From Aeromicrobium massiliense JC14 (GTDB lineage: Bacteria > Actinomycetota > Actinomycetes > Propionibacteriales > Nocardioidaceae): a stretch of 64,000 bases of DNA. The stretch spans positions 612,386 to 676,385 of the forward strand of contig NZ_HE978638.1 of the NCBI RefSeq assembly GCF_000312105.1, given 5' to 3'. The position numbers and the translations under genes were made by a program. Below, piece after piece: positions 1 through 64,000 of this stretch. Position 1 is the stretch's first letter; each line of letters opens with the position of its first letter. Under the pieces are notes generated by a model. It searched no databases, was not told the origin of the DNA, and was given only the letters and a program-made list of their open reading frames with translations.

Positions 1-137
1 GCGCGGACGTTGAGCGGGTTGTCGTCCTTCTTGGCCTGCTCGTTGGCGTTGAGCGGCTCGCGGTAGCCGAGCGCCCACTGGCCCTCGCCGCGCTTGGGGC
101 GGGGGCGTCGCGGGGTGGTGGTCGGTGCCGGTGCCAT
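1..137 (-). CDS. ferredoxin-dependent nitrite/sulfite reductase, N-terminal fragment
   Basis: Only the first 45 codons are in the window; the gene runs off the left edge. After a Pro/Arg-rich start the peptide reads GEGQWALGYREPLNANEQ and then KKDDNPLNVR, which is the N-terminal signature of actinobacterial siroheme nitrite/sulfite reductases. These enzymes use ferredoxin to reduce sulfite to sulfide (or nitrite to ammonia) in the cytoplasm. The catalytic siroheme/4Fe-4S cysteines lie outside the window. The ATG follows a GAGGA ribosome site by a few bases. A Cys-containing leader peptide 93 bases upstream favours an assimilatory sulfite role over nitrite. Confidence 0.85.
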   Translation of the reverse strand, partial: MAPAPTTTPRRPRPKRGEGQWALGYREPLNANEQAKKDDNPLNVR

Positions 138-230
138 GAGTCCTCGTCAGGTCGGGGCACACGGCACGGGCGGGACGCGGTGGTCGGGCTCGGCCGCGCG
201 CCGGAAGCAGTGCAGGGGGTCGCGCGGGAC

Positions 231-311
231 TCAGCGACACATCATGCTGCGGGAACGACCGAGGTCCACGTGGAGTCGCTCCACGAGGTGGGTCGTCGTC
301 GCGTTCAGCAT
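231..311 (-). CDS. putative cysteine-responsive leader peptide (upstream ORF)
   Basis: This is a 26-codon ORF upstream of the nitrite/sulfite reductase on the same strand. Its second half reads ERLHVDLGRSRSMMCR, which matches the pattern L-x-x-R-x-HVDL-x-R-x-x-S-x-x-C-R of the leader peptides found before sulfur-assimilation genes in Actinobacteria. In mycobacteria such Cys-containing upstream ORFs have been reported to respond to cysteine supply through translation. The Cys is the penultimate codon. No Shine-Dalgarno is visible at the ATG; an internal GTG (codon 10) would give a 17-residue version. The 93 bases between its stop and the reductase start are GC-rich and could fold over the reductase ribosome site. 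Confidence 0.75.
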   Translation of the reverse strand: MLNATTTHLVERLHVDLGRSRSMMCR

Positions 312-354
312 GGGTAGGAGTCTGGCGCGGGCACTCCGCCGGGCACAAACCCAG

Positions 355-382
355 ATATCACGATGTGGGACGAGTGCCCACA
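355..382 (-). promoter_or_regulatory. possible promoter/operator of the leader peptide–reductase transcript
   Basis: On the minus strand a TGATAT -10-like hexamer (355–360) is preceded by a perfect 6-7-6 inverted repeat, TGTGGG/CCCACA (364–382), over the -35 zone. A start near 348 would give about 37 bases of leader before the upstream ORF. The palindrome could be a regulator site; no known consensus is claimed. Confidence 0.3.
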
Positions 383-443
383 CTGTGAGATGCGTCGACC
401 GGCGAGCCCGGGATTCCAGGGTTCTGCGTCCGAGAAGAACAGT

Positions 444-500
444 GGGGCGGTGAGTGATCCACGATCCCCGGGGGTCCTGTCGTGGATCACTCACCGCCCC
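444..500. terminator. long perfect hairpin, probable terminator after the AidB-like gene
   Basis: Two 21-base arms (444–464 and 480–500) are exact reverse complements around a 15-base GC-rich loop; the arm core is GTGAGTGATCCACGA. It lies 15 bases after the stop of the acyl-CoA dehydrogenase gene and before the reductase promoter region. There is no T-tract, so it would be a strong hairpin without a run of U. Confidence 0.6.
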
Positions 501-514
501 GCGAGGGTCGTTCG

Positions 515-2155
515 TCAGGCCTGCGGCATCGCCCGCTCGGCCACGTGCTTGAGGTCGAGCCCCGCCGGCAGGGTGCCGAGGACGCCGCTCCAGTCGCCGC
601 CCAGGCGGGAGGCGCAGAACGCGTCGGCGACGTGCGGGTCGCCGTCCTGGAGCAGCAGAGCGGCCTGCAGGCACACCGCCATGCGCGAGGCGATGCGGCG
701 GGCGCGCGTCTCGGCGTCCTCGAGCGTGGCGAGCTCGGTGAGGACGTCCTCGACCGCGGCGTCGAGCCGGCGGTCGGCGCCGCGCACCGCGCCGACCTCG
801 GTGATCCACGCGTCGAGCGACTCCGGCTCGCGGGTGAGGGCGCGCAGCACGTCGAGGGCGTTGACGTTGCCGCTGCCCTCCCAGATGGAGTTGAGCGGCG
901 ACTCGCGGAACAGCAGCGGCATGCCGGACTCCTCGACGTAGCCGTTGCCGCCCAGGCACTCGAGTGCCTCGGCCACCATGAACGGCGTCCGCTTGCACAC
1001 CCAGAACTTCGCCAGGGCCGAGCCGATGCGGCGCAGCGCCTGCTCGTGGGCGTCGTGCGGGCGGTCCGACGCCGCAGCGAGCCGCAGGCCGATGCGGGTG
1101 GCCGCCTCGCTCTCGACGGCGAGGTCGGCCAGGACGTTGATCATCGCCGGCTGGTCGGCGAGCGTGCGGCCGAACGCGGCCCGGTGCGACGTGTGCCAGG
1201 CCGCCTCGGCGAGCGCCTTGCGCATGAGGCCGGCCGAGCCGAGCACGCAGTCGATGCGGGTGGCCGACACCATGTCGATGATCGTGCGGATGCCGCGTCC
1301 CTCGTCGCCGAGCCGCTGCGCCCACGCGCCGTCCAGCTCGAGCTCGGAGGACGCGTTCGAGCGGTTGCCGAGCTTGTCCTTGAGCCGGACGATCGAGATC
1401 GCGTTGCGCGAGCCGTCGGGCAGGACCCGCGGCACGACGAAGCAGCTGATGCCGTCCGGGGCCTGCGCGAGCACGAGGAACACGTCGTTCATGGGCGCCG
1501 ACGTGAACCACTTGTGCCCGTGCAGCAGGTACTCGCCGTGGACGTCCGTCGGCGTCGCGGTCGTGACGTTGGTACGCAGGTCCGAGCCGCCCTGCTTCTC
1601 GGTCATGCCCATGCCGGCGAGCAGTCCCGCCTTCTCGCTCGGCGCACGCAGCCCGAAGTCGTAGCTCGTGGAGGCCAGGCCCGGCGTCCACTGCTTGGCG
1701 ATCGCGTCGTCGGCGCGCAGCGCGGGGACGACGGCGTACGTCATGGTGATCGGGCACATGTGGCCCTGCTCGACCTGGCCCCAGGTGACGAAGCCGGCGG
1801 CGCGCTGCAGGTGGGCGACCGGGCTGGTGGACGTCCACGGGGCGGCGGTCAGGCCGAAGCCGACGCCGTGCTCCATGAGCCAGTGCCAGGACGGGTGGAA
1901 CGCCACCTCGTCGACCCGGTTGCCGTAGCGGTCGACGGTGTGCAGGACCGGCTCGTTCTCGTTGGCCAGGTGCCAGTGCTCGCGGGCCTCCAGCGAGCCG
2001 GCCAGGCGTCCGACCGGGTCCAGGTAGCCGTGGACGTCCGCCGCGTGGTCGCCGGCGTAGGCGTCGACGGCGTCGACGAGGGCGAGGTCGCCGGCCGCCG
2101 CGTGATGGACGAGCGGCGTGGCCTGGTTCTGGGGTGCGCGCTGACGGGGATCCAT
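515..2155 (-). CDS. AidB-like acyl-CoA dehydrogenase family protein
   Basis: This 546-residue flavoprotein is close in length to E. coli AidB (541). It carries the AidB/acyl-CoA dehydrogenase flavin motif GMGMTEKQGGSDLRTN (residues 181–196), a middle beta domain with HGHKWFTSA, and the C-terminal helical motif ECLGGNGYVEESGMP. AidB belongs to the adaptive response to alkylating agents; its isovaleryl-CoA dehydrogenase activity is weak and it binds DNA. Whether this protein works on DNA damage or on fatty or branched acyl-CoA cannot be told from sequence. The reading frame stays open upstream, but the ATG at 2155 sits 7 bases after a TACGGT -10 element, which suggests a leaderless transcript divergent from the YihY-like gene. 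Confidence 0.85.
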   Translation of the reverse strand: MDPRQRAPQNQATPLVHHAAAGDLALVDAVDAYAGDHAADVHGYLDPVGRLAGSLEAREHWHLANENEPVLHTVDRYGNRVDEVAFHPSWHWLMEHGVGFGLTAAPWTSTSPVAHLQRAAGFVTWGQVEQGHMCPITMTYAVVPALRADDAIAKQWTPGLASTSYDFGLRAPSEKAGLLAGMGMTEKQGGSDLRTNVTTATPTDVHGEYLLHGHKWFTSAPMNDVFLVLAQAPDGISCFVVPRVLPDGSRNAISIVRLKDKLGNRSNASSELELDGAWAQRLGDEGRGIRTIIDMVSATRIDCVLGSAGLMRKALAEAAWHTSHRAAFGRTLADQPAMINVLADLAVESEAATRIGLRLAAASDRPHDAHEQALRRIGSALAKFWVCKRTPFMVAEALECLGGNGYVEESGMPLLFRESPLNSIWEGSGNVNALDVLRALTREPESLDAWITEVGAVRGADRRLDAAVEDVLTELATLEDAETRARRIASRMAVCLQAALLLQDGDPHVADAFCASRLGGDWSGVLGTLPAGLDLKHVAERAMPQA

Positions 2156-2160
2156 GCCGT

Positions 2161-2167
2161 TACCGTA
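2161..2167. promoter_or_regulatory. shared bidirectional -10 element for two divergent leaderless genes
   Basis: The heptamer TACCGTA reads TACCGT on the plus strand (2161–2166) and TACGGT on the minus strand (2167–2162). The plus-strand ATG is 8 bases after its last T and the minus-strand ATG is 7 bases after its own. The two start codons are separated by only 18 bases, so both mRNAs should begin at or next to their start codons. Confidence 0.6.
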
Positions 2168-2173
2168 GGCGCC

Positions 2174-3106
2174 ATGGTGGCCGACCCGGTAGGCGCGCGC
2201 CTGCGTCGGGTCGTGACGCAGACGGTCGCGGCGTGCCTGCGCTACCGGGTCACCGGCCTGGCCGCCGAGGCCGCCTTCTTCGCCATCCTGTCGCTGCCCC
2301 CGCTGGTCTTCGGGCTCGCCGGCACGATCGGCTACGTCGCCGAGCAGTACGACGTCGCGCAGGTCGACGTGCTCAAGGACCGCGTGCTCGACATCGCGTC
2401 CCGAGCGCTCACCGACAGCACCGTCGACGCCGTCATCGCGCCCACGCTGGACGACGTGCTGTCCGGCGGTCGCATCGACGTGGTCTCGATCGGCTTCGTG
2501 CTCGCGCTGTGGTCGGGCTCGCGGGCCCTGAACGTCTTCCTCGACACCATCTCGATCATGTACGGCCGGGGAGGGGAGCGCGGCATCATCGCGACCCGGG
2601 CGCTGTCGTTCGCCCTGTACCTGGTCGCGCTGGTGATCGGCATCGTCCTCGTGCCGCTCGTGCTGGCCGGCCCCGACGTCGTGCGCGACGTGGTGCCCGA
2701 GGACGTGGCGTTCCTGCGCGAGCTCTACTGGCCGACCGTGCTCGTGGTGTCGACGGGCTTCATGGCCACGCTCTACCACGTGGCCGTGCCCGGACGCTCG
2801 TCCTGGTTCACCGGCATGCCGGGCGCCGCGTTCACCCTCGTCATGTGGGTGCTCGGCAGCATGTTCGTGCGCTGGATCCTGGGCTACACCAGCGGCGGCT
2901 GGTCGATCTACGGCCCGCTGGCCGCGCCGATCGCGGTGCTGCTGTGGCTGTACGTGCTGGCCTTCTCGATCCTGATCGGCGCGGCGCTCAACGCCGCGGT
3001 GAACCGCGAGCGGAGCGCCGCGCCGGTGGCCGAAGGGCCGGGCTGGATCAGCGCAGCACGACGCGCAGGCGGAGCTGCTCTCGGTCGCCGTCGCGCTCGC
3101 CCGTGA
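2174..3106 (+). CDS. YihY/BrkB family inner-membrane protein
   Basis: The 310-residue polytopic protein has about six hydrophobic segments. The first follows the N-terminal motif RYRVTGLAAEAAFFAILSLP, and a typical YihY C-terminal block contains GGWSIYGPLAAPIAVLLWLY followed by a last transmembrane helix. YihY/BrkB proteins are cytoplasmic-membrane proteins of unsettled function; the old RNase BN assignment was wrong. The ATG at 2174 fits the divergent leaderless promoter. The last 59 bases overlap the end of the convergent DUF3352 gene. A second, more divergent family member lies at 22332–23243. Confidence 0.85.
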   Translation: MVADPVGARLRRVVTQTVAACLRYRVTGLAAEAAFFAILSLPPLVFGLAGTIGYVAEQYDVAQVDVLKDRVLDIASRALTDSTVDAVIAPTLDDVLSGGRIDVVSIGFVLALWSGSRALNVFLDTISIMYGRGGERGIIATRALSFALYLVALVIGIVLVPLVLAGPDVVRDVVPEDVAFLRELYWPTVLVVSTGFMATLYHVAVPGRSSWFTGMPGAAFTLVMWVLGSMFVRWILGYTSGGWSIYGPLAAPIAVLLWLYVLAFSILIGAALNAAVNRERSAAPVAEGPGWISAARRAGGAALGRRRARP

Positions 3107-4655
3107 GCAGGGCGTGGTCGATCGCACCCAGCTCGCCCGCGTCGTCCGCGTCCTCGCCGAGCAGGGCGCGGACGTCCACGACGCCCAGCATCGTGAGGTC
3201 GTCGAGGTCACCCTCGACGTGCTCGAGCAGGCGCGACCCGGTGAGCGGCTCGTCGACGTCGGTGGAGCCGCCCGGCATCGCGAAGCGCACGAAGCCGTCG
3301 CCGGCGTCCGCGGTCTCGGGCTCGAACGCCTCCGGCGCCGTGAGGTCGCCCAGGTCCTCGGCGATCATGTCGTCCGTGGCGTAGGCCGACTGGGGCGGCG
3401 TGCACTTCTCGAAGTCGTCCACGCTGGTGGCGGTCTCGAGGCACCGCTCGAACTCCGCGTCGAGCTCCGGGCCGCTGTGCTCGCCCTCCATCACGATGCT
3501 GCTGTCCGTGTCCATCGAGGGCCCCATGGCGAAGCCGCTGGTGAACAGCGAGACGAGCGACGAGACTTCGGTGACGCCCGCCCGCACGTCCTTCTCGGCA
3601 GCCTTGACCGCGCCGGTGAACGTCCCGTCGCCGTCGACGGCGACGCCCAGGGGCTCGGACAGCAGCTTCACGAACGACACCATCCCGGCCTTCTCGGCCT
3701 CGGCCAGGTCGGCCGCGGCCGGCGTCCCGCCGGGGGAGGCCAGCACGCCGACGGCGTCGGCGGGCAGCTTGCCGAGCACGTCGGCGACGGACGCCTCGGG
3801 CTCGGGCGCGTCGTCGGCGACCGGCATGGTGGCGAACAGCTCCAGGGACTCGTCGGACGCGCGCACGGTCGCGGCGATCCGGCCGTCGGCTCCGGTGGCG
3901 TCGACACCCAGGTCCTCGGCCGCGGACGCCGCCGCCTCCATGTCGGCCCAGGCGGTCGCGACGCCCTCGTCGCCGAGCGCGTCGACGTCGTCGCGGAAGT
4001 CGTCGGCGTCGGCCAGCGACTCGAATCCGTCCGTGCCGGGCAGGGCGGGCAGCGCGCCGTCGGTGGCGACCAGCCATCCGCCGTCCTGGTCGAGATAGGT
4101 CGCAGCGACGGTGGTGTCGTCACCGCAGTCGGTGCCGTCCTTGCCGAGCTTGTCGGCGAGCTCCTTCGCGGCGCGCTCGTCGTCGACCGACGCGTACACC
4201 GCGACGGTGACCGGCTCGTCCTTGCCCTTGGTCGGAAGGGCGACGATCGCGGCGCGGTCGCCGGCCCAGTCGCCGTCGGCCAGCGAGACGTCGTCGCAGG
4301 TGAGCTCCTCCAGGAGCGTGTCGACGCTGAGCACGTCGGCGTCGACGACGCCGGCCTCACCGCCCTCGCGCTCCAGGCGCTTCAAGAGGTCGTCCAGCGC
4401 GAGCTTCTGGGACGCGCTGGGGTCGAGGTTCACCGCGGCGAAGCCGAGCGCGTCCGACGGCACGAGGGCCGCCATCGCGGAGGCGTCGGAGCCGGTCAGG
4501 CGCGAGGCGGCGTACACGCCACCGGCGGCGATGGCGCCGATCGCCGCCACGGCCAGGCCGATGGCGAGCGGCTTGCGCACGCCGCGGCGCGCGGGCGGCT
4601 CGGCCGGACCCTGGTCGGCGGGCGTCGGGTCGGGGCTCGTGGCGTCGTCGATCAC
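3048..4655 (-). CDS. DUF3352 domain-containing membrane-anchored protein
   Basis: The 535-residue protein has a Pro-rich cytoplasmic tail, one transmembrane segment at about residues 29–50 (RKPLAIGLAVAAIGAIAAGG), and a large acidic extracellular domain of the DUF3352 type starting at LVPSDALGFAAVNLDPSASQ. DUF3352 proteins are common in actinobacteria; their function is unknown. Cysteines near TCDDVS, TDCGDD and ERCLETATSVDDFEKCTPP could form disulfides outside the cell. The start codon is GTG. The 3' end overlaps the convergent YihY gene by 59 bases, so the last 19 codons of both genes are read antisense to each other. Confidence 0.8.
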   Translation of the reverse strand: MIDDATSPDPTPADQGPAEPPARRGVRKPLAIGLAVAAIGAIAAGGVYAASRLTGSDASAMAALVPSDALGFAAVNLDPSASQKLALDDLLKRLEREGGEAGVVDADVLSVDTLLEELTCDDVSLADGDWAGDRAAIVALPTKGKDEPVTVAVYASVDDERAAKELADKLGKDGTDCGDDTTVAATYLDQDGGWLVATDGALPALPGTDGFESLADADDFRDDVDALGDEGVATAWADMEAAASAAEDLGVDATGADGRIAATVRASDESLELFATMPVADDAPEPEASVADVLGKLPADAVGVLASPGGTPAAADLAEAEKAGMVSFVKLLSEPLGVAVDGDGTFTGAVKAAEKDVRAGVTEVSSLVSLFTSGFAMGPSMDTDSSIVMEGEHSGPELDAEFERCLETATSVDDFEKCTPPQSAYATDDMIAEDLGDLTAPEAFEPETADAGDGFVRFAMPGGSTDVDEPLTGSRLLEHVEGDLDDLTMLGVVDVRALLGEDADDAGELGAIDHALLTGERDGDREQLRLRVVLR

Positions 4656-4721
4656 CGGTCAAGGATGGCCGATCGCGCCCCTCGACGGTTGGGATTCGGC
4701 CGATCTGGGCACGGGTCACAC

Positions 4722-4883
4722 ATGAGCGAAGCCCCCGCACCCGACTACGTTCCCGAGCCCGACAAGACCCCGGACCCGGCGGTCGAGCCCGACCCCGGCA
4801 GCACCACCGTGCCCGGTCCACTGACCGAGGAGCCCGAGGACTTCCCCGAGGCCGACCGGCCGCACCGAGAGGAGCAGCGATGA
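4722..4883 (+). CDS. tiny acidic Pro-rich disordered protein (cassette 1, first gene)
   Basis: This 53-residue protein is almost only Pro, Glu, Asp, Ala and Thr, with no Cys, no hydrophobic core and no signal peptide, so it should be intrinsically disordered. It contains the motif EPEDFPEADRP. The first gene of the second cassette (29799–29942) has DPESFPDAEPS at a comparable spot, so [ED]PE[DS]FP[ED]A is a shared element. It overlaps the next small gene by 4 bases (ATGA), which argues for real translation and coupling. Function unknown. Confidence 0.6.
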   Translation: MSEAPAPDYVPEPDKTPDPAVEPDPGSTTVPGPLTEEPEDFPEADRPHREEQR

Positions 4884-5017
4884 CCACCATCCCGATGCAC
4901 CCGGACGGACCCGTCCCGGGCTCGCCCACGGGCCCGCAGGAGCCGACGCCGGTCGGCCCGGAGGACCCGATCTCCACGCCCGAGCCGCCGGCCGCCGAGC
5001 CGGACGAGACGCGCTAG
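4880..5017 (+). CDS. tiny Pro-rich disordered protein (cassette 1, second gene)
   Basis: This is a 45-residue protein whose ATG overlaps the stop of the preceding small gene (ATGA) and whose own TAG shares a base with the GTG of the reductase gene that follows. The N-terminus reads TIPMHPDGPVPGS; the second gene of the other cassette has EPIHPDDGSV, so an I-x(0,1)-HPD element is shared. The rest is Pro, Gly, Glu and Ser. An AGGAGCAG ribosome site lies just upstream. Function unknown. Confidence 0.55.
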   Translation: MTTIPMHPDGPVPGSPTGPQEPTPVGPEDPISTPEPPAAEPDETR

Positions 5018-6114
5018 TGGCGCCGGAGAGTCCTGACGCACCATCGACGACGCCGGGCCGGGCCCTGGTCGTCGGAGCGACCGGGATCGTCGGACAGGCC
5101 GTCGCGCGCCGGCTCGTCGCCGAGGGCTGGGAGACCTACGGCCTCTCGCGCAGCGGGTCGAGCCCGCACCCGGACGTGATCCCGGTCAAGGCGGACCTCG
5201 GCGACCCGGCGGGACTCGTCACCGCGCTCGCCGACGTGGCCCCGCAGCTCGTGACGATCACGGCCTGGACCCGGATGGAGACCGAGGCCGAGAACATCCG
5301 GGTCAACGGGGGAGCGGTGCGCGACCTGCTGGCGGCCCTGTCGCCGGCGAGGTCGGTCGAGCACGTCGCCCTCATGACCGGGCTCAAGCACTACCTCGGT
5401 CCGTTCGAGGCCTACGGCCAAGGGACGATGCCCGACACCCCGTTCCGCGAGGACGAGGAACGACTGCCGTACCCGAACTTCTACTACGCGCAGGAGGACG
5501 AGCTCTTCGCCGCGGCCGAGCGCGACGGGTTCACCTGGAGCGTCCACCGCTCGCACACGGTGCTCGGGTTCGCCACGGGCAACGCGATGAACATGGTCGC
5601 CACGCTGTGCGCCTACGCCTCGATCTGCCGCGAGCTGGACCGGCCGTTCGTCTTCCCCGGCCCCGAGCGGCAGTGGAGCTCGTTGACGGACGTGACCGAC
5701 GCGGACCTGCTGGCCGAGCAGATGATCTGGGCGGCACGGACGCCGGCGGGTCGGAACGAGGCTTTCAACACGGTCGACGGCGACGTCTTCCGGTGGCGCT
5801 GGCTGTGGCCGCAGATCGCGGCGTGGTTCGGCCTGGAGTGGGAGGGCTACGCCGACGCGCCTCGCCCGCTCGAGCAGTCGATGGCCGGCATGGAGTCGGC
5901 GTGGCGAGACCTGGCGGCCAAGCACGACCTGGTCGAGCCTGACCTGTCCCGCGTGGCGTCCTGGTGGCACACCGACGCCGATCTCGGCCGTGAGATCGAG
6001 GTCGTCACCGACATGAACAAGAGTCGCGCCGCGGGCTTCACGGCCACCCGTGACAGCCGGGCGGCGTTCCTGCAGTACGCCCAGCAGTACCGCGACGCCC
6101 GCATCATCCCCTGA
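5017..6114 (+). CDS. SDR-type NAD(P)H-dependent reductase of the PRISE (progesterone 5-beta-reductase/iridoid synthase-like) family
   Basis: The 365-residue protein begins with a Rossmann nucleotide loop, VVGATGIVGQAV. It carries the two family marks of PRISE reductases: TGLKHYLGPFEAYG with the active-site Lys, and PNFYYAQEDELF in place of the usual YxxxK. Plant members reduce enones such as progesterone or 8-oxogeranial; bacterial members have little-known substrates. The FPGPERQW and VDGDVFRWRWLWPQIA segments are also typical of the family. The GTG start overlaps the previous stop by one base, so it is probably co-transcribed with the two tiny proteins. Substrate cannot be inferred. Confidence 0.85.
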   Translation: MAPESPDAPSTTPGRALVVGATGIVGQAVARRLVAEGWETYGLSRSGSSPHPDVIPVKADLGDPAGLVTALADVAPQLVTITAWTRMETEAENIRVNGGAVRDLLAALSPARSVEHVALMTGLKHYLGPFEAYGQGTMPDTPFREDEERLPYPNFYYAQEDELFAAAERDGFTWSVHRSHTVLGFATGNAMNMVATLCAYASICRELDRPFVFPGPERQWSSLTDVTDADLLAEQMIWAARTPAGRNEAFNTVDGDVFRWRWLWPQIAAWFGLEWEGYADAPRPLEQSMAGMESAWRDLAAKHDLVEPDLSRVASWWHTDADLGREIEVVTDMNKSRAAGFTATRDSRAAFLQYAQQYRDARIIP

Positions 6115-6129
6115 GTGCGCCCCATGGAG

Positions 6130-6158
6130 GAAGCCCCGGAGCGATGCTCCGGGGCTTC
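6130..6158. terminator. bidirectional hairpin terminator, copy A
   Basis: A perfect 13-base-pair stem (GAAGCCCCGGAGC and its complement) closes a 3-base loop, followed by TTCG. It lies between the convergent reductase and arylsulfatase genes and could end both transcripts. The same 29 bases occur exactly at 8750–8778. Confidence 0.75.
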
Positions 6159-6174
6159 TTCGCTCTGGCGGAAC

Positions 6175-6209
6175 GGCCCAGCCGTGGACCCTCGACCGAG
6201 CGGACGACG
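6175..6209. repeat. imperfect direct repeat of the tRNA-Gly 3' end and its flank (left copy)
   Basis: These 35 bases match 8974–9007 with two substitutions and one extra base. The shared core GCCGTGGACCCTC is followed by CCGAGCGGACGACG. In the right copy the last ten bases are the 3' end of the tRNA-Gly gene. Together with the duplicated hairpin this frames the arylsulfatase gene. Confidence 0.6.
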
Positions 6210-6235
6210 ACGTCCGGGTCACGCCGCCGCGGGGA

Positions 6236-8608
6236 TCACTGCCGGGAGAGCGCGACCCGCAGCCGTTCCTCCGGGTCGATGAAGTGGTCGTGGTCGTCGT
6301 CGCCGGTGTCGAGCTGGACCCACCTGATCCGGCCGCTGAACCGGCTCGACGTCGCGGTGTAGTCCGGGCTCACGGTGGTGCCCGACTCGTGGCCGATGTC
6401 GGTGGTCTCGTCGGCGGAGAAGACCATCGGCTGGGTGGCGCCGACCCGGCCGGTGCCCACGGGCTCACCGTCGTGGAGGAGCGTCACGTCGCCGCCCTTG
6501 GCCAGGCCGCCACCGTCGTATGCGAACTCGGCGCGCAGCTGGTGCGTCCCGGTCGGGACGGGCACGTCGGCCGTGGTGGTGAACGCCTGGATCCCGAGGA
6601 CGTTGTAGACGAACGTCAGGCGGCTGGACTTCACGTAGAGCGACCACCCGCCGAAACGGCCGCCCTGGGCGATGATCACGCCGTCAGCGCCGGTGTCGGC
6701 GGGAACCTCGACCTCCGCGGTCACCGAGAAGGACTTGTTCTTGATGCTGACCACGCTGTTCTCCGAGAGCCGACCCATGCCCGGGTAGAACAGCTGCGAG
6801 CTCCCACGGATCAGGGTGGGACGGCCGGCCAGCTCGGGGTTGACCCGCTCCGCCGACCGGTCGTCGAGCGGGAGGACGCCGTACGTCACGGCCTCGATCA
6901 GCCAGAGCCGCTGCAGGTGCGCCAGGCGCTCGGGCTGCTCACGGGCCAGGTCGCGCGCCTGGCTGAAGTCGCCGCCGGCCCCGTCGTACAGCTCCCAGAC
7001 GTCGTCGTCGAAGGCCGGCATGTCGCCGCCGACCATCACCCACGGGGTCTTGTGCTTGGTCACGGCGCTCCACCCGCGGTGGTAGATCCCGCGGTTCCCG
7101 AACATCTCGAAGTACTGCAGGTCGTGGCGCTCGGGGACCGTCTCGTCGTTGAACGCGTAGAGCATGCTCGTGCCCTCGATCGGAGCCTGCTGCACGCCGT
7201 TGACCAGCACCGGCTCGGGGAGCCCCGCGGCCTCGAGGATCGTGGGCGCGACGTCGATGACGTGGGTGAACTGCGACCGGACGCCGCCGGGCCGCTCGAT
7301 GCCCGCCGGCCAGTGCACGATCGTCCCGTTGCGGGTGCCGCCCCAGTGCGACGCGACCTGCTTGGTCCACTGGAACGGCGAGTTCATCGCCCACGCCCAG
7401 CCGACGGAGTAGTGGTTGTAGGAGCTCGGCGATCCGAGCTCGTCCATCTTGGCCCGCATGAACTCCGGCGTCTCCAGCCCCGCCATGCCGTTGAAGTTGG
7501 CCATCTCGTTGAAGGCACCGTTCATGGTTCCCTCGGCGGACGCGCCGTTGTCGCCGATGATGTAGTAGATGATCGTCTCGTCGAGGACGTCCAGCTCCTC
7601 CAGGGCGCTGACCAGGCGCCCCACCTGGTGGTCGGTGTGCTCCAGGAACCCCGCGTAGACCTCCATCTGACGCTCCAGGACCGGCTTGAGGTCCGCGGGC
7701 ATGTCGTCCCAGGCCGTGATCAGGTCGCTTCGCGGCGTGAGCTCGGTGTCGGCGGGGACCACGCCCAGCTCCTTCTGGAGCTGCAGGGTCTGCTCGCGCT
7801 GGACGTCCCATCCGTGCTGGAACCGGCCCCGGTACCGATCCGCCCACTCCCGAGGGACGTGGTGCGGTGCGTGCGTGGCGCCGGGCGCGTAGTAGACGAA
7901 GAACGGCTTGGTCGGCATCAGAGCCTTCTGCTGGCGCATCCAGTCGACGGCTCGGTCCGTGAGGTCCTCGGTCAGGTGGTAGCCCTCCTCGGCGGTGCTC
8001 GGAGGCTCGACGGGCGTCGTGCCCTCGTAGAGCGCCGGCTCCCACTGGTTGTTCTCCCCGCCGATGAAGCCGTAGAAGGTCTCGAAGCCGCCGCCGCCCG
8101 TCGGCCAGGCGTCGAAGGGCCCCATCGGCGAGGTCTGCCACACCGGCACCTCGTGGCACTTGCCGAACTGTGCCGTGGAGTAGCCGTTCAGCCGGAGGGT
8201 GAGCGCGAGTGGCGCCATGGTGTTCGGACGCACCGACGACTGGCCCGGTGCCGAGGTGGCCGTCTCCGTGATGCTGCCCATGCCGACCGAGTGGTGGTTG
8301 CGCCCGGTGAGCAGGGCCTGCCGTGTCGGCGCGCACAGCGCCGTCGTGTGGAAGCGGTTGAAGCGCAGCCCGCCGGCGGCGAGCCGCTCGGCCGTCGGTG
8401 TGTGGCACGGTCCGCCGAACGCGCTGGCCGCGCCGAAGCCGACGTCGTCGAGCAGGACCACGAGCACGTTCGGCGCGCCCGGCGGTGGTTGCATGGGCTC
8501 GATCGGCGGGAAGTCGGTCTCGGGGTCCCGCGCGTCGTACGTCGTGAGGCCGGGACGCCGCCGGTCCGGCACAGGGAGGATCGTGCGGGCGTGGCGGTCG
8601 GGGCTCAT
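6236..8608 (-). CDS. arylsulfatase (type I, formylglycine-dependent)
   Basis: The 790-residue sulfatase-family hydrolase has the metal-binding motif NVLVVLLDDVGFG (residues 47–59) and the core CAPTRQALLTGR with Cys92, the residue normally converted to formylglycine. DNGASAEGTMNG and a C-terminal concanavalin-like region after the alpha/beta core fit the long arylsulfatases of actinobacteria, which hydrolyse sulfate esters and release sulfate. No signal peptide is visible, so export is not supported by the N-terminus. The ATG follows a GGAGGT site. No formylglycine-generating enzyme gene is nearby. It is framed by duplicated hairpins and a tRNA-Gly-derived repeat. Confidence 0.9.
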   Translation of the reverse strand: MSPDRHARTILPVPDRRRPGLTTYDARDPETDFPPIEPMQPPPGAPNVLVVLLDDVGFGAASAFGGPCHTPTAERLAAGGLRFNRFHTTALCAPTRQALLTGRNHHSVGMGSITETATSAPGQSSVRPNTMAPLALTLRLNGYSTAQFGKCHEVPVWQTSPMGPFDAWPTGGGGFETFYGFIGGENNQWEPALYEGTTPVEPPSTAEEGYHLTEDLTDRAVDWMRQQKALMPTKPFFVYYAPGATHAPHHVPREWADRYRGRFQHGWDVQREQTLQLQKELGVVPADTELTPRSDLITAWDDMPADLKPVLERQMEVYAGFLEHTDHQVGRLVSALEELDVLDETIIYYIIGDNGASAEGTMNGAFNEMANFNGMAGLETPEFMRAKMDELGSPSSYNHYSVGWAWAMNSPFQWTKQVASHWGGTRNGTIVHWPAGIERPGGVRSQFTHVIDVAPTILEAAGLPEPVLVNGVQQAPIEGTSMLYAFNDETVPERHDLQYFEMFGNRGIYHRGWSAVTKHKTPWVMVGGDMPAFDDDVWELYDGAGGDFSQARDLAREQPERLAHLQRLWLIEAVTYGVLPLDDRSAERVNPELAGRPTLIRGSSQLFYPGMGRLSENSVVSIKNKSFSVTAEVEVPADTGADGVIIAQGGRFGGWSLYVKSSRLTFVYNVLGIQAFTTTADVPVPTGTHQLRAEFAYDGGGLAKGGDVTLLHDGEPVGTGRVGATQPMVFSADETTDIGHESGTTVSPDYTATSSRFSGRIRWVQLDTGDDDHDHFIDPEERLRVALSRQ

Positions 8609-8749
8609 GGGGCTACCTCCGGGGACGGACCTTCGTCGGGCGGACGCTCGGAACGTAACGCCGCCGCGACCCCCGCCGGATCGTCCGCCACGGACGACGC
8701 CGGCCCCGCGGCGTCGAGCGCCGGTGCAGGGCCAGTCCTGGGAATGACA

Positions 8750-8778
8750 GAAGCCCCGGAGCGATGCTCCGGGGCTTC
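8750..8778. terminator. hairpin terminator of the tRNA cluster, copy B
   Basis: This is an exact copy of the 13-bp-stem hairpin at 6130–6158. Here it sits 8 bases past the 3' end of tRNA-Val on the minus strand and should terminate the Gly–Cys–Val tRNA transcript. Confidence 0.75.
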
Positions 8779-8786
8779 CTCGCTGT

Positions 8787-8857
8787 GGGCGATACTGGGT
8801 TTGAACCAGTGACCTCTTCCGTGTCAGGGAAGCGCGCTACCGCTGCGCCAATCGCCC
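8787..8857 (-). tRNA. tRNA-Val (anticodon GAC)
   Basis: The minus strand starts GGGCGATTGGCGCAGCGG and folds with a 7-bp acceptor stem (GGGCGAT/ATCGCCC), a T-arm with GGTTCAAACCC, and the anticodon loop CTGACAC (anticodon GAC). The 3' CCA is not encoded. It is nearly identical to tRNA-Val(CAC) at 10087 outside the anticodon arm. It is last in a three-tRNA transcript. Confidence 0.95.
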
Positions 8858-8896
8858 GTGCTTATTCACTTGTGAGGCTCTGGATCGAGCCTGAGA

Positions 8897-8966
8897 GGTG
8901 GGTACGGGATTCGAACCCGTGTTCACGGCTTTGCAGGCCGTTGCCTCGCCTCTCGGCCAACCCACC
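8897..8966 (-). tRNA. tRNA-Cys (anticodon GCA)
   Basis: The minus strand begins GGTGGGTTGGCCGAGAGG and closes with ACCCACC. The anticodon loop CCTGCAAAG gives GCA, and the T-arm contains GGTTCGAATCC. The 3' CCA is not encoded. It is the middle gene of the Gly–Cys–Val cluster. Confidence 0.95.
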
Positions 8967-8997
8967 GCAGGATGGCCCTGCCGTGGACCCTCTCCGA

Positions 8998-9068
8998 GCG
9001 GACGACGGGATTCGAACCCGCGACCCTCACCTTGGCAAGGTGATGCTCTACCACTGAGCCACGTCCGC
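8998..9068 (-). tRNA. tRNA-Gly (anticodon GCC)
   Basis: The minus strand begins GCGGACGTGGCTCAGTGG and ends with CGTCCGC; the anticodon loop TTGCCAA gives GCC. It is the promoter-proximal tRNA of the cluster. Its 3' end and downstream flank are duplicated at 6175–6209. Confidence 0.95.
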
Positions 9069-9131
9069 GTGCTTCTCTCGAAGCGGTTGCCCTCCGGGCC
9101 GGTTTTTCCGACCCCCTCGGGCCGAGATGAA

Positions 9132-9160
9132 ACATTAGTACATGACCATCCGATGACCAA
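9132..9160 (-). promoter_or_regulatory. promoter of the Gly–Cys–Val tRNA cluster
   Basis: On the minus strand a TTGGTC -35 (9155–9160) and a TAATGT -10 (9132–9137) are separated by exactly 17 bases, about 60 bases before the tRNA-Gly 5' end. This is one of the best -35/-10 pairs in the window. Confidence 0.55.
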
Positions 9161-9173
9161 AACCGGGGTCGGT

Positions 9174-9179
9174 TAACGT
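9174..9179 (+). promoter_or_regulatory. -10 element of a leaderless transcript
   Basis: TAACGT ends 7 bases before the ATG of the class IV aminotransferase gene, so transcription should start at the ATG. No Shine-Dalgarno is visible. Confidence 0.45.
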
Positions 9180-9185
9180 GTCTCC

Positions 9186-10019
9186 ATGCGTGCCTGGCTG
9201 AACGGAAAACTCCTGGAATCTCCGCAGGATCCGGCTCTCTCGATCCTGGACCACGGTCTCGTCGTCGGCGACGGGGTCTTCGAGACGGTGAAGATCGAGG
9301 ACGGTCGCCCGTTCGCGCTCACCCGTCACCTCGACCGGCTCGCCCGATCGGCACGGGGGCTGGGCATCGGCGAGCCCGACCTCGGTGCCGTCCGCGAAGG
9401 CGTCGCCGCGACGATCGAGGGGCAGGAGCTCGACTTCGGGCGGCTGCGCATCACCGTCACGTCCGGTCCCGGCCCGCTCGGCTCGCCGCGCGGCTCCGGG
9501 CCGATGAGCCACGTCGTGGTGACCGAGCCCGCGAAGCGTCCGCCGTCGGTGACGTCCGTCGTGACGGTCGACTGGCCGCGCAACGAGCGCGGCGCCCTGG
9601 CCGGGCTCAAGACGACGTCGTACGCCGAGAACGCGCTCATGATCGAGCACGCGCACGACCTCGGGGCGTCCGAGGCGCTCATGCCCAACACGGTCGGCGA
9701 CCTGTGCGAGGGCACCGGCTCGAACGTCATGTACGTGATCGGGGAGACCCTGGTCACGCCGACGCTGGCCTCCGGCTGCCTGGCGGGCGTCACCCGCGCC
9801 CTGGTCCTGCAGTGGTGCGCCGGCGAGCTGGACGTCGTCGAGCGGGACGCGCCGCTCGAGGTGCTCGAGGAGGCGGACGAGGTGCTGCTGGTCGGCACCA
9901 CGCGCGACGTCCAGGCCGTCTCGCGGGTGGACGAGCGGGAGCTGCCGGCCCCCGGACCGGTGACGCGGAAGGCCCAGGAGATCTGGGCGCGCGAGGCGGT
10001 CAAGTCCGTCGACCCGTGA
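9186..10019 (+). CDS. PLP-dependent class IV aminotransferase (PabC-like aminodeoxychorismate lyase or branched-chain aminotransferase type)
   Basis: The 277-residue fold-type IV PLP enzyme has the N-terminal motif SILDHGLVVGDGVFETVK, the PLP lysine Lys142 in LKTTSYAEN, and the cofactor-binding run DLCEGTGSNVMYV, then TPTLASGCLAGVTR. The short length and the DHG-GDG-FET element are shared by aminodeoxychorismate lyase (p-aminobenzoate for folate), D-amino-acid and branched-chain aminotransferases. Aminodeoxychorismate lyase is the favoured guess but no pabA/pabB gene is adjacent. It lies alone between two tRNA loci, with a leaderless-type promoter. Confidence 0.85.
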   Translation: MRAWLNGKLLESPQDPALSILDHGLVVGDGVFETVKIEDGRPFALTRHLDRLARSARGLGIGEPDLGAVREGVAATIEGQELDFGRLRITVTSGPGPLGSPRGSGPMSHVVVTEPAKRPPSVTSVVTVDWPRNERGALAGLKTTSYAENALMIEHAHDLGASEALMPNTVGDLCEGTGSNVMYVIGETLVTPTLASGCLAGVTRALVLQWCAGELDVVERDAPLEVLEEADEVLLVGTTRDVQAVSRVDERELPAPGPVTRKAQEIWAREAVKSVDP

Positions 10020-10033
10020 CGGACGGGACCCGG

Positions 10034-10063
10034 TTTCGCGTCCTGTGAGGGGTGCGTTAGTGT
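10034..10063 (+). promoter_or_regulatory. promoter of tRNA-Val(CAC)
   Basis: TTTCGC (10034–10039) and TAGTGT (10058–10063) are 18 bases apart, about 24 bases before the tRNA 5' end. Confidence 0.4.
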
Positions 10064-10086
10064 GGTCCGCGCACCGATGGTGCGAC

Positions 10087-10157
10087 GGGCGATTGGCGCA
10101 GTGGTAGCGCGCTTCGTTCACACCGAAGAGGTCACTGGTTCGAACCCAGTATCGCCC
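10087..10157 (+). tRNA. tRNA-Val (anticodon CAC)
   Basis: It begins GGGCGATTGGCGCAGTGG and ends ATCGCCC, with anticodon loop TTCACAC (CAC) and T-arm GGTTCGAACCC. ACC follows the acceptor stem. It differs from tRNA-Val(GAC) at 8787–8857 mainly in the anticodon arm and is in the opposite orientation, so the two Val tRNAs bracket the aminotransferase gene. Confidence 0.95.
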
Positions 10158-10163
10158 ACCGAG

Positions 10164-10191
10164 AAACCCCCTGGAGAGATCCAGGGGGTTT
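10164..10191 (+). terminator. Rho-independent terminator of tRNA-Val(CAC)
   Basis: A 12-bp stem (AAACCCCCTGGA/TCCAGGGGGTTT) with a GAGA loop is followed by TTCGTCTTTC, directly after the tRNA. Confidence 0.8.
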
Positions 10192-10242
10192 TCGTCTTTC
10201 TCTCGGGCACCTTTCCTGTCGCACACCGCCGTCGGGCCGGCG

Positions 10243-10656
10243 TCAGCGCACGAGGGCGGTCACTCTCACACCGTCGCTGAGGTCGGTCGTCCAGGAGCCG
10301 CACACCCGCCCCACGATGGTCATGTCGCGGGCCAGCCCGACCTCGCTGAGCACCTCGCCGCTCGCGCCGACGACGCGCTGGCCGTGGTCGTGGACGGTCA
10401 CCTCGACCGGGCCGGCGCCGTACGACCACGCGACCTCGAGCTCACCCTCGGGGGTCGGGGCTCCGTGCTGGATCGCGTTGCCGGCCAGCTCGGCGAGCAC
10501 GATCCGCGCGTCCGCGACGGTGTCCGGGGACAGGCGAGAGGCTTCCAGCATCGCGCCGATCATCCGCTGGGCCCGGGCGACGCTCGCCCACTCGAAGGGC
10601 AGGACCAACGACACGCTCACCAGGTCAGGCTCGGACGCGCAGCCGCGGTCGGTCAT
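10243..10656 (-). CDS. RsbW-type ATP-binding protein (putative anti-sigma factor kinase)
   Basis: The 137-residue HATPase_c_2 protein has the N box ARIVLAELAGNAIQHG with Glu56 and Asn60, and a degenerate G1 region VTVHDHGQRV. Proteins of this size are either serine-kinase anti-sigma factors or stand-alone regulatory ATPases that partner with STAS proteins. Two STAS proteins lie immediately upstream on its 5' side. The ATG is 7 bases after a TAGATT -10 element, so the mRNA may be leaderless. No sigma factor gene is adjacent, so the target is not known. Confidence 0.8.
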   Translation of the reverse strand: MTDRGCASEPDLVSVSLVLPFEWASVARAQRMIGAMLEASRLSPDTVADARIVLAELAGNAIQHGAPTPEGELEVAWSYGAGPVEVTVHDHGQRVVGASGEVLSEVGLARDMTIVGRVCGSWTTDLSDGVRVTALVR

Positions 10657-10662
10657 CGCCTC

Positions 10663-10668
10663 AATCTA
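10663..10668 (-). promoter_or_regulatory. -10 element of a leaderless transcript
   Basis: On the minus strand TAGATT ends 7 bases before the ATG of the RsbW-type gene. It is only 22 bases beyond the stop of the STAS gene, so the ATPase gene may have its own promoter. Confidence 0.4.
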
Positions 10669-10690
10669 GAACGGCCGAGGCGTCCGCGCC

Positions 10691-11041
10691 TCAGGGACGG
10701 GGACGGTCGAGAGTGCCGTCCGACGCGGGGTGCGGGTAGACGTCGAAGGTCTCGTGGAGCCCGCAGATCTCGAACAGTCGCAGGATCCGGGGCTGGTCGC
10801 ACGTCACCCAGAGCTGGCGACCACCGCGCACGAGCCTCAGCCGCGCGTCGACCAGGGTGCTGAGGCCGGCGGCGTCCAGGAAGTCCAGACGGCGCAGGTC
10901 GACGATCACGTCGTGGGTGTCGTCACGGACGAGCTCGTGGAGGAAGCTCCGGAACGGCTCGGCCGAGGCGACGTCCAGGTCGCCCCCGACCGTGACCATC
11001 GCGAACGGGCCGGAGGTGCGCAGTGCCATCGCGAAGGCCAT
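10691..11041 (-). CDS. STAS domain protein (anti-anti-sigma factor-like)
   Basis: This 116-residue single STAS domain has MVTVGGDLDVASAEPFRSFL at the N-terminal half, then DVIVDLRRLDFLDAAGLSTL. The position after the conserved Asp, normally a phosphorylated Ser (DSSG in SpoIIAA), is Ala. It is upstream of and co-directional with the RsbW-type ATPase. The reading frame is open further upstream, but the ATG at 11041 has GGAG at a good distance. A close paralogue is divergent at 11355–11714. Without the Ser it may work as a constitutive partner or a decoy; that is inference. Confidence 0.8.
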   Translation of the reverse strand: MAFAMALRTSGPFAMVTVGGDLDVASAEPFRSFLHELVRDDTHDVIVDLRRLDFLDAAGLSTLVDARLRLVRGGRQLWVTCDQPRILRLFEICGLHETFDVYPHPASDGTLDRPRP

Positions 11042-11354
11042 GGCGATCTCCGTCGGCCCGTCGGTCGCGGGAGCCGTTACGGCGAGGTCCGGGCCGTAGA
11101 CGCCGGCGCCAGCGAGCGATGCCGTGATCTGTGCGACCAGCCTGCGACGCTCTGGCGACGGGCGCAACCCCCTCCGGCCGCGGATGTCGCGGGGACGGCC
11201 ACCGGCGTGCGAGACCGACCCGGTCGGCCGGTTGCCGAAGCCTCGGCGCAGGCGCAGCATGGAGACGTCGATCCGGCGTCGCGGTTGGTGCCTGGTCCGC
11301 ACGGCCCAGACCCCGCCGTGCCGGCACCGACCCGTCCGGACGGGGGGAGGGGCC
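11042..11354. other. 313-base intergenic region between two divergent STAS genes
   Basis: No convincing gene, RNA or strong hairpin was seen. Both strands stay open for a while because of the high GC, but no start with a ribosome site precedes the chosen ones. It should contain the promoters of both STAS genes; I could not single out -35/-10 pairs with confidence. Confidence 0.5.
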
Positions 11355-11714
11355 ATGGCGCTGGCTGTCGCCGTCCGGGCATCCGGGCACCACTCGGTCG
11401 TCACGGTGGCCGGGGAGCTCGACTGCGCCACGGCCCCGTGCCTGCGCGGCTTCCTCTTCGGCGAGATCGAGGAGTCCCAGCGCGACCTGGTCGTCGACCT
11501 GCGCCGGCTCGACTTCCTCGACGCCGCGGGGCTCAACGTCCTCGTGAACGCGCGTCTGAGCCTGGCGTTGTCCGGCCGCGAGCTGACCGTCCTGTGCCAT
11601 GATCCCAAGATCCTGCGGCTGTTCGTGATCACCGGGCTGCACGAGACGCTGAACGTCAACGCACTGAGCGAGTCCGGCGCACCTTCCCGCGGCCTCCGGG
11701 ACCGGGAGGAGTAG
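11355..11714 (+). CDS. STAS domain protein, paralogue of the divergent neighbour
   Basis: This 119-residue STAS domain has SVVTVAGELDCATAPCLRGF and DLVVDLRRLDFLDAAGLNVL. The two STAS proteins share the block VDLRRLDFLDAAGL and a similar tail (KILRLFVITGLHETLNV against RILRLFEICGLHETFDV), so they arose by duplication. As in the neighbour, the phospho-acceptor Ser is Ala. The ATG follows GGAGGGGCC. The last 20 residues are charged and not part of the domain. Confidence 0.8.
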   Translation: MALAVAVRASGHHSVVTVAGELDCATAPCLRGFLFGEIEESQRDLVVDLRRLDFLDAAGLNVLVNARLSLALSGRELTVLCHDPKILRLFVITGLHETLNVNALSESGAPSRGLRDREE

Positions 11715-11735
11715 CCGCTCCCGAGGCGCCGCAGG

Positions 11736-13013
11736 TCACCCCACCATCCGGGGCCCGGACAGCCGGTTCTCGAGCCGGTGCGCCTCCCGCTTGATCGGCT
11801 GCGCGACGTACTGGCCCAGGATCACGCCGGCCGCGAGCGCCAGTGCCGTGACGAGCGCCGTCGCCAGCATGAGCACGCCGTCCTGCCCCTCGGCGAGCAT
11901 CGAGAGCCCTCGGTAGATGTCGAGCCCGGGCAGCAGCGGCACCAGGGCGGGGACCACGACGACCAGCGGCGGGACCCGGAACCGGCTGGCGGCGACGTGG
12001 CACACCGAGCCGATCGTGACGGCGGCGAGCGTCGCGGCCCACGGACGGGCGACCGCCGAGCTGTCGACGGCCAGGAACACGACCTGGCCCAGGCCTCCGA
12101 TGAGCGACGCGCCGACCACCGCCCGCACCGGCGCGTACGACGCGAACGCGAACGCGGCCGCGGCCACCGCGGCCCCCACCACCGCGACGCCCGCCTCGGC
12201 CAGGCCGCGTGCGCCGGGTGTGAAGCCGGTCAGCCCGGCACCGAGGAGGTCCCCGAGGGTGAGCCCCGCGCTGACGCCGGCGATGATGCCGGCACTGTTG
12301 ATGAAGGCGTCGATCAGGCGCGCGCTCGCGGTCAGCGGGAAGCCGGTCAGCGCGTCCTGCGTGGCGCCGAGGATGCCCACGCCGGCGAGGAGCATCACGA
12401 TGCCGGTCGTGATGACGTGCGACGGGTTCACCTCGAGGTCGAACGCCGCGGTGACGAGGGCGACGAGCGTCGCGACGAAGCCTCCGGCCGCGTGCTGGTA
12501 GAACGACGGGATGCGGTGCTCGGGCAGCAGCAGCTGGGTGCCGTCGATCGCGCACGCGGCCACGAACGCCATCAGGCAGACGACCGGACCCGCGCCCAGC
12601 GTCAGGGCGACCCCGACGCCCATGACGCCCCAGCCCAGCGTGACCGCCCAGCGGCGGCGCGCGTGGCCGGTCGACACCGTCCGCGCGACCCGGTCACGGG
12701 CCTCGGCGCGGTCGATCCGCCCGGCGACCAGGTCGCTGACGGTGGCCTCGACCTCGATCAGGTCGGCGTAGTCGACGGGCCGGCGGTTGATGCGACGCAC
12801 CTGGATGGTGAGCGGCTCGTCCCGGCTCGGCTGCTGGCGCAGCGAGAGGTCGACGAAGGTGATGTCGGCCGAGACGTTGCGCACGCCGCACGCGCGCGCG
12901 ACCGCCAGCATCGTGGCGGTCACGTCCGCAGCACCGGCGCCGGACGACAGCAGGACCTCGCCGATCCGTAGGGCGAGGTCCAGGCTGGCGTAGACCTCCC
13001 GGGACTCCGTCAT
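11736..13013 (-). CDS. ThrE-family threonine/serine exporter
   Basis: The 425-residue protein has an N-terminal soluble ThrE/DUF1212 domain (ALRIGEVLLSSGAGAADVTA and ITFVDLSLRQ), then about ten transmembrane helices, with the C-terminal DUF3815-type half fused in one chain as in Corynebacterium ThrE. The family exports threonine and serine driven by the proton gradient. The ATG overlaps the stop of the dipeptidase gene by 4 bases, so it is the last gene of a coupled operon. An exporter fits as an outlet for amino acids released by the peptidases upstream. Confidence 0.85.
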   Translation of the reverse strand: MTESREVYASLDLALRIGEVLLSSGAGAADVTATMLAVARACGVRNVSADITFVDLSLRQQPSRDEPLTIQVRRINRRPVDYADLIEVEATVSDLVAGRIDRAEARDRVARTVSTGHARRRWAVTLGWGVMGVGVALTLGAGPVVCLMAFVAACAIDGTQLLLPEHRIPSFYQHAAGGFVATLVALVTAAFDLEVNPSHVITTGIVMLLAGVGILGATQDALTGFPLTASARLIDAFINSAGIIAGVSAGLTLGDLLGAGLTGFTPGARGLAEAGVAVVGAAVAAAAFAFASYAPVRAVVGASLIGGLGQVVFLAVDSSAVARPWAATLAAVTIGSVCHVAASRFRVPPLVVVVPALVPLLPGLDIYRGLSMLAEGQDGVLMLATALVTALALAAGVILGQYVAQPIKREAHRLENRLSGPRMVG

Positions 13014-14353
13014 GCGTAGTGCTGGAGGAACAGCGCCTCGGCGAGGGCCATCGAGGCGATCTCGGACGGATCGACGCTCTCGTTCGGCGCGTGGATGAGC
13101 GCGAGCGGCTCCTCGACGCCCATGAGCACGATCTCGGCGTCCGGGTACAGCTCGGCGAGCACGTTGCACAGCGGGATCGAGCCACCCTGCCCCAAGCGGC
13201 TCATGGCGACGCCGTACGCCTCCTGCATCGCCGTGGCCATGGCGCGGTAGGCCGGCCCGTCGGTGGCGGCGGCGAAGGGCGAGCCCGTGGCCTCGGTCTC
13301 GACCATGCAGCGGACGCCCCAGGGCACGGCGGCCTCCAGGTGAGCCACCAGCGCGTCACGAGCGGCGTCGGGGGAGACGCCGGGCGGGATGCGCAGGTTC
13401 AGCCGGGCCGCGGCGCGTGGCACGACGGCGGCGGCCGACCCCACGACGGGCGGGCAGTCGATGCCCAGGATCGTCACGGCCGGGCGGGCCCAGAGCATGT
13501 CCGAGACGCTGCCGTCCCCGAGCAGCTCGACGCCGTCGAGGACGCCGGCGTCCGAGCGGAACTGCTCGGGCGGGTACGGCGCTCCGGACCACGTACGCGT
13601 GCTGTCGAGCCCGGTGACGACGGTGTTGCCGCGCGCGTCGCGGAGCGTGGCGAGGGCGGCGACGAGGGCGGCGAGCGCGTCCGGCGCCGCCCCGCCGAAC
13701 ATCCCGGAGTGGAGCTCGGACGTGCTGGACTCGGTCGTCACGACGACGTTGACCATGCCGCGCAGGCTGACCGTGACGGCCGGATGGCCGACGGCCGCGT
13801 TGCCGGTGTCGCACACCAGGATCGCGTCTGCGCGCAGCTGGTCGGCGTGCTCGGTCACGTACGCCTCCAGGCCGCCGGTGCCCTGCTCCTCCGACCCCTC
13901 GACGACGAGCTTGAGGTTCACCGGGAGGTCGTCCCCGAGGGCTCGTAGGGCGGCCAGGTGCATGACGATGTTGCCCTTGCAGTCGGCGCTGCCGCGGCCG
14001 TACCAGCGTCCTTCCGTCGCGGTGAGCTCGAACGGGGGCGTCCGCCACGCCTGGTCGTCCAGCGGCGGCTGCACGTCGTAGTGGGCGTAGAGCAGGACGG
14101 TGGGGGCGTCGGCCCGTCCGCACGAGCGGGAGCCGACGACGGCCATGCTGCCGTCCGGCGTCGGCTCCAGGCGCGCGTCAGCGAACCCAACGCCGGTGAA
14201 CCGGTCCACGACCCACTGGGCGGCGCGTTCGCACTCCTCGGCCGGGAACTGGCGCGGGTCGGCCACGGACCGCAGGGCGACGAGGTCGCTCAGCTCGTCC
14301 CAGGCGGTGGGCATGAGGTCGGCGATGCTGCGGCGCAGGTCCATGTCAGTCAC
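13010..14353 (-). CDS. M20 family dipeptidase
   Basis: The 447-residue zinc peptidase has metal ligands in YAHYDVQPP (His91, Asp93), RGSADCKGN (Asp124), EGSEEQG (Glu155/156), CDTG and IHAPNESV. The dimerisation (lid) domain fills the middle. Members cleave dipeptides, and some act on gamma-glutamyl or carnosine-like substrates. The start shown is GTG, overlapping the upstream stop by 8 bases; an ATG at 14344 would give a protein three residues shorter. The downstream ThrE gene overlaps by 4 bases. Confidence 0.9.
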   Translation of the reverse strand: MTDMDLRRSIADLMPTAWDELSDLVALRSVADPRQFPAEECERAAQWVVDRFTGVGFADARLEPTPDGSMAVVGSRSCGRADAPTVLLYAHYDVQPPLDDQAWRTPPFELTATEGRWYGRGSADCKGNIVMHLAALRALGDDLPVNLKLVVEGSEEQGTGGLEAYVTEHADQLRADAILVCDTGNAAVGHPAVTVSLRGMVNVVVTTESSTSELHSGMFGGAAPDALAALVAALATLRDARGNTVVTGLDSTRTWSGAPYPPEQFRSDAGVLDGVELLGDGSVSDMLWARPAVTILGIDCPPVVGSAAAVVPRAAARLNLRIPPGVSPDAARDALVAHLEAAVPWGVRCMVETEATGSPFAAATDGPAYRAMATAMQEAYGVAMSRLGQGGSIPLCNVLAELYPDAEIVLMGVEEPLALIHAPNESVDPSEIASMALAEALFLQHYA

Positions 14354-14792
14354 GGACCAGGTCGGCGGACTCGAGGTCGTCGACGAACTCGCGGAACTCG
14401 TCGAGCTCCTCAGGGCAGTAGATCTCGATGATGAGCAGCTGTCCCTGGACGACGCGGCTGTCGCTGATCACCGGGCGGGCCCCGGGTCCGGAGGCGCCGT
14501 TCGAGAACAGCGCGAGCAGCGTCGAGCGGCGCAGGGCGTGGTTCGGGTCCTGGCACGTGGAGCCGCCGTCGTCGCCGAGCACCCGGACGATCTGGTCGCG
14601 GTCGGGGGTGCGGGCACCCGCGTCCTCGAGCGCCGCGATCAGCTGGTCGGCCTTGTCGGTCGCCTGCGCGCTCTCCCGGGCGCCGTTGAACATGAGCAGG
14701 CCGGTCACGACGGCCACGCCGAGCAGCACGCAGGCCACGACGTAGATCCAGGTGCGCTCGCGGGGGTGCTGGTTCTCCACCGGTGTGGTCAT
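14346..14792 (-). CDS. small single-pass membrane protein, unknown function
   Basis: This 148-residue protein has one transmembrane helix at about residues 16–34 (WIYVVACVLLGVAVVTGLLM). The rest is probably outside the cell and holds two cysteines, in STCQDPNH and IYCPEEL, which may pair. It overlaps the permease stop by 4 bases upstream and the dipeptidase start by 8 bases downstream, so it is translated as part of the operon. I do not recognise the family; a permease accessory or a substrate sensor are guesses. Confidence 0.75.
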   Translation of the reverse strand: MTTPVENQHPRERTWIYVVACVLLGVAVVTGLLMFNGARESAQATDKADQLIAALEDAGARTPDRDQIVRVLGDDGGSTCQDPNHALRRSTLLALFSNGASGPGARPVISDSRVVQGQLLIIEIYCPEELDEFREFVDDLESADLVRD

Positions 14793-16246
14793 GACGTGGC
14801 TCCTTCGAGCGGTTCGGGCTGCTTCCAGGACGGCTTGCGGAACCGGTAGAACAGGAACGGCACGAGCAGGCCGAGGCCGAGGGCGCCGCCACCGACGATG
14901 GCGAAGTACACGATCGGGTCGCCGGCGGCGAACTGCGACGGCGGGATGAACCCGACGAGCAGGGCGGCCAGCGAGGCGGCGAAGCCGATGCCGCACAGAC
15001 CGATCAGCATCGGGGCCCGGTAGCCGCGGGGATGGTCGGGCTGCTTGCGCCGCAGCTGGATCGCGGCGACGAACATGAGCAGGTACATGATCAGGTACAC
15101 CTGCGTCGTGATCACCGAGAAGATCCAGTAGGCGCTGGAGACGTCGGGGATGAGGGCGTAGGCGAGGCCGATCACCGTGGTGATGACGCCCTGGACGACC
15201 AGGATGTTCTGCTGCACGCCGTTCTTGTTCAGCTGCTGCAGGAACGGCGGGAGGTACCCCTCCTGGCGCGAGATGAGCAGCAGGCCCCGCGACGGGCCGG
15301 CGAGCCAGGTCAGCATGCCGCCCAGCGACGCGGTGACGAGCATGATGCCGACGATCGGCGTCAGCCACTGCCAGCCGAAGTTGGCGAACACGGCGTCGAA
15401 GGCCTGCATCACGCCGGCGGTGAGCGACAGCTCCTCGGCGGGCACGATCCAGGCGATCGCCAGGGCCGGCAGGATGAAGATGGTCAGCACCAGCCCCATG
15501 GCCAGGAACATCGACCGGGGGAACTCCTTGGCCGGGTCCTTCAGCGACGACACGTGCACGGCGTTCATCTCCATGCCCGAGTACGACAGGAAGTTGTTGA
15601 CGATCAGCACGAGGCTGGACAGGCCGGCCCACGCGGGGAGCAGGTTCTCCGACGTCATCGGCGCCGCCGACTCGTTCCCCTGGCCCAGGAACACGACGCC
15701 CAGCAGGACGAGCACGACGCCGGGCACGAGCGTGCCGATGATGAGACCGCCGCTGGCCAGGCCCGCGACGCCCTTGGTGCCGCGCGACGAGACCCAGACA
15801 CCGGACCAGTAGACGACGATGATGACCGCCGCCGTCCACACGCCGCTGCTGGCCAGGTCGGGGTTGAACACGTACGCCAAGGTGCTGGCCACGAAACCGA
15901 GCAGGCTGGGGTAGTAGAAGATCGTCATCGCGAACTGGCACCACACGGCCAGGAAGCCCATGGGCTTGGAGATGCCCTCGGAGACCCACTTGTAGATGCC
16001 GCCCTCCCAGCCGGACGCGAGCTCGGCCGACACCAGCGAGGTGGGCAGCAGGAACACGATGGCGGGGAGCAGGTAGAGGAAGACGCAGGCGAGCCCGTAC
16101 ACCGCCATTGTCGGCGCCGCCCGCAGGCTGGCCACCGAGCTCGTGGTCATCATCGCCAGGGCGATCCACGAGATCCACTGGGTCGTGGCCACGCGGCGGT
16201 GGGCCGACGAGACGACGCCCTCCACGGGGACGTCGGCGGCGCTCAT
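14789..16246 (-). CDS. APC-superfamily amino acid permease (GABA/glutamate antiporter-like)
   Basis: The 485-residue protein has twelve predicted transmembrane helices. The first carries WISWIALAMMTTSSVASLRA; WEGGIYKWVSEG and FLSYSGMEMNAVHVSSLKDP are typical of the glutamate/GABA antiporter branch (YjeM/GadC type). It should take up or exchange an amino acid. A 126-base gap separates it from the M24 peptidase gene upstream, so an internal promoter is possible. It overlaps the next small gene by 4 bases. Confidence 0.85.
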   Translation of the reverse strand: MSAADVPVEGVVSSAHRRVATTQWISWIALAMMTTSSVASLRAAPTMAVYGLACVFLYLLPAIVFLLPTSLVSAELASGWEGGIYKWVSEGISKPMGFLAVWCQFAMTIFYYPSLLGFVASTLAYVFNPDLASSGVWTAAVIIVVYWSGVWVSSRGTKGVAGLASGGLIIGTLVPGVVLVLLGVVFLGQGNESAAPMTSENLLPAWAGLSSLVLIVNNFLSYSGMEMNAVHVSSLKDPAKEFPRSMFLAMGLVLTIFILPALAIAWIVPAEELSLTAGVMQAFDAVFANFGWQWLTPIVGIMLVTASLGGMLTWLAGPSRGLLLISRQEGYLPPFLQQLNKNGVQQNILVVQGVITTVIGLAYALIPDVSSAYWIFSVITTQVYLIMYLLMFVAAIQLRRKQPDHPRGYRAPMLIGLCGIGFAASLAALLVGFIPPSQFAAGDPIVYFAIVGGGALGLGLLVPFLFYRFRKPSWKQPEPLEGATS

Positions 16247-16372
16247 GGACGTCTCCGCGACTGCGTTCGGATGCTCATGACCTTCTCCGTCCAGACGTCG
16301 TGCCTGAGTCAGTGGGTCGAGTGTCGGCCCGATGCCCTCGGGGCGGCCTCACCCGCGACGGGTGACGTCGCG

Positions 16373-17497
16373 CTACTCCACGACGCGCAGGGACCGGTCG
16401 GTGGTGTTGAGCCGGCGGGGGCCGGACGCGTCGACGGTCACGATGTCCTCGATCCGGACGCCGAGCTCGCCGGGCAGGTACACGCCGGGCTCGACCGAGA
16501 AGCACATGCCGGGCTCGAGCGGCTGCTCCTCTCCCTCGATCATGTAGGGCGGCTCGTGGGTCGTGGTGCCGATGCCGTGCCCGGTGCGATGGATGAACCG
16601 GTCGCCGTAGCCGGCGTCGGCGATGAGCCGACGGGCCGCGCGGTCGACGTCCTGGCAGGCGGCGCCGACCCGGGCCGCCTCGACGCCGGCGTGCTGCGCC
16701 AGCCGGACGACCTCGTGCACCTCGCGCAGCCGGGCGGACGGCTCGCCGACCGAGACGGTGCGGCTGGTGTCGGACCCGTACCCGTGCCTGAGCCCGCCGA
16801 AGTCGAGCACGACCGCGTCGCCCACCTCGATGACGCGATCGCCGGCCTCGTGGTGCGGGTTCGCGCCGTTGGGCCCGGAGCCGACGACGGTGAAGTCGAC
16901 CTGCTCGTGGCCGTGCTCGCGCAGGAGCCGGGCGAGGTCGGCCGCGACGTCCGTCTCCCGGCGTCCGGCGAAAGGGACGTGGAGGATCTGCTCGTAGGTC
17001 GCGTCCGCCGCCTGCGCGGCGGCGTCCAGGCGGGCGAGCTCGGCGGGGTCCTTGACCGCGCGGAGCATGGGCAGGCTCTGCGTCAGCGACCGGTAGGACG
17101 TGCCGGGGAGGGCGTCCTGCAGGCCGAGCAGGTGCATGGCCCACGCCGAGTCCGAGATGCCCATCGTGGCGTCCGGTGCGACCAGCGTCCCGGTGCGGGC
17201 GAACGGGTCGTCGCCGTCGAGCCAGTCGACCATGCGCACGGTGGGCGCCCCGGCCGCCGACTCGGCGTCCGAGCGCTCGAGCGCCGGCACCACGAGGGTC
17301 GGCTCGCTGTCGGGCGTCAGCACCAGGACGGTCAGCCGCTCGGTGATCGCGGTCGGGCGGTAGCCCGTGAGCCAGACCAGCTCCGGGCCCGGCGTCACCA
17401 GCAGGCCGTCGAGCCCGGCCGCCCGTGCCGCGTCGGCGGAGCGCCGCATCCGTGCGGCGTAGTCGTCGCTCGTGAACGGGACCGGCTCGGTGCTCAT
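16373..17497 (-). CDS. M24 family Xaa-Pro peptidase
   Basis: The 374-residue protein has a creatinase-type N-domain and a C-terminal pita-bread domain. All five metal ligands are visible: Asp232 (VVLDFGG), Asp243 (YGSDTSRT), His307 (HRTGHGIG), Glu336 (SVEPGVY) and Glu350 (VRIEDI). It should remove the residue before Pro from short peptides in the cytoplasm. The ATG overlaps the MFS stop by 4 bases. A small hairpin (TCACCC/GGGTGA, 16349–16365) follows its stop and may partly terminate. Confidence 0.9.
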   Translation of the reverse strand: MSTEPVPFTSDDYAARMRRSADAARAAGLDGLLVTPGPELVWLTGYRPTAITERLTVLVLTPDSEPTLVVPALERSDAESAAGAPTVRMVDWLDGDDPFARTGTLVAPDATMGISDSAWAMHLLGLQDALPGTSYRSLTQSLPMLRAVKDPAELARLDAAAQAADATYEQILHVPFAGRRETDVAADLARLLREHGHEQVDFTVVGSGPNGANPHHEAGDRVIEVGDAVVLDFGGLRHGYGSDTSRTVSVGEPSARLREVHEVVRLAQHAGVEAARVGAACQDVDRAARRLIADAGYGDRFIHRTGHGIGTTTHEPPYMIEGEEQPLEPGMCFSVEPGVYLPGELGVRIEDIVTVDASGPRRLNTTDRSLRVVE

Positions 17498-19011
17498 CGG
17501 CGCTCACCGCCCACGCTCGTGGCCGAGGTCGGCAGGGTGTGACTCACCGCAGCGGCCGAGGCGGCGGCGTCGTCCAGCGTGCCCCGGGCCGCGCGGTAGC
17601 GACCCATGACGAAGGCCATCAGGACGCCGAGGAAGCTGAAGACGGCCATCAGCCAGGCGGCCGCCGCGAGGCCGGAGGCCAGGGCGTCCGCGGACGACGC
17701 GCCGTCCGCCGTCCGGTTGCCGATCACGGTGTCGTAGACGGTGGCGGCCAGCGCGGTGGCGACGGCGGCCCCGACGTAGCGCGCCATGTTCGAGACGCCC
17801 GAGGCGCCCCCGACCTCGTTCTCCGGCACCGCGGCCGTCGCGGCGGACGACGCCGGTCCGTTGGACAGGCCCATCCCGACGGCGATCGCCACCAGCGGCA
17901 GGAGGAACGCCACGTACCGCCAGTCCGACTCCACGAAGCCCACCACGACGAACCCCGCCGCCGTCAGCGCGAAGCCGACGCCGATGGTCTGGCGGCCGCC
18001 CAGCCGCGCCGCCAGCCGGGGCACGAGCGGAGCCACCACCACCAGGCCCACGGTCGCGGGGAGGGTGGCGAGCCCGGCCTGGAGCGGGCTGAAGTCCAGG
18101 GTCGACGGGTCCTGGAAGTACAGGCTCAGCAGGTACATGAGCCCGTTGATGGTGCCCGCGCCGATGAGGATCGCGATCGTCGAGCCGACCAGGACGCGGT
18201 TGCGCAGCAGGGCGAGGTTGAGCAGGGGGACGGCGACCCGGCGCTCGACCGCGACGAACGCGAAGCCGGCCGCGATGCTGACCGCCAGGCAGCCGAGGAA
18301 CCTCACCGAGACCCAGCCCCAGTCGCTGCTCTCGGTGACGGCGAGGATCAGCGGCGTCAGGGTCAGGGCGATCAGCACCGTCCCGGCGTAGTCGATCGAG
18401 CGGGGCCGGTCGGGGTCGCGCGACTCGCTGACGGTCCGGAAGGTCAGGAGCATGCAGCCGACCGCCACGGCGGCGTCGATCCAGAACAGTCCCTGCCACC
18501 CGGTGAGGTCCACGAGCACGCCGCCGAGCAAGGGACCGGCCGCCGCGCCGACCGCCGCGGCCGCGCCCCACAGCGAGACCGCTCTCAGCTGCGCCTTCTT
18601 CTCGTTGGCCACCGACAGCAGGCTCAGCCCGCAGGCCAGGATGGTCGCGCCGGCCGCGCCCTGGACGAGACGGCCGACGATGACGGCCCCGCCGGACTGG
18701 GCCAGGGCGATGAGGACGCACGAGACGACGAACAGCAGCAGGCCGAGCTGGAACACGCGCTTGCGGCCGAACACGTCGCCGAGCGAGCCCGAGGTGACGA
18801 TGACCGCGGCGCCGACGAGCGAGTAGCCGGTCACGGCCCACTGCAGCGTGCTCACCGACGTCCCGGTGTCCTCGGAGATGGCCGGCAGCAGGATGCTGAC
18901 CGCCGACGTGTTGGCGTTGACCACGAGGGTCGAGAGGCAGGTGGCCACCAGCACGCCGTTGGCCTTCGCCTCCACCTGGACCGCGTCGCTCATCGGCACT
19001 CGTCCCGTCAC
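17494..19011 (-). CDS. MFS transporter of the 14-helix DHA2 (EmrB/QacA) type
   Basis: The 505-residue protein has fourteen predicted helices, motif A as GSLGDVFGRKRVF between helices 2 and 3, and the antiporter motif C region WGAAAAVGAAAGPLLGGVLV in helix 5. This class pumps out drugs, dyes or metabolites with proton exchange. The GTG start overlaps the amidotransferase stop by 4 bases (GTGA), and its stop overlaps the M24 start. Placed in a peptidase operon, it may export a peptide or amino-acid analogue rather than a drug. Confidence 0.85.
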   Translation of the reverse strand: MTGRVPMSDAVQVEAKANGVLVATCLSTLVVNANTSAVSILLPAISEDTGTSVSTLQWAVTGYSLVGAAVIVTSGSLGDVFGRKRVFQLGLLLFVVSCVLIALAQSGGAVIVGRLVQGAAGATILACGLSLLSVANEKKAQLRAVSLWGAAAAVGAAAGPLLGGVLVDLTGWQGLFWIDAAVAVGCMLLTFRTVSESRDPDRPRSIDYAGTVLIALTLTPLILAVTESSDWGWVSVRFLGCLAVSIAAGFAFVAVERRVAVPLLNLALLRNRVLVGSTIAILIGAGTINGLMYLLSLYFQDPSTLDFSPLQAGLATLPATVGLVVVAPLVPRLAARLGGRQTIGVGFALTAAGFVVVGFVESDWRYVAFLLPLVAIAVGMGLSNGPASSAATAAVPENEVGGASGVSNMARYVGAAVATALAATVYDTVIGNRTADGASSADALASGLAAAAWLMAVFSFLGVLMAFVMGRYRAARGTLDDAAASAAAVSHTLPTSATSVGGERR

Positions 19012-19874
19012 GGCTCGCGCGGCTCGAAGGTCCCGAGCGTGTCGTCACCCTCCTCGACGATCCCGTAGGACGATTCCGGGACGGGGTTCCAGGCTCCGAC
19101 GAGCTCGCCGAGGGGCTCGGACACCACGATGCGGGTCTCGTCGGAGATCTTGGTGAAGACCTCGTTCTCGGGGTACATCTGGCGCAGCGCCGACACGGCG
19201 GTGCTGAAGTACAGCGTCCGGCTCTGCTTCACGCTGGAGTAGCGGAACGCCCAGAGCTTCTCGCCGTCGGTGGTCGCCACGGTCATCTGCATGGGCGGCT
19301 CGACGCCGTGCCGGCGGGCCGTCGCCTCGACGAACCCCACCATCCGCTCGACCCCGGCCACGACGTCGTCGCGCATGCCGAAGGTGAGGGCGAGGTAGAA
19401 CATCACCTCGGAGTCGGTCGAGCCGACCATCCCCGGGTAGAGCCCGGGGTCGACGGCCATGACCAGGTCGCGCTTGAGCACCTCGAAGTCGTGGATCGCC
19501 CCGTTGTGGCACCACAGCCACCGGTCGTGCCGGAACGGGTGGCAGTTCGTCTGCTGCACGGGCGTGCCCGTGCTCGCCCGGATGTGCGCGAGGAACAGGC
19601 CGGACGACGTGGACCGGGCGAGCTCGCGCAGGTTCTGGTCGCCCCAGGCCGGCCCCACGCCGCGGAACAGGACGGGCGCGTCCGGCCGTCGGGCCTCGGG
19701 CAGGACGGTGGGGCCGCCCTCGGCCGGGTACCAGCCCACGCCGAAGCCGTCGCCGTTCGTCGTCTCGACGCCCATCCGTGCGTGCATGCTCTGGTCGATG
19801 AGCGAGTGAGCGGGCTTGTAGAGCAGCTCCTCCAGCAGGATCGGGCTGCCCGAGTACGCCAGCCATCGGCACAT
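19008..19874 (-). CDS. class II glutamine amidotransferase-fold protein (EgtC/YafJ-like)
   Basis: This 288-residue N-terminal-nucleophile hydrolase begins MCRWLAYSG, so Cys2 becomes the catalytic N-terminal Cys after Met removal. TTNGDGFGVGWY, FLAHIRASTG and CHPFRHDRWLWCHNGAI are the glutamine-pocket motifs. No synthase domain is fused, as in YafJ and in EgtC, which cuts a gamma-glutamyl bond in ergothioneine synthesis. The ATG has a strong GGAGGAGG site. It is the first gene of the peptidase operon and is divergent from a GCS2-type ligase gene; the pair suggests making and breaking of a gamma-glutamyl bond. No egtB or egtD is present here. Confidence 0.85.
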   Translation of the reverse strand: MCRWLAYSGSPILLEELLYKPAHSLIDQSMHARMGVETTNGDGFGVGWYPAEGGPTVLPEARRPDAPVLFRGVGPAWGDQNLRELARSTSSGLFLAHIRASTGTPVQQTNCHPFRHDRWLWCHNGAIHDFEVLKRDLVMAVDPGLYPGMVGSTDSEVMFYLALTFGMRDDVVAGVERMVGFVEATARRHGVEPPMQMTVATTDGEKLWAFRYSSVKQSRTLYFSTAVSALRQMYPENEVFTKISDETRIVVSEPLGELVGAWNPVPESSYGIVEEGDDTLGTFEPREP

Positions 19875-19932
19875 GGTGTCCTCCTCCAGGTCGCGGGCCC
19901 TCCTGCGGAGCGTGCCGCGTGCGCGGCGGTGC

Positions 19933-19959
19933 CCACCTCCCCCCGCGGGGATGAGGTGG
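19933..19959. promoter_or_regulatory. inverted repeat in a divergent promoter region
   Basis: CCACCTC (19933–19939) and GAGGTGG (19953–19959) form an inverted repeat; CGCGCGG/CCGCGCG segments outside it can extend the pairing. It lies midway between the amidotransferase and GCS2 starts and could be a common operator. Confidence 0.3.
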
Positions 19960-20031
19960 ACCGCGCGCCGGCCTGTCCACGCTGGGCGGCAGGGCCGCGC
20001 CTCCTCGCCGTGCGGCCGGTCGAGGAGGGCC

Positions 20032-21129
20032 ATGCTGACCATCGGGGTGGAGGAGGAGCTCCTGGTGCTCGACCCGCAGGGTCGCGTCCTGCCGGTGGCG
20101 CCGCAGGTCGTGCGTCTGGCCGACGACCCCCGGGTCAAGACCGAGCTGATGACGTACCAGGTCGAGACCGTCTCCAGCGTGTGCACCGACCTGGACCAGC
20201 TCGGCCGCGAGCTCGCCGGCCTGCGTCGGACGGTCGCGGACGCCGCCGCCCGGGCCGACGCGATGGTGGTGGCGTCGGGCACCCCGCCGGTCGGCGAGCC
20301 CGGGCTGGAGATGGTCACGGACTCGCGCCGCTACCGGGGGCTCGCCGGGATGTTCCCCGACGCCGTGGCCACGGGCGGGACGTGCGCGTGCCAGGTGCAC
20401 GTCGGCGTCGAGGACCGTGACCTGGCGGTCGACGTGCTGGCGCGGCTGCGCCCGTGGCTGCCCGCCCTGCTCGCGCTCGGCACGAACTCGCCGCTGGGCG
20501 CCGGGCGCGACACCGGCTGGAGCAGCTCGCGCTACGCGCGCCAGCTGCGCTGGCCGTCGTTCGTCCCGCCGAGCACGTGGCCGTCCGCCGCCGCCTACGA
20601 CGCGGCCTTGGACGACATGATCCGGCGCGGGACGGCCTTCGACCTGCGCAGCGTCTACCTGCTCGCCCGGCTGTCGCCGCGGTACCCGACCATCGAGATC
20701 CGGGTGGCGGACACCGCGCTCGAGGTGGCGGACGCCGTCCTGCTGGCGGGGGTGTGCCGGGCCCTCGTCGCGACGCTGGTCGCCGACGCGCGTCAGGGTG
20801 TGCCCGTCGTCCCGGTCGGCGACCAGGCCCTCCGCGCCGACCTGCTGGACGTCGCGGTGCACGGGGACGCCCCGACGCTCGACGCCGGCTCGGACACGCT
20901 CCACGTCGGACGCCTGCGGCACCGGATCGGCACGGAGCTGACGCTCAGCGGCGACGCCGGCGTCGTCCTGGCCGGGCTCGACCGTCTCGCGGCCGAGGGC
21001 ACCGGTGCCCAGCGCCAGCGACGCCTGCTGGACGCCACCGTCGGGTCCGAGGGCCTCGTGGCGGCGTTGGCAGCCGTGACCAGTCCCGAGGCGACCGGGC
21101 CGGGCACCGTCGCCGGCGCCACGGCCTGA
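20032..21129 (+). CDS. carboxylate-amine ligase of the GCS2 (YbdK) family
   Basis: The 365-residue protein starts with LTIGVEEELLVLD, the nucleotide/metal motif of glutamate–cysteine ligase type 2, and has TGGTCACQVHVGVED, LALGTNSPL and PTIEIRVADT as further active-site blocks. The family joins glutamate (or another carboxylate) to an amine with ATP. In actinobacteria one member, EgtA, makes gamma-glutamylcysteine for ergothioneine; others have unknown acceptors. The chosen ATG has GAGGAGG upstream. It is divergent from the EgtC-like hydrolase operon. Confidence 0.85.
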   Translation: MLTIGVEEELLVLDPQGRVLPVAPQVVRLADDPRVKTELMTYQVETVSSVCTDLDQLGRELAGLRRTVADAAARADAMVVASGTPPVGEPGLEMVTDSRRYRGLAGMFPDAVATGGTCACQVHVGVEDRDLAVDVLARLRPWLPALLALGTNSPLGAGRDTGWSSSRYARQLRWPSFVPPSTWPSAAAYDAALDDMIRRGTAFDLRSVYLLARLSPRYPTIEIRVADTALEVADAVLLAGVCRALVATLVADARQGVPVVPVGDQALRADLLDVAVHGDAPTLDAGSDTLHVGRLRHRIGTELTLSGDAGVVLAGLDRLAAEGTGAQRQRRLLDATVGSEGLVAALAAVTSPEATGPGTVAGATA

Positions 21130-21145
21130 CCGGGACGTGCGCGAC

Positions 21146-21171
21146 CCGGGCGTGCTCGACGGCACGCCCGG
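21146..21171. terminator. hairpin between convergent genes
   Basis: A perfect 10-bp stem (CCGGGCGTGC/GCACGCCCGG) with a 6-base loop lies between the ends of the GCS2 gene and the DUF7144 gene and can serve both strands. Confidence 0.65.
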
Positions 21172-21195
21172 CCCGGGGCGGGGGAGCGGCGACGG

Positions 21196-21651
21196 CTACG
21201 CCTCGCGCAGCTCGTCCCCGTGCACGACGACGGCCCAGATCACCAGGATGTCGACGATGATCATCGTCAGGCTCCAGAACGGGTAGGCCGCGAGGAAGGC
21301 GAAGTTGACCACGGCGCTCAGCAGCGCCACGAGGACGGCGATCACCCGGGCGACCATGCGCCCGGTGAGCAGGCCGACGCCGGCGGCGGCGACGACGATG
21401 CCACCGATCAGGTGGATCCAGCCCCAGGCGGTGTAGTCCACGGTCACGACCAGGCCGTCGCTGTTGACCAGGAAGTAGTCGTCGCGGAACAGGGCGACCA
21501 GCCCGGAGATGGCGTGCCAGGTGCCGACGAGCACCATCATGAAGGTCGCGAAGGCGATCCACCCGGCCCAGCCGGAGACGGTGGTCGGCGTCGTGCTCCC
21601 GTAGTGCCCGCGGGCGGTGGTGTCGTCGGGACGTGCGTCGGTACGAGACAT
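21196..21651 (-). CDS. DUF7144-type four-helix membrane protein
   Basis: The 151-residue protein has a polar 25-residue N-terminus and four transmembrane helices. Its core YTAWGWIHLIGGIVVAAAGV, then SAVVNFAFLAAYPFWSLTMI, is shared with the divergent neighbour at 21876–22301, so the two are paralogues. The function is unknown; the size and layout recall small membrane stress proteins. The ATG has a GAAAGGGCCC stretch upstream. Confidence 0.75.
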   Translation of the reverse strand: MSRTDARPDDTTARGHYGSTTPTTVSGWAGWIAFATFMMVLVGTWHAISGLVALFRDDYFLVNSDGLVVTVDYTAWGWIHLIGGIVVAAAGVGLLTGRMVARVIAVLVALLSAVVNFAFLAAYPFWSLTMIIVDILVIWAVVVHGDELREA

Positions 21652-21875
21652 GATGGGCCCTTTCTGGTGAGTCCGCGGCCAGTCTCGGCCGGGCCGGCGC
21701 GGAGCCGCCTCACCCTGGCGGGACGATTGCCGACCCGCCGTGGCCGCCTCTCGTCCGCGCTGCGTGATCCGCTCGCGGTGCCGTGACGCTTGCATGGGGC
21801 GTGGGGGAGCCCGGCCGGGCTCCCCGGCCCGCGAGCGAGCGCCGGACGGGCGCGCGCAGTGCCCAGGAGCCGACC

Positions 21876-22301
21876 ATGAGCCAGGACGGGACGTCGAGCA
21901 CGACGGACTGGATCGCCTACGGGTTCATCAAGTTCGCCGCGACGATGATGGTGATGCTCGGGGTGTTCCACGGGTTCATGGGCACGGTCGCGCTGGTGCG
22001 CGGCACCCTGTACGTCGAGACGCCCGAGTACGTCCTCGACCTCGACACCACGGCGTGGGGCTGGATCCACCTGATCGCCGGGGTCGTCGTCCTGGCCGGC
22101 GCGTTCGCGGTGCTCTCCGGACGGATGTGGGGCCGCGTCGTCGGCGTGGTCGTCGCCTTCGCCAGCGCCCTGCTCAACTTCGCCTTCATCCCGTACTACC
22201 CGGTGTGGGCGGTGCTCGTCATCGTGCTGGACGTGGGCGTGATCTGGGCGCTGACCATGCACGGAGACCTGTTCCCGACCCGCGACCCGCGCGAGCCGTG
22301 A
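21876..22301 (+). CDS. DUF7144-type four-helix membrane protein, paralogue
   Basis: The 141-residue protein has four transmembrane helices. TTAWGWIHLIAGVVVLAGAF and SALLNFAFIPYYPVWAVLVI align with the opposite-strand neighbour. CAGGAGCCGACC precedes the ATG. The frame is open 93 bases further upstream but that part is Arg/Pro-rich and unlike the family. It may be co-transcribed with the YihY-like gene 30 bases downstream. Confidence 0.75.
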   Translation: MSQDGTSSTTDWIAYGFIKFAATMMVMLGVFHGFMGTVALVRGTLYVETPEYVLDLDTTAWGWIHLIAGVVVLAGAFAVLSGRMWGRVVGVVVAFASALLNFAFIPYYPVWAVLVIVLDVGVIWALTMHGDLFPTRDPREP

Positions 22302-22331
22302 GCGGGCGGCGGGTCGAGCCCGGGTCGTCCG

Positions 22332-23243
22332 ATGAGCCGGCCCGGTGACCCGAGTCCCGGTGACCCTCGTCCCGGGCGGGCCGCCGCGAGCCGGATCACG
22401 CCGCAGGACCTGCCCGGATGGCTGCGCGGCCCGGTCGAGTGGGTGCTCGCCCGGTGGGTCGGACGCATCGTGCTCCGGACCGTCGCAGGGTGCGTGCGGG
22501 TGGAGGTCTTCGACCGCGCGATGACCGTGGCCGCGCAGTTCTTCACCTCGATGCTGCCTCTGCTCATCGTCACCGCGACCGTCGTCGAGCGGGACGACGA
22601 CGGGACGGTCTCCGACCTCGTCGGCGCGACGGGGCCGGCGAGCGACCTCATCGACCAGGCGGTCCACCCCTCGAACGAGGCCGCGTTCAGCGTGGTCGGC
22701 GTGCTGCTCGTCCTGGTCTCGGCCACGAGCCTGTCCCGGGCGCTGACCCGCGGGTTCGCCGTCGTGTGGGAGGTCAGCCGGCCCCAGGTCGGCCTGCGCT
22801 CCGCCTGGCGCTGGCTCGCCGTGGTCGTGGCGTTCGTCCTGGCGGTCGTCGTCGTGCAGAACCTCAGCCAGCACGCCCGGGTCCTGCCGCCCGCGAACGT
22901 CTGGCCGGCGGCGCTGTCGTTCGGCACCGACCTGGTCGTCGCCACGTTCGTGCCGTGGATCCTGCTGCTCGACCGGGTCGCCGTGCGTCTGCTCCTGCCC
23001 GGGGCGACGGTCTTCGCCCTGGTCATGGCGGTGCTCCGGCCGGCCGCCGACGTCTGGCTGCCGATGGCGCTCGAGCTCAGCTCGGACCGGTACGGACCCA
23101 TCGGCGTGGCGTTCACGTACCTGGCCTGGCTGTACGTGGTCGCCTTCGTCTTCATCGCCGCGTCGGTGCTCGGCCAGGTCGTCGCGACCGACGAGGGGCG
23201 GGTCGGCGCGTGGGTGCGGGGCAGGGCGTCGATGCCCGGCTGA
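22332..23243 (+). CDS. YihY/YhjD family inner-membrane protein (second copy)
   Basis: The 303-residue protein has six hydrophobic segments and the family pattern FDRAMTVAAQFFTSMLPLLI near the first helix and PIGVAFTYLAWLYVVAFVFI at the end. It is a distant relative of the protein at 2174–3106 and closer to the YhjD branch, which has been tied to lipid/LPS transport in enterobacteria by genetics only. The start is an ATG preceded by CGTCCG without a clear Shine-Dalgarno; the start is less certain. Confidence 0.75.
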   Translation: MSRPGDPSPGDPRPGRAAASRITPQDLPGWLRGPVEWVLARWVGRIVLRTVAGCVRVEVFDRAMTVAAQFFTSMLPLLIVTATVVERDDDGTVSDLVGATGPASDLIDQAVHPSNEAAFSVVGVLLVLVSATSLSRALTRGFAVVWEVSRPQVGLRSAWRWLAVVVAFVLAVVVVQNLSQHARVLPPANVWPAALSFGTDLVVATFVPWILLLDRVAVRLLLPGATVFALVMAVLRPAADVWLPMALELSSDRYGPIGVAFTYLAWLYVVAFVFIAASVLGQVVATDEGRVGAWVRGRASMPG

Positions 23244-23340
23244 GCCGGCAGCGGCGACGGCGAGACTCACCCGGAAGGCATGATGCTCCGCCCGCCGGCC
23301 GTCAGCAGGATGGTGCTCTCCCGACAGGACGGAGCTCGAC

Positions 23341-24639
23341 ATGTCCGACGCGCCGCTCGACCACCCGACCCCCACGACGTCCGCACCTGCCACCGGGGGA
23401 GGTTCGACCGGCCGCTCGGTGGCGGTGGTGCTCTGCCTGGTGCTCGCCGCCGTCCTCACCACGCCCGCCGGGATCGCGTACTGGGGCAACCGGACGCTCG
23501 ACGACGGTCAGCGGTACATCGAGACCGTCGGCCCGTTGTCGGACTCGCCCGAGGTGCAGGCGGCTCTCACGACCGCGGTCACCGACGCCATCACCCGGCA
23601 GGTCGACGTGGAGCAGGTCCTGCAGGACGCCTTCGCTCCGGTGACCGCCGAGCGTCCGCGGCTCGAGCTGCTGGTGGGACCGATCGCCGGCGCGATCAAC
23701 GCCGCCATCGAGCGGCAGGTCCGGGTCTTCTTCGCCTCCGACGTCTTCGCCGACGTCTGGGTGCGGGTCAACACCCGGGCCCAGCAGACGCTGCACCGCG
23801 TCCTCGAGGGCGAGGGAGGCGGTGCGGTCTCGCTCGAGGGCGACGACGTGGTGCTCGACCTGTCCGAGGTGGTCGACGAGATCGTCCAGCGCCTGTCCGA
23901 CCGGGGGATGACCTTCCTGGAGGACCTGCCCGTGCCGGAGGTCGACCGCCAGGTGGTGCTGATGGAGGCGCCGCGCGTGAAGCAGGCACGGACGATCTAC
24001 GCGTTCGCCAGCCCGGTCGCGCGCTGGATGCTGCCGATCGTCGCGCTGCTGTACCTGGGGGCCTTCGTGCTCGCCCGCCGCAGGGGCCGGACGACCGTAG
24101 CCATCGGTGCGCTGGTCGTCGCGAACGCCCTCCTCCTGGCGCTGACCCTCGCAGTGGGCCGGCAGCTGTTCCAGGACGAGCTCGCCGGCACGACCTTCGG
24201 CCCGGCCAGCAAGGCGTTCTACGGGACGATGACCGCCTACCTCGACCGCGCGCAGGGCGTGATGCTGTGGCTGGGGCTGACGTTGGTCGTCGCCGGATGG
24301 TTCGCCGGCGCGAACCGGTACGGGTCGGCCACGCGGCGCGCCGCCGCGTCGGGGCTCGAGCGAGCCGGTGCGGCTCTGTCCCAGGGGCAGCTGACCGGGC
24401 CCGGGCGGTGGGTCGCCGCGAACGTCGGCTGGCTCCGCGTGGTCGCCGTCGGCCTGGCCGTGGTGGTCCTGCTGTGGGGCAACGACGTGTCGCCCGGCCG
24501 CTGGTGGTGGTCGCTCGCCCTGGCGGTCGTCCTGCTGGCCCTGCTCCAGGCGCTGGTCGGTGCCGGTCGCGCGACCGGACCCCACCCGCCGCGCGGGGAC
24601 GGCCGGACGGCGCCCGTGGCGGCGTCGCCGGCGGGCTGA
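23341..24639 (+). CDS. multi-pass membrane protein with a large extracytoplasmic helical domain, unknown
   Basis: The 432-residue protein has one transmembrane helix at about 26–47, an outside domain of about 170 residues (YIETVGPLSDSPEVQAALTT and following amphipathic helices), then four or five more transmembrane helices and a polar tail. The pattern of a short N-terminal anchor followed by a predicted helical outer domain is seen in many actinobacterial integral membrane proteins of unknown role. ACAGGACGGAGC precedes the ATG. It may follow the YihY gene in one transcript (97-base gap). Confidence 0.65.
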   Translation: MSDAPLDHPTPTTSAPATGGGSTGRSVAVVLCLVLAAVLTTPAGIAYWGNRTLDDGQRYIETVGPLSDSPEVQAALTTAVTDAITRQVDVEQVLQDAFAPVTAERPRLELLVGPIAGAINAAIERQVRVFFASDVFADVWVRVNTRAQQTLHRVLEGEGGGAVSLEGDDVVLDLSEVVDEIVQRLSDRGMTFLEDLPVPEVDRQVVLMEAPRVKQARTIYAFASPVARWMLPIVALLYLGAFVLARRRGRTTVAIGALVVANALLLALTLAVGRQLFQDELAGTTFGPASKAFYGTMTAYLDRAQGVMLWLGLTLVVAGWFAGANRYGSATRRAAASGLERAGAALSQGQLTGPGRWVAANVGWLRVVAVGLAVVVLLWGNDVSPGRWWWSLALAVVLLALLQALVGAGRATGPHPPRGDGRTAPVAASPAG

Positions 24640-24781
24640 CCGGCCTCATCCGGCGTGGACGAGACCGCCGTGCCGCCGAGCGGGCCGGGCCCGAAGTCAT
24701 CTCTCGGTGACGACGAGGAGGCGCCACGGACGGGGCAGACTGCCTTGACCGCGGTCGCCGAGCAGGGAGGGGTACGGGCCG

Positions 24782-25075
24782 ATGGACGAGAGCCCAGCAG
24801 GACCCTCCGGGCGCCCCGGCCCGGGAGACCGAGGGGCCGACCAGCTCTTCGAGGTACGCATCACCGGACTGGTCGCGGACGACGTCCTCGGCCGTCTCGA
24901 CGACGTGGAGGTCACGACACGCGAGCTGCGCACGACGTTGCGGGCCCGGTTGCGCGACCAGGCCGAGCTGCACGGCCTGCTCGCCCGGCTGCGCACCTAC
25001 GGGCTCGAGGTCGTCGAGGTCCGGCGACTGGCGTCCGGCCGCGACGACGGCCCCCGGGTGGAGGAGCCCTCATGA
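24782..25075 (+). CDS. small alpha/beta protein, unknown (pair member 1)
   Basis: The 97-residue protein has a Pro/Gly-rich N-tail and then a compact domain: LFEVRITG, a helix, RTTLRARLRDQAELHGLLAR, and RTYGLEVVEVRRL. The beta–alpha–beta order and the closing GLEVVEV strand look like a ferredoxin/ACT-type fold. The next gene overlaps it by 4 bases and ends in the same way (GLRIEEV), so the two are probably distant paralogues. AGGGGTACGGGCC precedes the ATG. The pair lies just upstream of the LuxR-type regulator. Confidence 0.6.
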   Translation: MDESPAGPSGRPGPGDRGADQLFEVRITGLVADDVLGRLDDVEVTTRELRTTLRARLRDQAELHGLLARLRTYGLEVVEVRRLASGRDDGPRVEEPS

Positions 25076-25320
25076 CCGCGGACGGCGCCGCTGCCGACTA
25101 CGAGCTCACCGTCCGCGGCCCCCTGGGGCCCGTGCTGCGACGGGCACTGAGTCCCGGCCGCGTCGTGGAGTCCCGCACGTGCACGACCCTGCTGGCGGTG
25201 TCCGCCCGGGGGCTGGAGTCGGTGGTCGCCATGGCGGACGCGTCCGGCCTGCGCATCGAGGAGGTGTGCGTCGCTGCGTCCGGTCCCGTGCTCGACCCGG
25301 GCCACGACGACACGGGGTAG
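25072..25320 (+). CDS. small alpha/beta protein, unknown (pair member 2)
   Basis: The 82-residue protein reads YELTVRGPLGPVLRRALSP, then SRTCTTLLAVSARGLESVVA and GLRIEEVCVA. The ATG overlaps the stop of the preceding gene (ATGA) and GGAGGAG lies upstream, so translation is well supported. The first strand (YELTVRG) and last strand match the layout of its neighbour, suggesting a small duplicated domain that may form a heterodimer. Function unknown; a role with the adjacent MalT-like regulator is a guess from position. Confidence 0.6.
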   Translation: MTADGAAADYELTVRGPLGPVLRRALSPGRVVESRTCTTLLAVSARGLESVVAMADASGLRIEEVCVAASGPVLDPGHDDTG

Positions 25321-25406
25321 CACCGCGGCGCCCTGGCCGCTCACACGAATCGGGTGAGGTCGCCTCCGAGCGCCCGCCGCTACGTTCGCGTCCAGGGAGG
25401 TGGGCC

Positions 25407-28067
25407 ATGGCACCGCAGTCCGAAGGATCAGGGCCCAGCAGCCGGGAGCACCCGCAGCGCATCGCGTCCGACGTCGGCTGGCCCGGGGTGCCGGACCGGC
25501 CCGCGCACTTCCTGCCCCGGCCCCGGCTCCTCGCGCTGCTGGACGCCGGGCCGACGTGCCCGCTGGTGCTGCTCAGCGCCCCGGCCGGCACGGGGAAGAC
25601 CACGCTGGCCGCCGACTGGGCCAGGTCGCGCGCACCCGGTCGTCTGGAGTGGATCACGCTCGACCCGGGCGACGCGTTCTGGCCGGCGTTCGGGTCCGCC
25701 CTGCGACGGCTCGGCGTCGACGTGGCGCCCGGTGCTCTCGTGGCCGCGGACCGTCCGCTCGACCCGGCCGCCCGTCGCGGCGTCGCCTGCGCGGTCGCCG
25801 CCGAGAGCGAGCGGCTGACGGTCGTCGTGGACGGGTACGACATGACCTCCCCGGAGGTGGCCGCCGACCTCGACTTCCTGCTGCGGCACACCGGCCACCG
25901 GCTGCGGGTCGTCCTGCTGACGCGCGCCGACCCCGTGCTTCCGCTGTACCGGTACCGGCTCGAGGAGACGATGGTGGAGGTGCGGATGGCCGACCTCGCC
26001 TTCACCGACGGCGAGGCCGACGCGCTGATGCGGCTGCTCGGCGTGCCGCTGCACCAGGAGTCGGTCCATGCGCTCGACGAGTACGTGGGGGGCTGGGTCA
26101 CGGGCCTGCGGTTCGCGGCCAAGCGGCTCGCCGGCCGTCCCGACCCCGACCTCGAGGTCGAGCAGGTCGTGAGCCGCAGCGAGAACGTCGCCGAGTACCT
26201 CGTGGGGGAGGTGCTCGCCTCCCACTCGGCGGAGGTGCGCGAGCTGCTGCTGACGCTGAGCATCCCCGACACCATCCGCCCGGGCCTCGACGAGGCGCTC
26301 GCCGGCCGGTGCGCCGGCCGGCGTCTCGCCGCCCTCGCCACCGTCAACGTGCTCATCGAGCACGTCCCCGGCCAGGCCGGGTGCTACCGGCTCCATCCGT
26401 TGTTCCGCGACATGCTGCGCGCCGAGCTCGCGTACGAGTCGCCGGAACGGTTGCTTGCGCTGAGGTGCCGGGCCGCCGCGTGGTTCGCCGGGCAGGGCAT
26501 GCTCGGGGCGGCGATCCACCACTACGCGGCGGCGGGGGCGTGGCAGGAGGCGGCGACGGCCGTCGTCGACCACGCCGCCCTGGCCCAGCTCGTCGCCGCG
26601 CCGGACGCAGCGGCCTGGGTGCGGACGATGCGGGAGATGCCGGCCGACCTCGACGACCCGGCGGCCTCGGTCGTCCGCGCCGCCCTGGCGCTCGTCGACC
26701 GTGACCACGCCGGGTTCGACGCCGCGCTGGCGCGAGCGGACGGCGGTGGGACCGGGACGGCGACCGCTCACGCCGTCGCGTCCGCCGTGAGCGTCCTGCG
26801 GGCCGTGCGAGCCCGCTCCGAGCGCGACCCCGAGCAGGCGCAGGCGTGCGCCGACGAGGCGGCGGAGGCGCTCGCTGCCGGCTCCGCGCCACCCCCGGAC
26901 CTGGCGGCGCTGGTGCATGCGACGCGCGGCGTCGCCGCGGTGCGCCGCGGACGTCTGGACGAGGCCCGGCGCCACTTCGAGGACGGCGCGGCCGCCGGTC
27001 CCTGTGGCGGCGCGCCGGTCGCCGAGTGCGTCGGGTTCCTCGCGGTGCTCGCGTGCTGCGAAGGGGACCTGGTGCGGGCCGAGCGGCACGCCCGGCGTGC
27101 GGTCGAGCTCGCCACGGCGACGGGCCTGCCGCCGGGGGAGCGCCCCGCCCCGGCGGAGGTCGCCCTGGCCTGGGTCGCCCTCGAGCGGTTCGACTTGCGT
27201 GCGGCCGGCGACCACCTGCGGGTGGCGTCGCAGTCGCGTGCCGTGCTCGAGGAGCCCGTCACCGGCACCCTGCTGGTCCTGCTCAGGGCACGGCTGACGG
27301 TCGCGCAGGGAGACCGCACGGGTGCGCGCGCGCGTCTGACCGAGTCGTGCGTGCCGCAGGGGGGTCCGTCCGACTGGGCCACGGAACAGATCCGGGTCGA
27401 GGCGGCCCAGCTGGACGTAGCACGGAACGAGCCCGAGGCGGCACTGGCGGCGATCCAGGCGGCCGGCGGGCCGAGCGCGAGCGCGGCGGCGACGCTGGTC
27501 GCCGCCCAGGCCCGGCTCGCGATGCGGGACGACGCCGCCGCTCGGGACGTCCTCGCGGTGGCCCGCGACGACCACGCCCCGCTGCCGGTGCGCGTCACGG
27601 CCTGGCTCGTCGAGTGCGTCCGGCTGCAGCGCCGGGGCCGCGCGCAGGAGGCGCACGGCGCCCTGGTGGCCGCGCTGGAGCTCGCCCACGAGCCCCGGGT
27701 GCGGCGGCCCTTCCACGACGCGGCGTCGGTCGTCCGCCAGCTGCTGGTGCGCGACGAGCGTCTGGCGAACCGGCACGCGTGGCTCGTCGAGCGGACCCCC
27801 GGGGGGACGCCACCGGCGGCCCGACCGCACCGGACCGCGCCGGTCCCGGAGCAGCACCCCGCTCCGACCGAGCGGCTGACGGAGAAGGAGCTGGAGGTGC
27901 TCGGCCACCTCGCGGACCTGCTGAGCACCGAGGAGATCGCGGCGGCGATGTACATCTCGGTCAACACCGTGCGCACCCACGTGCGCAACATCCTGCGCAA
28001 GCTCGGGGTGACCCGCCGCAACGCCGCGGTGCGCGCGGCGCGCGAGCACCAGCTCCTGCCGACCTGA
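25407..28067 (+). CDS. MalT-like LuxR family transcriptional regulator (STAND ATPase)
   Basis: This 886-residue regulator has a P-loop NTPase domain with Walker A APAGTGKTT (58–66) and a Walker-B-like LTVVVDGYDM, an arm region with HPLFRDMLRAEL, a long helical TPR-like sensor region (about 340–790), and a C-terminal LuxR helix-turn-helix (about 824–886: LTEKELEVLGHLADLLSTEE … ISVNTVRTHVRNIL). Proteins of this type bind an inducer and ATP, then oligomerise and activate promoters. The ligand is unknown. The ATG has GGGAGGTGGGCC upstream. Targets may include the small pair upstream or the stress genes downstream. Confidence 0.9.
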   Translation: MAPQSEGSGPSSREHPQRIASDVGWPGVPDRPAHFLPRPRLLALLDAGPTCPLVLLSAPAGTGKTTLAADWARSRAPGRLEWITLDPGDAFWPAFGSALRRLGVDVAPGALVAADRPLDPAARRGVACAVAAESERLTVVVDGYDMTSPEVAADLDFLLRHTGHRLRVVLLTRADPVLPLYRYRLEETMVEVRMADLAFTDGEADALMRLLGVPLHQESVHALDEYVGGWVTGLRFAAKRLAGRPDPDLEVEQVVSRSENVAEYLVGEVLASHSAEVRELLLTLSIPDTIRPGLDEALAGRCAGRRLAALATVNVLIEHVPGQAGCYRLHPLFRDMLRAELAYESPERLLALRCRAAAWFAGQGMLGAAIHHYAAAGAWQEAATAVVDHAALAQLVAAPDAAAWVRTMREMPADLDDPAASVVRAALALVDRDHAGFDAALARADGGGTGTATAHAVASAVSVLRAVRARSERDPEQAQACADEAAEALAAGSAPPPDLAALVHATRGVAAVRRGRLDEARRHFEDGAAAGPCGGAPVAECVGFLAVLACCEGDLVRAERHARRAVELATATGLPPGERPAPAEVALAWVALERFDLRAAGDHLRVASQSRAVLEEPVTGTLLVLLRARLTVAQGDRTGARARLTESCVPQGGPSDWATEQIRVEAAQLDVARNEPEAALAAIQAAGGPSASAAATLVAAQARLAMRDDAAARDVLAVARDDHAPLPVRVTAWLVECVRLQRRGRAQEAHGALVAALELAHEPRVRRPFHDAASVVRQLLVRDERLANRHAWLVERTPGGTPPAARPHRTAPVPEQHPAPTERLTEKELEVLGHLADLLSTEEIAAAMYISVNTVRTHVRNILRKLGVTRRNAAVRAAREHQLLPT

Positions 28068-28078
28068 GCCGGACCGGA

Positions 28079-28121
28079 CGCACGAGGGCCCCGGACCATG
28101 ACGGTCCGGGGCCTCGGTGCG
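28079..28121. terminator. bidirectional hairpin terminator
   Basis: An 11-bp perfect stem GGCCCCGGACC/GGTCCGGGGCC (28087–28113) with an ATGAC loop is extended outward by CGCAC/GTGCG. It lies between the convergent LuxR-type and MFS genes. Confidence 0.8.
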
Positions 28122-28131
28122 TGGTCGTCGA

Positions 28132-29607
28132 TCAGGCGGTGTGGACGCCCTCCGCGTCGACGGTGACCGGGTCGACCGACGTCGCGTCCTGCTTGCGCGG
28201 GATGAACGCCGCGATGCCGACACCCACGAAGGCGGCCAGCGCACCGACCAGGAAGCACGCGGTGAACACGCCCTCCGTGGGGGCCTGGACCGGTCCGGCC
28301 GGGGTGTCGAACGTCTTCATCGAGCTGGTCAGGATGGTCGCCATGACCGCCGAGGCGATCGTGGTGCCGACCGAGCGCGACAGGCCGTTCAGGCCCACCG
28401 CGGCACCGGCCTCGGCGGCCGGGGCGTTGTCGAGCACCAGGGTCGGCATGGCGGCGTAGCCGATGCCGACGCCGGCCGAGGCGATGCACGAGGCGATGAG
28501 CAGCTGCCACGGGGCGTCCATGAGGAACAGCGCCACGACGTAGCCGAAGCCCAGCACGGTCGCACCGGTCATGAGCGTCTTCTTGGCGCCCAGGTTGGTG
28601 ATCAGGCCGGCCGAGACCGGGGCGAACACCAGCATCATCAGGCCGCCCGGGGCCATCCAGAGGCCGGCCGCGAGGATCGACTGGCCCAGGCCGTAGCCGG
28701 TGAACTCGGGCATCTCGAGCAGCTGCGGCACGACGATGGACTGCGCCATCATGCCGAAGCCGATCGCGACCGCGGCGAGGTTGGTGAACAGGATCGGCAG
28801 GCTCGCCGTGGTGCGCAGGTCGACCAGCGGCTCGGCCTGGCGCAGCTCGAAGAGGCCGAACAGCACGAGCACGACGAGGCCGCCGACGATGCAGCCGATC
28901 GTGGCCGGGTCGCTCCAGCCCCAGGCATTGCCCTTGGAGATGCCGACCAGGAAGGTGACGAGGCCCAGGGCCAGCAGGACGACGCCGGGGACGTCGAGGC
29001 GTCCGCCGTGGGCGTCGTGGACGTGCGGGACGAAGACGAGCACGGCGACGACGATGACCGCTGCGGCACCGGTGCCGACCCAGAACAGGTTGTGCCAGTC
29101 GCTGCCGTCGGCGATCCAGGCCGAGAGCGGCAGGCCGATGGCGCCGCCGACGCCGAGCGTGGCGCTCATGGCGGCGACCGCGGTGTTGGTGACGTGCGGC
29201 GGGGTGATCTCGCGGATCAGCGAGATGCCGACCGGGATGAAGCCCATGGCCAGGCCCTGCAGGCCGCGGCCCACGAGCATCGGCACGAGCGTGTCGGAGA
29301 GTGCGGCGACGGCGGAGCCGACGAGCAGGATCGCGGCGCTGACCACGATGATGCGCTGCTTGCCGAACAGGTCGGCCAGGCGTCCGGCGACCGGCATGGC
29401 GACCGCGGCGCACACGAGCGTGATGGTGATGACCCACGACGCGTTGTCCGGAGACGTGGAGAGCAGCTGCGGGAGCTCGCTCTGGATGGGGATGACCATC
29501 GTCTGGGTGAGGGCGGCCATGAGGCCGCCCAGGCACAGCACGACGACCGAGACGATCGGGTTCGCCGCGACGGGGGCCTCGGCGGACGAGGACGGGGACG
29601 AGGTCAA
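28132..29607 (-). CDS. MFS transporter of the 14-helix DHA2 type
   Basis: The 491-residue transporter has about fourteen helices; motif A is GRLADLFGKQRIIV and the motif C region is SATLGVGGAIGLPLSAWIA. The frame continues upstream as an artefact; the best start is TTG at 29607, with AAGGA at the right distance and a promoter 40 bases away. Substrate unknown. It differs clearly from the MFS gene at 17494–19011. Confidence 0.85.
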   Translation of the reverse strand: MTSSPSSSAEAPVAANPIVSVVVLCLGGLMAALTQTMVIPIQSELPQLLSTSPDNASWVITITLVCAAVAMPVAGRLADLFGKQRIIVVSAAILLVGSAVAALSDTLVPMLVGRGLQGLAMGFIPVGISLIREITPPHVTNTAVAAMSATLGVGGAIGLPLSAWIADGSDWHNLFWVGTGAAAVIVVAVLVFVPHVHDAHGGRLDVPGVVLLALGLVTFLVGISKGNAWGWSDPATIGCIVGGLVVLVLFGLFELRQAEPLVDLRTTASLPILFTNLAAVAIGFGMMAQSIVVPQLLEMPEFTGYGLGQSILAAGLWMAPGGLMMLVFAPVSAGLITNLGAKKTLMTGATVLGFGYVVALFLMDAPWQLLIASCIASAGVGIGYAAMPTLVLDNAPAAEAGAAVGLNGLSRSVGTTIASAVMATILTSSMKTFDTPAGPVQAPTEGVFTACFLVGALAAFVGVGIAAFIPRKQDATSVDPVTVDAEGVHTA

Positions 29608-29647
29608 AGTCGTTCCTTCGTGGTGGTCGGGGAGGGGACAAGACTTG

Positions 29648-29676
29648 TGTATCACGCAACTGTTGATGAACCGCAA
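29648..29676 (-). promoter_or_regulatory. promoter of the MFS transporter gene
   Basis: On the minus strand TTGCGG (29671–29676) and GATACA (29648–29653) are separated by 17 bases. The region is notably AT-rich for this window. The predicted leader is about 35 bases. Confidence 0.5.
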
Positions 29677-29798
29677 CCATGAGCGCCGTGATGCCCGGCA
29701 CACCCCGCCCGCCGGCGCGCGATTGAACGGGGCGGCCTCGGGTACGAGCCGCTCGTGACGCGCGGGACGTCCGTGCGGATCGACCCACAGGAGGCGAC

Positions 29799-29942
29799 AT
29801 GACCATCGCACCCGAGGACCCGGAGAGCTTCCCCGACGCCGAGCCGTCGATCGAGCCCTCCTCGCCGGACATCGACCCGCCCGGCGCCGACCCGTCCTTC
29901 CCCCCGGGCGCCCTGCCCGAGACCGATCCCGACAGGAGCTGA
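29799..29942 (+). CDS. tiny acidic Pro-rich disordered protein (cassette 2, first gene)
   Basis: The 47-residue protein is made mainly of Pro, Asp, Glu, Ser and Ala, and is predicted disordered. It contains EDPESFPDAEPS, matching EEPEDFPEADRP in the protein at 4722–4883. CAGGAGGCGAC is a strong ribosome site, which supports real expression. Two bases after its stop the second small gene begins. Function unknown. Confidence 0.6.
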   Translation: MTIAPEDPESFPDAEPSIEPSSPDIDPPGADPSFPPGALPETDPDRS

Positions 29943-29944
29943 CC

Positions 29945-30067
29945 GTGACCGAGCCCATCCATCCCGACGACGGATCCGTCACCGACAACGACGAGCAGGA
30001 CTCCGAGCCCAGCGGCACCGCGCCCGACGGCGGAGCACCGAACGACCCGTCCACCACGACGGCCTGA
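29945..30067 (+). CDS. tiny acidic disordered protein (cassette 2, second gene)
   Basis: The 40-residue protein starts at GTG and reads TEPIHPDDGSVTDNDEQDSE near its N-terminus. The I-HPD element recurs in the second gene of cassette 1 (TIPMHPDG). GACAGGAGCTGACC upstream is a good ribosome site. A strong hairpin follows the stop, so the two small genes may form a transcript of their own ahead of the catalase gene. Function unknown. Confidence 0.5.
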   Translation: MTEPIHPDDGSVTDNDEQDSEPSGTAPDGGAPNDPSTTTA

Positions 30068-30080
30068 CCGAGCACGACCC

Positions 30081-30110
30081 ACGAGCGCGGGGCTCCGGCC
30101 CCGCGCTCGT
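30081..30110 (+). terminator. hairpin between the tiny-protein cassette and the catalase gene
   Basis: A perfect 13-bp stem (ACGAGCGCGGGGC and its complement) has a TCCG tetraloop and lies 22 bases before the katE ATG. It could terminate the small-gene transcript or attenuate read-through into katE. Confidence 0.65.
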
Positions 30111-30131
30111 CCACGATCCGGGGGAGACCAC

Positions 30132-32360
30132 ATGACCGAGCAGGACAAGGGCATCGTCGAGAAGGGCGCCGAGCTGGCGGCCGGGGTGGCGGCCCAGGTG
30201 AAGAACGCCGTGACGCCGGGAGCGAACACCGTCCCGGGCGTCCCGAACAGCATCACGCCGACCGTCGAGGAGCCGACCACGCCGCGCGAGCCGCTCGAGC
30301 AGCAGCCCGGCCACCACGGCCCCGACGCGTACTCGCCGACCGGCGTGCCGTCCGGCGAGACCGAGGACGCCGCCCAGCAGGGCGCCTACCTGACCACCGC
30401 GCAGGGCGTTCCGCTGCGCGACACCGACCACTCGCTCAAGGCCGGGGCGCGCGGGCCGGTGCTCCTGCAGGACCACCACCTGCGCGAGAAGATCATGCAC
30501 TTCGACCACGAGCGGATCCCCGAGCGCGTGGTGCACGCCCGCGGTGCGGCCGCGCACGGCGTCTTCCGCTCCAACGGCAAGGCGTCGCGCATCACCAAGG
30601 CGGCGTTCCTGCAGGAGGGCGTCGAGACGCCCGTCTTCACGCGCTTCTCCACGGTGCTCGGGTCGCGCGGCTCGGCCGACACCGTCCGCGACACCCGGGG
30701 CTTCGCGACGAAGTTCTACACGTCCGAGGGCGTCTACGACTTGGTGGCCAACAACATCCCGGTCTTCTTCATCCAGGACGGCATCAAGTTCCCCGACGTC
30801 ATCCACGCCGGCAAGCCGCACCCGGACGTCGAGATCCCCCAGGCCCAGAGCGCGCACGACACCTTCTGGGACTTCGTGTCGCTGCACACCGAGGCGCAGC
30901 ACCACGCCATCTGGAACATGTCCGACCGCGGCATCCCGCGCTCGTACCGGATGATGGAGGGCTTCGGCGTCCACACCTTCCGCCTGGTCAACGCCGCGGG
31001 CGAGACGTCGCTGGTCAAGTTCCACTGGAAGCCGCGCCTCGGCGTGCACTCGCTGACGTGGGAGGAGGCCCAGATCGCCGCCGGCGTCGACCCCGACCTG
31101 CACCGCCGCGACCTCGCCGACGCCATCGCGTCGGTCGCCTACCCGGAGTGGGACTTCGGCGTGCAGGTCTTCCCCGACACGCCCGACCAGACGTTCGAGG
31201 GCATCGACCTGCTCGACCCGACCAAGATCGTGCCCGAGGAGCTCGCGCCGGTCGAGGTCATCGGCACGATGCAGCTCGACGCCAACCCGAGCAACTACTT
31301 CGCCGAGACCGAGCAGGTGGCCTACCACGCGGGCCACTTCGTGCCGGGCATCGAGCCGACGGACGACCCGCTGCTCGCGGCACGGCTGTTCTCCTACCTC
31401 GACACGCAGCTGACGCGCCTGGGCGGGCCGAACTTCTCGCAGATCCCGATCAACCGGCCGCACTCGCCGGTCAACGACATGTTCCGCGACGGGTTCCACC
31501 AGGACGCCGTGCACAAGGGCGTCGCGCCGTACAAGCCCAACTCGCTCGACGGCGGGTGCCCGTTCCTGGCCGGCGAGGACGTCTCGGCGTTCATCGACGT
31601 GCCGGTCGCGGTGGAGGGGCGCAAGGTCCGGGAGGCGCCGGCGTCCTTCGACGACCACTTCAGCCAGACCCGGATGTTCTACCGGAGCCTGACGAAGGTC
31701 GAGCAGGACCACGTGAAGGACGCCTACTCCTTCGAGCTCGGCAAGTGCTACGAGCAGGCGATCAAGGAGCGCCAGCTGCAGTGCCTGGCCAACATCGACG
31801 CCGACCTGTGCCAGGCCGTCGCCGACCGGCTCGGCCTGCCGGCGCCCGAGCCGACGATCCAGGTCGCCGACCTCCCGCCGAGCCCCGCGCTGTCGCAGGT
31901 CGGCGGCACGTGGCCGCCCGACGGCCGCCTGCTGGGCATCGTGGTGACCGACGTCGACCGCAGCCTCGACGGCGTGCGGGCGGTGCGCGACGCCGCGTTC
32001 GCCGCCGGCATGGTGCCCATCGTCGTGGCGCCCCGCGGCGGGATGCTCGAGGACGGCTCGGGTGCGCCGGTGCCCGTGCAGCGCACCTTCCAGACGGTGC
32101 GCTCGATCGAGCTGGACGCCGTCCTGGTCGCCGGCGGGGGAGACGCGTCGCGCCACCCCGAGATCGCGATCCTGCTGTCCGAGGCCTACCGCCACGGCAA
32201 GGCGATCGCCGGCTGGGACAGCCCGGAGGACACGCTCACCGCTGGTGGCGTGCCGGTCAACGGCCCGGGCGTCGCGCTCGAGCCGGACGGACCGGCCGCG
32301 CTGACCCGGATCAGCCAGCTCATGGCGACCCACCGCGTGTGGGAGCGGCACGCCTCCTGA
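30132..32360 (+). CDS. katE: large-subunit catalase HPII
   Basis: The 742-residue catalase has the heme-pocket motif RVVHARGAAAHG (catalytic His135), NNIPVFFIQD with the catalytic Asn, and the proximal heme Tyr in RLFSYLDTQLTRLG (about 422). A C-terminal flavodoxin/DJ-1-like domain (LLGIVVTDVDRSLDGVRAVR to the end) marks the large clade 2 type. It turns hydrogen peroxide into water and oxygen in the cytoplasm. The N-terminus (first 35 residues, KGAELAAGVAAQVKNAV) is an extra amphipathic helix. GGGGGAGACCAC precedes the ATG. Neighbours are small stress-type genes. Confidence 0.95.
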   Translation: MTEQDKGIVEKGAELAAGVAAQVKNAVTPGANTVPGVPNSITPTVEEPTTPREPLEQQPGHHGPDAYSPTGVPSGETEDAAQQGAYLTTAQGVPLRDTDHSLKAGARGPVLLQDHHLREKIMHFDHERIPERVVHARGAAAHGVFRSNGKASRITKAAFLQEGVETPVFTRFSTVLGSRGSADTVRDTRGFATKFYTSEGVYDLVANNIPVFFIQDGIKFPDVIHAGKPHPDVEIPQAQSAHDTFWDFVSLHTEAQHHAIWNMSDRGIPRSYRMMEGFGVHTFRLVNAAGETSLVKFHWKPRLGVHSLTWEEAQIAAGVDPDLHRRDLADAIASVAYPEWDFGVQVFPDTPDQTFEGIDLLDPTKIVPEELAPVEVIGTMQLDANPSNYFAETEQVAYHAGHFVPGIEPTDDPLLAARLFSYLDTQLTRLGGPNFSQIPINRPHSPVNDMFRDGFHQDAVHKGVAPYKPNSLDGGCPFLAGEDVSAFIDVPVAVEGRKVREAPASFDDHFSQTRMFYRSLTKVEQDHVKDAYSFELGKCYEQAIKERQLQCLANIDADLCQAVADRLGLPAPEPTIQVADLPPSPALSQVGGTWPPDGRLLGIVVTDVDRSLDGVRAVRDAAFAAGMVPIVVAPRGGMLEDGSGAPVPVQRTFQTVRSIELDAVLVAGGGDASRHPEIAILLSEAYRHGKAIAGWDSPEDTLTAGGVPVNGPGVALEPDGPAALTRISQLMATHRVWERHAS

Positions 32361-32368
32361 TCGTCGAT

Positions 32369-32402
32369 CCCGGTCGGGACGGTTCGACTCGTCCCGACCG
32401 GG
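32369..32402 (+). terminator. terminator after katE
   Basis: A perfect 12-bp stem CCCGGTCGGGAC/GTCCCGACCGGG with a 10-base loop begins 8 bases after the katE stop. Confidence 0.75.
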
Positions 32403-32415
32403 GTACGGCCCGGGC

Positions 32416-32634
32416 ATGACTGACACGAACATCGATCTCGAGGCCATCCAGAACGTCGTCGACCGGGTCACGTCCTGGCAGGACGGCGCCACCGAGGGCA
32501 CCGTCGAGGACGAGCTGCGCAAGGGCTTCACGGAGGCCGGCGTGCAGGTCTCCGACGACCACGTCACGAAGCTCGCCGACGCCATCCAGGACAAGCACGG
32601 CGCCGTCGACGCCGCCGAGGTCATCGGACGATGA
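32416..32634 (+). CDS. small acidic helical protein, unknown
   Basis: The 72-residue protein looks like two or three helices (IQNVVDRVTSWQDGATEG, then VEDELRKGFTEAGVQVSDDH, then VTKLADAIQD). No Cys, signal or membrane segment. Its stop overlaps the start of the PNPOx-like gene by 4 bases (ATGA), so the two are coupled. It lies only 13 bases past the katE terminator. Function unknown. Confidence 0.65.
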   Translation: MTDTNIDLEAIQNVVDRVTSWQDGATEGTVEDELRKGFTEAGVQVSDDHVTKLADAIQDKHGAVDAAEVIGR

Positions 32635-33131
32635 GCGAGGCCGAGGGCCACGACGAGCAGCGGGCCAAGCTGGTCGAGCTGACGAAGGACGCGCGCATCG
32701 CGTTCCTCACCACGCGCGACGAGCACGGCCACCTGGTCGGACGTCCCATGGCCCGCCAGGACGTCGACCTCGACGCCGACCTGTGGTTCATCACCGAGCG
32801 CGACTCGCGCAAGGTCGCCCACATCGCGGCCGACCCCAAGGTTGGCGTCACCCTCGGCACGTCCGACTCGTGGGTGTCGCTCTCGGGCGTCGCCAGCGTG
32901 GTCGACGACAACGAGAAGCTGCACGAACTGTGGAACCAGTTCACCGACGCCTGGCTGCCCGAGGGCCCCGACAGCCCCAACGCCGTGCTCATCCACGTCC
33001 GCGCCGACCAGGCCGAGTACTGGTCGCCGCCGGTCGGCGGACGGGTCGCGACGCTGGTGAGCCTGATCAAGTCCAAGGTCACCGGCCAGCGCTACGACGG
33101 GGGCGACAACCAGGTCGTCACCGACCTGTGA
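32631..33131 (+). CDS. pyridoxamine 5'-phosphate oxidase-like general stress protein (GS26 type)
   Basis: This 166-residue split-barrel flavin-fold protein has KDARIAFLTTRDEHGHLVGR at the start, then DLWFITERDSRKVAHIAADP and VSLSGVASVVDDNEKLHELW. This is the general stress protein 26 branch, which binds FMN or FAD and is induced by stress in Bacillus and other bacteria; the reaction is not known. It lies after a coupled small gene and 8 bases before a DUF4235 gene. Confidence 0.85.
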   Translation: MSEAEGHDEQRAKLVELTKDARIAFLTTRDEHGHLVGRPMARQDVDLDADLWFITERDSRKVAHIAADPKVGVTLGTSDSWVSLSGVASVVDDNEKLHELWNQFTDAWLPEGPDSPNAVLIHVRADQAEYWSPPVGGRVATLVSLIKSKVTGQRYDGGDNQVVTDL

Positions 33132-33139
33132 GGAGGACC

Positions 33140-33436
33140 ATGACCGAGAAGCGCAACAAGTCGAAGTCGGCCAAGCTGCTCTACCGACCGGTGGGCATCG
33201 TCGGGTCGATCGCCGCTGGCCTCGTTGCCAGCGCCATCTTCAAGCAGGTCTGGAAGAAGGCCGCGCACGGCGACGGCGCCGACCCCCCGACGCCGCTCGA
33301 GAGCGAGTACCCGCTCAAGGAGATCCTGACGGCCGCCGCCATCCAGGGCGTCATCTACGCCGTCGTGAAGGCGCTCGTCGATCGCGGTGGAGCCCGCGCG
33401 TTCGAGAAGGCCACCGGGGACTGGCCCGGCAGCTGA
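33140..33436 (+). CDS. DUF4235 membrane protein
   Basis: The 98-residue protein has two hydrophobic segments (VGIVGSIAAGLVASAIFKQV and ILTAAAIQGVIYAVVKALV), with the family mark FKQVWKKA and a terminal RGGARAFEKATGDWP. DUF4235 proteins are common in actinobacteria and unknown in function. AGGAGGACC is an excellent ribosome site. It is in tandem with the stress protein gene. Confidence 0.85.
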   Translation: MTEKRNKSKSAKLLYRPVGIVGSIAAGLVASAIFKQVWKKAAHGDGADPPTPLESEYPLKEILTAAAIQGVIYAVVKALVDRGGARAFEKATGDWPGS

Positions 33437-33451
33437 CGGGTAGCGGGTGCG

Positions 33452-33457
33452 TAGACT
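33452..33457 (+). promoter_or_regulatory. -10 element of a leaderless transcript
   Basis: TAGACT ends 8 bases before the ATG at 33465. It rules against the GTG further upstream (33447) as the start. Confidence 0.45.
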
Positions 33458-33464
33458 CGGCGCG

Positions 33465-34115
33465 ATGTCATCCTTCGTCGACGCCGAGTCTCGCACCGCG
33501 CCCTCCCTCGCCCAGGTGCTCGACCTCGGGGCGAAGGGCATGCTGGTCCTGCTGTCGGCGATGGCCGCGCTCGACCCGGCGGGTGCGAACCTCGAGGGCA
33601 AGGCGGCCGAACTGCGCGCGGTCGGCTACCCGGCGCTCGCGTTCACCATCCCGGCCCTCTGGTACGTGTTCTGGCGCGACCGGCCGTTCCCGTGGCTGGC
33701 CGACCTGCTGGTGACGATCACGTGCTTCAGCGACACGCTGGGCAACCGGATGGACCTGTACGACCAGATCGTCTGGTTCGACGACTGGATGCACTTCATG
33801 AACCCGGCGCTGCTCTGCGTCGCGGTGCTGCTGCTCAGCGTCCCCCGCGACGCGGGCTTCGGTGCCTGCCTCGAGCGCTCTCTGGCCTTCGGCGCGACGG
33901 CGGCCATCGCGTGGGAGATCGCCGAGTACTTCGCCTTCATCGCCACCTCCGACGAGCGTCGCGGCGCCTACACCGACACGCTCGGCGACCTCAGCGCCGG
34001 CATCCTCGGCTGCGTGCTGGCCGCGACCTTCGTGCACCTGGCCTGGCGCACCGGTCGCCTGCGCGAGCCCGGCCCGCTCGGCGGGCCCTCGCCGGTCGTG
34101 GCCGAGGCGCGCTAG
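33465..34115 (+). CDS. membrane protein, DUF2238-like
   Basis: The 216-residue protein has five or six helices. Acidic and His residues sit within membrane segments: DQIVWFDDWMHFMNPALL, then AWEIAEYFAFI and YTDTLGDLSAGILG. The D-H-F … E-x-x-E … DT-x-x-D pattern resembles DUF2238/YjdF proteins, whose function is unknown; conserved acidic residues in helices suggest metal or proton handling. The ATG is placed by the -10 element above. Confidence 0.7.
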   Translation: MSSFVDAESRTAPSLAQVLDLGAKGMLVLLSAMAALDPAGANLEGKAAELRAVGYPALAFTIPALWYVFWRDRPFPWLADLLVTITCFSDTLGNRMDLYDQIVWFDDWMHFMNPALLCVAVLLLSVPRDAGFGACLERSLAFGATAAIAWEIAEYFAFIATSDERRGAYTDTLGDLSAGILGCVLAATFVHLAWRTGRLREPGPLGGPSPVVAEAR

Positions 34116-34118
34116 CCG

Positions 34119-34322
34119 CTAGTAGGCGTCGGCGCGGCCGGTCGCCGGCAGCTCGACCCACTCGTCGCCGGACTGCTTCTGCAGCCGCACGCCGCGGCCC
34201 GGTTCCTCGTCCGGGCCCGACACCGGCGCGGACGCGCGCCACAGCACGGCCGCGCGGTCGTCGTCGTGCGTCGCGCTCGCCACGACGTGTCCGTCCTCGT
34301 TCACCAGTCGGTACTCAGGCAT
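34119..34322 (-). CDS. small protein of unknown function
   Basis: This 67-residue protein starts MPEYRLVNEDGHVVASATHD and continues VLWRASAPVSGP and VRLQKQSGDEWVELPA. The regular strand pattern suggests a small beta-rich domain. No membrane segment. It is convergent with the DUF2238-like gene (3 bases between stops). The upstream frame stays open but runs antisense to the next genes and is not used. Confidence 0.55.
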   Translation of the reverse strand: MPEYRLVNEDGHVVASATHDDDRAAVLWRASAPVSGPDEEPGRGVRLQKQSGDEWVELPATGRADAY

Positions 34323-34412
34323 GGGCCCACCGTGCCAGCGCCTCGCGGCCCGCGCGAGCCGAGCGGTGCGAATCCCGGACACACACGGCTGCCGGCTGGG
34401 AGGATGCCGGTC

Positions 34413-34898
34413 GTGTCCATCCCGCCGTTCCAGCCGGTCCCGCCGCCGTGGCCGCACCGCCGCCGCGACCCCTTGGGCTCGTGGGGCTGGCTCGTGCTCG
34501 CGGTGACGGCCCTGGGTCTGTCGGTCGTCTCGTTGCTGCCTCCGGACGACGCCGACGTCGACGCCTGGCGCAGCCACGGGACGGCCACGATCACCGACGA
34601 GACCTGCGTCGGCAGGTCGTGCGAGCTGACGGCGGACTTCGTCCCGGACAGCGGCGCCCCGACGCAGCGGGACGTCGACGCGACGGACCTCGACGCGGAG
34701 GTCGGCGACCGCGTCCGGGCCTGGTACTCGTGGAGGAACGAGACGGTGCACCAGCACGAGAAGGACGAAGCCCTGCCCCTCGGCGTCGGCCTCGTGCTCG
34801 TGGCGGGGAGCGCCGTCGCGACGATCGGTTGCGGCGCGTGGGTGCTCGTCGAGCACCGCCGTCGCAAGGCCTGGCACGCCGCGCATGGCCGAGGCTGA
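34413..34898 (+). CDS. two-helix membrane protein, DUF3592-like
   Basis: The 161-residue protein has a Pro-rich N-tail, a transmembrane helix (WGWLVLAVTALGLSVVSLL), an outer domain with THE motif TATITDETCVGRSCELTADF, and a second helix (GVGLVLVAGSAVATIGCGAW). The layout helix–beta domain–helix resembles DUF3592 proteins. The GTG at 34413 is preferred over the ATG at 34404 because GGGAGG is 9–10 bases before the GTG but touches the ATG. It overlaps the next gene by 14 bases. Confidence 0.65.
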   Translation: MSIPPFQPVPPPWPHRRRDPLGSWGWLVLAVTALGLSVVSLLPPDDADVDAWRSHGTATITDETCVGRSCELTADFVPDSGAPTQRDVDATDLDAEVGDRVRAWYSWRNETVHQHEKDEALPLGVGLVLVAGSAVATIGCGAWVLVEHRRRKAWHAAHGRG

Positions 34899-35391
34899 CG
34901 ACGACACGGCTGCCGGCCGCCACGCCGCCGACCCCCAGCCGCACTCCTGGTGGACGCACCTCAAGGCGCTCGGGACCGTGGTGGTCGCTCTCGTCCTGGG
35001 CGCGTTCTTCCTGCTCGACCTGCCCACGGACCGCGCTGCCGCCCGGGACGAGGGGGTGCCCGGCATCGTCACCGTGACGGACGAGTCGTGCGGTGGACGC
35101 GGCGGGTGCTCGTACGACGGCACGTTCGTCAGCCTCGACGGACGACTGCGCCTGGAGGACGCCTATCTCGTCGACGTCGGAGGCGAGGTCGGCGACAGGT
35201 TCGATGCGCAGTACTTCGCCTCGAACGACTCGGTGTACTCGGTCGGGTCCGGCGAGTGGAGGCTGTCGCTGGCCGCCGTCGCCGCCGCTGCCGCCTGGAT
35301 CGTGGGGTACGGCGTGTGGCTCCGCCGGGACGTCCGGCTCCGTCGCCGCCTGCGCCACGCCCGCGCCTCCGACGCCGGTCGCCCCGAGTAG
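34885..35391 (+). CDS. two-helix membrane protein, paralogue of the preceding gene
   Basis: The 168-residue protein shares layout and a motif with its neighbour: GIVTVTDESCGGRGGCSYDG against ATITDETCVGRSCELT, each with two close cysteines that may pair outside the cell, between two transmembrane helices. VDVGGEVGDRFDAQYFAS matches LDAEVGDRVRAWYSW. The 14-base overlap with the upstream gene suggests coupled translation. The TAG stop is part of the -10 element for thrS. Function unknown. Confidence 0.65.
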   Translation: MAEADDDTAAGRHAADPQPHSWWTHLKALGTVVVALVLGAFFLLDLPTDRAAARDEGVPGIVTVTDESCGGRGGCSYDGTFVSLDGRLRLEDAYLVDVGGEVGDRFDAQYFASNDSVYSVGSGEWRLSLAAVAAAAAWIVGYGVWLRRDVRLRRRLRHARASDAGRPE

Positions 35392-35394
35392 AGT
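35389..35394 (+). promoter_or_regulatory. -10 element for thrS
   Basis: TAGAGT predicts a start near 35401 and a leader of about 50 bases. No T-box antiterminator is visible in so short a leader. Confidence 0.35.
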
Positions 35395-35451
35395 CGTCGC
35401 CGAGCCGCGTGGCCCAGCCGTAGGGGCCGCCATGAACCGAAAGGCACACCT

Positions 35452-37425
35452 GTGTCCGACATCCGCATCACCGTCCTGACCGCCGACCAGCGCGAGGAGC
35501 GGACGGTGGAGACGGGCACGAGGGCCTGGCAGCTGTTCGACGACGCCGACGTCGTGGTGGCCCGCGTGAACGGCACGCTCGTCGACCTGTCGCACGAGCT
35601 GGCCGACGGTGACGAGGTCGAGGGCGTGCTCATCGGCAGCCCCGACGGCCTCGCCGTGCTGCGCCACTCGACCGCGCACGTCATGGCCCAGGCCGTGCAG
35701 GAGCTCGTCCCCGAGGCCAAGCTCGGCATCGGCCCGCCGGTCACCGACGGCTTCTACTACGACTTCGACGTCGCCGAGCCGTTCAAGCCCGAGGACCTCG
35801 AGAAGATCGAGTCCCGGATGCGCAAGATCGTCAAGGAGAACCAGAAGTTCGACCGCCGGCCGGTCTCCGACGACGACGCGCGCACCGAGCTCGCGGACGA
35901 GCCGTACAAGCTCGAGCTGATCGGGCTCAAGTCGTCCGCCGGCGACGCCGCCGAGGGCGCGAGCGTCGAGGTCGGCGAGGGCGGCCTGACGATCTACGAC
36001 AATCTCAACCGCAAGGGCGAGGTCGCGTGGAAGGACCTGTGCCGCGGTCCGCACCTGCCCACCACCAAGCGCATCCCCGCCTTCACGCTCATGCGCAGCG
36101 CCGCCGCGTACTGGCGCGGCGACGAGAAGAACAAGCAGCTCCAGCGCATCTACGGCACCGCGTGGCCGAGCAAGGACGCGCTGGACGCCTACCTGTTCCG
36201 GCTCGAGGAGGCCCAGCGCCGCGACCACCGCCGCCTGGGCCAGGAGCTGGACCTGTTCAGCTTCCCCGACGAGCTGGGCTCCGGCCTGCCGGTCTTCCAC
36301 CCCAAGGGCGGTGTGATCAAGCGCGAGATGGAGGACTACGTCCGCCGCCGGCACATCGAGGAGGGCTTCTCGTACGTCGGCACGCCGCACATCAGCAAGG
36401 ACGGGCTGTTCCACACGTCCGGCCACCTGCCGCACTACGCCGACACGATGTTCCCGCCGATGGAGTTCGAGGGCTCGAACTACCAGCTCAAGGCGATGAA
36501 CTGCCCGATGCACAACCTGATCTTCCAGTCGCGCCAGCGCTCGTACCGCGAGCTACCGCTGCGCCTGTTCGAGTTCGGCAGCGTGTACCGCTACGAGAAG
36601 TCCGGCGTCATCCACGGCCTCACCCGCGTGCGCGGTTTCGCCCAGGACGACTCACACTCCTACGTCACGCCCGAGCAGGCCCCGGCCGAGGTCAAGCACC
36701 TGCTCGACTTCATGCTCGGCGTGCTGCGCGACTTCGGCCTCGAGGACTTCTACCTCGAGCTCTCGACCCGCGGCGAGGGCGACAAGTTCATCGGCTCGGA
36801 CGAGGAGTGGGAGGTCGCCACCGACGTCCTGCGCCAGGTCTGCGAGGAGTCCGGGCTCGAGCTCGTGCCCGACCCGGGCGGAGCGGCGTTCTACGGCCCC
36901 AAGGTGTCGGTGCAGGCCAAGGACGCCATCGGCCGCACCTGGCAGATGGGCACCGTCCAGTACGACTTCAACCAGCCCGAGCGCTTCGGCCTGGAGTACG
37001 TCGCCGCCGACGGCACGCGCCAGCAGCCGGTGATGATCCACTCGGCCAAGTTCGGCTCGATCGAGCGGTTCCTGGGCGTGCTGGTCGAGCACTACGCCGG
37101 CGCCTTCCCCCCGTGGCTCGCACCCGTGCAGGTCGTCGGCATCCCGGTGGCCGAGCGCCACACCGACTACCTGTACGAGCTCGCCGACCGGCTCAAGCGT
37201 CACGGCGTGCGGGTCGAGGTCGACGAGTCCGACGAGCGGATGCAGAAGAAGATCCGCAACGCCCAGACGCAGAAGGTGCCGTTCATGGTGCTGGCCGGTG
37301 ACAAGGACGTGGAGGCGGGCGCGGTGTCGTTCCGCTTCCGCGACGGCACGCAGGAGAACGGCGTCGGTCTCGACGACGCGGTAGAGCGCATCCTCGCGGC
37401 CGTCCGCGACCGCGCGCAGGTCTGA
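35452..37425 (+). CDS. thrS: threonine–tRNA ligase
   Basis: The 657-residue enzyme has an N-terminal TGS domain, an editing domain ([12 protein letters not shown], and [13 protein letters not shown] with the Cys-x-x-x-His end), the class II catalytic core ([14 protein letters not shown] with the zinc Cys, [31 protein letters not shown]) and an anticodon domain ([19 protein letters not shown]). It charges tRNA-Thr and removes mischarged Ser. GTG start with AAAGG 7 bases before it. It starts the conserved thrS–HIT–pgsA group. Confidence 0.97.
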
Positions 37426-37426
37426 C

Positions 37427-37933
37427 GTGGCCGACGACCTCGAGCGGCTCTGGGTGCCGTACCGGCTGGCGTACGTCCGCGGGGAGGCCGGTGACCCCGC
37501 GGACGACCGCTGCCCGTTCTGCGTCATGGTCGACGAGCCGGCCGAGGACGATCTGGTGGTGCACCGGGGGAGCGAGGCGTTCGTCGCGCTCAACCTGTAC
37601 CCGTACAACCCCGGTCACCTCATGGTGCTGCCGAACCGGCACGTCGCCGACTACGCGGACCTGACGCCGAGCGAGACCGTCGAGGTCGCCGAGCTCACGC
37701 AGCAGGCGCTGCGGGTGATCCGCCGGGTGAGCCAGCCGCACGGGTTCAACCTCGGCATCAACCTGGGTGGCGTCGCGGGCGGCTCGCTCTCGGCCCACCT
37801 GCACCAGCACGTCGTGCCCCGCTGGGGCGGCGACGCCAACTTCATGACCGTGGTCGGCAAGGCCAAGACGATGAACCAGGTCCTCGAGGACACCTGCGCC
37901 ATGCTGCGCGAGGCCTGGACCGAGGAGGACTAG
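37427..37933 (+). CDS. HIT family nucleotide phosphorylase/hydrolase (Ap4A phosphorylase-like)
   Basis: The 168-residue HIT protein has a Cys pair CPFC (residues 29–32), NLYPYNPGHLMVLPNRHV, and the catalytic HLHQHVVPRW with His124, His126 and His128. The mycobacterial homologue next to thrS (Rv2613c) was shown to split diadenosine tetraphosphate by phosphorolysis, so the same role is likely. GTG start one base after the thrS stop; its stop shares a base with the pgsA start (TAGTG), so all three are coupled. Confidence 0.9.
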   Translation: MADDLERLWVPYRLAYVRGEAGDPADDRCPFCVMVDEPAEDDLVVHRGSEAFVALNLYPYNPGHLMVLPNRHVADYADLTPSETVEVAELTQQALRVIRRVSQPHGFNLGINLGGVAGGSLSAHLHQHVVPRWGGDANFMTVVGKAKTMNQVLEDTCAMLREAWTEED

Positions 37934-38571
37934 TGCTCGAGCGATTCCGTGGCTTCTGGACGAAGATCATGTCGTACCCGGCCGACGCCATGCTCAAGGT
38001 CGGCATCACGCCCGACCAGGTGACGATCGTCGGCACGCTCGGCGTGTCGGCCGGCGCGCTGTGGTTCTACCCGCGCGGCGAGTTCTTCGTCGGCACGCTG
38101 GTCATCACGCTGTTCGTGTTCTCCGACCTCATGGACGGCTACATGGCACGCAAGACCGGCCAGGCCAGCAAGTGGGGGGCGTTCCTGGACTCCACGCTCG
38201 ACCGCGTCGGCGACGCCGCCGTGTTCGGCGGGCTGGTCGTCTACTACGCGATCGGCGACCGCGAGACGCAGCTCGGTGATGCCGACCTGTACCTGTGGCT
38301 GAGCCTGGCCTGCCTGGTGCTGGGCAACCTCACGTCCTACGCCCGCGCCCGCGCCGAGTCGCTGGGCATGCAGGCGAAGGGCGGCATCGCGGAGCGCTCG
38401 GACCGCCTCGTCTCGATCCTGGTGATGACCGGCCTGTCGGGCCTGTTCGACACCCCGGCCCTGCGCGAGGTCACGCTGTGGGCGCTCGCCGTCGCCAGCC
38501 TGGTCACCGTCGTGCAGCGGATGCTCATCGTCCGCAAGCAGGCGGTGGCCGACCCCGGCCTGCCGTCCTAG
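37933..38571 (+). CDS. pgsA: phosphatidylinositol phosphate synthase (CDP-alcohol phosphatidyltransferase)
   Basis: The 212-residue membrane enzyme has six helices and the complete family signature D-x2-DG-x2-AR-x8-G-x3-D-x3-D at Asp65, Asp68, Arg73, Gly82, Asp86 and Asp90. Its place after thrS–HIT identifies it as the actinobacterial enzyme that joins CDP-diacylglycerol with inositol 3-phosphate, the first step toward phosphatidylinositol. The mannoside genes that often follow are absent here; a strong terminator comes directly after the stop. Confidence 0.9.
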   Translation: MLERFRGFWTKIMSYPADAMLKVGITPDQVTIVGTLGVSAGALWFYPRGEFFVGTLVITLFVFSDLMDGYMARKTGQASKWGAFLDSTLDRVGDAAVFGGLVVYYAIGDRETQLGDADLYLWLSLACLVLGNLTSYARARAESLGMQAKGGIAERSDRLVSILVMTGLSGLFDTPALREVTLWALAVASLVTVVQRMLIVRKQAVADPGLPS

Positions 38572-38582
38572 GACGCACGTGA

Positions 38583-38615
38583 CGGCGGGGCGGACCGATA
38601 CGGTCCGCCCCGCCG
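38583..38615. terminator. bidirectional terminator between pgsA and the AztD-like gene
   Basis: A perfect 15-bp stem (CGGCGGGGCGGACCG and its complement) closes an ATA loop 12 bases after the pgsA stop and 9 bases past the opposite-strand stop. Confidence 0.8.
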
Positions 38616-38623
38616 TCGTCGTG

Positions 38624-39862
38624 TCAGGCCGCGCCCGACAGGACCTCCATCTCCACGACGCCCTCGGGGGCGTCCAGGCTCGCGGTGACCTCGCGGTCGC
38701 GCAGGTCGACGACGTGCACCTTGCCCGCGGCGGGCTCGCTCACGTAGGCGCGGTCGCCGGCGACCTTCACCAGCGGGCCGGGCAGCTGCCAGTCGTCCGC
38801 CTCGGTCCACTCCTGCACGACCGGCACCTGCGCGGTGACCTTGCCGGTCTCCTCGTCGATGACCGTGAGGTTGCCGTCGGTCGTCAACACCAGGCCCTCA
38901 CCCTCCGGGCCGCGTGCCAAGGAGCGGAACCAGTAGCTCGCCTCGAGCGACACCTTCGTGAGCGTCGCGGTGCGGCTGTCGATGAGGGCGACCTGCTCGG
39001 GTCGCTCGTGCTCGGCGTCCGGGTCGGTCTTGTAGTCGGCCAGGACGATCGGGGACTCCTCGGTGCCGGCCAGGTTGCCGGTGCGGGCGTAGTCCTCCTC
39101 GACGTCCACCTTCGTGAAGCGTCCGTCGCGGTAGACCTCGGGGCCGTTCTCGCACCCCATGACCACGGTCTGGGCCCCACCGTGGGGCGCCGCCACGGCC
39201 TCGCCGTGCACGCCCTGGCAGGTGTCGGTGCGCGCGACCTCCTCGCCCTGGGCGTCGACGACGCGCACGGTGCGGCGCTCGTCGACGGTGCCCTCGGTCA
39301 TGAGCAGCTGGCCGCCGGCGAGCGGGACGGCGACGCCGTGGTGCGGGGCCGGGGCCTCGACGGTCGTGCCCTCGGCCCCCTGCGCCAGCTCCTCGACCGG
39401 GACGACCTGCGCCGTGCCCGCGCCGTCGGAGAACAGCGCGGCGACGCCGTGGTGGGTCACGAGGTGGCCCGGCTCGGGCGCCTCGTAGGTGACGTCGGTG
39501 AGCGACGGCTCGGTCTCGTACAGGTGGCTGTGGTCGCCGTGGGCCTTCTCGACCAGGCCGGAGTCGAAGAGCGTGAAGCCGTCGCCCATGGCGACGCCGA
39601 GGTGGCGGCCGTCGCCGACGGGGGAGAGCCGCTTGAAGCCGCGCACCTCCTCCTCGCCGAGCACCTCGCCGGTGGCGGCGTCGAGGGTGGTCAGGCCGGT
39701 CTCGGTGGACACGACGATGCGGGGCAGGTGGCGGGTGACCTCGATGGTCTCGCTGGAGGAGGGCTTGGGCTCGGCGGCGTCGTCGGAGCCCTGGCCGCAG
39801 GCGGCCAGGGCGAGCGACGACGCGGTCAGGACCGCGATCGTGCGGAGGGGTGTCAGGTTCAT
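38624..39862 (-). CDS. AztD-like metal-binding lipoprotein (putative periplasmic zinc chaperone)
   Basis: The 412-residue secreted lipoprotein has signal peptide and lipobox LALAAC with Cys22. The mature part is a beta-propeller-like chain of seven-bladed type ([20 protein letters not shown], then repeated GD/DG turns) with a His-rich loop [12 protein letters not shown] and [11 protein letters not shown]. This matches AztD, the zinc metallochaperone that hands zinc to the AztC binding protein of a zinc ABC importer. No aztABC genes are in the window. A palindromic TGAGAA operator 22 bases upstream of the ATG fits Zur-type zinc control. Confidence 0.75.
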
Positions 39863-39878
39863 GGACGACGACGCTACA

Positions 39879-39899
39879 TGAGAATGAGAATCGTTCTCA
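39879..39899 (-). promoter_or_regulatory. Zur-like operator upstream of the AztD-like gene
   Basis: TGAGAATCGTTCTCA (39885–39899) is a perfect 6-3-6 inverted repeat, and a further TGAGAA half site abuts it (39879–39884). It resembles the AT-rich palindromes of Fur-family zinc regulators in actinobacteria and lies in the right place to block the promoter. Assignment to Zur is inference. Confidence 0.6.
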
Positions 39900-39949
39900 A
39901 CACGGTACCCGCGACCTGGGACGACGCCGGGTCCGTCGGCGCACGGCGG

Positions 39950-39955
39950 TAGAGT
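39950..39955 (+). promoter_or_regulatory. -10 element for pdxST
   Basis: TAGAGT predicts a start near 39962, about 26 bases before the pdxS GTG. No clear -35. No riboswitch-like fold is visible in the short leader. Confidence 0.35.
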
Positions 39956-39987
39956 GGAGACGTTCCGTCCGAGCCTTGGGAGTAGCA

Positions 39988-40884
39988 GTGAGCAACGAAG
40001 AGACCGCCGTCGGGTCGGCGCGCGTCAAGCGCGGCATGGCCGAGATGCTCAAGGGCGGCGTCATCATGGACGTCGTCGACGCCGAGCAGGCGAAGATCGC
40101 CGAGGACGCCGGCGCGGTCGCCGTCATGGCCCTCGAGCGCGTCCCGGCCGACATCCGGGCCCAGGGCGGCGTCGCGCGCATGAGCGACCCCGACCTCATC
40201 GACGGCATCATCGAGGCCGTCTCGATCCCCGTCATGGCCAAGGCCCGCATCGGCCACTTCGTCGAGGCGCAGGTGCTGCAGAGCCTCGGTGTCGACTACA
40301 TCGACGAGTCCGAGGTCCTGACCCCGGCCGACTACAGCAACCACATCGACAAGTGGGCCTTCACGGTGCCGTTCGTGTGCGGCGCGACCAACCTGGGCGA
40401 GGCGCTGCGCCGCATCACCGAGGGTGCGGCCATGATCCGCTCCAAGGGCGAGGCCGGCACCGGCGACGTCTCGAACGCCACCACGCACATGCGCCAGATC
40501 CGCCAGCAGATCCGCCGCCTGCAGAACCTGCCCGAGGACGAGCTGTTCGTCGCGGCCAAGGAGCTCCAGGCGCCGTACGAGCTGGTCAAGGAGGTCGCCG
40601 AGAACGGCAAGCTCCCCGTGGTGCTGTTCACCGCCGGCGGCATCGCCACCCCCGCCGACGCGGCCATGATGATGCAGCTGGGCGCCGAGGGCGTCTTCGT
40701 CGGCTCCGGCATCTTCAAGTCCGGCAACCCGGCCCAGCGCGCCGAGGCGATCGTGAAGGCCACGACCTTCCACGACGACCCCGACGTCATCGCCAAGGTC
40801 TCGCGCGGCCTGGGCGAGGCCATGGTCGGCATCAACGTCGAGGACGTCCCCGAGCCGCACCGGCTCGCCGAGCGCGGCTGGTGA
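39988..40884 (+). CDS. pdxS: pyridoxal 5'-phosphate synthase, PdxS subunit
   Basis: The 298-residue synthase has [20 protein letters not shown], the substrate-binding lysine Lys85 in [10 protein letters not shown], and [20 protein letters not shown]. It condenses ribose 5-phosphate, glyceraldehyde 3-phosphate and ammonia from PdxT to make PLP. The GTG start has GGGAG upstream. It overlaps pdxT by 4 bases (GTGA). Confidence 0.97.
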
Positions 40885-41498
40885 CCGGCACGACCACCAT
40901 CGGCGTCCTGGCGCTCCAGGGTGACGTCCGCGAGCACGTGGACGCCCTGGAGCGCCTCGGCGTCCGCTCGATCCGCGTCCGCCGCCCGGCTGAGCTGGCC
41001 GAGTGCGACGCGCTCGTCCTGCCCGGCGGCGAGTCCACCACGATGTTCAAGCTGGCCCGCACGTTCGAGCTGTTCGACCCCATCGTCGAGCGGCTGCGCG
41101 ACGGCATGCCGGCCTTCGGCACGTGCGCGGGCATGATCATGCTGGCCGACCGCGTGGTCGACGGCATCGAGGGCCAGGAGACGTTCGGCGGGCTCGACGT
41201 CACGGTGCGGCGCAACGCGTTCGGCCGCCAGGTCGACTCGTTCGAGGGGCCGGTCGACGTCAAGGGCTTCGACACCGCCCTGCACGGCGTCTTCATCCGG
41301 GCGCCCTGGGTGGAGTCGGCCGGCGACGGCGTGGACGTCCTGGCCACCGTGGCCGTGGGCGATCCTGCACCGGGGGAGTCGGACACTAGAATCGTGGCGG
41401 TTCGACAGGGGTCGCTCGTGGCCACGTCGTTCCACCCCGAGGTCGGGCACGACGACCGGATGCACCGGTACTTCGTCGACCTCGTCACCACGTCGTAG
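40881..41498 (+). CDS. pdxT: pyridoxal 5'-phosphate synthase, PdxT glutaminase subunit
   Basis: The 205-residue class I glutaminase has the nucleophile Cys82 in [19 protein letters not shown], and the His/Glu pair in SFHPEVGHD. It splits glutamine and passes ammonia to PdxS. GTG start in the pdxS stop. A TAGAAT hexamer near its 3' end (41387–41392) might drive the downstream yebC gene, but no -35 supports it. Confidence 0.95.
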
Positions 41499-41511
41499 GG
41501 AAGGACAGCGC

Positions 41512-42270
41512 ATGTCAGGCCACTCCAAGTGGGCGACGACCAAGCACAAGAAGGCCGCGATCGACGCCAAGCGCGGCAAGATGTTCGCGAAGCTGATCAA
41601 GAACATCGAGGTCGCGGCGCGCACGGGCGGACCCGATCCCACGGGCAACCCGACCCTCTACGACGCCATCCAGAAGGCCAAGAAGTCGTCGGTGCCCAAC
41701 GACAACATCGACCGTGCCGTCAAGCGCGGCGGCGGCCTCGACGGCGCCGGCGTCGACTACACCACGATCATGTACGAGGGCTACGGTCCGGCCGGTGTCG
41801 CGCTGCTCGTCGAGTGCCTCACCGACAACAAGAACCGCGCCGCCATGGAGGTCCGCACCGCCATGACGCGCAACGGCGGCACCATGGCCGACCCGGGCTC
41901 GGTCTCGTACCTGTTCACCCGCAAGGGCGTCATCATCGTCGACGCCGAGCAGGAGTCGGGCCGCACCAACGAGGACGACATCCTCATGGCCGTGCTCGAC
42001 GCCGGCGCCGAGGAGGTCAACGACCTGGGTGACTCCTTCGAGGTGATCTGCGAGGCGACCGACCTGGTGGCCGTGCGCACCGCGCTGCAGGACGCCGGGC
42101 TCGACTACGACTCGGCCGACGCGTCGTTCGTCCCGTCGGTGCAGGTCGAGGTCGACGTCGACGGCGCCACCAAGGTGCTCAAGCTGGTCGACGCGCTCGA
42201 GGACTGCGACGACGTGCAGAACGTCTACGCCAACTTCGACGCCTCCGACGAGGTCATGGCCCAGGTCTGA
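41512..42270 (+). CDS. YebC/PmpR family transcription/translation factor
   Basis: The 252-residue protein starts with the hallmark [20 protein letters not shown] and has [20 protein letters not shown], then [19 protein letters not shown]. Members bind DNA as regulators, and recent work ties some to relief of ribosomes stalled at proline runs. GGAAGGACAGCGC lies upstream of the ATG. Its place before ruvCAB is conserved in many bacteria. Confidence 0.93.
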
Positions 42271-42277
42271 CCCTCCG

Positions 42278-42691
42278 GTGGACCTGACCGCACCCGACGG
42301 CAGCCAGTGGCGCGTGGAGCGCCGCTGGCTGCCGTGGCGTCTGCGGCGGCGCGACCCCGCCGTCGCCGCCGACGCGGCCATGGATGCGACGAGCGCGGCC
42401 GACGGCGTGCTGCTCGCGCTCGGCCTGTTCCTGCTCCTGCTGGTCGTCACGGTCGCGCTGCCCTGGCTGCTCGTGGGTGCCGTCCTCGCGGTCGAGCTGG
42501 TGCTGCTGCTCGCGCTGCTCCCGGTGGCGGTCGTCCTGCGGGCGGTCCGGGTGTCGGGCTGGCCGCTCGACGTCCGGCGCGAGGGACGGCTCGTGCACGC
42601 CGAGCGCGTCCGCGGCTGGCGTGCCTCGGCCGAACGACGCCGGAAGCTCCGGGAGGCCGTGGCCCGTGGCGACGCCCTCGGTCCCGCCTGA
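42278..42691 (+). CDS. two-helix membrane protein, unknown
   Basis: The 137-residue protein has a basic N-terminal part (WRVERRWLPWRLRRRDPA), a hydrophobic hairpin of two helices (VLLALGLFLLLLVVTVALPW and VLAVELVLLLALLPVAVVLR) and a basic C-tail. It starts at GTG 7 bases after the yebC stop with little ribosome-site evidence (CCTCCGG), so it is probably coupled to yebC. A large inverted repeat follows its stop. Confidence 0.6.
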   Translation: MDLTAPDGSQWRVERRWLPWRLRRRDPAVAADAAMDATSAADGVLLALGLFLLLLVVTVALPWLLVGAVLAVELVLLLALLPVAVVLRAVRVSGWPLDVRREGRLVHAERVRGWRASAERRRKLREAVARGDALGPA

Positions 42692-42704
42692 GCCCTCCCG
42701 TCCT

Positions 42705-42767
42705 CGCTGAGCGTGACGTTGTGCACGTCCGGCCCGGCGTGTCGCGTACACAACGTCACGCTCAGCG
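42705..42767. terminator. long hairpin between the yebC unit and ruvC
   Basis: Perfect 19-base arms, CGCTGAGCGTGACGTTGTG at 42705–42723 and its complement at 42749–42767, extend inward by about four more bases with one mismatch. It is the likely terminator of the yebC transcript, without a T-tract. The odd, non-GC-biased arm sequence suggests a mobile repeat or a protein site as alternatives. Confidence 0.6.
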
Positions 42768-42847
42768 CGAGCCGCGGCCGGGGTGCTGGCGCTGCCCGTC
42801 CCGCGGACGCTTCGGCGAGTCTGCGCGGACGCGTCCGACGGCTCGGC

Positions 42848-42853
42848 TAGGGT
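42848..42853 (+). promoter_or_regulatory. -10 element for ruvCAB
   Basis: TAGGGT predicts a start near 42860 and a leader of about 24 bases holding AGAGG before the ruvC GTG. Confidence 0.4.
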
Positions 42854-42883
42854 GTCGAACATGCGTTCGCAGAGGTGGTCGTC

Positions 42884-43426
42884 GTGAGGGTGCTCGGTGT
42901 CGATCCCGGTCTCACCCGGTGCGGCGTCGGCGTCGTCGACGGCTCCGTCGGACGGCCGCTGACCATGGTCCACGTCGGCGTCGTCCGCACGCCGGCGGAG
43001 CTGGACGTCGCGCGCCGGCTGGTTCAGCTCGAGCAGGGGCTCGACGCCGCGATCGCCGAGCACCGGCCCGACGTCGTCGCGGTCGAGCGCGTGTTCAGCC
43101 AGAACAACGTCAGCACCGTCATGGGCACGGCCCAGGCCAGCGCGATTGCCATGGTCTGCGCGGCCCGGCGCGGCATCCCCGTGCACCTGCACACCCCGAG
43201 CGAGGTCAAGGCCGCGGTCACCGGCAGCGGCCGGGCCGACAAGGCGCAGGTCACCGCGATGGTGACCCGCCTGCTGCGCCTCGACACCGCGCCCAAGCCC
43301 GCCGACGCGGCCGACGCGCTCGCCCTGGCCATCTGCCACGTGTGGCGCGGTGGGGCCGGCGACCGCCTGGCCGCCGCGGTCGCCAAGTCGCGGGCCACGG
43401 GCGGCGCGGTGCGGGTGGTCCGGTGA
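42884..43426 (+). CDS. ruvC: crossover junction endodeoxyribonuclease RuvC
   Basis: The 180-residue enzyme has the catalytic Asp7 in [11 protein letters not shown], Glu in [11 protein letters not shown], and the C-terminal acidic pair in [15 protein letters not shown]. It cuts Holliday junctions driven by RuvAB. Several GTG codons are in frame; the one at 42884 is chosen because AGAGG is 8 bases before it, while the GTG at 42875 overlaps that site. It overlaps ruvA by 4 bases. Confidence 0.95.
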
Positions 43427-44022
43427 TCTCGCACCTGCGCGGCACCGTCGCCGCCCTCACGCTCGACTCCGCCGTCCTCGACGTGTCCGGTGTCGGCTAC
43501 CTCGTGCGCTGCACGCCGGCCACCGTGTCCTCGCTGCGGCTGAACCAGGAGACCCAGCTGGCCACGTCGATGGTCGTGCGCGAGGACTCCATGACGCTGT
43601 ACGGCTTCGGCGAGCGCGAGGAGCGCGACATGTTCGAGCTGCTGCAGACCGCCAGCGGCGTCGGACCCAAGGTCGCCCAGGCCATGCTCGCCGTCCTCGA
43701 GCCCGAGCGGCTCCGCGCGGCCATCTCCGGGGGCGATCTCGCCACGCTGACCACCGTGCCCGGCATCGGTCGCAAGGGGGCCGAGCGCATCGTCGTCGAG
43801 CTGCGCGACCGCGTCGGCAAGCCGGGCAGCGCGCCCGTGGCCGCCGGCAGCGGCGGCGCGTCGTGGCGCGACCAGGTCCAGGAGGCCCTGCTCGGTCTCG
43901 GCTGGTCGGCCAAGGACGCCGACAAGGCGGTCGAGAAGGTCGCCGCCGACCTCGAGCCCGGCGCCGACGAGTCCGTGTCCACCCTGCTGCGGCTGGCCCT
44001 GCGCAGCCTGTCGAAGGCCTGA
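43423..44022 (+). CDS. ruvA: Holliday junction branch migration protein RuvA
   Basis: The 199-residue protein has an OB-fold domain I ([20 protein letters not shown]), domain II with two helix-hairpin-helix motifs ([14 protein letters not shown] and [14 protein letters not shown]), and a C-terminal domain III that contacts RuvB ([20 protein letters not shown]). It binds the four-way junction as a tetramer. GTG start within the ruvC stop. Confidence 0.96.
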
Positions 44023-44024
44023 GC

Positions 44025-45068
44025 GTGCACGACGACCACGACGCCATGACCGCCGAGGCGACCTCCGAGGAGCGCGCCTTCGAAGCGGCCCTGCGCCCGC
44101 GCAGCCTCGAGGAGCTGGTCGGCCAGGACCGCGTGCGCGAGCAGCTCTCGCTCGTGCTGGACGCCGCCGTCGCCCGCGGCCGCACGCCCGACCACGTCCT
44201 GCTCTCCGGCCCGCCCGGCCTGGGCAAGACGACGCTGTCGATGATCATCGCCCAGCGTCTCGGCGCACCCCTGCGCATCACGAGCGGCCCCGCCATCCAG
44301 CACGCCGGCGACCTCGCGGCGATCCTCTCGGGGGTCAACGAGGGCGACGTCGTGTTCATCGACGAGATCCACCGCATGTCGCGGCCCGCCGAGGAGCTGC
44401 TCTACATGGCGATGGAGGACTTCCGGGTCGACGTCGTCGTCGGCAAGGGCCCGGGCGCCACGGCCATCCCGCTCGAGATCCCGCCGTTCACCGTCGTCGG
44501 CGCGACGACGCGTGCCGGCCTGCTGCCCGGCCCCCTGCGCGACCGCTTCGGCTTCACCGCCAACCTCGACTACTACGGCGTCGACGAGCTGCACCAGATC
44601 GTCGACCGCTCCGCCCGGCTGCTCGACCTGCAGGTCACGCCCGAGGGCGGGCGCGAGATCGCCTCGCGCTCGCGGGGCACCCCGCGCATCGCGAACCGGC
44701 TGCTGCGCCGCGTGCGCGACTACGCCGAGGTGCGCGGCAAGGGCGTCGTCGACGTCAAGGCGGCCCGCGACGCGCTCGAGCTGTACGAGGTCGATGCGCT
44801 CGGCCTCGACCGGCTCGACCGCGGTGTGCTCACGGCGCTGTGCGCCAGCTTCGGCGGTGGCCCGGTCGGCGTCTCGACGCTGGCCGTCGCCGTGGGTGAG
44901 GAGCGCGAGACGGTCGAGGAGATCGCCGAGCCGTTCCTGGTGCGGCTCGGCTTCCTCGCGCGCACCCCGCGCGGGCGCGTGGCGACGCCGGCGGCCTGGC
45001 AGCACCTCGGGCTGCAGCCGCCGCGCGGCAGCGAGCAGCTGACGCTCGGCGACGTCGCCGACGACTGA
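44025..45068 (+). CDS. ruvB: Holliday junction branch migration helicase RuvB
   Basis: The 347-residue AAA+ motor has [20 protein letters not shown], Walker [10 protein letters not shown], Walker B FIDEIHR, sensor 1 [11 protein letters not shown], the arginine-finger region GPLRDRFGF and a winged-helix C-terminus ([16 protein letters not shown]). It drives branch migration with RuvA. GTG start 3 bases after the ruvA stop. Confidence 0.97.
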
Positions 45069-45144
45069 CGGGCCCGCGCGGGCGGCCGGTATCGTGGACC
45101 CCAGCCGGCCGCACGGTCCGGCGTCCCCACGTCCTGGAGTTGCT

Positions 45145-45447
45145 GTGGAGTTCCTGCCCCTCGTCCTGCTCGTCGTCGTCTTCTGGCTGCTCGTCCTGCG
45201 CCCCTCGCGCAAGCGTCAGCAGGAGGCGCAGCGCACCCAGGCCGCGCTCCAGCCCGGCGCGCGCGTCATGCTGACGAGCGGCCTGTTCGGGACGGTCGTC
45301 TCCATCGACGACGCCAGCCTGCACCTCGAGCTCGCACCCGGTACGGTCGTCGAGGTCCACCGCCAGGCGATCGCGCGCGTCGTCACCGACGAGCCGGCGC
45401 CGACGGAGACCAGCACGGACCTCCCCACCACCGACGACGAGCGCTGA
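45145..45447 (+). CDS. yajC: preprotein translocase subunit YajC
   Basis: The 100-residue protein has an N-terminal transmembrane helix (LPLVLLVVVFWLLVL), then RPSRKRQQEAQRTQAALQPG, RVMLTSGLFGTVVSIDD and an acidic tail. YajC joins the SecDF complex in the membrane. GTG start with CTGGAG upstream; a TATCGT -10 lies at 45090–45095. secD and secF, usually next, do not follow here. Confidence 0.9.
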   Translation: MEFLPLVLLVVVFWLLVLRPSRKRQQEAQRTQAALQPGARVMLTSGLFGTVVSIDDASLHLELAPGTVVEVHRQAIARVVTDEPAPTETSTDLPTTDDER

Positions 45448-45473
45448 GCGTCGACCGACCGAAGGATCCCCCG

Positions 45474-45911
45474 ATGAAGACCCTCAAGACTGCCGCCGCC
45501 GTCGTGCTCGCCTCCGTCGTGCTGACCGCCTGCGGCGGCAACGACACCGGCGCCTACTGCGACCGGCTCGAGAAGGCCGAGGACGACTTCAGCTCGGTGG
45601 GCCAGGACGGCAACATGTCCGACGCCTTCGACACCTTCCGCGAGCTGCGCGACGAGGCCCCCGACGCCGTCAAGGACGACTGGGAGACGCTGACCGGCGC
45701 CATCGAGGAGATGGAGAAGGCCTACGAGGACGCGGGCATCGACCTGGACAAGGTCGACGAGCTCGACGCCAGCAAGCTCTCGCAGGAGCAGGTCGCCAAG
45801 CTGTCCGAGGCCACGAAGAAGCTCGGCAACAAGGACTACACCGACGCGAGCAACAACATCTCCGAGCACGCCAAGTCCGAGTGCGACATCGACCTGGGCG
45901 CGTCGAGCTGA
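45474..45911 (+). CDS. lipoprotein of unknown function
   Basis: The 145-residue protein has a signal peptide with lipobox VLTAC (Cys20). The mature part is acidic and helical (YCDRLEKAEDDFSSVG, then DAFDTFRELRDEAPDAVKDD, then LSQEQVAKLSEATKKLG), with two further cysteines (AYCDRL and SECDID) that may pair. GAAGGATCCCCCG lies upstream of the ATG. It occupies the place of secD–secF between yajC and apt. Confidence 0.75.
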   Translation: MKTLKTAAAVVLASVVLTACGGNDTGAYCDRLEKAEDDFSSVGQDGNMSDAFDTFRELRDEAPDAVKDDWETLTGAIEEMEKAYEDAGIDLDKVDELDASKLSQEQVAKLSEATKKLGNKDYTDASNNISEHAKSECDIDLGASS

Positions 45912-45912
45912 C

Positions 45913-46452
45913 GTGACCGACCTGCAGGCGCTGCTGGACCGTCACGTCCGGCTCCTGGCCGACTGGCCCGAGCCGGGCGTGACGTTCCGCGACATCACCC
46001 CGCTCCTCGCCGACGCCGAGGCGTTCGGCCACACGATCTCCGCGCTCGCCGCCCGCGCGCTCGAGCTGGCCGGCGGCCAGGTCGACGTCGTGGTGGGCAT
46101 GGAGGCCCGGGGGTTCATCCTCGGTGGCGCGCTCGCCCGTGAGCTCGACGCCGGGTTCGTGCCCGTGCGCAAGGCCGGCAAGCTGCCCGGCCCGACGTAC
46201 GGCGTCGACTACGCGCTGGAGTACGGCACCGCGACCCTGGAGATGCACCAGGACGCCGTCGCGCCCGGCCAGCGGGCCGTCCTCGTGGACGACGTCCTGG
46301 CCACCGGCGGCACCATGGCCGCGGCCGACGACCTCGTCCGTCGCGGCGGTGGCGTCGTCGCCGGCCACCTCGTCCTGATCGAGCTCGTCGCCCTCGGCGG
46401 GCGTGCGGCGCTCGGCGCGTCCGTGCCGTACGCGGCCCTGGCCACCTACTGA
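45913..46452 (+). CDS. apt: adenine phosphoribosyltransferase
   Basis: The 179-residue enzyme has PGVTFRDITPLLADAEAF, the hood/adenine segment MEARGFILGGALARELDAGF, KAGKLPGPTYGVDYALEYGT, and the PRPP loop RAVLVDDVLATGGTMAAADD. It makes AMP from adenine and PRPP. GTG start one base after the lipoprotein stop, so the two are coupled. Normal neighbour of rel in actinobacteria. Confidence 0.95.
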   Translation: MTDLQALLDRHVRLLADWPEPGVTFRDITPLLADAEAFGHTISALAARALELAGGQVDVVVGMEARGFILGGALARELDAGFVPVRKAGKLPGPTYGVDYALEYGTATLEMHQDAVAPGQRAVLVDDVLATGGTMAAADDLVRRGGGVVAGHLVLIELVALGGRAALGASVPYAALATY

Positions 46453-46461
46453 GGAGTTCCC

Positions 46462-46554
46462 GTGCTGAGTCCCCGACACGTCCGGATCGTCGCGCTCGTG
46501 CTCGTCGCGGCGCTCGTGCTGTCCGTCGCGGCGACGCTGATCGGGACGTGGTGA
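46462..46554 (+). CDS. 30-residue single-helix membrane peptide
   Basis: After a basic start (LSPRHVRI) the peptide is one transmembrane helix, [18 protein letters not shown], ending GTW. GAGGAG lies 5 bases before the GTG, 9 bases after the apt stop, which argues for translation. Its stop lies close to the TAGACT -10 (46578–46583) of rel. Too short for family assignment. Confidence 0.45.
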
Positions 46555-46603
46555 CCACGCCGTCGCGCGTCCGCCCCTAGACTGGGTCCAGGAGGCAGAG
46601 CCC

Positions 46604-48910
46604 GTGGCAGAACGCGTGGAACCGAACGTCAAGGCGACCGAGCAGTCGGCGCCCACGTCGGCGCGCGTCCGCTCGCGCCTCGCGCGCATCGGCTCGCGCT
46701 CGAGCTCGGCCAACCCGGTGCTCGATCCGTTGCTGCGCATCTACCGCGGTACGCACCCCAAGGGCGACGTCACCGCCATCCAGAAGGCCTACGAGGTCGC
46801 CGAGCGGATGCACGAGGGGCAGACCCGCAAGAGCGGCGACCCCTACATCACGCACCCGCTGGCCGTCACGACCATCCTGGCCGAGCTGGGCATGACCGGG
46901 CCGACGCTGTGCGCCGCGCTGCTGCACGACACCGTCGAGGACACGCCCTACTCGCTCGACGACGTCCGCAAGGACTTCGGCGACGAGGTCGCCCACCTGG
47001 TCGACGGCGTCACCAAGCTCGACAAGGTCAAGTTCGGCGACACCGCGCAGGCCGAGACCATCCGCAAGATGGTCGTCGCGATGAGCAAGGACATCCGCGT
47101 CCTGGTCATCAAGCTGGCCGACCGGCTGCACAACATGCGCACGCTGCGCTACCTGCGCCAGGACAAGCAGGAGCGCATCGCCCGCGAGACGATCGACATC
47201 TTCGCCCCGCTGGCCCACCGCCTGGGCATGAACACGATCAAGTGGGAGCTGGAGGACCTCTCGTTCTCCACGCTGCACCCGAAGGTCTACGACGAGATCG
47301 TCCGCCTGGTCGCCGACCGGGCCCCATCGCGCGAGAAGTTCCTCGAGAAGGTCATCGCCGACGTCGAGAACGACCTGCGGCACGCCAAGATCAAGGCGAA
47401 GGTCACCGGCCGGCCGAAGCACTACTACTCGATCTACCAGAAGATGCTCGTGCGCGGCCGCGAGTTCTCCGACATCTTCGACCTGGTCGGCGTGCGCATC
47501 CTGGTCGACGACGTGGCCGACTGCTACGGCGTCCTGGGCGTGCTGCACGCGCGCTGGAACCCGATCCCCGGACGCTTCAAGGACTACATCAGCGTCCCGA
47601 AGTTCAACATGTACCAGTCGCTGCACACCACGGTCATCGGCCCGCAGGGCAAGTCCGTGGAGCTGCAGATCCGCACCTACTCCATGCACCGCCGCGCCGA
47701 GTACGGCGTCGCGGCGCACTGGAAGTACAAGGAGGACGCCGTCGCGGCGGCCAACGGCGGCAAGGTGACGCCGCCGTCGACCGACGACATGGTCTGGCTG
47801 CGCGAGCTGCTCGACTGGCAGTCCGAGACCGAGGACCCGGGCGACTTCCTGGACTCGCTGCGCTTCGAGATGCAGAAGGCCGGCGTGTACGTCTACACGC
47901 CGCGCGGCGACCTCATCCAGCTGCCGGCCGGCGCCACCCCGGTCGACTTCGCCTACGCGGTGCACACCGAGGTCGGTCACGCCACGGTCGGCGCGCGGGT
48001 CAACGGCCGGCTGGTCTCGCTGGAGTCGCAGCTCGAGAGCGGCGACGTCGTGGAGATCTTCACGTCGAAGTCGCCCAACGCCGGCCCGTCGCGCGACTGG
48101 CTGGACTTCGCGGTCAGCCCGCGGGCCAAGAACAAGATCCGTCAGTGGTTCACCAAGGAGCGCCGCGAGGAGTCGATCGACGCCGGCAAGGCCTCCATCA
48201 TCAAGCTCATGCGCAAGGAGGGCCTGCCCCTCCAGCGCCTGCTCAAGCACGAGACCCTCGACTCCGTCGCCCGTGAGCTGAACCTGGCGGACGTCTCAGC
48301 CCTCTACGCCGCCGTCGGCGAGGGCAACGTCGGGGCGCAGAACGTCGTCGACCACGTGCTCGGCCTGCTCGGCGGGCGTGAGGCGGCCGAGGAGGACCTC
48401 GCCGAGGCCACACCGATGCCGGGCCCGAGCGACCGTCGCCACCGGGCCGACCGGCACGGCGACGCGGGTGTCGTGGTCTCCGACGTCGCCGGCGACCTCA
48501 TGGTCAAGCTCGCCCGCTGTTGCACGCCGGTGCCGGGCGACCCGATCGTCGGCTTCGTCACGCGCGGCTCCGGCGTCTCGGTGCACCGCGACGACTGCGT
48601 GAACCTCAAGAGCCTGGAGTCCCAGCCCGAGCGCATCGTCGGCGTCAGCTGGGCGCCGACGGCCACGAGCACGTTCCTGGTGTCGGTGCAGGTGGAGGCG
48701 CTCGACCGTCCGCGCCTGCTCAGCGACATCACCCGCATCCTGTCCGACCAGCACGTCGACATCATGTCGGCGTCGATCTCGACCGGACGCGACCGCGTCG
48801 CGCGCGCGAAGTTCACCTTCGAGATGGGCGACCCCAAGCACCTGGGCCACGTGCTCAACGCGGTGCGCAACGTCGAGGGCGTCTTCGACGTCTACCGCCT
48901 CACCCAGTAG
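46604..48910 (+). CDS. rel: bifunctional (p)ppGpp synthetase/hydrolase
   Basis: The 768-residue long Rel has an HD hydrolase domain ([19 protein letters not shown], and LLHDTVEDT with His108/Asp109), the synthetase domain ([31 protein letters not shown], and [17 protein letters not shown]), a TGS domain ([15 protein letters not shown]) and a C-terminal ACT domain after a Cys-pair [10 protein letters not shown]. Intact HD and synthetase motifs suggest both activities. GTG start with CAGGAGG 10 bases before it; a TAGACT -10 is 21 bases upstream of the start. Confidence 0.96.
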
Positions 48911-48947
48911 CCCTCATCCGCGCCGGCCTCCGGCCCGATGTGTGAAG

Positions 48948-48982
48948 AAAAGGACCACGATCATCGCGATCGCGGTCCTTTT
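48948..48982. terminator. bidirectional terminator between rel and the DUF349 gene
   Basis: A 15-bp stem with one mismatch runs from AAAAGGACC to GGTCCTTTT, so it has an A-run on one side and a T-run on the other and can stop transcripts from both directions. Confidence 0.85.
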
Positions 48983-49021
48983 CCTCACCCATCGCGGCGG
49001 ACGCCGCGACGGGGTGAGCGC

Positions 49022-50284
49022 CTAGGAGAAGTCGGCGGCGGCGCGGCGGGCCATGTCCAGGAAGGACTGACGCGACGCGAGGTTCTGCTCCAGCTCGGCG
49101 ACCTTGCGGTCGTCGCCGGACGCCTTGGCCTGCTCGAGCTGGGCGGAGATCTCGGCGATCGCCCGCTCCAGCTTGCCGACCATGTCGTCCGCGCGGGCGG
49201 ACTTCTCGGGGTCGGTGCGCTTCCACTGCTCGTCGCCGGCGGCGCGGACGGCCTGCTCCACCTTGCGGATGCGGCCCTCGAGCTCCTTGATGCGGGCCCG
49301 CGGGACCTTGCCGGCGGCCTCCCAGCGGTCGGCGATGTCGTGCCAGGCGCGGCGGGCGGCGTCAGGGTCGGTGATGGGCAGCAGCGCCTCGGCCTCGACC
49401 AGGATCTGCTCCTTGGCCTCGGCATTGACGGCGAACTCGGCGTCGAGCGCGGCGTTCGCCTCGTCGCGCGCCTGGAAGAACGCGTCCTGCGCACCGCGGA
49501 ACTTGCGCCACAGCTTCTCGTCGACGTTGCGCGGCGCCGGGCCGGCGGCCTTCCACTGCTGCATGAGGTCGCGGTACTGGCCGGCGGTGCGGCCCCAGTC
49601 GGTGGACGAGGACAGCGCCTCGGCCTCGGTGACCAGGCGCTCCTTGATCTTCTGCGCGGCGTCGCGCTGCTGGGCCTGCTCACCGAAGTGGGCCTTGCGC
49701 CGGCGCGTGTAGGTGGTGCGCGCCGAGGAGAAGCGGTGCCACAGCTCGTCGTCGGTCTTCTTGTCGACGCGGGGGAGCGCCTTCCACTCCTCGAGCAGCT
49801 CACGCATGCGGTCGGCGCCGCGGCGCCACTCGTCGGAGCCGGCGATGCGCTCGGCCTCCTCGCTGATGCGGGTCTTCTCGGTGACCGCGAGCTGCGCCTT
49901 GGCCGCCTTCTGGGCGCGACGCTCCTCACGGTGCTTCTCCAGCAGCGGGGCCAACGCGTCGAGCCGGGTCCGCAGGCTCTCGACGTCGCCGATGACCTGG
50001 GCCTCGGCGACCTGCGCGCGGACCTTCTCGATCGCCTTGCCGGCGTCGTCGGGGGAGAGGGCGCCGCCGGCGAGCCGCTTCTCGAGCAGCTCCACCTCGA
50101 TCTCCAGGCCGGCGAAGCGTCGCTCGTACATCGCCAGCCCCTCGGCGGCGTCGCCACCGAGCCACTGCCCGATGACCCGCTCGCCGTCGGCGGTCCTGAG
50201 GTAGACGGTGCCGTCCGCGTCGATGCGTCCCCAGGGCTCGGGGGCTGCCGTGGTGCCGGGCTCGTCGTTGGCCGCTGCATTCAT
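49022..50284 (-). CDS. DUF349 coiled-coil protein
   Basis: The 420-residue protein contains about three DUF349 repeats, each with the pattern W-x-x-A-x-x-(Y/M)-x-x-L-x-x-x-W-K, as in WRRGADRMRELLEEWKALPR and WGRTAGQYRDLMQQWKAAGP, between long charged coiled coils. No signal or membrane segment. Function unknown; distant relatives have been tied to competence. A TAGACT -10 ends 8 bases before the ATG, so the mRNA may be leaderless and is divergent from the metallo-hydrolase gene. Confidence 0.85.
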   Translation of the reverse strand: MNAAANDEPGTTAAPEPWGRIDADGTVYLRTADGERVIGQWLGGDAAEGLAMYERRFAGLEIEVELLEKRLAGGALSPDDAGKAIEKVRAQVAEAQVIGDVESLRTRLDALAPLLEKHREERRAQKAAKAQLAVTEKTRISEEAERIAGSDEWRRGADRMRELLEEWKALPRVDKKTDDELWHRFSSARTTYTRRRKAHFGEQAQQRDAAQKIKERLVTEAEALSSSTDWGRTAGQYRDLMQQWKAAGPAPRNVDEKLWRKFRGAQDAFFQARDEANAALDAEFAVNAEAKEQILVEAEALLPITDPDAARRAWHDIADRWEAAGKVPRARIKELEGRIRKVEQAVRAAGDEQWKRTDPEKSARADDMVGKLERAIAEISAQLEQAKASGDDRKVAELEQNLASRQSFLDMARRAAADFS

Positions 50285-50291
50285 GGGCGAC

Positions 50292-50340
50292 AGTCTAGGG
50301 TGCGAGGCATTCGCGGCGCGCCAGCCCGCTCGCGTACGCT
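50292..50340. promoter_or_regulatory. two divergent -10 elements for leaderless transcripts
   Basis: On the minus strand TAGACT (50297–50292) ends 8 bases before the DUF349 ATG. On the plus strand TACGCT (50335–50340) ends 8 bases before the GTG of the hydrolase gene. Confidence 0.45.
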
Positions 50341-50347
50341 GTCCCGC

Positions 50348-51040
50348 GTGCTCGTCGCCTCCTTCCCTGCCGGTCCGCTGCAGGCGAACTGCTACCTCGT
50401 CGCCCGTGACCGCGGGGCCGGGTGCGTCGTCGTCGACCCCGGCCAGGACGCCTTCGAGGGCGTCCGCGCCGCCGCCGCGGAGCACGACCTGACGCCGGCC
50501 GCCGTCCTGGTGACGCACGGCCACTTCGACCACATGTGGGACGCCCACGCCGTCGCCGCCGAGCACGGCTGCCCGGTGTGGATCCACCCGGCCGACCGGC
50601 ACCTGCTGACCGACCCGATGGCGGCCATCTCGAACGAGTCCGCCGGGATGCTGCGCGCGCAGCTGGGCATCGACGGCGACGTCGCGCTGCCCGAGCCGGC
50701 CGACGTCCGCGACGCCGTCGACGGCGCCCGCATCGAGGTCGACGGGTTGACGCTCACCGTCACCCACGTGCCCGGCCACACGCCCGGCACCGTCGTCTAC
50801 ACGACCGACTACCCCGACCGCGACGACGTCTCCGCGCTGATGTTCAGCGGCGACTTCCTGTTCGCCGGCTCGATCGGCCGCACCGACCTGACCGGGGGAG
50901 ACCACGCCCAGATGATCCAGAGCCTGACCGACGCCGTCGTGCCGCAGCGCGACGACGTCGTGGTGCTGCCCGGCCACGGACCGCAGACGTCCGTTGGCCA
51001 GGAGCGCGCGACCAACCCCTTCCTGGCGGAGCTCCTCTGA
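50348..51040 (+). CDS. MBL-fold metallo-hydrolase (glyoxalase II-like)
   Basis: The 230-residue hydrolase has the metal motif VTHGHFDHMWD (His57, His59, Asp61, His62), THVPGHTPGTVV with a third His, FSGDFLFAGSIGRTD with the bridging Asp, and LPGHGPQT. Proteins of this type next to hisS in actinobacteria are annotated as glyoxalase II-like thioesterases; the substrate is unknown. The leaderless GTG at 50348 is preferred. It overlaps hisS by one base (TGATG). Confidence 0.88.
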   Translation: MLVASFPAGPLQANCYLVARDRGAGCVVVDPGQDAFEGVRAAAAEHDLTPAAVLVTHGHFDHMWDAHAVAAEHGCPVWIHPADRHLLTDPMAAISNESAGMLRAQLGIDGDVALPEPADVRDAVDGARIEVDGLTLTVTHVPGHTPGTVVYTTDYPDRDDVSALMFSGDFLFAGSIGRTDLTGGDHAQMIQSLTDAVVPQRDDVVVLPGHGPQTSVGQERATNPFLAELL

Positions 51041-52383
51041 TGGCCAAGCCCACGCCGCTGAGCGGCTTCCCCGAGTACCTGCCCGCCGACCGCTTCCTGG
51101 AGCTGTCGGTCGTCGACCACCTGCGCCGCACGTTCGAGCTGCACGGCTTCGCCAGCCTCGAGACGCGCGCGGTCGAGCCGATGGACCAGCTGCTGCGCAA
51201 GGGCGAGATCGACAAGGAGGTCTACGTCCTGCGCCGGCTGCACGCCGAGGAGGGCGAGGACGCCGGTCTCGGCCTGCACTTCGACCTGACCGTGCCGTTC
51301 GCCCGGTACGTCCTGGAGAACCAGGGCAAGCTCGAGTTCCCGTTCCGCCGCTACCAGATCCAGAAGGTCTGGCGGGGCGAGCGGCCGCAGCAGGGGCGCT
51401 ACCGCGAGTTCACCCAGGCCGACATCGACATCGTCGGGCGCGACGTTCTGCCGTTCCACTTCGACGTCGAGGTCGCGCGGGTCATGGCCGAGGCGCTGTC
51501 CGGCCTCCCCGTCCCGCCGATGACGCTGCAGGTCAGCAACCGCCGCCTGCTCGAGGGCTTCTACCGGGGTCTCGCCATCGACGACCCCGCCGCAGTCATG
51601 CGCGTCGTCGACAAGCTCGACAAGCTGCCCCGCGACGCCATCGTCGACCTGCTGCTGAAGGAGGGGCTGGACGACGGACAGGCCGCGAAGTGCCTGGACC
51701 TGGCCGAGATCCGCACCACCGACACGTCGTTCGTCGACCAGGTGCGCGCGCTGGGCGTCGAGCACGAGATGCTCGAGCAGGGCCTGACCGAGCTGGCCCA
51801 GGTGATCGAGGGCGCCGCGGACGTGCCGGGCACGGTCACCGTCACCGCCGACCTGCGCATCGCCCGTGGCCTGGACTACTACACCGGCACCGTGTTCGAG
51901 ACCCGCATGAGCGGCTACGAGCACCTCGGCTCGATCTGCTCGGGCGGCCGCTACGACCAGCTGGCCAGCGACGGCCGCAGCACGTACCCGGGCGTCGGCA
52001 TCTCGCTGGGCGTCTCGCGCCTGCTCGGCCCGCTCGTCGCCGACGGCTACACCGCTGACCGCTCGGTGCCGTCGGCCGTCCTCGTCGCGCTGTTCGACGA
52101 GGACCGCCGGGCCGAGAGCACCGCCGTGGCCACCGCGCTGCGGGCCCGCGGCATCGCCTGCGAGGTCGCCCCCACCGCCGCCAAGCTCGGCAAGCAGATC
52201 CGCCACGCCGAGCGGCGCGGCATCCCCTACGTCTGGTTCCCGCCGGCGGACGACCGCGGCCACTCGGTCAAGGACATCCGCAGCGGCGACCAGGTCGACG
52301 CCGACCCGCAGTCCTGGACGCCCCCCGCCGCCGACCTGGCGCCCCGCATCGTCACCCCCGCAACGAAGGAGACCACCTCGTGA
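51040..52383 (+). CDS. hisS: histidine–tRNA ligase
   Basis: The 447-residue enzyme has class II motif 2 [20 protein letters not shown], the histidine-specific [21 protein letters not shown], motif 3 [13 protein letters not shown] and an anticodon domain. The start [20 protein letters not shown] and the long insert [20 protein letters not shown] mark the longer HisS branch found in some actinobacteria, unlike the short KGTYD-type. It overlaps aspS by 4 bases. Confidence 0.95.
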
Positions 52384-54167
52384 TCCGCACCCACTCCGCC
52401 GGAAGCCTGACCGCCGCGAACGTCGGCGAGCAGGTCACGCTCGCCGGATGGGTCGCGCGTCGGCGAGACCACGGCGGCGTCGCCTTCATCGACCTGCGTG
52501 ACGCCAGTGGCGTCTCCCAGGTCGTCGTCCGCGAGGACGTCGCCCACCAGCTGCGGGCCGAGTTCTGCCTGAAGATCACCGGCACCGTCGAGCGCCGCCC
52601 CGAGGGCAACGAGAACAGCGCCATCGCGACCGGCGAGATCGAGGTCATCGCCGACGACGTCGAGATCCTGTCGACGTCCGCGCCGCTGCCGTTCCCGATC
52701 GACGACGCCACCAACGCCGGCGCCGTCGGCGAGGAGGCTCGGCTCAAGTACCGCTACCTCGACCTGCGCCGCAGCGGCCCGGCCGCGGCCCTGCGCCTGC
52801 GCAGCAAGGTGAGCGCCGCCGCCCGCGAGGTGCTCGGCCGCCACGACTTCGTCGAGGTCGAGACCCCGACGCTCACCCGCTCGACGCCCGAGGGCGCCCG
52901 CGACTTCGTCGTGCCGGCCCGTCTCCACCCGGGCAGCTGGTACGCCCTGCCGCAGAGCCCGCAGCTGTTCAAGCAGCTGCTCATGGTCGGCGGCCTGGAG
53001 CGCTACTACCAGATCGCGCGCTGCTACCGCGACGAGGACTTCCGTGCCGACCGGCAGCCCGAGTTCACCCAGCTCGACATCGAGATGAGCTTCGTCGACC
53101 AGGACGACGTCATGGCCCTGGCCGAGGAGGTCTACGCCGAGATCTGGCGCCTGATCGACGTCGAGCTGCCCCGTCCGTTCCCGCGGATCACGTACGCGGA
53201 CGCCATGAACAAGTACGGCTCGGACAAGCCTGACCTGCGCTTCGGCAACGAGCTCACCGACTGCACCGAGTACTTCAAGGACACCACGTTCCGCGTCTTC
53301 CAGGCGCCGTACGTGGGCGCGGTCGTCATGCCCGGCGGTGCCTCGCAGGCCCGCCGCCAGCTCGACGGCTGGCAGGAGTGGGCCAAGCAGCGCGGTGCCA
53401 AGGGCCTGGCCTACGTGCTCGTCCAGGAGGACGGCACGCTCGGCGGCCCGGTCGCCAAGAACCTCACCGACGCCGAGCGCGAGGGCCTGGCCGCCCACGT
53501 CGGCGCGAAGCCCGGCGACTGCGTCTTCTTCGGTGCCGGTGCCCCCAAGAGCACCCGCATGCTGCTCGGTGCGGCGCGGCTGGAGATCGGCCGCCGCTGC
53601 GAGCTGATCGACGAGTCCGCGTGGTCGTTCGCGTGGGTCGTCGACTGGCCGATGTTCGAGCCCGTCAACGAGCTCGAGTCCGGCGACGTCGCGGTCGGCG
53701 GCGGCGAGTGGACGGCCGTCCACCACGCCTTCACCGCGCCGCAGGACCCGGCCACCCTCGCCGAGCCCGGCACGTCGCTGGCCCAGGCGTACGACCTGGT
53801 GTGCAACGGCAACGAGGTCGGTGGCGGCTCGATCCGTATCCACCGCCAGGACGTGCAGAAGCAGGTCTTCGCGATCATGGGCATCGACGAGGCCGAGGCC
53901 GAGGACAAGTTCGGCTTCCTGCTGGACGCCTTCCAGTTCGGCGCCCCGCCGCACGGCGGCATCGCCTTCGGCTGGGACCGCACCGTCGCGCTGCTCACCG
54001 GCGCCGACTCGATCCGCGAGGTCATCGCCTTCCCCAAGAGCGGCGGCGGCTACGACCCGCTCACTGCGGCTCCGGCGCCGATCACCGCCGAGCAGCGCAA
54101 GGAGGCCGGCGTCGACGCGAAGCCGAAGTCCGAGGAGGCGGCGGCGGCGAAGGACGAGCAGGCCTGA
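52380..54167 (+). CDS. aspS: aspartate–tRNA ligase
   Basis: The 595-residue bacterial-type enzyme has an OB anticodon domain ([20 protein letters not shown]), class II core motifs ([38 protein letters not shown]), a GAD insert and motif 3 ([15 protein letters not shown]). GTG start inside the hisS stop. The genome may or may not use it for Asn-tRNA; gatCAB genes are not in this window. A Lys/Ala/Glu-rich tail ends the protein. Confidence 0.97.
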
Positions 54168-54177
54168 CCCGTCTCGG

Positions 54178-54183
54178 TAGGCT
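54178..54183 (+). promoter_or_regulatory. -10 element of leaderless rarA
   Basis: TAGGCT ends 7 bases before the GTG of rarA. No Shine-Dalgarno is present. Confidence 0.5.
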
Positions 54184-54189
54184 CGTCCG

Positions 54190-55569
54190 GTGACGTCCGA
54201 CGGCCTGTTCGACCTGCCCGATCCCGCCCCCGAGCTGCCCCGGCAGCCGGGCGGCGGCAGCCTGGCGGGCAACGAGCACGCGTCCGCGCCGCTCGCGGTG
54301 CGCATGCGGCCGCGGACGCTGGACGAGCTGGTCGGCCAGCAGCACCTGCTGGAGCCGGGCTCGCCGCTGCGCCAGGTGATCGACGGCGACAAGCCGCTGA
54401 CGATCCTGCTGTGGGGCCCGCCCGGCACCGGCAAGACGACGCTGGCGTCGCTGATCAGCCGGCACACGAACCGGCGCTTCGTCGAGGTCTCGGCGGTGTC
54501 GGCCGGTGTCAAGGAGGTCCGCGACGTCATCGCCGGGGCTCGGCGCGCCCTGGCCGGCAGCGGCGTCGAGACGGTGCTGTTCGTCGACGAGGTCCACCGG
54601 TTCAGCAAGGCCCAGCAGGACGCGCTGCTGCCCGGCGTCGAGAACCGTTGGGTCTCGCTTGTCGCGGCGACCACCGAGAACCCGCACTTCAGCGTCATCT
54701 CGCCGCTGCTGAGCCGCTCGCTGCTGCTGACCCTGCAGAGCCTGACCGACGACGACATCGGCACCCTGGTCGACCGGGCCGTCGTCGACGAGCGCGGCCT
54801 GGCCGGTGCCGTGACGCTCAGCGAGGAGGCGCGCGACCACCTCGTGCGGCTCGCCGGGGGCGACGGACGCCGGGCGCTGACCTACCTCGAGGCGGCCGCC
54901 GGCGCCGCGCAGGCGCGCGACCACGCCGAGGTGACCGTCGAGGACGCCGCACTCGCGGTCGACAAGGCCGCCGTCCGCTACGACCGCCAGGGCGACCAGC
55001 ACTACGACGTCACCAGCGCGTTCATCAAGTCCATCCGCGGCTCGGACGTGGACGCGGCGCTGCACTACCTGGCGCGCATGATCGAGGCGGGGGAGGACCC
55101 CCGGTTCATCGCCCGTCGGCTGATGATCCACGCGAGCGAGGACATCGGCATGGCCGACCCGACCGCGCTGCCGCTGGCCACGGCCACGGCCCAGGCCGTG
55201 GCGATGATCGGCTTCCCCGAGGCGCGCATCCCGCTGGCCCAGGCGGTCATCCACCTCGCCGCCGCGCCGAAGTCGAACTCGGTCATCACCGCCATCGACG
55301 CCGCGCTGTCGGACGTCCGCGCGGGCAAGGTCGGCCCGGTGCCGCCCGCGCTGCGCGACGCGCACTACGCGGGGGCCAAGAAGCTCGGTCACGGGCACGA
55401 CTACCGCTACCCGCACTCCGACCCCCGGGGCGTCGTCGAGCAGCAGTACGCGCCCGACGACGTCGACGGCACGGAGTACTACACGCCGAGCGCCCACGGG
55501 TTCGAGGCGCGCGTCGCCGAGCGGCTGCAGGCCGTCCGGGCGGTCCTGCGCGACCGTCGCCCGCGCTGA
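54190..55569 (+). CDS. rarA: replication-associated recombination protein A (RarA/MgsA AAA+ ATPase)
   Basis: The 459-residue protein has [20 protein letters not shown], Walker [10 protein letters not shown] (76–84), Walker [10 protein letters not shown], sensor 1 [10 protein letters not shown], and the C-terminal tetramerisation region with [20 protein letters not shown]. RarA acts at stalled forks with SSB. The GTG is placed by the leaderless -10 upstream. It is 22 bases after the aspS stop. Confidence 0.95.
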
Positions 55570-55631
55570 TTCTGCGATCCGGGTCACCCCCGGTTACGGT
55601 TTCAACCGTGTCCTGCTCAAGGGGGAATCCA

Positions 55632-56747
55632 GTGCACCGACGAATCCTGTCGTTCCTTGCGTCCTCGGCGCTCGTCGCCGGCGTCTTCGTGGCCGTCGCC
55701 GACGCGCCGGCCACGGCCGCGTCCGCGTCCGTCGCGATGAACTCCGGCACCGAGACCCGGTTCGTGCGCGGCGAGAACGTGTGGCTGCGGGGCAAGGGCT
55801 CCGCCCGCAAGACGGTCAAGGTCTACCGCTACAACTCCAAGAACCGCCCGGTGCAGATCGGCACGACGCGCACCTCCAGCAGCGGCCGCTACAGCTTCAT
55901 GATGCGCCCGACCGGCACCGCGAAGTACCGGGTGAAGGTGGGCGGCACCCGCACGCGCACCATCCGGCTCACCGCCGTGGGCTCGCACTCGATCGGCCAG
56001 CGGCAGGCGTCGCTGCGCTTCATCCTGGGCTCGGCGACGTCCGGCACGCAGGCCAGCGGCAGCGTGCGCTGGCGCACGTACCGCAAGGGCATGCTCGTGC
56101 AGAACGGCAGCCGCACCTGGGTGATCCGCGGTCGCGCGGCCACCGAGTACCGCCGCTACGGCGGGCCGGCCGGACGCCTGGGCACCCCCGTGGGCGACGC
56201 GCGCTGCGGCCTGGCCGAGGGCGCGTGCCTGCAGAAGTTCCGCAAGGGCGCGATCTACACGAACTCCAAGGCCAAGGACAAGACGGTCGCCGTCTCCACG
56301 GGCAGCGCGAACCGGTCGGCGATCGCCGCCGTCGCGCTTTCGCAGGTCGGCTACAAGGAGCCGGGCTACCGCAAGAGCAAGTACAACCGCTGGATGGGCC
56401 GCACCGATGCCGGTGCCGCCTGGTGCGCGTACTTCACCGCCTGGGTCAGCTACGCGGCCGGCGAGGGCGACGCCATCGTGCGCAAGAACTCGATCGCCAA
56501 GACGGTCGCCGCCGAGCGCAAGCGTGGCCGCACGACGTCCAGGCCGGCGGTCGGCCGGGTCGCGTACATCGCCCCCGGTGGCGGCAACCCGCACCACGCA
56601 GGCATCGTCGTCGACTACGACTCGCGCTACGTCTGGGTGGCCGAGGGCAACGTCGACACCCGGGGCGGCATCGGCAAGCCCCGTGGCGTGCACAAGATCA
56701 AGCGTCCGCGCAGCCACGTGAAGTTCTACGCGAACCCGAAGTTCTGA
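55632..56747 (+). CDS. secreted CHAP-type amidase/peptidase with LGFP-like repeat
   Basis: The 371-residue secreted protein has a signal peptide (LSFLASSALVAGVFVAVA, cleaved near Ala30), a beta-sandwich segment (NVWLRGKGSARKTVKVYRYN), an LGFP-like cell-wall repeat (YRRYGGPAGRLGTPVGD, then LQKFRKGAIYTN), and a C-terminal CHAP-like domain with Cys265 in AWCAYFTAWVSY and His321/322 in NPHHAGIVVDY. It may cleave peptidoglycan cross-links. GTG at 55632 has GGGGGAAT upstream; a GTG 24 bases earlier is in frame but less likely. It has no known partner nearby. Confidence 0.8.
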   Translation: MHRRILSFLASSALVAGVFVAVADAPATAASASVAMNSGTETRFVRGENVWLRGKGSARKTVKVYRYNSKNRPVQIGTTRTSSSGRYSFMMRPTGTAKYRVKVGGTRTRTIRLTAVGSHSIGQRQASLRFILGSATSGTQASGSVRWRTYRKGMLVQNGSRTWVIRGRAATEYRRYGGPAGRLGTPVGDARCGLAEGACLQKFRKGAIYTNSKAKDKTVAVSTGSANRSAIAAVALSQVGYKEPGYRKSKYNRWMGRTDAGAAWCAYFTAWVSYAAGEGDAIVRKNSIAKTVAAERKRGRTTSRPAVGRVAYIAPGGGNPHHAGIVVDYDSRYVWVAEGNVDTRGGIGKPRGVHKIKRPRSHVKFYANPKF

Positions 56748-56785
56748 GCCGACCCGTCCGCTCGTCGGCCGCGGACGCCGACCGG

Positions 56786-56791
56786 TAACCT
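56786..56791 (+). promoter_or_regulatory. -10 element of a leaderless transcript
   Basis: TAACCT ends 8 bases before the ATG at 56799 and only 2 bases before an alternative GTG (56793), so it decides for the ATG. Confidence 0.4.
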
Positions 56792-56798
56792 CGTGACC

Positions 56799-57359
56799 AT
56801 GCCCGACGACGTCCTGCTGGTGTGCGCGGCCGCGCTCGCGGTCGTCGCGCTGGTGGCGTCCGCCGCGGCGCTCGTGGCCGCCCGGCGCCTGCGCCGGGCC
56901 ACCGAGGAGCTCCGTGCCGTCACCGAGCAGGCTCGGCAGGCGCCGGCCCCCGCGCCGGTCGCCCCGGCGCCCGTGTCGCCCGCCCCCGAGCGGCTCGACG
57001 CCGCCGTGGTCGCGATCCGGGCCGACGACGACGTGGTCGACGCCGAGATCGTCGAGCTCGACCTCGAGCCCGACGTGCACGTCGTCGACGGCCGGGTCGT
57101 CGTGCGGCCCAGCGACCAGCAGGTCGTCGCCGCGACCCTCGGCCGTCCGCTCGTGCGGCTCTCGGTCGTCGGCGCGGGCCTGGCCCACGCGCTGCGCCCC
57201 GAGAGCCGCGACCGCATCTCCGGCCTGGTGCGGCGCGACTTCCGCCGCCGGCGCCGCGCCCGCGCCCGGGCCGCGCGCCGGGCCGCGCGCACCACCCACG
57301 TCCCGCCGCCCGAGCCGCCCACGTGGATCGGCGGCAACCCCGGAGGAGGAGCCTCGTGA
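56799..57359 (+). CDS. single-pass membrane protein with acidic middle and basic tail, unknown
   Basis: The 186-residue protein has an N-terminal transmembrane helix ([20 protein letters not shown]), a Pro/Ala linker ([20 protein letters not shown]), an acidic stretch with a [20 protein letters not shown] repeat-like part, and an Arg/Ala-rich segment ([20 protein letters not shown]) that may bind nucleic acid or phospholipid. It sits where a DUF948 gene is common upstream of alaS, but the sequence is different. It overlaps the next gene by 4 bases. Confidence 0.6.
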
Positions 57360-57624
57360 ACGCGCGCCTGCTGACCTTCGTGGCCGGTGGCCTGGCCGGC
57401 GTCTACGCCTCGGCCAAGGCCCGGCGCGCGGCCTACCGGCTGAGCGTCCCCGGGCTGGCCGACCAGGCCGGCGCCCTGGCCACCGGGCTGCAGGCCTTCG
57501 CCGCCGAGGTGCGCGAGGGCATGGACGCCCGCGAGGCGCAGATCGCCCGCGACCTCGACATCCCCCTGGAGCTGCTGCCCGGACGGCAGGCTCCGCCCCC
57601 AGCGATCGAGAAGGACACACACTG

Positions 57625-57625
<1 letters not shown>
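57356..57625 (+). CDS. DUF6167-like small protein
   Basis: The 89-residue protein reads [20 protein letters not shown], then [20 protein letters not shown], then [20 protein letters not shown]. The hydrophobic start may insert in the membrane. It resembles DUF6167 proteins that lie just before alaS in actinobacteria. GTG start with GGAGGAGG upstream; its stop shares one base with the alaS ATG (TGATG), so alaS is coupled to it. Confidence 0.7.
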
Positions 57626-60276
<2,651 letters not shown>

Positions 60277-60278
60277 GC

Positions 60279-60740
60279 ATGCGTCGCGGTCGCCGGCTCG
60301 GCATCGACGTGGGCGACGCCCGCATCGGTGTCGCCACGTGCGACCCGGACGGGCTGATCGCCACCCCGGTCGAGACCGTGCCGGCGGGCCGCGACGCCAT
60401 CGCGCGCCTGGCCGCACTGGCCGCCGAGCACGACGTCGTGGAGTGCGTGGTGGGCCTGCCGCTGAGCCTGTCGGGCGCCGAGGGCCCCGCCGCGGCGAAG
60501 GTGCGGGCGTTCGCCGCCGACCTCCGCGACGCGGTCGCGCCCGTGGGCATCCGGCTGTTCGACGAGCGGATGACTACGATGACCGCTGACGCGATGCTGC
60601 GTCAGGCCGGACGGACCGGACGCGGCAAGGCGAGCCGTGGCAAGCGCCAGGTGATCGACCAGGCGGCCGCTACCGTGATCCTCCAGACGGCACTCGACAC
60701 CGAGCGGAGCCGGGGCAGTGCGCCCGGCGAGACCTTGTGA
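60279..60740 (+). CDS. ruvX: RuvX/YqgF family Holliday junction resolvase-like protein
   Basis: The 153-residue RNase H-fold nuclease has LGIDVGDARIGVATCDPDG with the first Asp, VVGLPLSLSGAEGPAAAKVR, RLFDERMTTMTADAML and QVIDQAAATVILQ with the last Asp. The family processes rRNA or junction DNA. ATG two bases after the alaS stop. Confidence 0.93.
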   Translation: MRRGRRLGIDVGDARIGVATCDPDGLIATPVETVPAGRDAIARLAALAAEHDVVECVVGLPLSLSGAEGPAAAKVRAFAADLRDAVAPVGIRLFDERMTTMTADAMLRQAGRTGRGKASRGKRQVIDQAAATVILQTALDTERSRGSAPGETL

Positions 60741-60746
60741 GGACGT

Positions 60747-61895
60747 ATGACTGACAGCGGGCTCGGCCTCTTCGGCGACCAGGCGCAGGATCCGGCACCC
60801 CCGCCCGCGGGACCGGGTCGGCGGCGGGCGCCCAAGAAGCAGCGCAACGTCAAGCCGCTGCGCTGGGTGATCGTGCTCGCCGTCGTCGGCGCGCTCGTCT
60901 TCGGCAGCGTGTGGGCCTGGAAGAAGGCCGACAGCTTCCTCAACGGTCCGGAGGACTACGCCGGCGAGGGCAGCGGCGAGGTCGTCGTCGAGGTCAAGCA
61001 GGGCGACACCGGCTCCGACGTGGCCACCACGTTGTTCGAGGCCGGGGTCGTCAAGAGCCGCGAGGCGTTCTACCAGCTGTCGATCAGCGACGACCGCGGC
61101 TCGCAGCTGCAGCCGGGCTTCTACCAGCTGCGCAAGCAGATGTCGGCCGAGTGGGCGCTCAAGGAGCTCGTCGACCCCAAGAACCGGGTCGAGGGCAAGG
61201 TCGGCATCCCCGAGGGGGCGCGCGTCGGCCAGATCGTCGAGGCCATCGCCAAGAACACCGAGATCAAGCAGGAGGACCTCGAGGCCGCGCTCGAGGACCC
61301 CAGCTCGATCGGCCTGCCCGAGGAGGCGAACGGCAACCCGGAGGGCTGGCTGTTCCCGGCCACCTACACCGTCCCGCCCGGCACGTCCGCGACCGACCTG
61401 CTGAGCCAGATGGTCAAGAAGACGATCGCCGTCGAGGAGGACCTCGACATCGACACCCGTGCGAAGGAGCTGGGCTTCTCCAAGGAGGAGATCGTCATCA
61501 TCGCGAGCATCCTGGAGTACGAGGTCAACCGCGACGAGGACTTCGGCAAGGCCGCCCGGGTCATCTACAACCGGCTCGAGAAGGACATGCCGCTGCAGAT
61601 GGACTCGACCGTCGCGTACGTCAGCGGCCGCGAGGGCGACGTGTTCACCACCGCCGAGGAGCGCGACGCCGACTCCGAGTACAACACCTACAAGTACCCG
61701 GGCCTGCCGCCCGGACCGATCGGCTCGCCGGGCGAGGCGACCCTCGAGGCGGCGCTCAACCCCACGCCGGGCGACTGGGAGTACTTCGTCGCCGACCCCG
61801 AGAACGGCGGCACGGTGTTCACCGAGACCTACGCCGAGCACCTGCGCGAGGTCGACCGGCTCCAGCAGTTCTGCCGCGAGAGCGACAAGTGCTGA
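60747..61895 (+). CDS. mltG: endolytic murein transglycosylase MltG
   Basis: The 382-residue protein has a cytoplasmic Pro/Arg-rich tail, one transmembrane helix (about 38–57), a LysM-like subdomain (VVVEVKQGDTGSDVATTLFE) and a YceG catalytic domain with NPEGWLFPATYTVP, Glu257 in IIASILEYEV and MPLQMDSTVAYVSG. It cuts new glycan strands at the membrane and so sets their length. The E in ILEYEV replaces the usual I-E-K-E pattern by one substitution only. TGAGGACGT precedes the ATG. Confidence 0.93.
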   Translation: MTDSGLGLFGDQAQDPAPPPAGPGRRRAPKKQRNVKPLRWVIVLAVVGALVFGSVWAWKKADSFLNGPEDYAGEGSGEVVVEVKQGDTGSDVATTLFEAGVVKSREAFYQLSISDDRGSQLQPGFYQLRKQMSAEWALKELVDPKNRVEGKVGIPEGARVGQIVEAIAKNTEIKQEDLEAALEDPSSIGLPEEANGNPEGWLFPATYTVPPGTSATDLLSQMVKKTIAVEEDLDIDTRAKELGFSKEEIVIIASILEYEVNRDEDFGKAARVIYNRLEKDMPLQMDSTVAYVSGREGDVFTTAEERDADSEYNTYKYPGLPPGPIGSPGEATLEAALNPTPGDWEYFVADPENGGTVFTETYAEHLREVDRLQQFCRESDKC

Positions 61896-62707
61896 TGCCG
61901 GGACGCTGCGCGGTCCTCGGCTCCCCGGTCGACCACTCGCTCTCGCCGGCCATGCACCGGCAGGCGTACGCCGAGCTCGGCCTGGACTGGACGTACGAGG
62001 CGCACGACGTCGACGTCGACGCGCTGCCCGGCTTCCTGGCCGGGCTGGACGACACGTGGCGCGGCTTGTCGGTGACGATGCCGCTCAAGCAGCGCGCGCT
62101 CGAGCTGGCCGACGAGGTCGACCCGTTCGCCCGCGTCGTCGGCGTGGCCAACACCCTGGTCCGCACCGAGCGGGGCACCTGGCGGGCGCACAACACCGAC
62201 ACCTCCGGTGCGGTCGCGGCGCTCGACGAGCAGGGTGTCGGCCAGGTGGGCAGCGCCCGGGTGCTGGGGGGTGGCGCGACGGCGCGCTCGCTCCTGCACG
62301 GCCTGCTGGTCCGCGGGCTGGAGCACGTCGAGCTCGTGGTGCGTGACAAGGCGCGCGTCGCCGAGCTGGCCGAGCGCGTGCGCGGCGAGCGCATCGAGGT
62401 CGTCGTGCGCGAGTTCGACGCGCCCTTCCTGGACAAGGTCGACCTGCTGGTCTCCACCGTCCCCTCGGAGGTCGTGCGGCACGACGCGCACGACCTGGTC
62501 GACGCCTCACGCGCCGTCTTCGACGTCCTGTACGACCCGTGGCCGACCGCGCTCGCCGCCACCGCCACGGTGCACGGGGTCCCGCTCGTGACCGGGCTGG
62601 ACCTGTTGGCGCACCAGGCCGCTGGCCAGGTGGAGCTGATGACCGGCTCGGCGGTCCCCGCCGCACGCCTCCGCGAGGCGGCGCTCGCCGAGCTCGCGAG
62701 CCGCTGA
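61895..62707 (+). CDS. aroE: shikimate dehydrogenase
   Basis: The 270-residue enzyme has the substrate motif HSLSPAMH, catalytic Lys65 in TMPLKQRAL, Asn86 in GVANTLV, Asp102 in AHNTDTSG and an NADP-binding loop VLGGGATARSLL, in which the usual GAGG is GGGA. It reduces dehydroshikimate. ATG overlaps the mltG stop by one base. With aroC downstream it serves chorismate synthesis. Confidence 0.9.
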   Translation: MPGRCAVLGSPVDHSLSPAMHRQAYAELGLDWTYEAHDVDVDALPGFLAGLDDTWRGLSVTMPLKQRALELADEVDPFARVVGVANTLVRTERGTWRAHNTDTSGAVAALDEQGVGQVGSARVLGGGATARSLLHGLLVRGLEHVELVVRDKARVAELAERVRGERIEVVVREFDAPFLDKVDLLVSTVPSEVVRHDAHDLVDASRAVFDVLYDPWPTALAATATVHGVPLVTGLDLLAHQAAGQVELMTGSAVPAARLREAALAELASR

Positions 62708-62745
62708 GCCTGGGGACGCCGCGCCCGGCACCCGCCGCTCGCGGC

Positions 62746-62751
62746 TAGGGT
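62746..62751 (+). promoter_or_regulatory. -10 element of a leaderless transcript
   Basis: TAGGGT ends 7 bases before the GTG of the prepilin peptidase gene. No Shine-Dalgarno is present. Confidence 0.5.
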
Positions 62752-62757
62752 GCCAGC

Positions 62758-63429
62758 GTGCTCGTCGTCCTCGCCTGCCTCGTCGCCGCCGCCCTCGGAT
62801 GGCTCGCCCCGCGGGTGCTCGCTCGCGTGCCGGAGCCGGACGACGCGGCGGACGGCAAGCCCACCTATGCGTCCCTCGCCGCGGTGCCCCGGCTCGGGGT
62901 CGTGCTGGCTGTCGCCTCGGCGCTGCTGACCGGCGTCGTCGGGCTCGTCGTCGAGCCGGAGGTCGTGCTCGTGGTCTGGACGCTGCTCGTCCCCGCCGGG
63001 CTGCTGCTCGGCTACGTCGACGCCCGAACGCGGCTGCTGCCCAAGCGGATCGTGCTGCCCCTCAACGTCGCCGTGCTGGTGCTCGTGGGCGTCGCCGCGG
63101 CGCTCGAGCGCGACCTGGACCTGCTGTGGCGCGCCCTGGCCGGGGGAGCGGGCTTGTTCGTGCTGTTCGCCGCGTTCTGGTTCGTCGCCCCGCGCGGCCT
63201 GGGCTACGGCGACGTGCGGCTGTCGCCCGCGTTGGGCATGACGCTCGCCGCGTCGGGCTGGATGGAGCTGTTCGTCGGCGTCTACGCCGGGTTCGTCCTC
63301 GCGGCCGTGCTCGGTCTGGTCCTGGGCCGGCTGGGTCGCATCGACCCCAAGCAGTTCGCGTTCGGCCCGTACCTCGTCGCGGGGGCCGTCGTCGGCGTCC
63401 TGTGGCAGCCGCTCGTGCTGGGCGGCTGA
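62758..63429 (+). CDS. A24 family prepilin peptidase (peptidase domain only)
   Basis: The 223-residue membrane aspartic protease has about six helices and both catalytic Asp: Asp88 in [11 protein letters not shown] and Asp152 in [13 protein letters not shown]. The cytoplasmic methyltransferase domain with the four-Cys motif of PilD is absent, so it should cleave but perhaps not methylate prepilins (Tad/Flp or type IV-like). No pilin genes are in the window. The position between aroE and aroC is common in actinobacteria. Confidence 0.9.
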
Positions 63430-63484
63430 CCGGTCCTCGGGCGGGGGCTCGGGCCCCACGGGTCGGCGTGGGAGAATCTGGGCC

Positions 63485-64000
63485 ATGCTTCGATGGTTGA
63501 CCGCCGGTGAGTCCCACGGCCCCGCGCTCATGGCCGTGCTGGAGGGCCTCCCGGCCGGGGTCCAGATGACCAGCAAGGACGTCCAGGACGCGCTCGCGCG
63601 CCGCCGGCTCGGCTACGGCCGCGGCGCCCGCATGAAGTTCGAGGCCGACGAGCTCGAGGTCGTCGGCGGCCTGCGCCACGGCTCGACGCTCGGCAGCCCT
63701 GTCGCCCTGCGCATCGGCAACAGCGAGTGGCCGAAGTGGGAGAAGGTCATGTCGGCCGACCCGGTCGACCCCGAGGAGCTCGCCGGCTCGGCCCGCAACG
63801 CCCCGCTGACCCGCCCGCGTCCGGGCCACGCCGACCTGGCCGGCATGCAGAAGTACGACTTCGACGAGGCCCGCCCGATCCTCGAGCGCGCCAGCGCCCG
63901 CGAGACCGCGGCCCGGGTCGCGCTCGGCGAGGTCGCCGCGCAGTTCCTGGAGCAGGCGCTCGGCGTCACGCTCGTCTCGCACGTCGTGTCGATCGGCGGC
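63485..64000 (+). CDS. aroC: chorismate synthase, N-terminal part
   Basis: 172 codons are visible; the gene runs off the right edge. [20 protein letters not shown], the FMN/substrate motif [35 protein letters not shown] and [13 protein letters not shown] are typical. It makes chorismate from EPSP using reduced FMN. A GAGAAT hexamer (63472–63477) ends 8 bases before the ATG, so the mRNA may also be leaderless. Confidence 0.97.

Follow-up and report, generated by a model that had tools for sequence, protein, structure and literature searches.

Hydrophilins and LEA-like protectants, such as Hsp12, are small, very hydrophilic, disordered proteins found in a stress context, and the rule for hydrophilins is a glycine content above 6% and a hydrophilicity above 1. 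In actinobacteria, the accessible part of the report on CrsL (PMC12709188) describes a tiny (5.7-kDa) disordered protein that works by binding a partner, CarD, on which its conserved region (residues 20–45) folds, forming two helices (approximately residues 17–47); its gene shares an operon with otsA, which encodes a stress-related enzyme. The SigF regulon of Mycobacterium smegmatis, as described in the available portion of PMC4694148, is an oxidative-stress regulon with the promoter consensus GTTT-N(14–19)-GGGTA, the boxes of which lie 8–11 nt from some start codons.

These systems bear on two pairs of tiny genes in the window (the whole 64,000-nucleotide stretch of DNA that was analysed), here called P1–P2 and P3–P4. 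The pairs may resemble the SigF regulon in their stress context and in the form of their putative promoters (GATT-N15-GGGTAC for P3 and GTTG-N15-GGGCAC for P1), whereas the available portion of that report contains no small acidic family bearing the motif of P4. Compared by description, P4 is like CrsL in being a tiny, disordered actinobacterial protein that may work by partner binding and is encoded beside a stress-related enzyme, but its core is proline-rich, in contrast to the two helices that CrsL forms on CarD.

The two gene pairs and their conservation in a sister species

P1 (4722–4883, + strand) encodes an acidic, disordered protein of 53 amino acids with EPEDFPEA at residues 37–44. 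It is followed by P2 (4880–5017, +; 45 amino acids, HPD at residues 7–9), the start of which overlaps the P1 stop by four bases (ATGA), and then by a PRISE-like reductase gene (5017–6114, +; Pfam PF22917, E = 1.1e-17), the GTG start of which overlaps the P2 stop (TAGTG). The second pair consists of P3 (29799–29942, +; 47 amino acids, DPESFPDA at residues 7–14) and, after a gap of two bases, P4 (29945–30067, +; 40 amino acids, HPD at residues 6–8). AGGAG-type ribosome sites precede P2, P3 (AGGAGG), and P4 but not P1, which may be leaderless. All four proteins are Pro/Asp/Glu-rich, with net charges of −7 to −11 and GRAVY values of −0.9 to −1.4. The spacing of the genes, this composition, and strong ribosome sites for all but possibly one gene had been claimed in an earlier sequence-only reading of the window, and all three descriptions were borne out. 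A composition filter applied to the window ORFs returned P2, P3, and P4, together with two weaker ORFs, and missed P1, the reason being that its reading frame continues upstream of the start codon. No Pfam or NCBIfam match to P1–P4 was found at E = 1.

The conservation outside this genome that the sequence-only reading had anticipated was found in one sister species (G058), in which both pairs are kept in the same gene order. The changes between the two genomes numbered 4, 4, and 29 at the first, second, and third codon positions (binomial 2.5e-8, if the changes are independent), and 28 were synonymous vs 9 nonsynonymous, a comparison based on this single sister species that supports translation. 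The synonymous and nonsynonymous changes numbered 6 and 1 in P1 (all seven at third positions), 11 and 0 in P2, 8 and 6 in P3, and 3 and 2 in P4. Because the pairs are kept in G058 with 29 of the 37 changes at third positions, P1–P4 are very probably real, translated small genes. That they are spurious ORFs of GC-rich DNA, as their shortness, their low complexity, and the lack of a Pfam or NCBIfam family might suggest, is very improbable in view of the third-position bias, the synteny with G058, and the spread of the P4 family across the class.

P1, P2, and P3 may be lineage-specific disordered proteins. The P3 profile matched 11 of the 293 genomes of the taxonomic family at E = 0.02, with no convincing relative beyond G058; the best match outside the window genome and G058 (E = 0.0026) lay in an open frame of length 186 and was not accepted. 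The P2 profile matched 18 of the 293 genomes at the same threshold, and four genomes beyond the window's and G058 (G245, G267, G215, and G140) gave values below 0.001. The one possible relative, a 31-amino-acid ORF (L316, in G245; E = 4.2e-5), was examined by sequence, and the other three candidates through the composition filter only. P1 was sought as a protein in six genomes and, by a DNA-level pattern encoding [ED]-x-[ED]-x-F-P-[ED]-A, in 58 genomes, 17 of which yielded 24 matches. The 22 matches other than the two of the window were rejected; they lay in open frames of 48–624 amino acids without an acidic, Pro-rich context, only one of them short (L128, 48 amino acids). A second P1 match in G058 (E = 0.004) was also rejected, as it sits among long overlapping frames.

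Duplicated cassette or independent pairs

The sequence-only reading took the pairs to be copies of one two-component unit. Their order, size, and composition are indeed alike, each pair heads an operon with stress-type promoter boxes, and the strings EP-E-FP-A and HPD are common to the pairs as described, but these strings barely exceed the shuffled background (p = 0.03 for the N-terminally anchored triplet; p = 0.07 for the best ungapped 8-mers of each of P1–P3 and P2–P4). In full local alignments compared with composition-preserving shuffles, P1 and P3 were no more similar than expected (p = 0.51), and P2 and P4 gave p = 0.07. Furthermore, the first motif occurs at opposite ends of the two proteins, near the C-terminus of P1 and near the N-terminus of P3. 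On the motif of the separate family that includes P4, P2 scores at background level, and HPD is missing from the aligned distant relatives of P4. A longer string, HPDGxxPGSPTGP, is common to P2 and the 31-amino-acid ORF in another genome (L316), which is in favour of duplication.

The same order at two loci 25 kb apart had been put forward as an argument for a single unit. The distance between the pairs is approximately 25 kb in the window vs approximately 8 kb in G058, where positions 10162–28129 of the window are replaced by about 1 kb, and homology of the pairs is unsupported. Nor was co-occurrence observed: at 36 loci with P4 relatives, several of them counted more than once, no further ORF that satisfied the composition filter adjoined a relative, the filter being non-exhaustive in that it missed the P4 relative itself in 6 of the 36. 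On this evidence, descent of the pairs from one duplicated cassette is unlikely.

The P4 family and its motif

P4 is a member of a family whose proteins are tiny and acidic and share the core DQD[SA]EP[ST]xNAP; P1–P3 do not belong to it. The core of P4, DEQDSEPSGTAPDGGAPND (residues 16–34; 29990–30046, +), scored 34.1 with the core PWM vs a maximum of 13.5 in 20,000 shuffles, a test that is not fully independent because the family members were found by P4-seeded searches; the other proteins gave p = 0.11 (P1), 0.12 (P2), and 1.0 (P3). At E = 0.001, the family profile matched 15 of the 293 genomes of the taxonomic family and 16 of 296 genomes drawn from the class; the window genome and G058 are included in both counts and are among the five genomes that the two sets share. 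The expectation of relatives within the taxonomic family thus held for P4 but not convincingly for P3 beyond G058, and P2 has one possible relative. The motif occurs twice in one 65-amino-acid protein (L282–L284) and also near the N-terminus of a DUF2231 membrane protein (PF09990; L289), the gene of which has GGGTAC 9 nt before its ATG, whereas P4 has no membrane part. The P4 relatives adjoin varied genes.

An NCBIfam scan of six P4 relatives gave no match, and a Pfam scan of nine gave one sub-threshold match (DUF4666, E = 0.08, L243). P4 was not found in the plasmids searched, nor was a family member found in the phages searched or among solved structures searched with the family profile; one plasmid match to the family (E = 9) was not accepted. 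No description of the family was present among the literature matches listed, and the strings DQDAEP and DQDSEP had no match. The family, which is absent from Pfam and NCBIfam, is apparently undescribed. A mini-ORF before katE in G011 (L137) was rejected as a member by the core PWM test, and Pfam scans of this mini-ORF and those of L144 and L145 (two residues short) gave no match.

The composition of P1–P4, which is very hydrophilic and acidic, together with the stress-type promoter boxes and the catalase neighbour, is also what would be expected of bulk hydrophilin- or LEA-like protectants that lack a specific partner and act only in this bulk manner during drying or oxidative stress. Consistent with this, unrelated tiny acidic ORFs occur near katE in some other species: ORFs passing one filter were found at 4 of the 13 catalase loci examined in relatives, which span 65,685 bases (the ORF of L144 is also that of L145), vs 7 of 214 loci elsewhere, which span 873,485 bases. 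However, a bulk protectant needs no exact DQD-EP--NAP string of the kind that one protein carries twice and a membrane protein carries as well, and this fixed short motif distinguishes the P4 family from hydrophilins. Moreover, only P4 passes both hydrophilin criteria (glycine 10%, GRAVY −1.28), whereas P1 and P3 contain 4% glycine and P2 has a GRAVY value of −0.98. We consider a purely bulk role doubtful.

The explanation that we favour, with some confidence, is that of two independent stress operons encoding disordered acidic mini-proteins, of which P4 docks via its motif. The motif would most likely bind a partner protein that is conserved, the remainder of the P4 chain being a variable disordered tail, and P1, P2, and P3 would probably be stress-made protectants or adaptors for the adjoining enzyme. 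More tentatively, DQD[SA]EP[ST]xNAP might serve the general-stress response of actinobacteria as a portable docking motif that recruits its carriers to one conserved partner, these carriers being stand-alone, often leaderless mini-proteins, sometimes with the motif twice, and a stress-type membrane protein (DUF2231).

Putative stress promoters and the downstream enzymes

A putative sigma-F/B-type promoter, GATT-N15-GGGTAC (29721–29745, +), lies 53 nt before P3, and its GGGTAC is kept in G058. A weaker match, GGTTG-N15-GGGCAC (4687–4712, +), with GGGCAC instead of GGGTAC, lies 9 nt before the P1 ATG, and its boxes and spacing are identical in G058. In the third match in the window (32381–32406, +), GGGTAC precedes the next ATG (32416) by 9 nt; this start is that of a 72-amino-acid protein (32416–32634, +) that has no Pfam family and adjoins a pyridoxamine-oxidase-like gene. 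The pattern G[GA]TT-N15/16-GGG[TC]AC occurs three times in 64 kb, vs a simulated mean of 0.47 and at most two in any of 60 runs, although two of the three hits arise by construction, the pattern having been derived from P1 and P3. Among 25 listed P4-family starts, which were chosen by hand and include some close orthologs or rows from the same genome (L271/L285, L282–L284), 16 have GGGTAC 8–10 nt ahead of the selected ATG, 20 have it no more than 60 nt upstream, and five have no GGGTAY over that distance; the background in the same loci was 54 GGGTAC per 149,426 positions, hits included. Of two members outside the 25, L294 has a start and no GGGTAY, and L297 has no ATG or GTG before the core. 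A good −35 box was present in only 4 of the 12 P4-family promoters tested. P4 itself lacks GGGTAC 8–10 nt before its ATG, a typical but non-defining trait; it is the second gene of its operon, and GGGTAC stands before P3.

The genome encodes a sigma factor with the best NCBIfam match to SigB/F/G (224.7 bits, below the cut-off of 234.35), a model that also matches in 10 of 14 control genomes and exceeds the cut-off in one. Judged from these sequence patterns, GGGTAC is probably the −10 element in stress promoters of the sigma-F type, and both operons are probably stress regulated. The stress role proposed in the sequence-only reading agrees with the putative promoter ahead of P3–P4–katE and the weaker one before P1–P2–reductase. 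In our favoured explanation, these would be two independent operons, both read from general-stress promoters of the sigma-F/sigma-B type.

P4 is followed by a 13-bp hairpin (30081–30110, +), the G058 counterpart of which folds into a 15-bp hairpin, and by a large-subunit catalase gene of the katE type (30132–32360, +; Pfam PF00199, PF06628, and PF18011). The hairpin is a possible terminator or processing site. It could block read-through from P3, which counts against the favoured explanation. Of 12 catalase loci in the same genus, 9 have GGGTAY upstream of the gene (34–45 nt before the start in eight), and 6 have a perfect GTTT. In the window, there is no GGGTAY box between P4 and katE and the box stands before P3, so P3–P4 lie between the box and the catalase.

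Of the 42 other listed loci, only 9 have GGGTAY ahead of the reductase (three of nine in the same genus). On the + strand of 43 reductase loci, the composition filter passed four ORFs (L031, L035, L041, and L054), none directly upstream, and in the 42 loci in which the reductase was located (all except L012), no ORF ending close to its start was P1- or P2-like. A both-strand scan of 239 loci added a 48-amino-acid acidic ORF in L073 that ends 73 nt before the reductase match and has neither motif of P1 and P2. Because P1–P2 are absent beside the reductase elsewhere and few reductase loci have GGGTAY upstream, the P1–P2–reductase operon appears to be lineage-specific.

The overlapping stops and starts from P1 through P2 to the reductase, the proline-rich peptides, and the hairpin between P4 and katE could also indicate leader ORFs that tune the downstream enzyme, with the peptides themselves mattering little. 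However, the amino acid sequences are conserved, most clearly in P2 with its exclusively synonymous changes, and varied genes stand beside the P4 relatives, so that such a leader function is improbable.

Very small disordered proteins are easily overlooked by annotation, and unrelated acidic mini-proteins can pass for duplicates through their common composition. The exact motif of the P4 family and the recognisable promoter box near the start codon make the family findable by sequence and testable, and raise the questions of which protein binds the motif and how important the family is under peroxide or drying.

Small genes at the two loci

P1 (4722–4883) overlaps P2 (4880–5017) by ATGA, and in TAGTG the P2 stop codon runs into the GTG start of the gene for a PRISE-like reductase, giving three genes in an overlapping series. 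P3 (29799–29942) ends 2 bases before P4 (29945–30067), which is followed by a 13-bp hairpin and then by the gene for a large catalase, katE. None of the four proteins matched a Pfam or NCBIfam model. Both pairs were present in the same order in the sister species (G058), with a 4-base P3/P4 overlap and a P1 stop five codons earlier; of the 98 genomes searched with P4, only the sister genome and the window's own contained a near-identical copy. The stretch at 10162–28129 (~18 kb), which includes an HATPase_c_2 (RsbW-like) gene at 10243–10656 on the minus strand, corresponds to ~1 kb in the sister species.

Comparison with this single sister species gave synonymous and nonsynonymous changes of 6 and 1 for P1, 11 and 0 for P2, 8 and 6 for P3, and 3 and 2 for P4, so that P1 and P2 are the most strongly constrained, and the amino-acid changes in P3 were confined to its second half. 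The codon-position totals were 4/4/29 (binomial 2.5e-8 if changes are independent), which, together with the synonymous excess, is as expected of translated, constrained proteins. Judged from this bias and the conserved gene order, P1–P4 are real genes, which bears out the sequence-only reading on this point.

That reading also proposed a duplicated two-gene cassette, based on the motifs [ED]PE[DS]FP[ED]A (P1 and P3) and I-x(0,1)-HPD (P2 and P4). Such duplication is not supported, the case for it being weak. Against composition-preserving shuffles, the P1–P3 alignment was at chance level (p=0.51) and the P2–P4 alignment was weak (p=0.07); the best ungapped 8-mers, near the two motifs, gave p=0.07 each, and the identical HPD triplet at almost the same N-terminal position gave p=0.03. 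The FP motif lies on the C-terminal side in P1 and the N-terminal side in P3. Duplication is further disfavored because P4 has a family of its own, and none of 36 fetched member loci (including several repeat fetches) had a second ORF adjoining the P4 relative that passed the composition filter for tiny acidic ORFs, which missed the member itself in 6. In another genome (locus L316), a 31-aa ORF near position 1492, beginning MTRTAPNHPDGAGPGSPTGP, has HPDGxxPGSPTGP in common with P2 (E 4.2e-5) and is a possible relative; if this is real, P2 would likewise have its own family.

The P4 family and its motif

The P4 search yielded two weak matches (G066, E 0.009; G037, E 0.2), both tiny acidic ORFs bearing the P4 string. 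A four-sequence profile detected 41 of 293 genomes of the taxonomic family at E 0.05, many weakly, whereas an eleven-core profile detected 15 of the 293 at E 0.001 and 16 of 296 genomes drawn evenly from the class; both of the latter counts include the window's genome, G058, G133, G244, and G278. The core is D-Q-D-[SAT]-E-P-[ST]-x-N-A-P, often followed by x-E-G-R-P-D. When the window and G058 were both left out of the PWM, P4 scored 34.1 versus a maximum of 13.5 among 20,000 shuffles of P4, a test not fully independent because the members were found starting from P4; P1, P2, and P3 scored at background.

Three related 65-aa mini-proteins (L282–L284) carry DQDAEP (or DQDAQP) twice, ~36 residues apart. 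The motif or a near form of it ([DG]QDSEPTAN[AV]P) also occurs near the N-terminus of two proteins of ~230 aa, each with GGGTAC 9 nt before its ATG: L289 (919–1620, minus strand), which matches DUF2231, and L296 (1471–2163, plus strand), which matched no Pfam model. The only above-threshold Pfam or NCBIfam match among the scanned members was to the DUF2231 portion of L289, and the family was not described among the literature matches listed. Neighboring ORFs were variable. Synonymous/nonsynonymous changes in ortholog pairs were 6/2, 13.5/14.5, 19/18, and 2/0. Two more distant pairs gave 10/26 and 7/11, and their alignments show a conserved core.

Putative promoter boxes at the mini-protein genes and operons

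Among 25 member starts, which we picked and which include close orthologs or several from one genome, GGGTAC lay 8–10 nt before the ATG in 16 and 26–33 nt before it in 4, and was absent within 60 nt in 5 (L281, L286, L291, L293, and L295); the background in the member loci, these matches included, was 54 in 149,426 positions. Outside this set, L294 had no GGGTAY within 60 nt, and no ATG or GTG was found ahead of the core in L297. A −35 element (G[GAT]TT) was found in 4 of 12 promoters tested. In Mycobacterium smegmatis, GGGTA is the −10 box of SigF promoters (GTTT-N(14–19)-GGGTA), and PMC4694148 places it 8–11 nt from some start codons. The window's genome encodes a sigma factor with SigB/F/G as its best NCBIfam match (224.7 bits versus a cut-off of 234.35), a model that also matches in 10 of 14 control genomes, above the cut-off in 1.

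In the window, GATT-N15-GGGTAC precedes P3, and there is no GGGTAY between P4 and katE. GGGTAY occurred upstream of katE in 9 of the 12 other same-genus loci (L136–L147): 34–45 nt away in 8, with a perfect GTTT in 6, and 83 nt away in L142, where the chosen start is probably too far downstream. None was found within 350 nt of the chosen start in L141, L146, L147, or L148 (another family). The simplest reading is that P3–P4 lie between a putative stress promoter and katE in this lineage, although read-through may be reduced by the hairpin.

Tiny acidic ORFs were found near katE in 4 of 13 catalase loci versus 7 of 214 other loci, and all four lack the P4 core. In L137 (G011), a co-directional 44-aa acidic ORF upstream of katE (1284–1418; 43 aa from ATG), which falls outside the P4 family, is followed by GTTT-N16-GGGTAC for katE. 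In L143 (G010), a 46-aa Pro/Glu-rich ORF downstream of katE (1256–1396, minus strand) has a GAGGAG site and an upstream GGGTAC. A single ORF common to L144 (1173–1361, minus strand) and L145 (3847–4056, plus strand), from G006 and G017, lies divergently just upstream of katE, contains TPQSPTRPDVA, has GGGTAC ahead, and did not match Pfam.

At the reductase operon, GGTTG-N15-GGGCAC, a weaker match kept in the sister species, lies nine bases before the P1 ATG. GGGTAY was found ≤350 nt upstream of the estimated reductase start in only 9 of 42 other loci listed (3 of the 9 same-genus loci) and is therefore not a regular feature there. In L073, a 48-aa acidic ORF with neither motif (1781–1927) shortly precedes the reductase match. 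A pattern covering the P1 and P3 boxes had three matches in 64 kb, two of them by construction and the third nine bases before a 72-aa gene after katE; simulated sequence gave a mean of 0.47 and a maximum of 2 in 60 runs. The third box (GGTTC-N15-GGGTAC; 32381–32406) precedes a protein without a Pfam family, encoded at 32416–32634 between katE and a pyridoxamine-oxidase-like gene. A GGGTAY at 24770–24782 lies a few bases ahead of a 97-aa ORF, likewise without a Pfam family.

Possible role of the mini-proteins

The proposed stress link is plausible for both operons, given the boxes by P3 and, more weakly, P1. An active stress sigma factor would transcribe both operons, and the mini-proteins would be made together with the operon enzymes. 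P1–P3, which have no identified family, may be disordered protectants or adaptors. For P4, the motif suggests docking onto a conserved partner: its sequence seems more exact than a simple protectant would need, and it is found both as a tandem pair and as part of a larger protein. A mode of action like this is exemplified in actinobacteria by CrsL, which is disordered, has a mass of 5.7 kDa, and adopts its fold on CarD (PMC12709188). Of these findings, it is the P4 family that deserves to be followed up, for its motif and for the promoter box close to the start codon.
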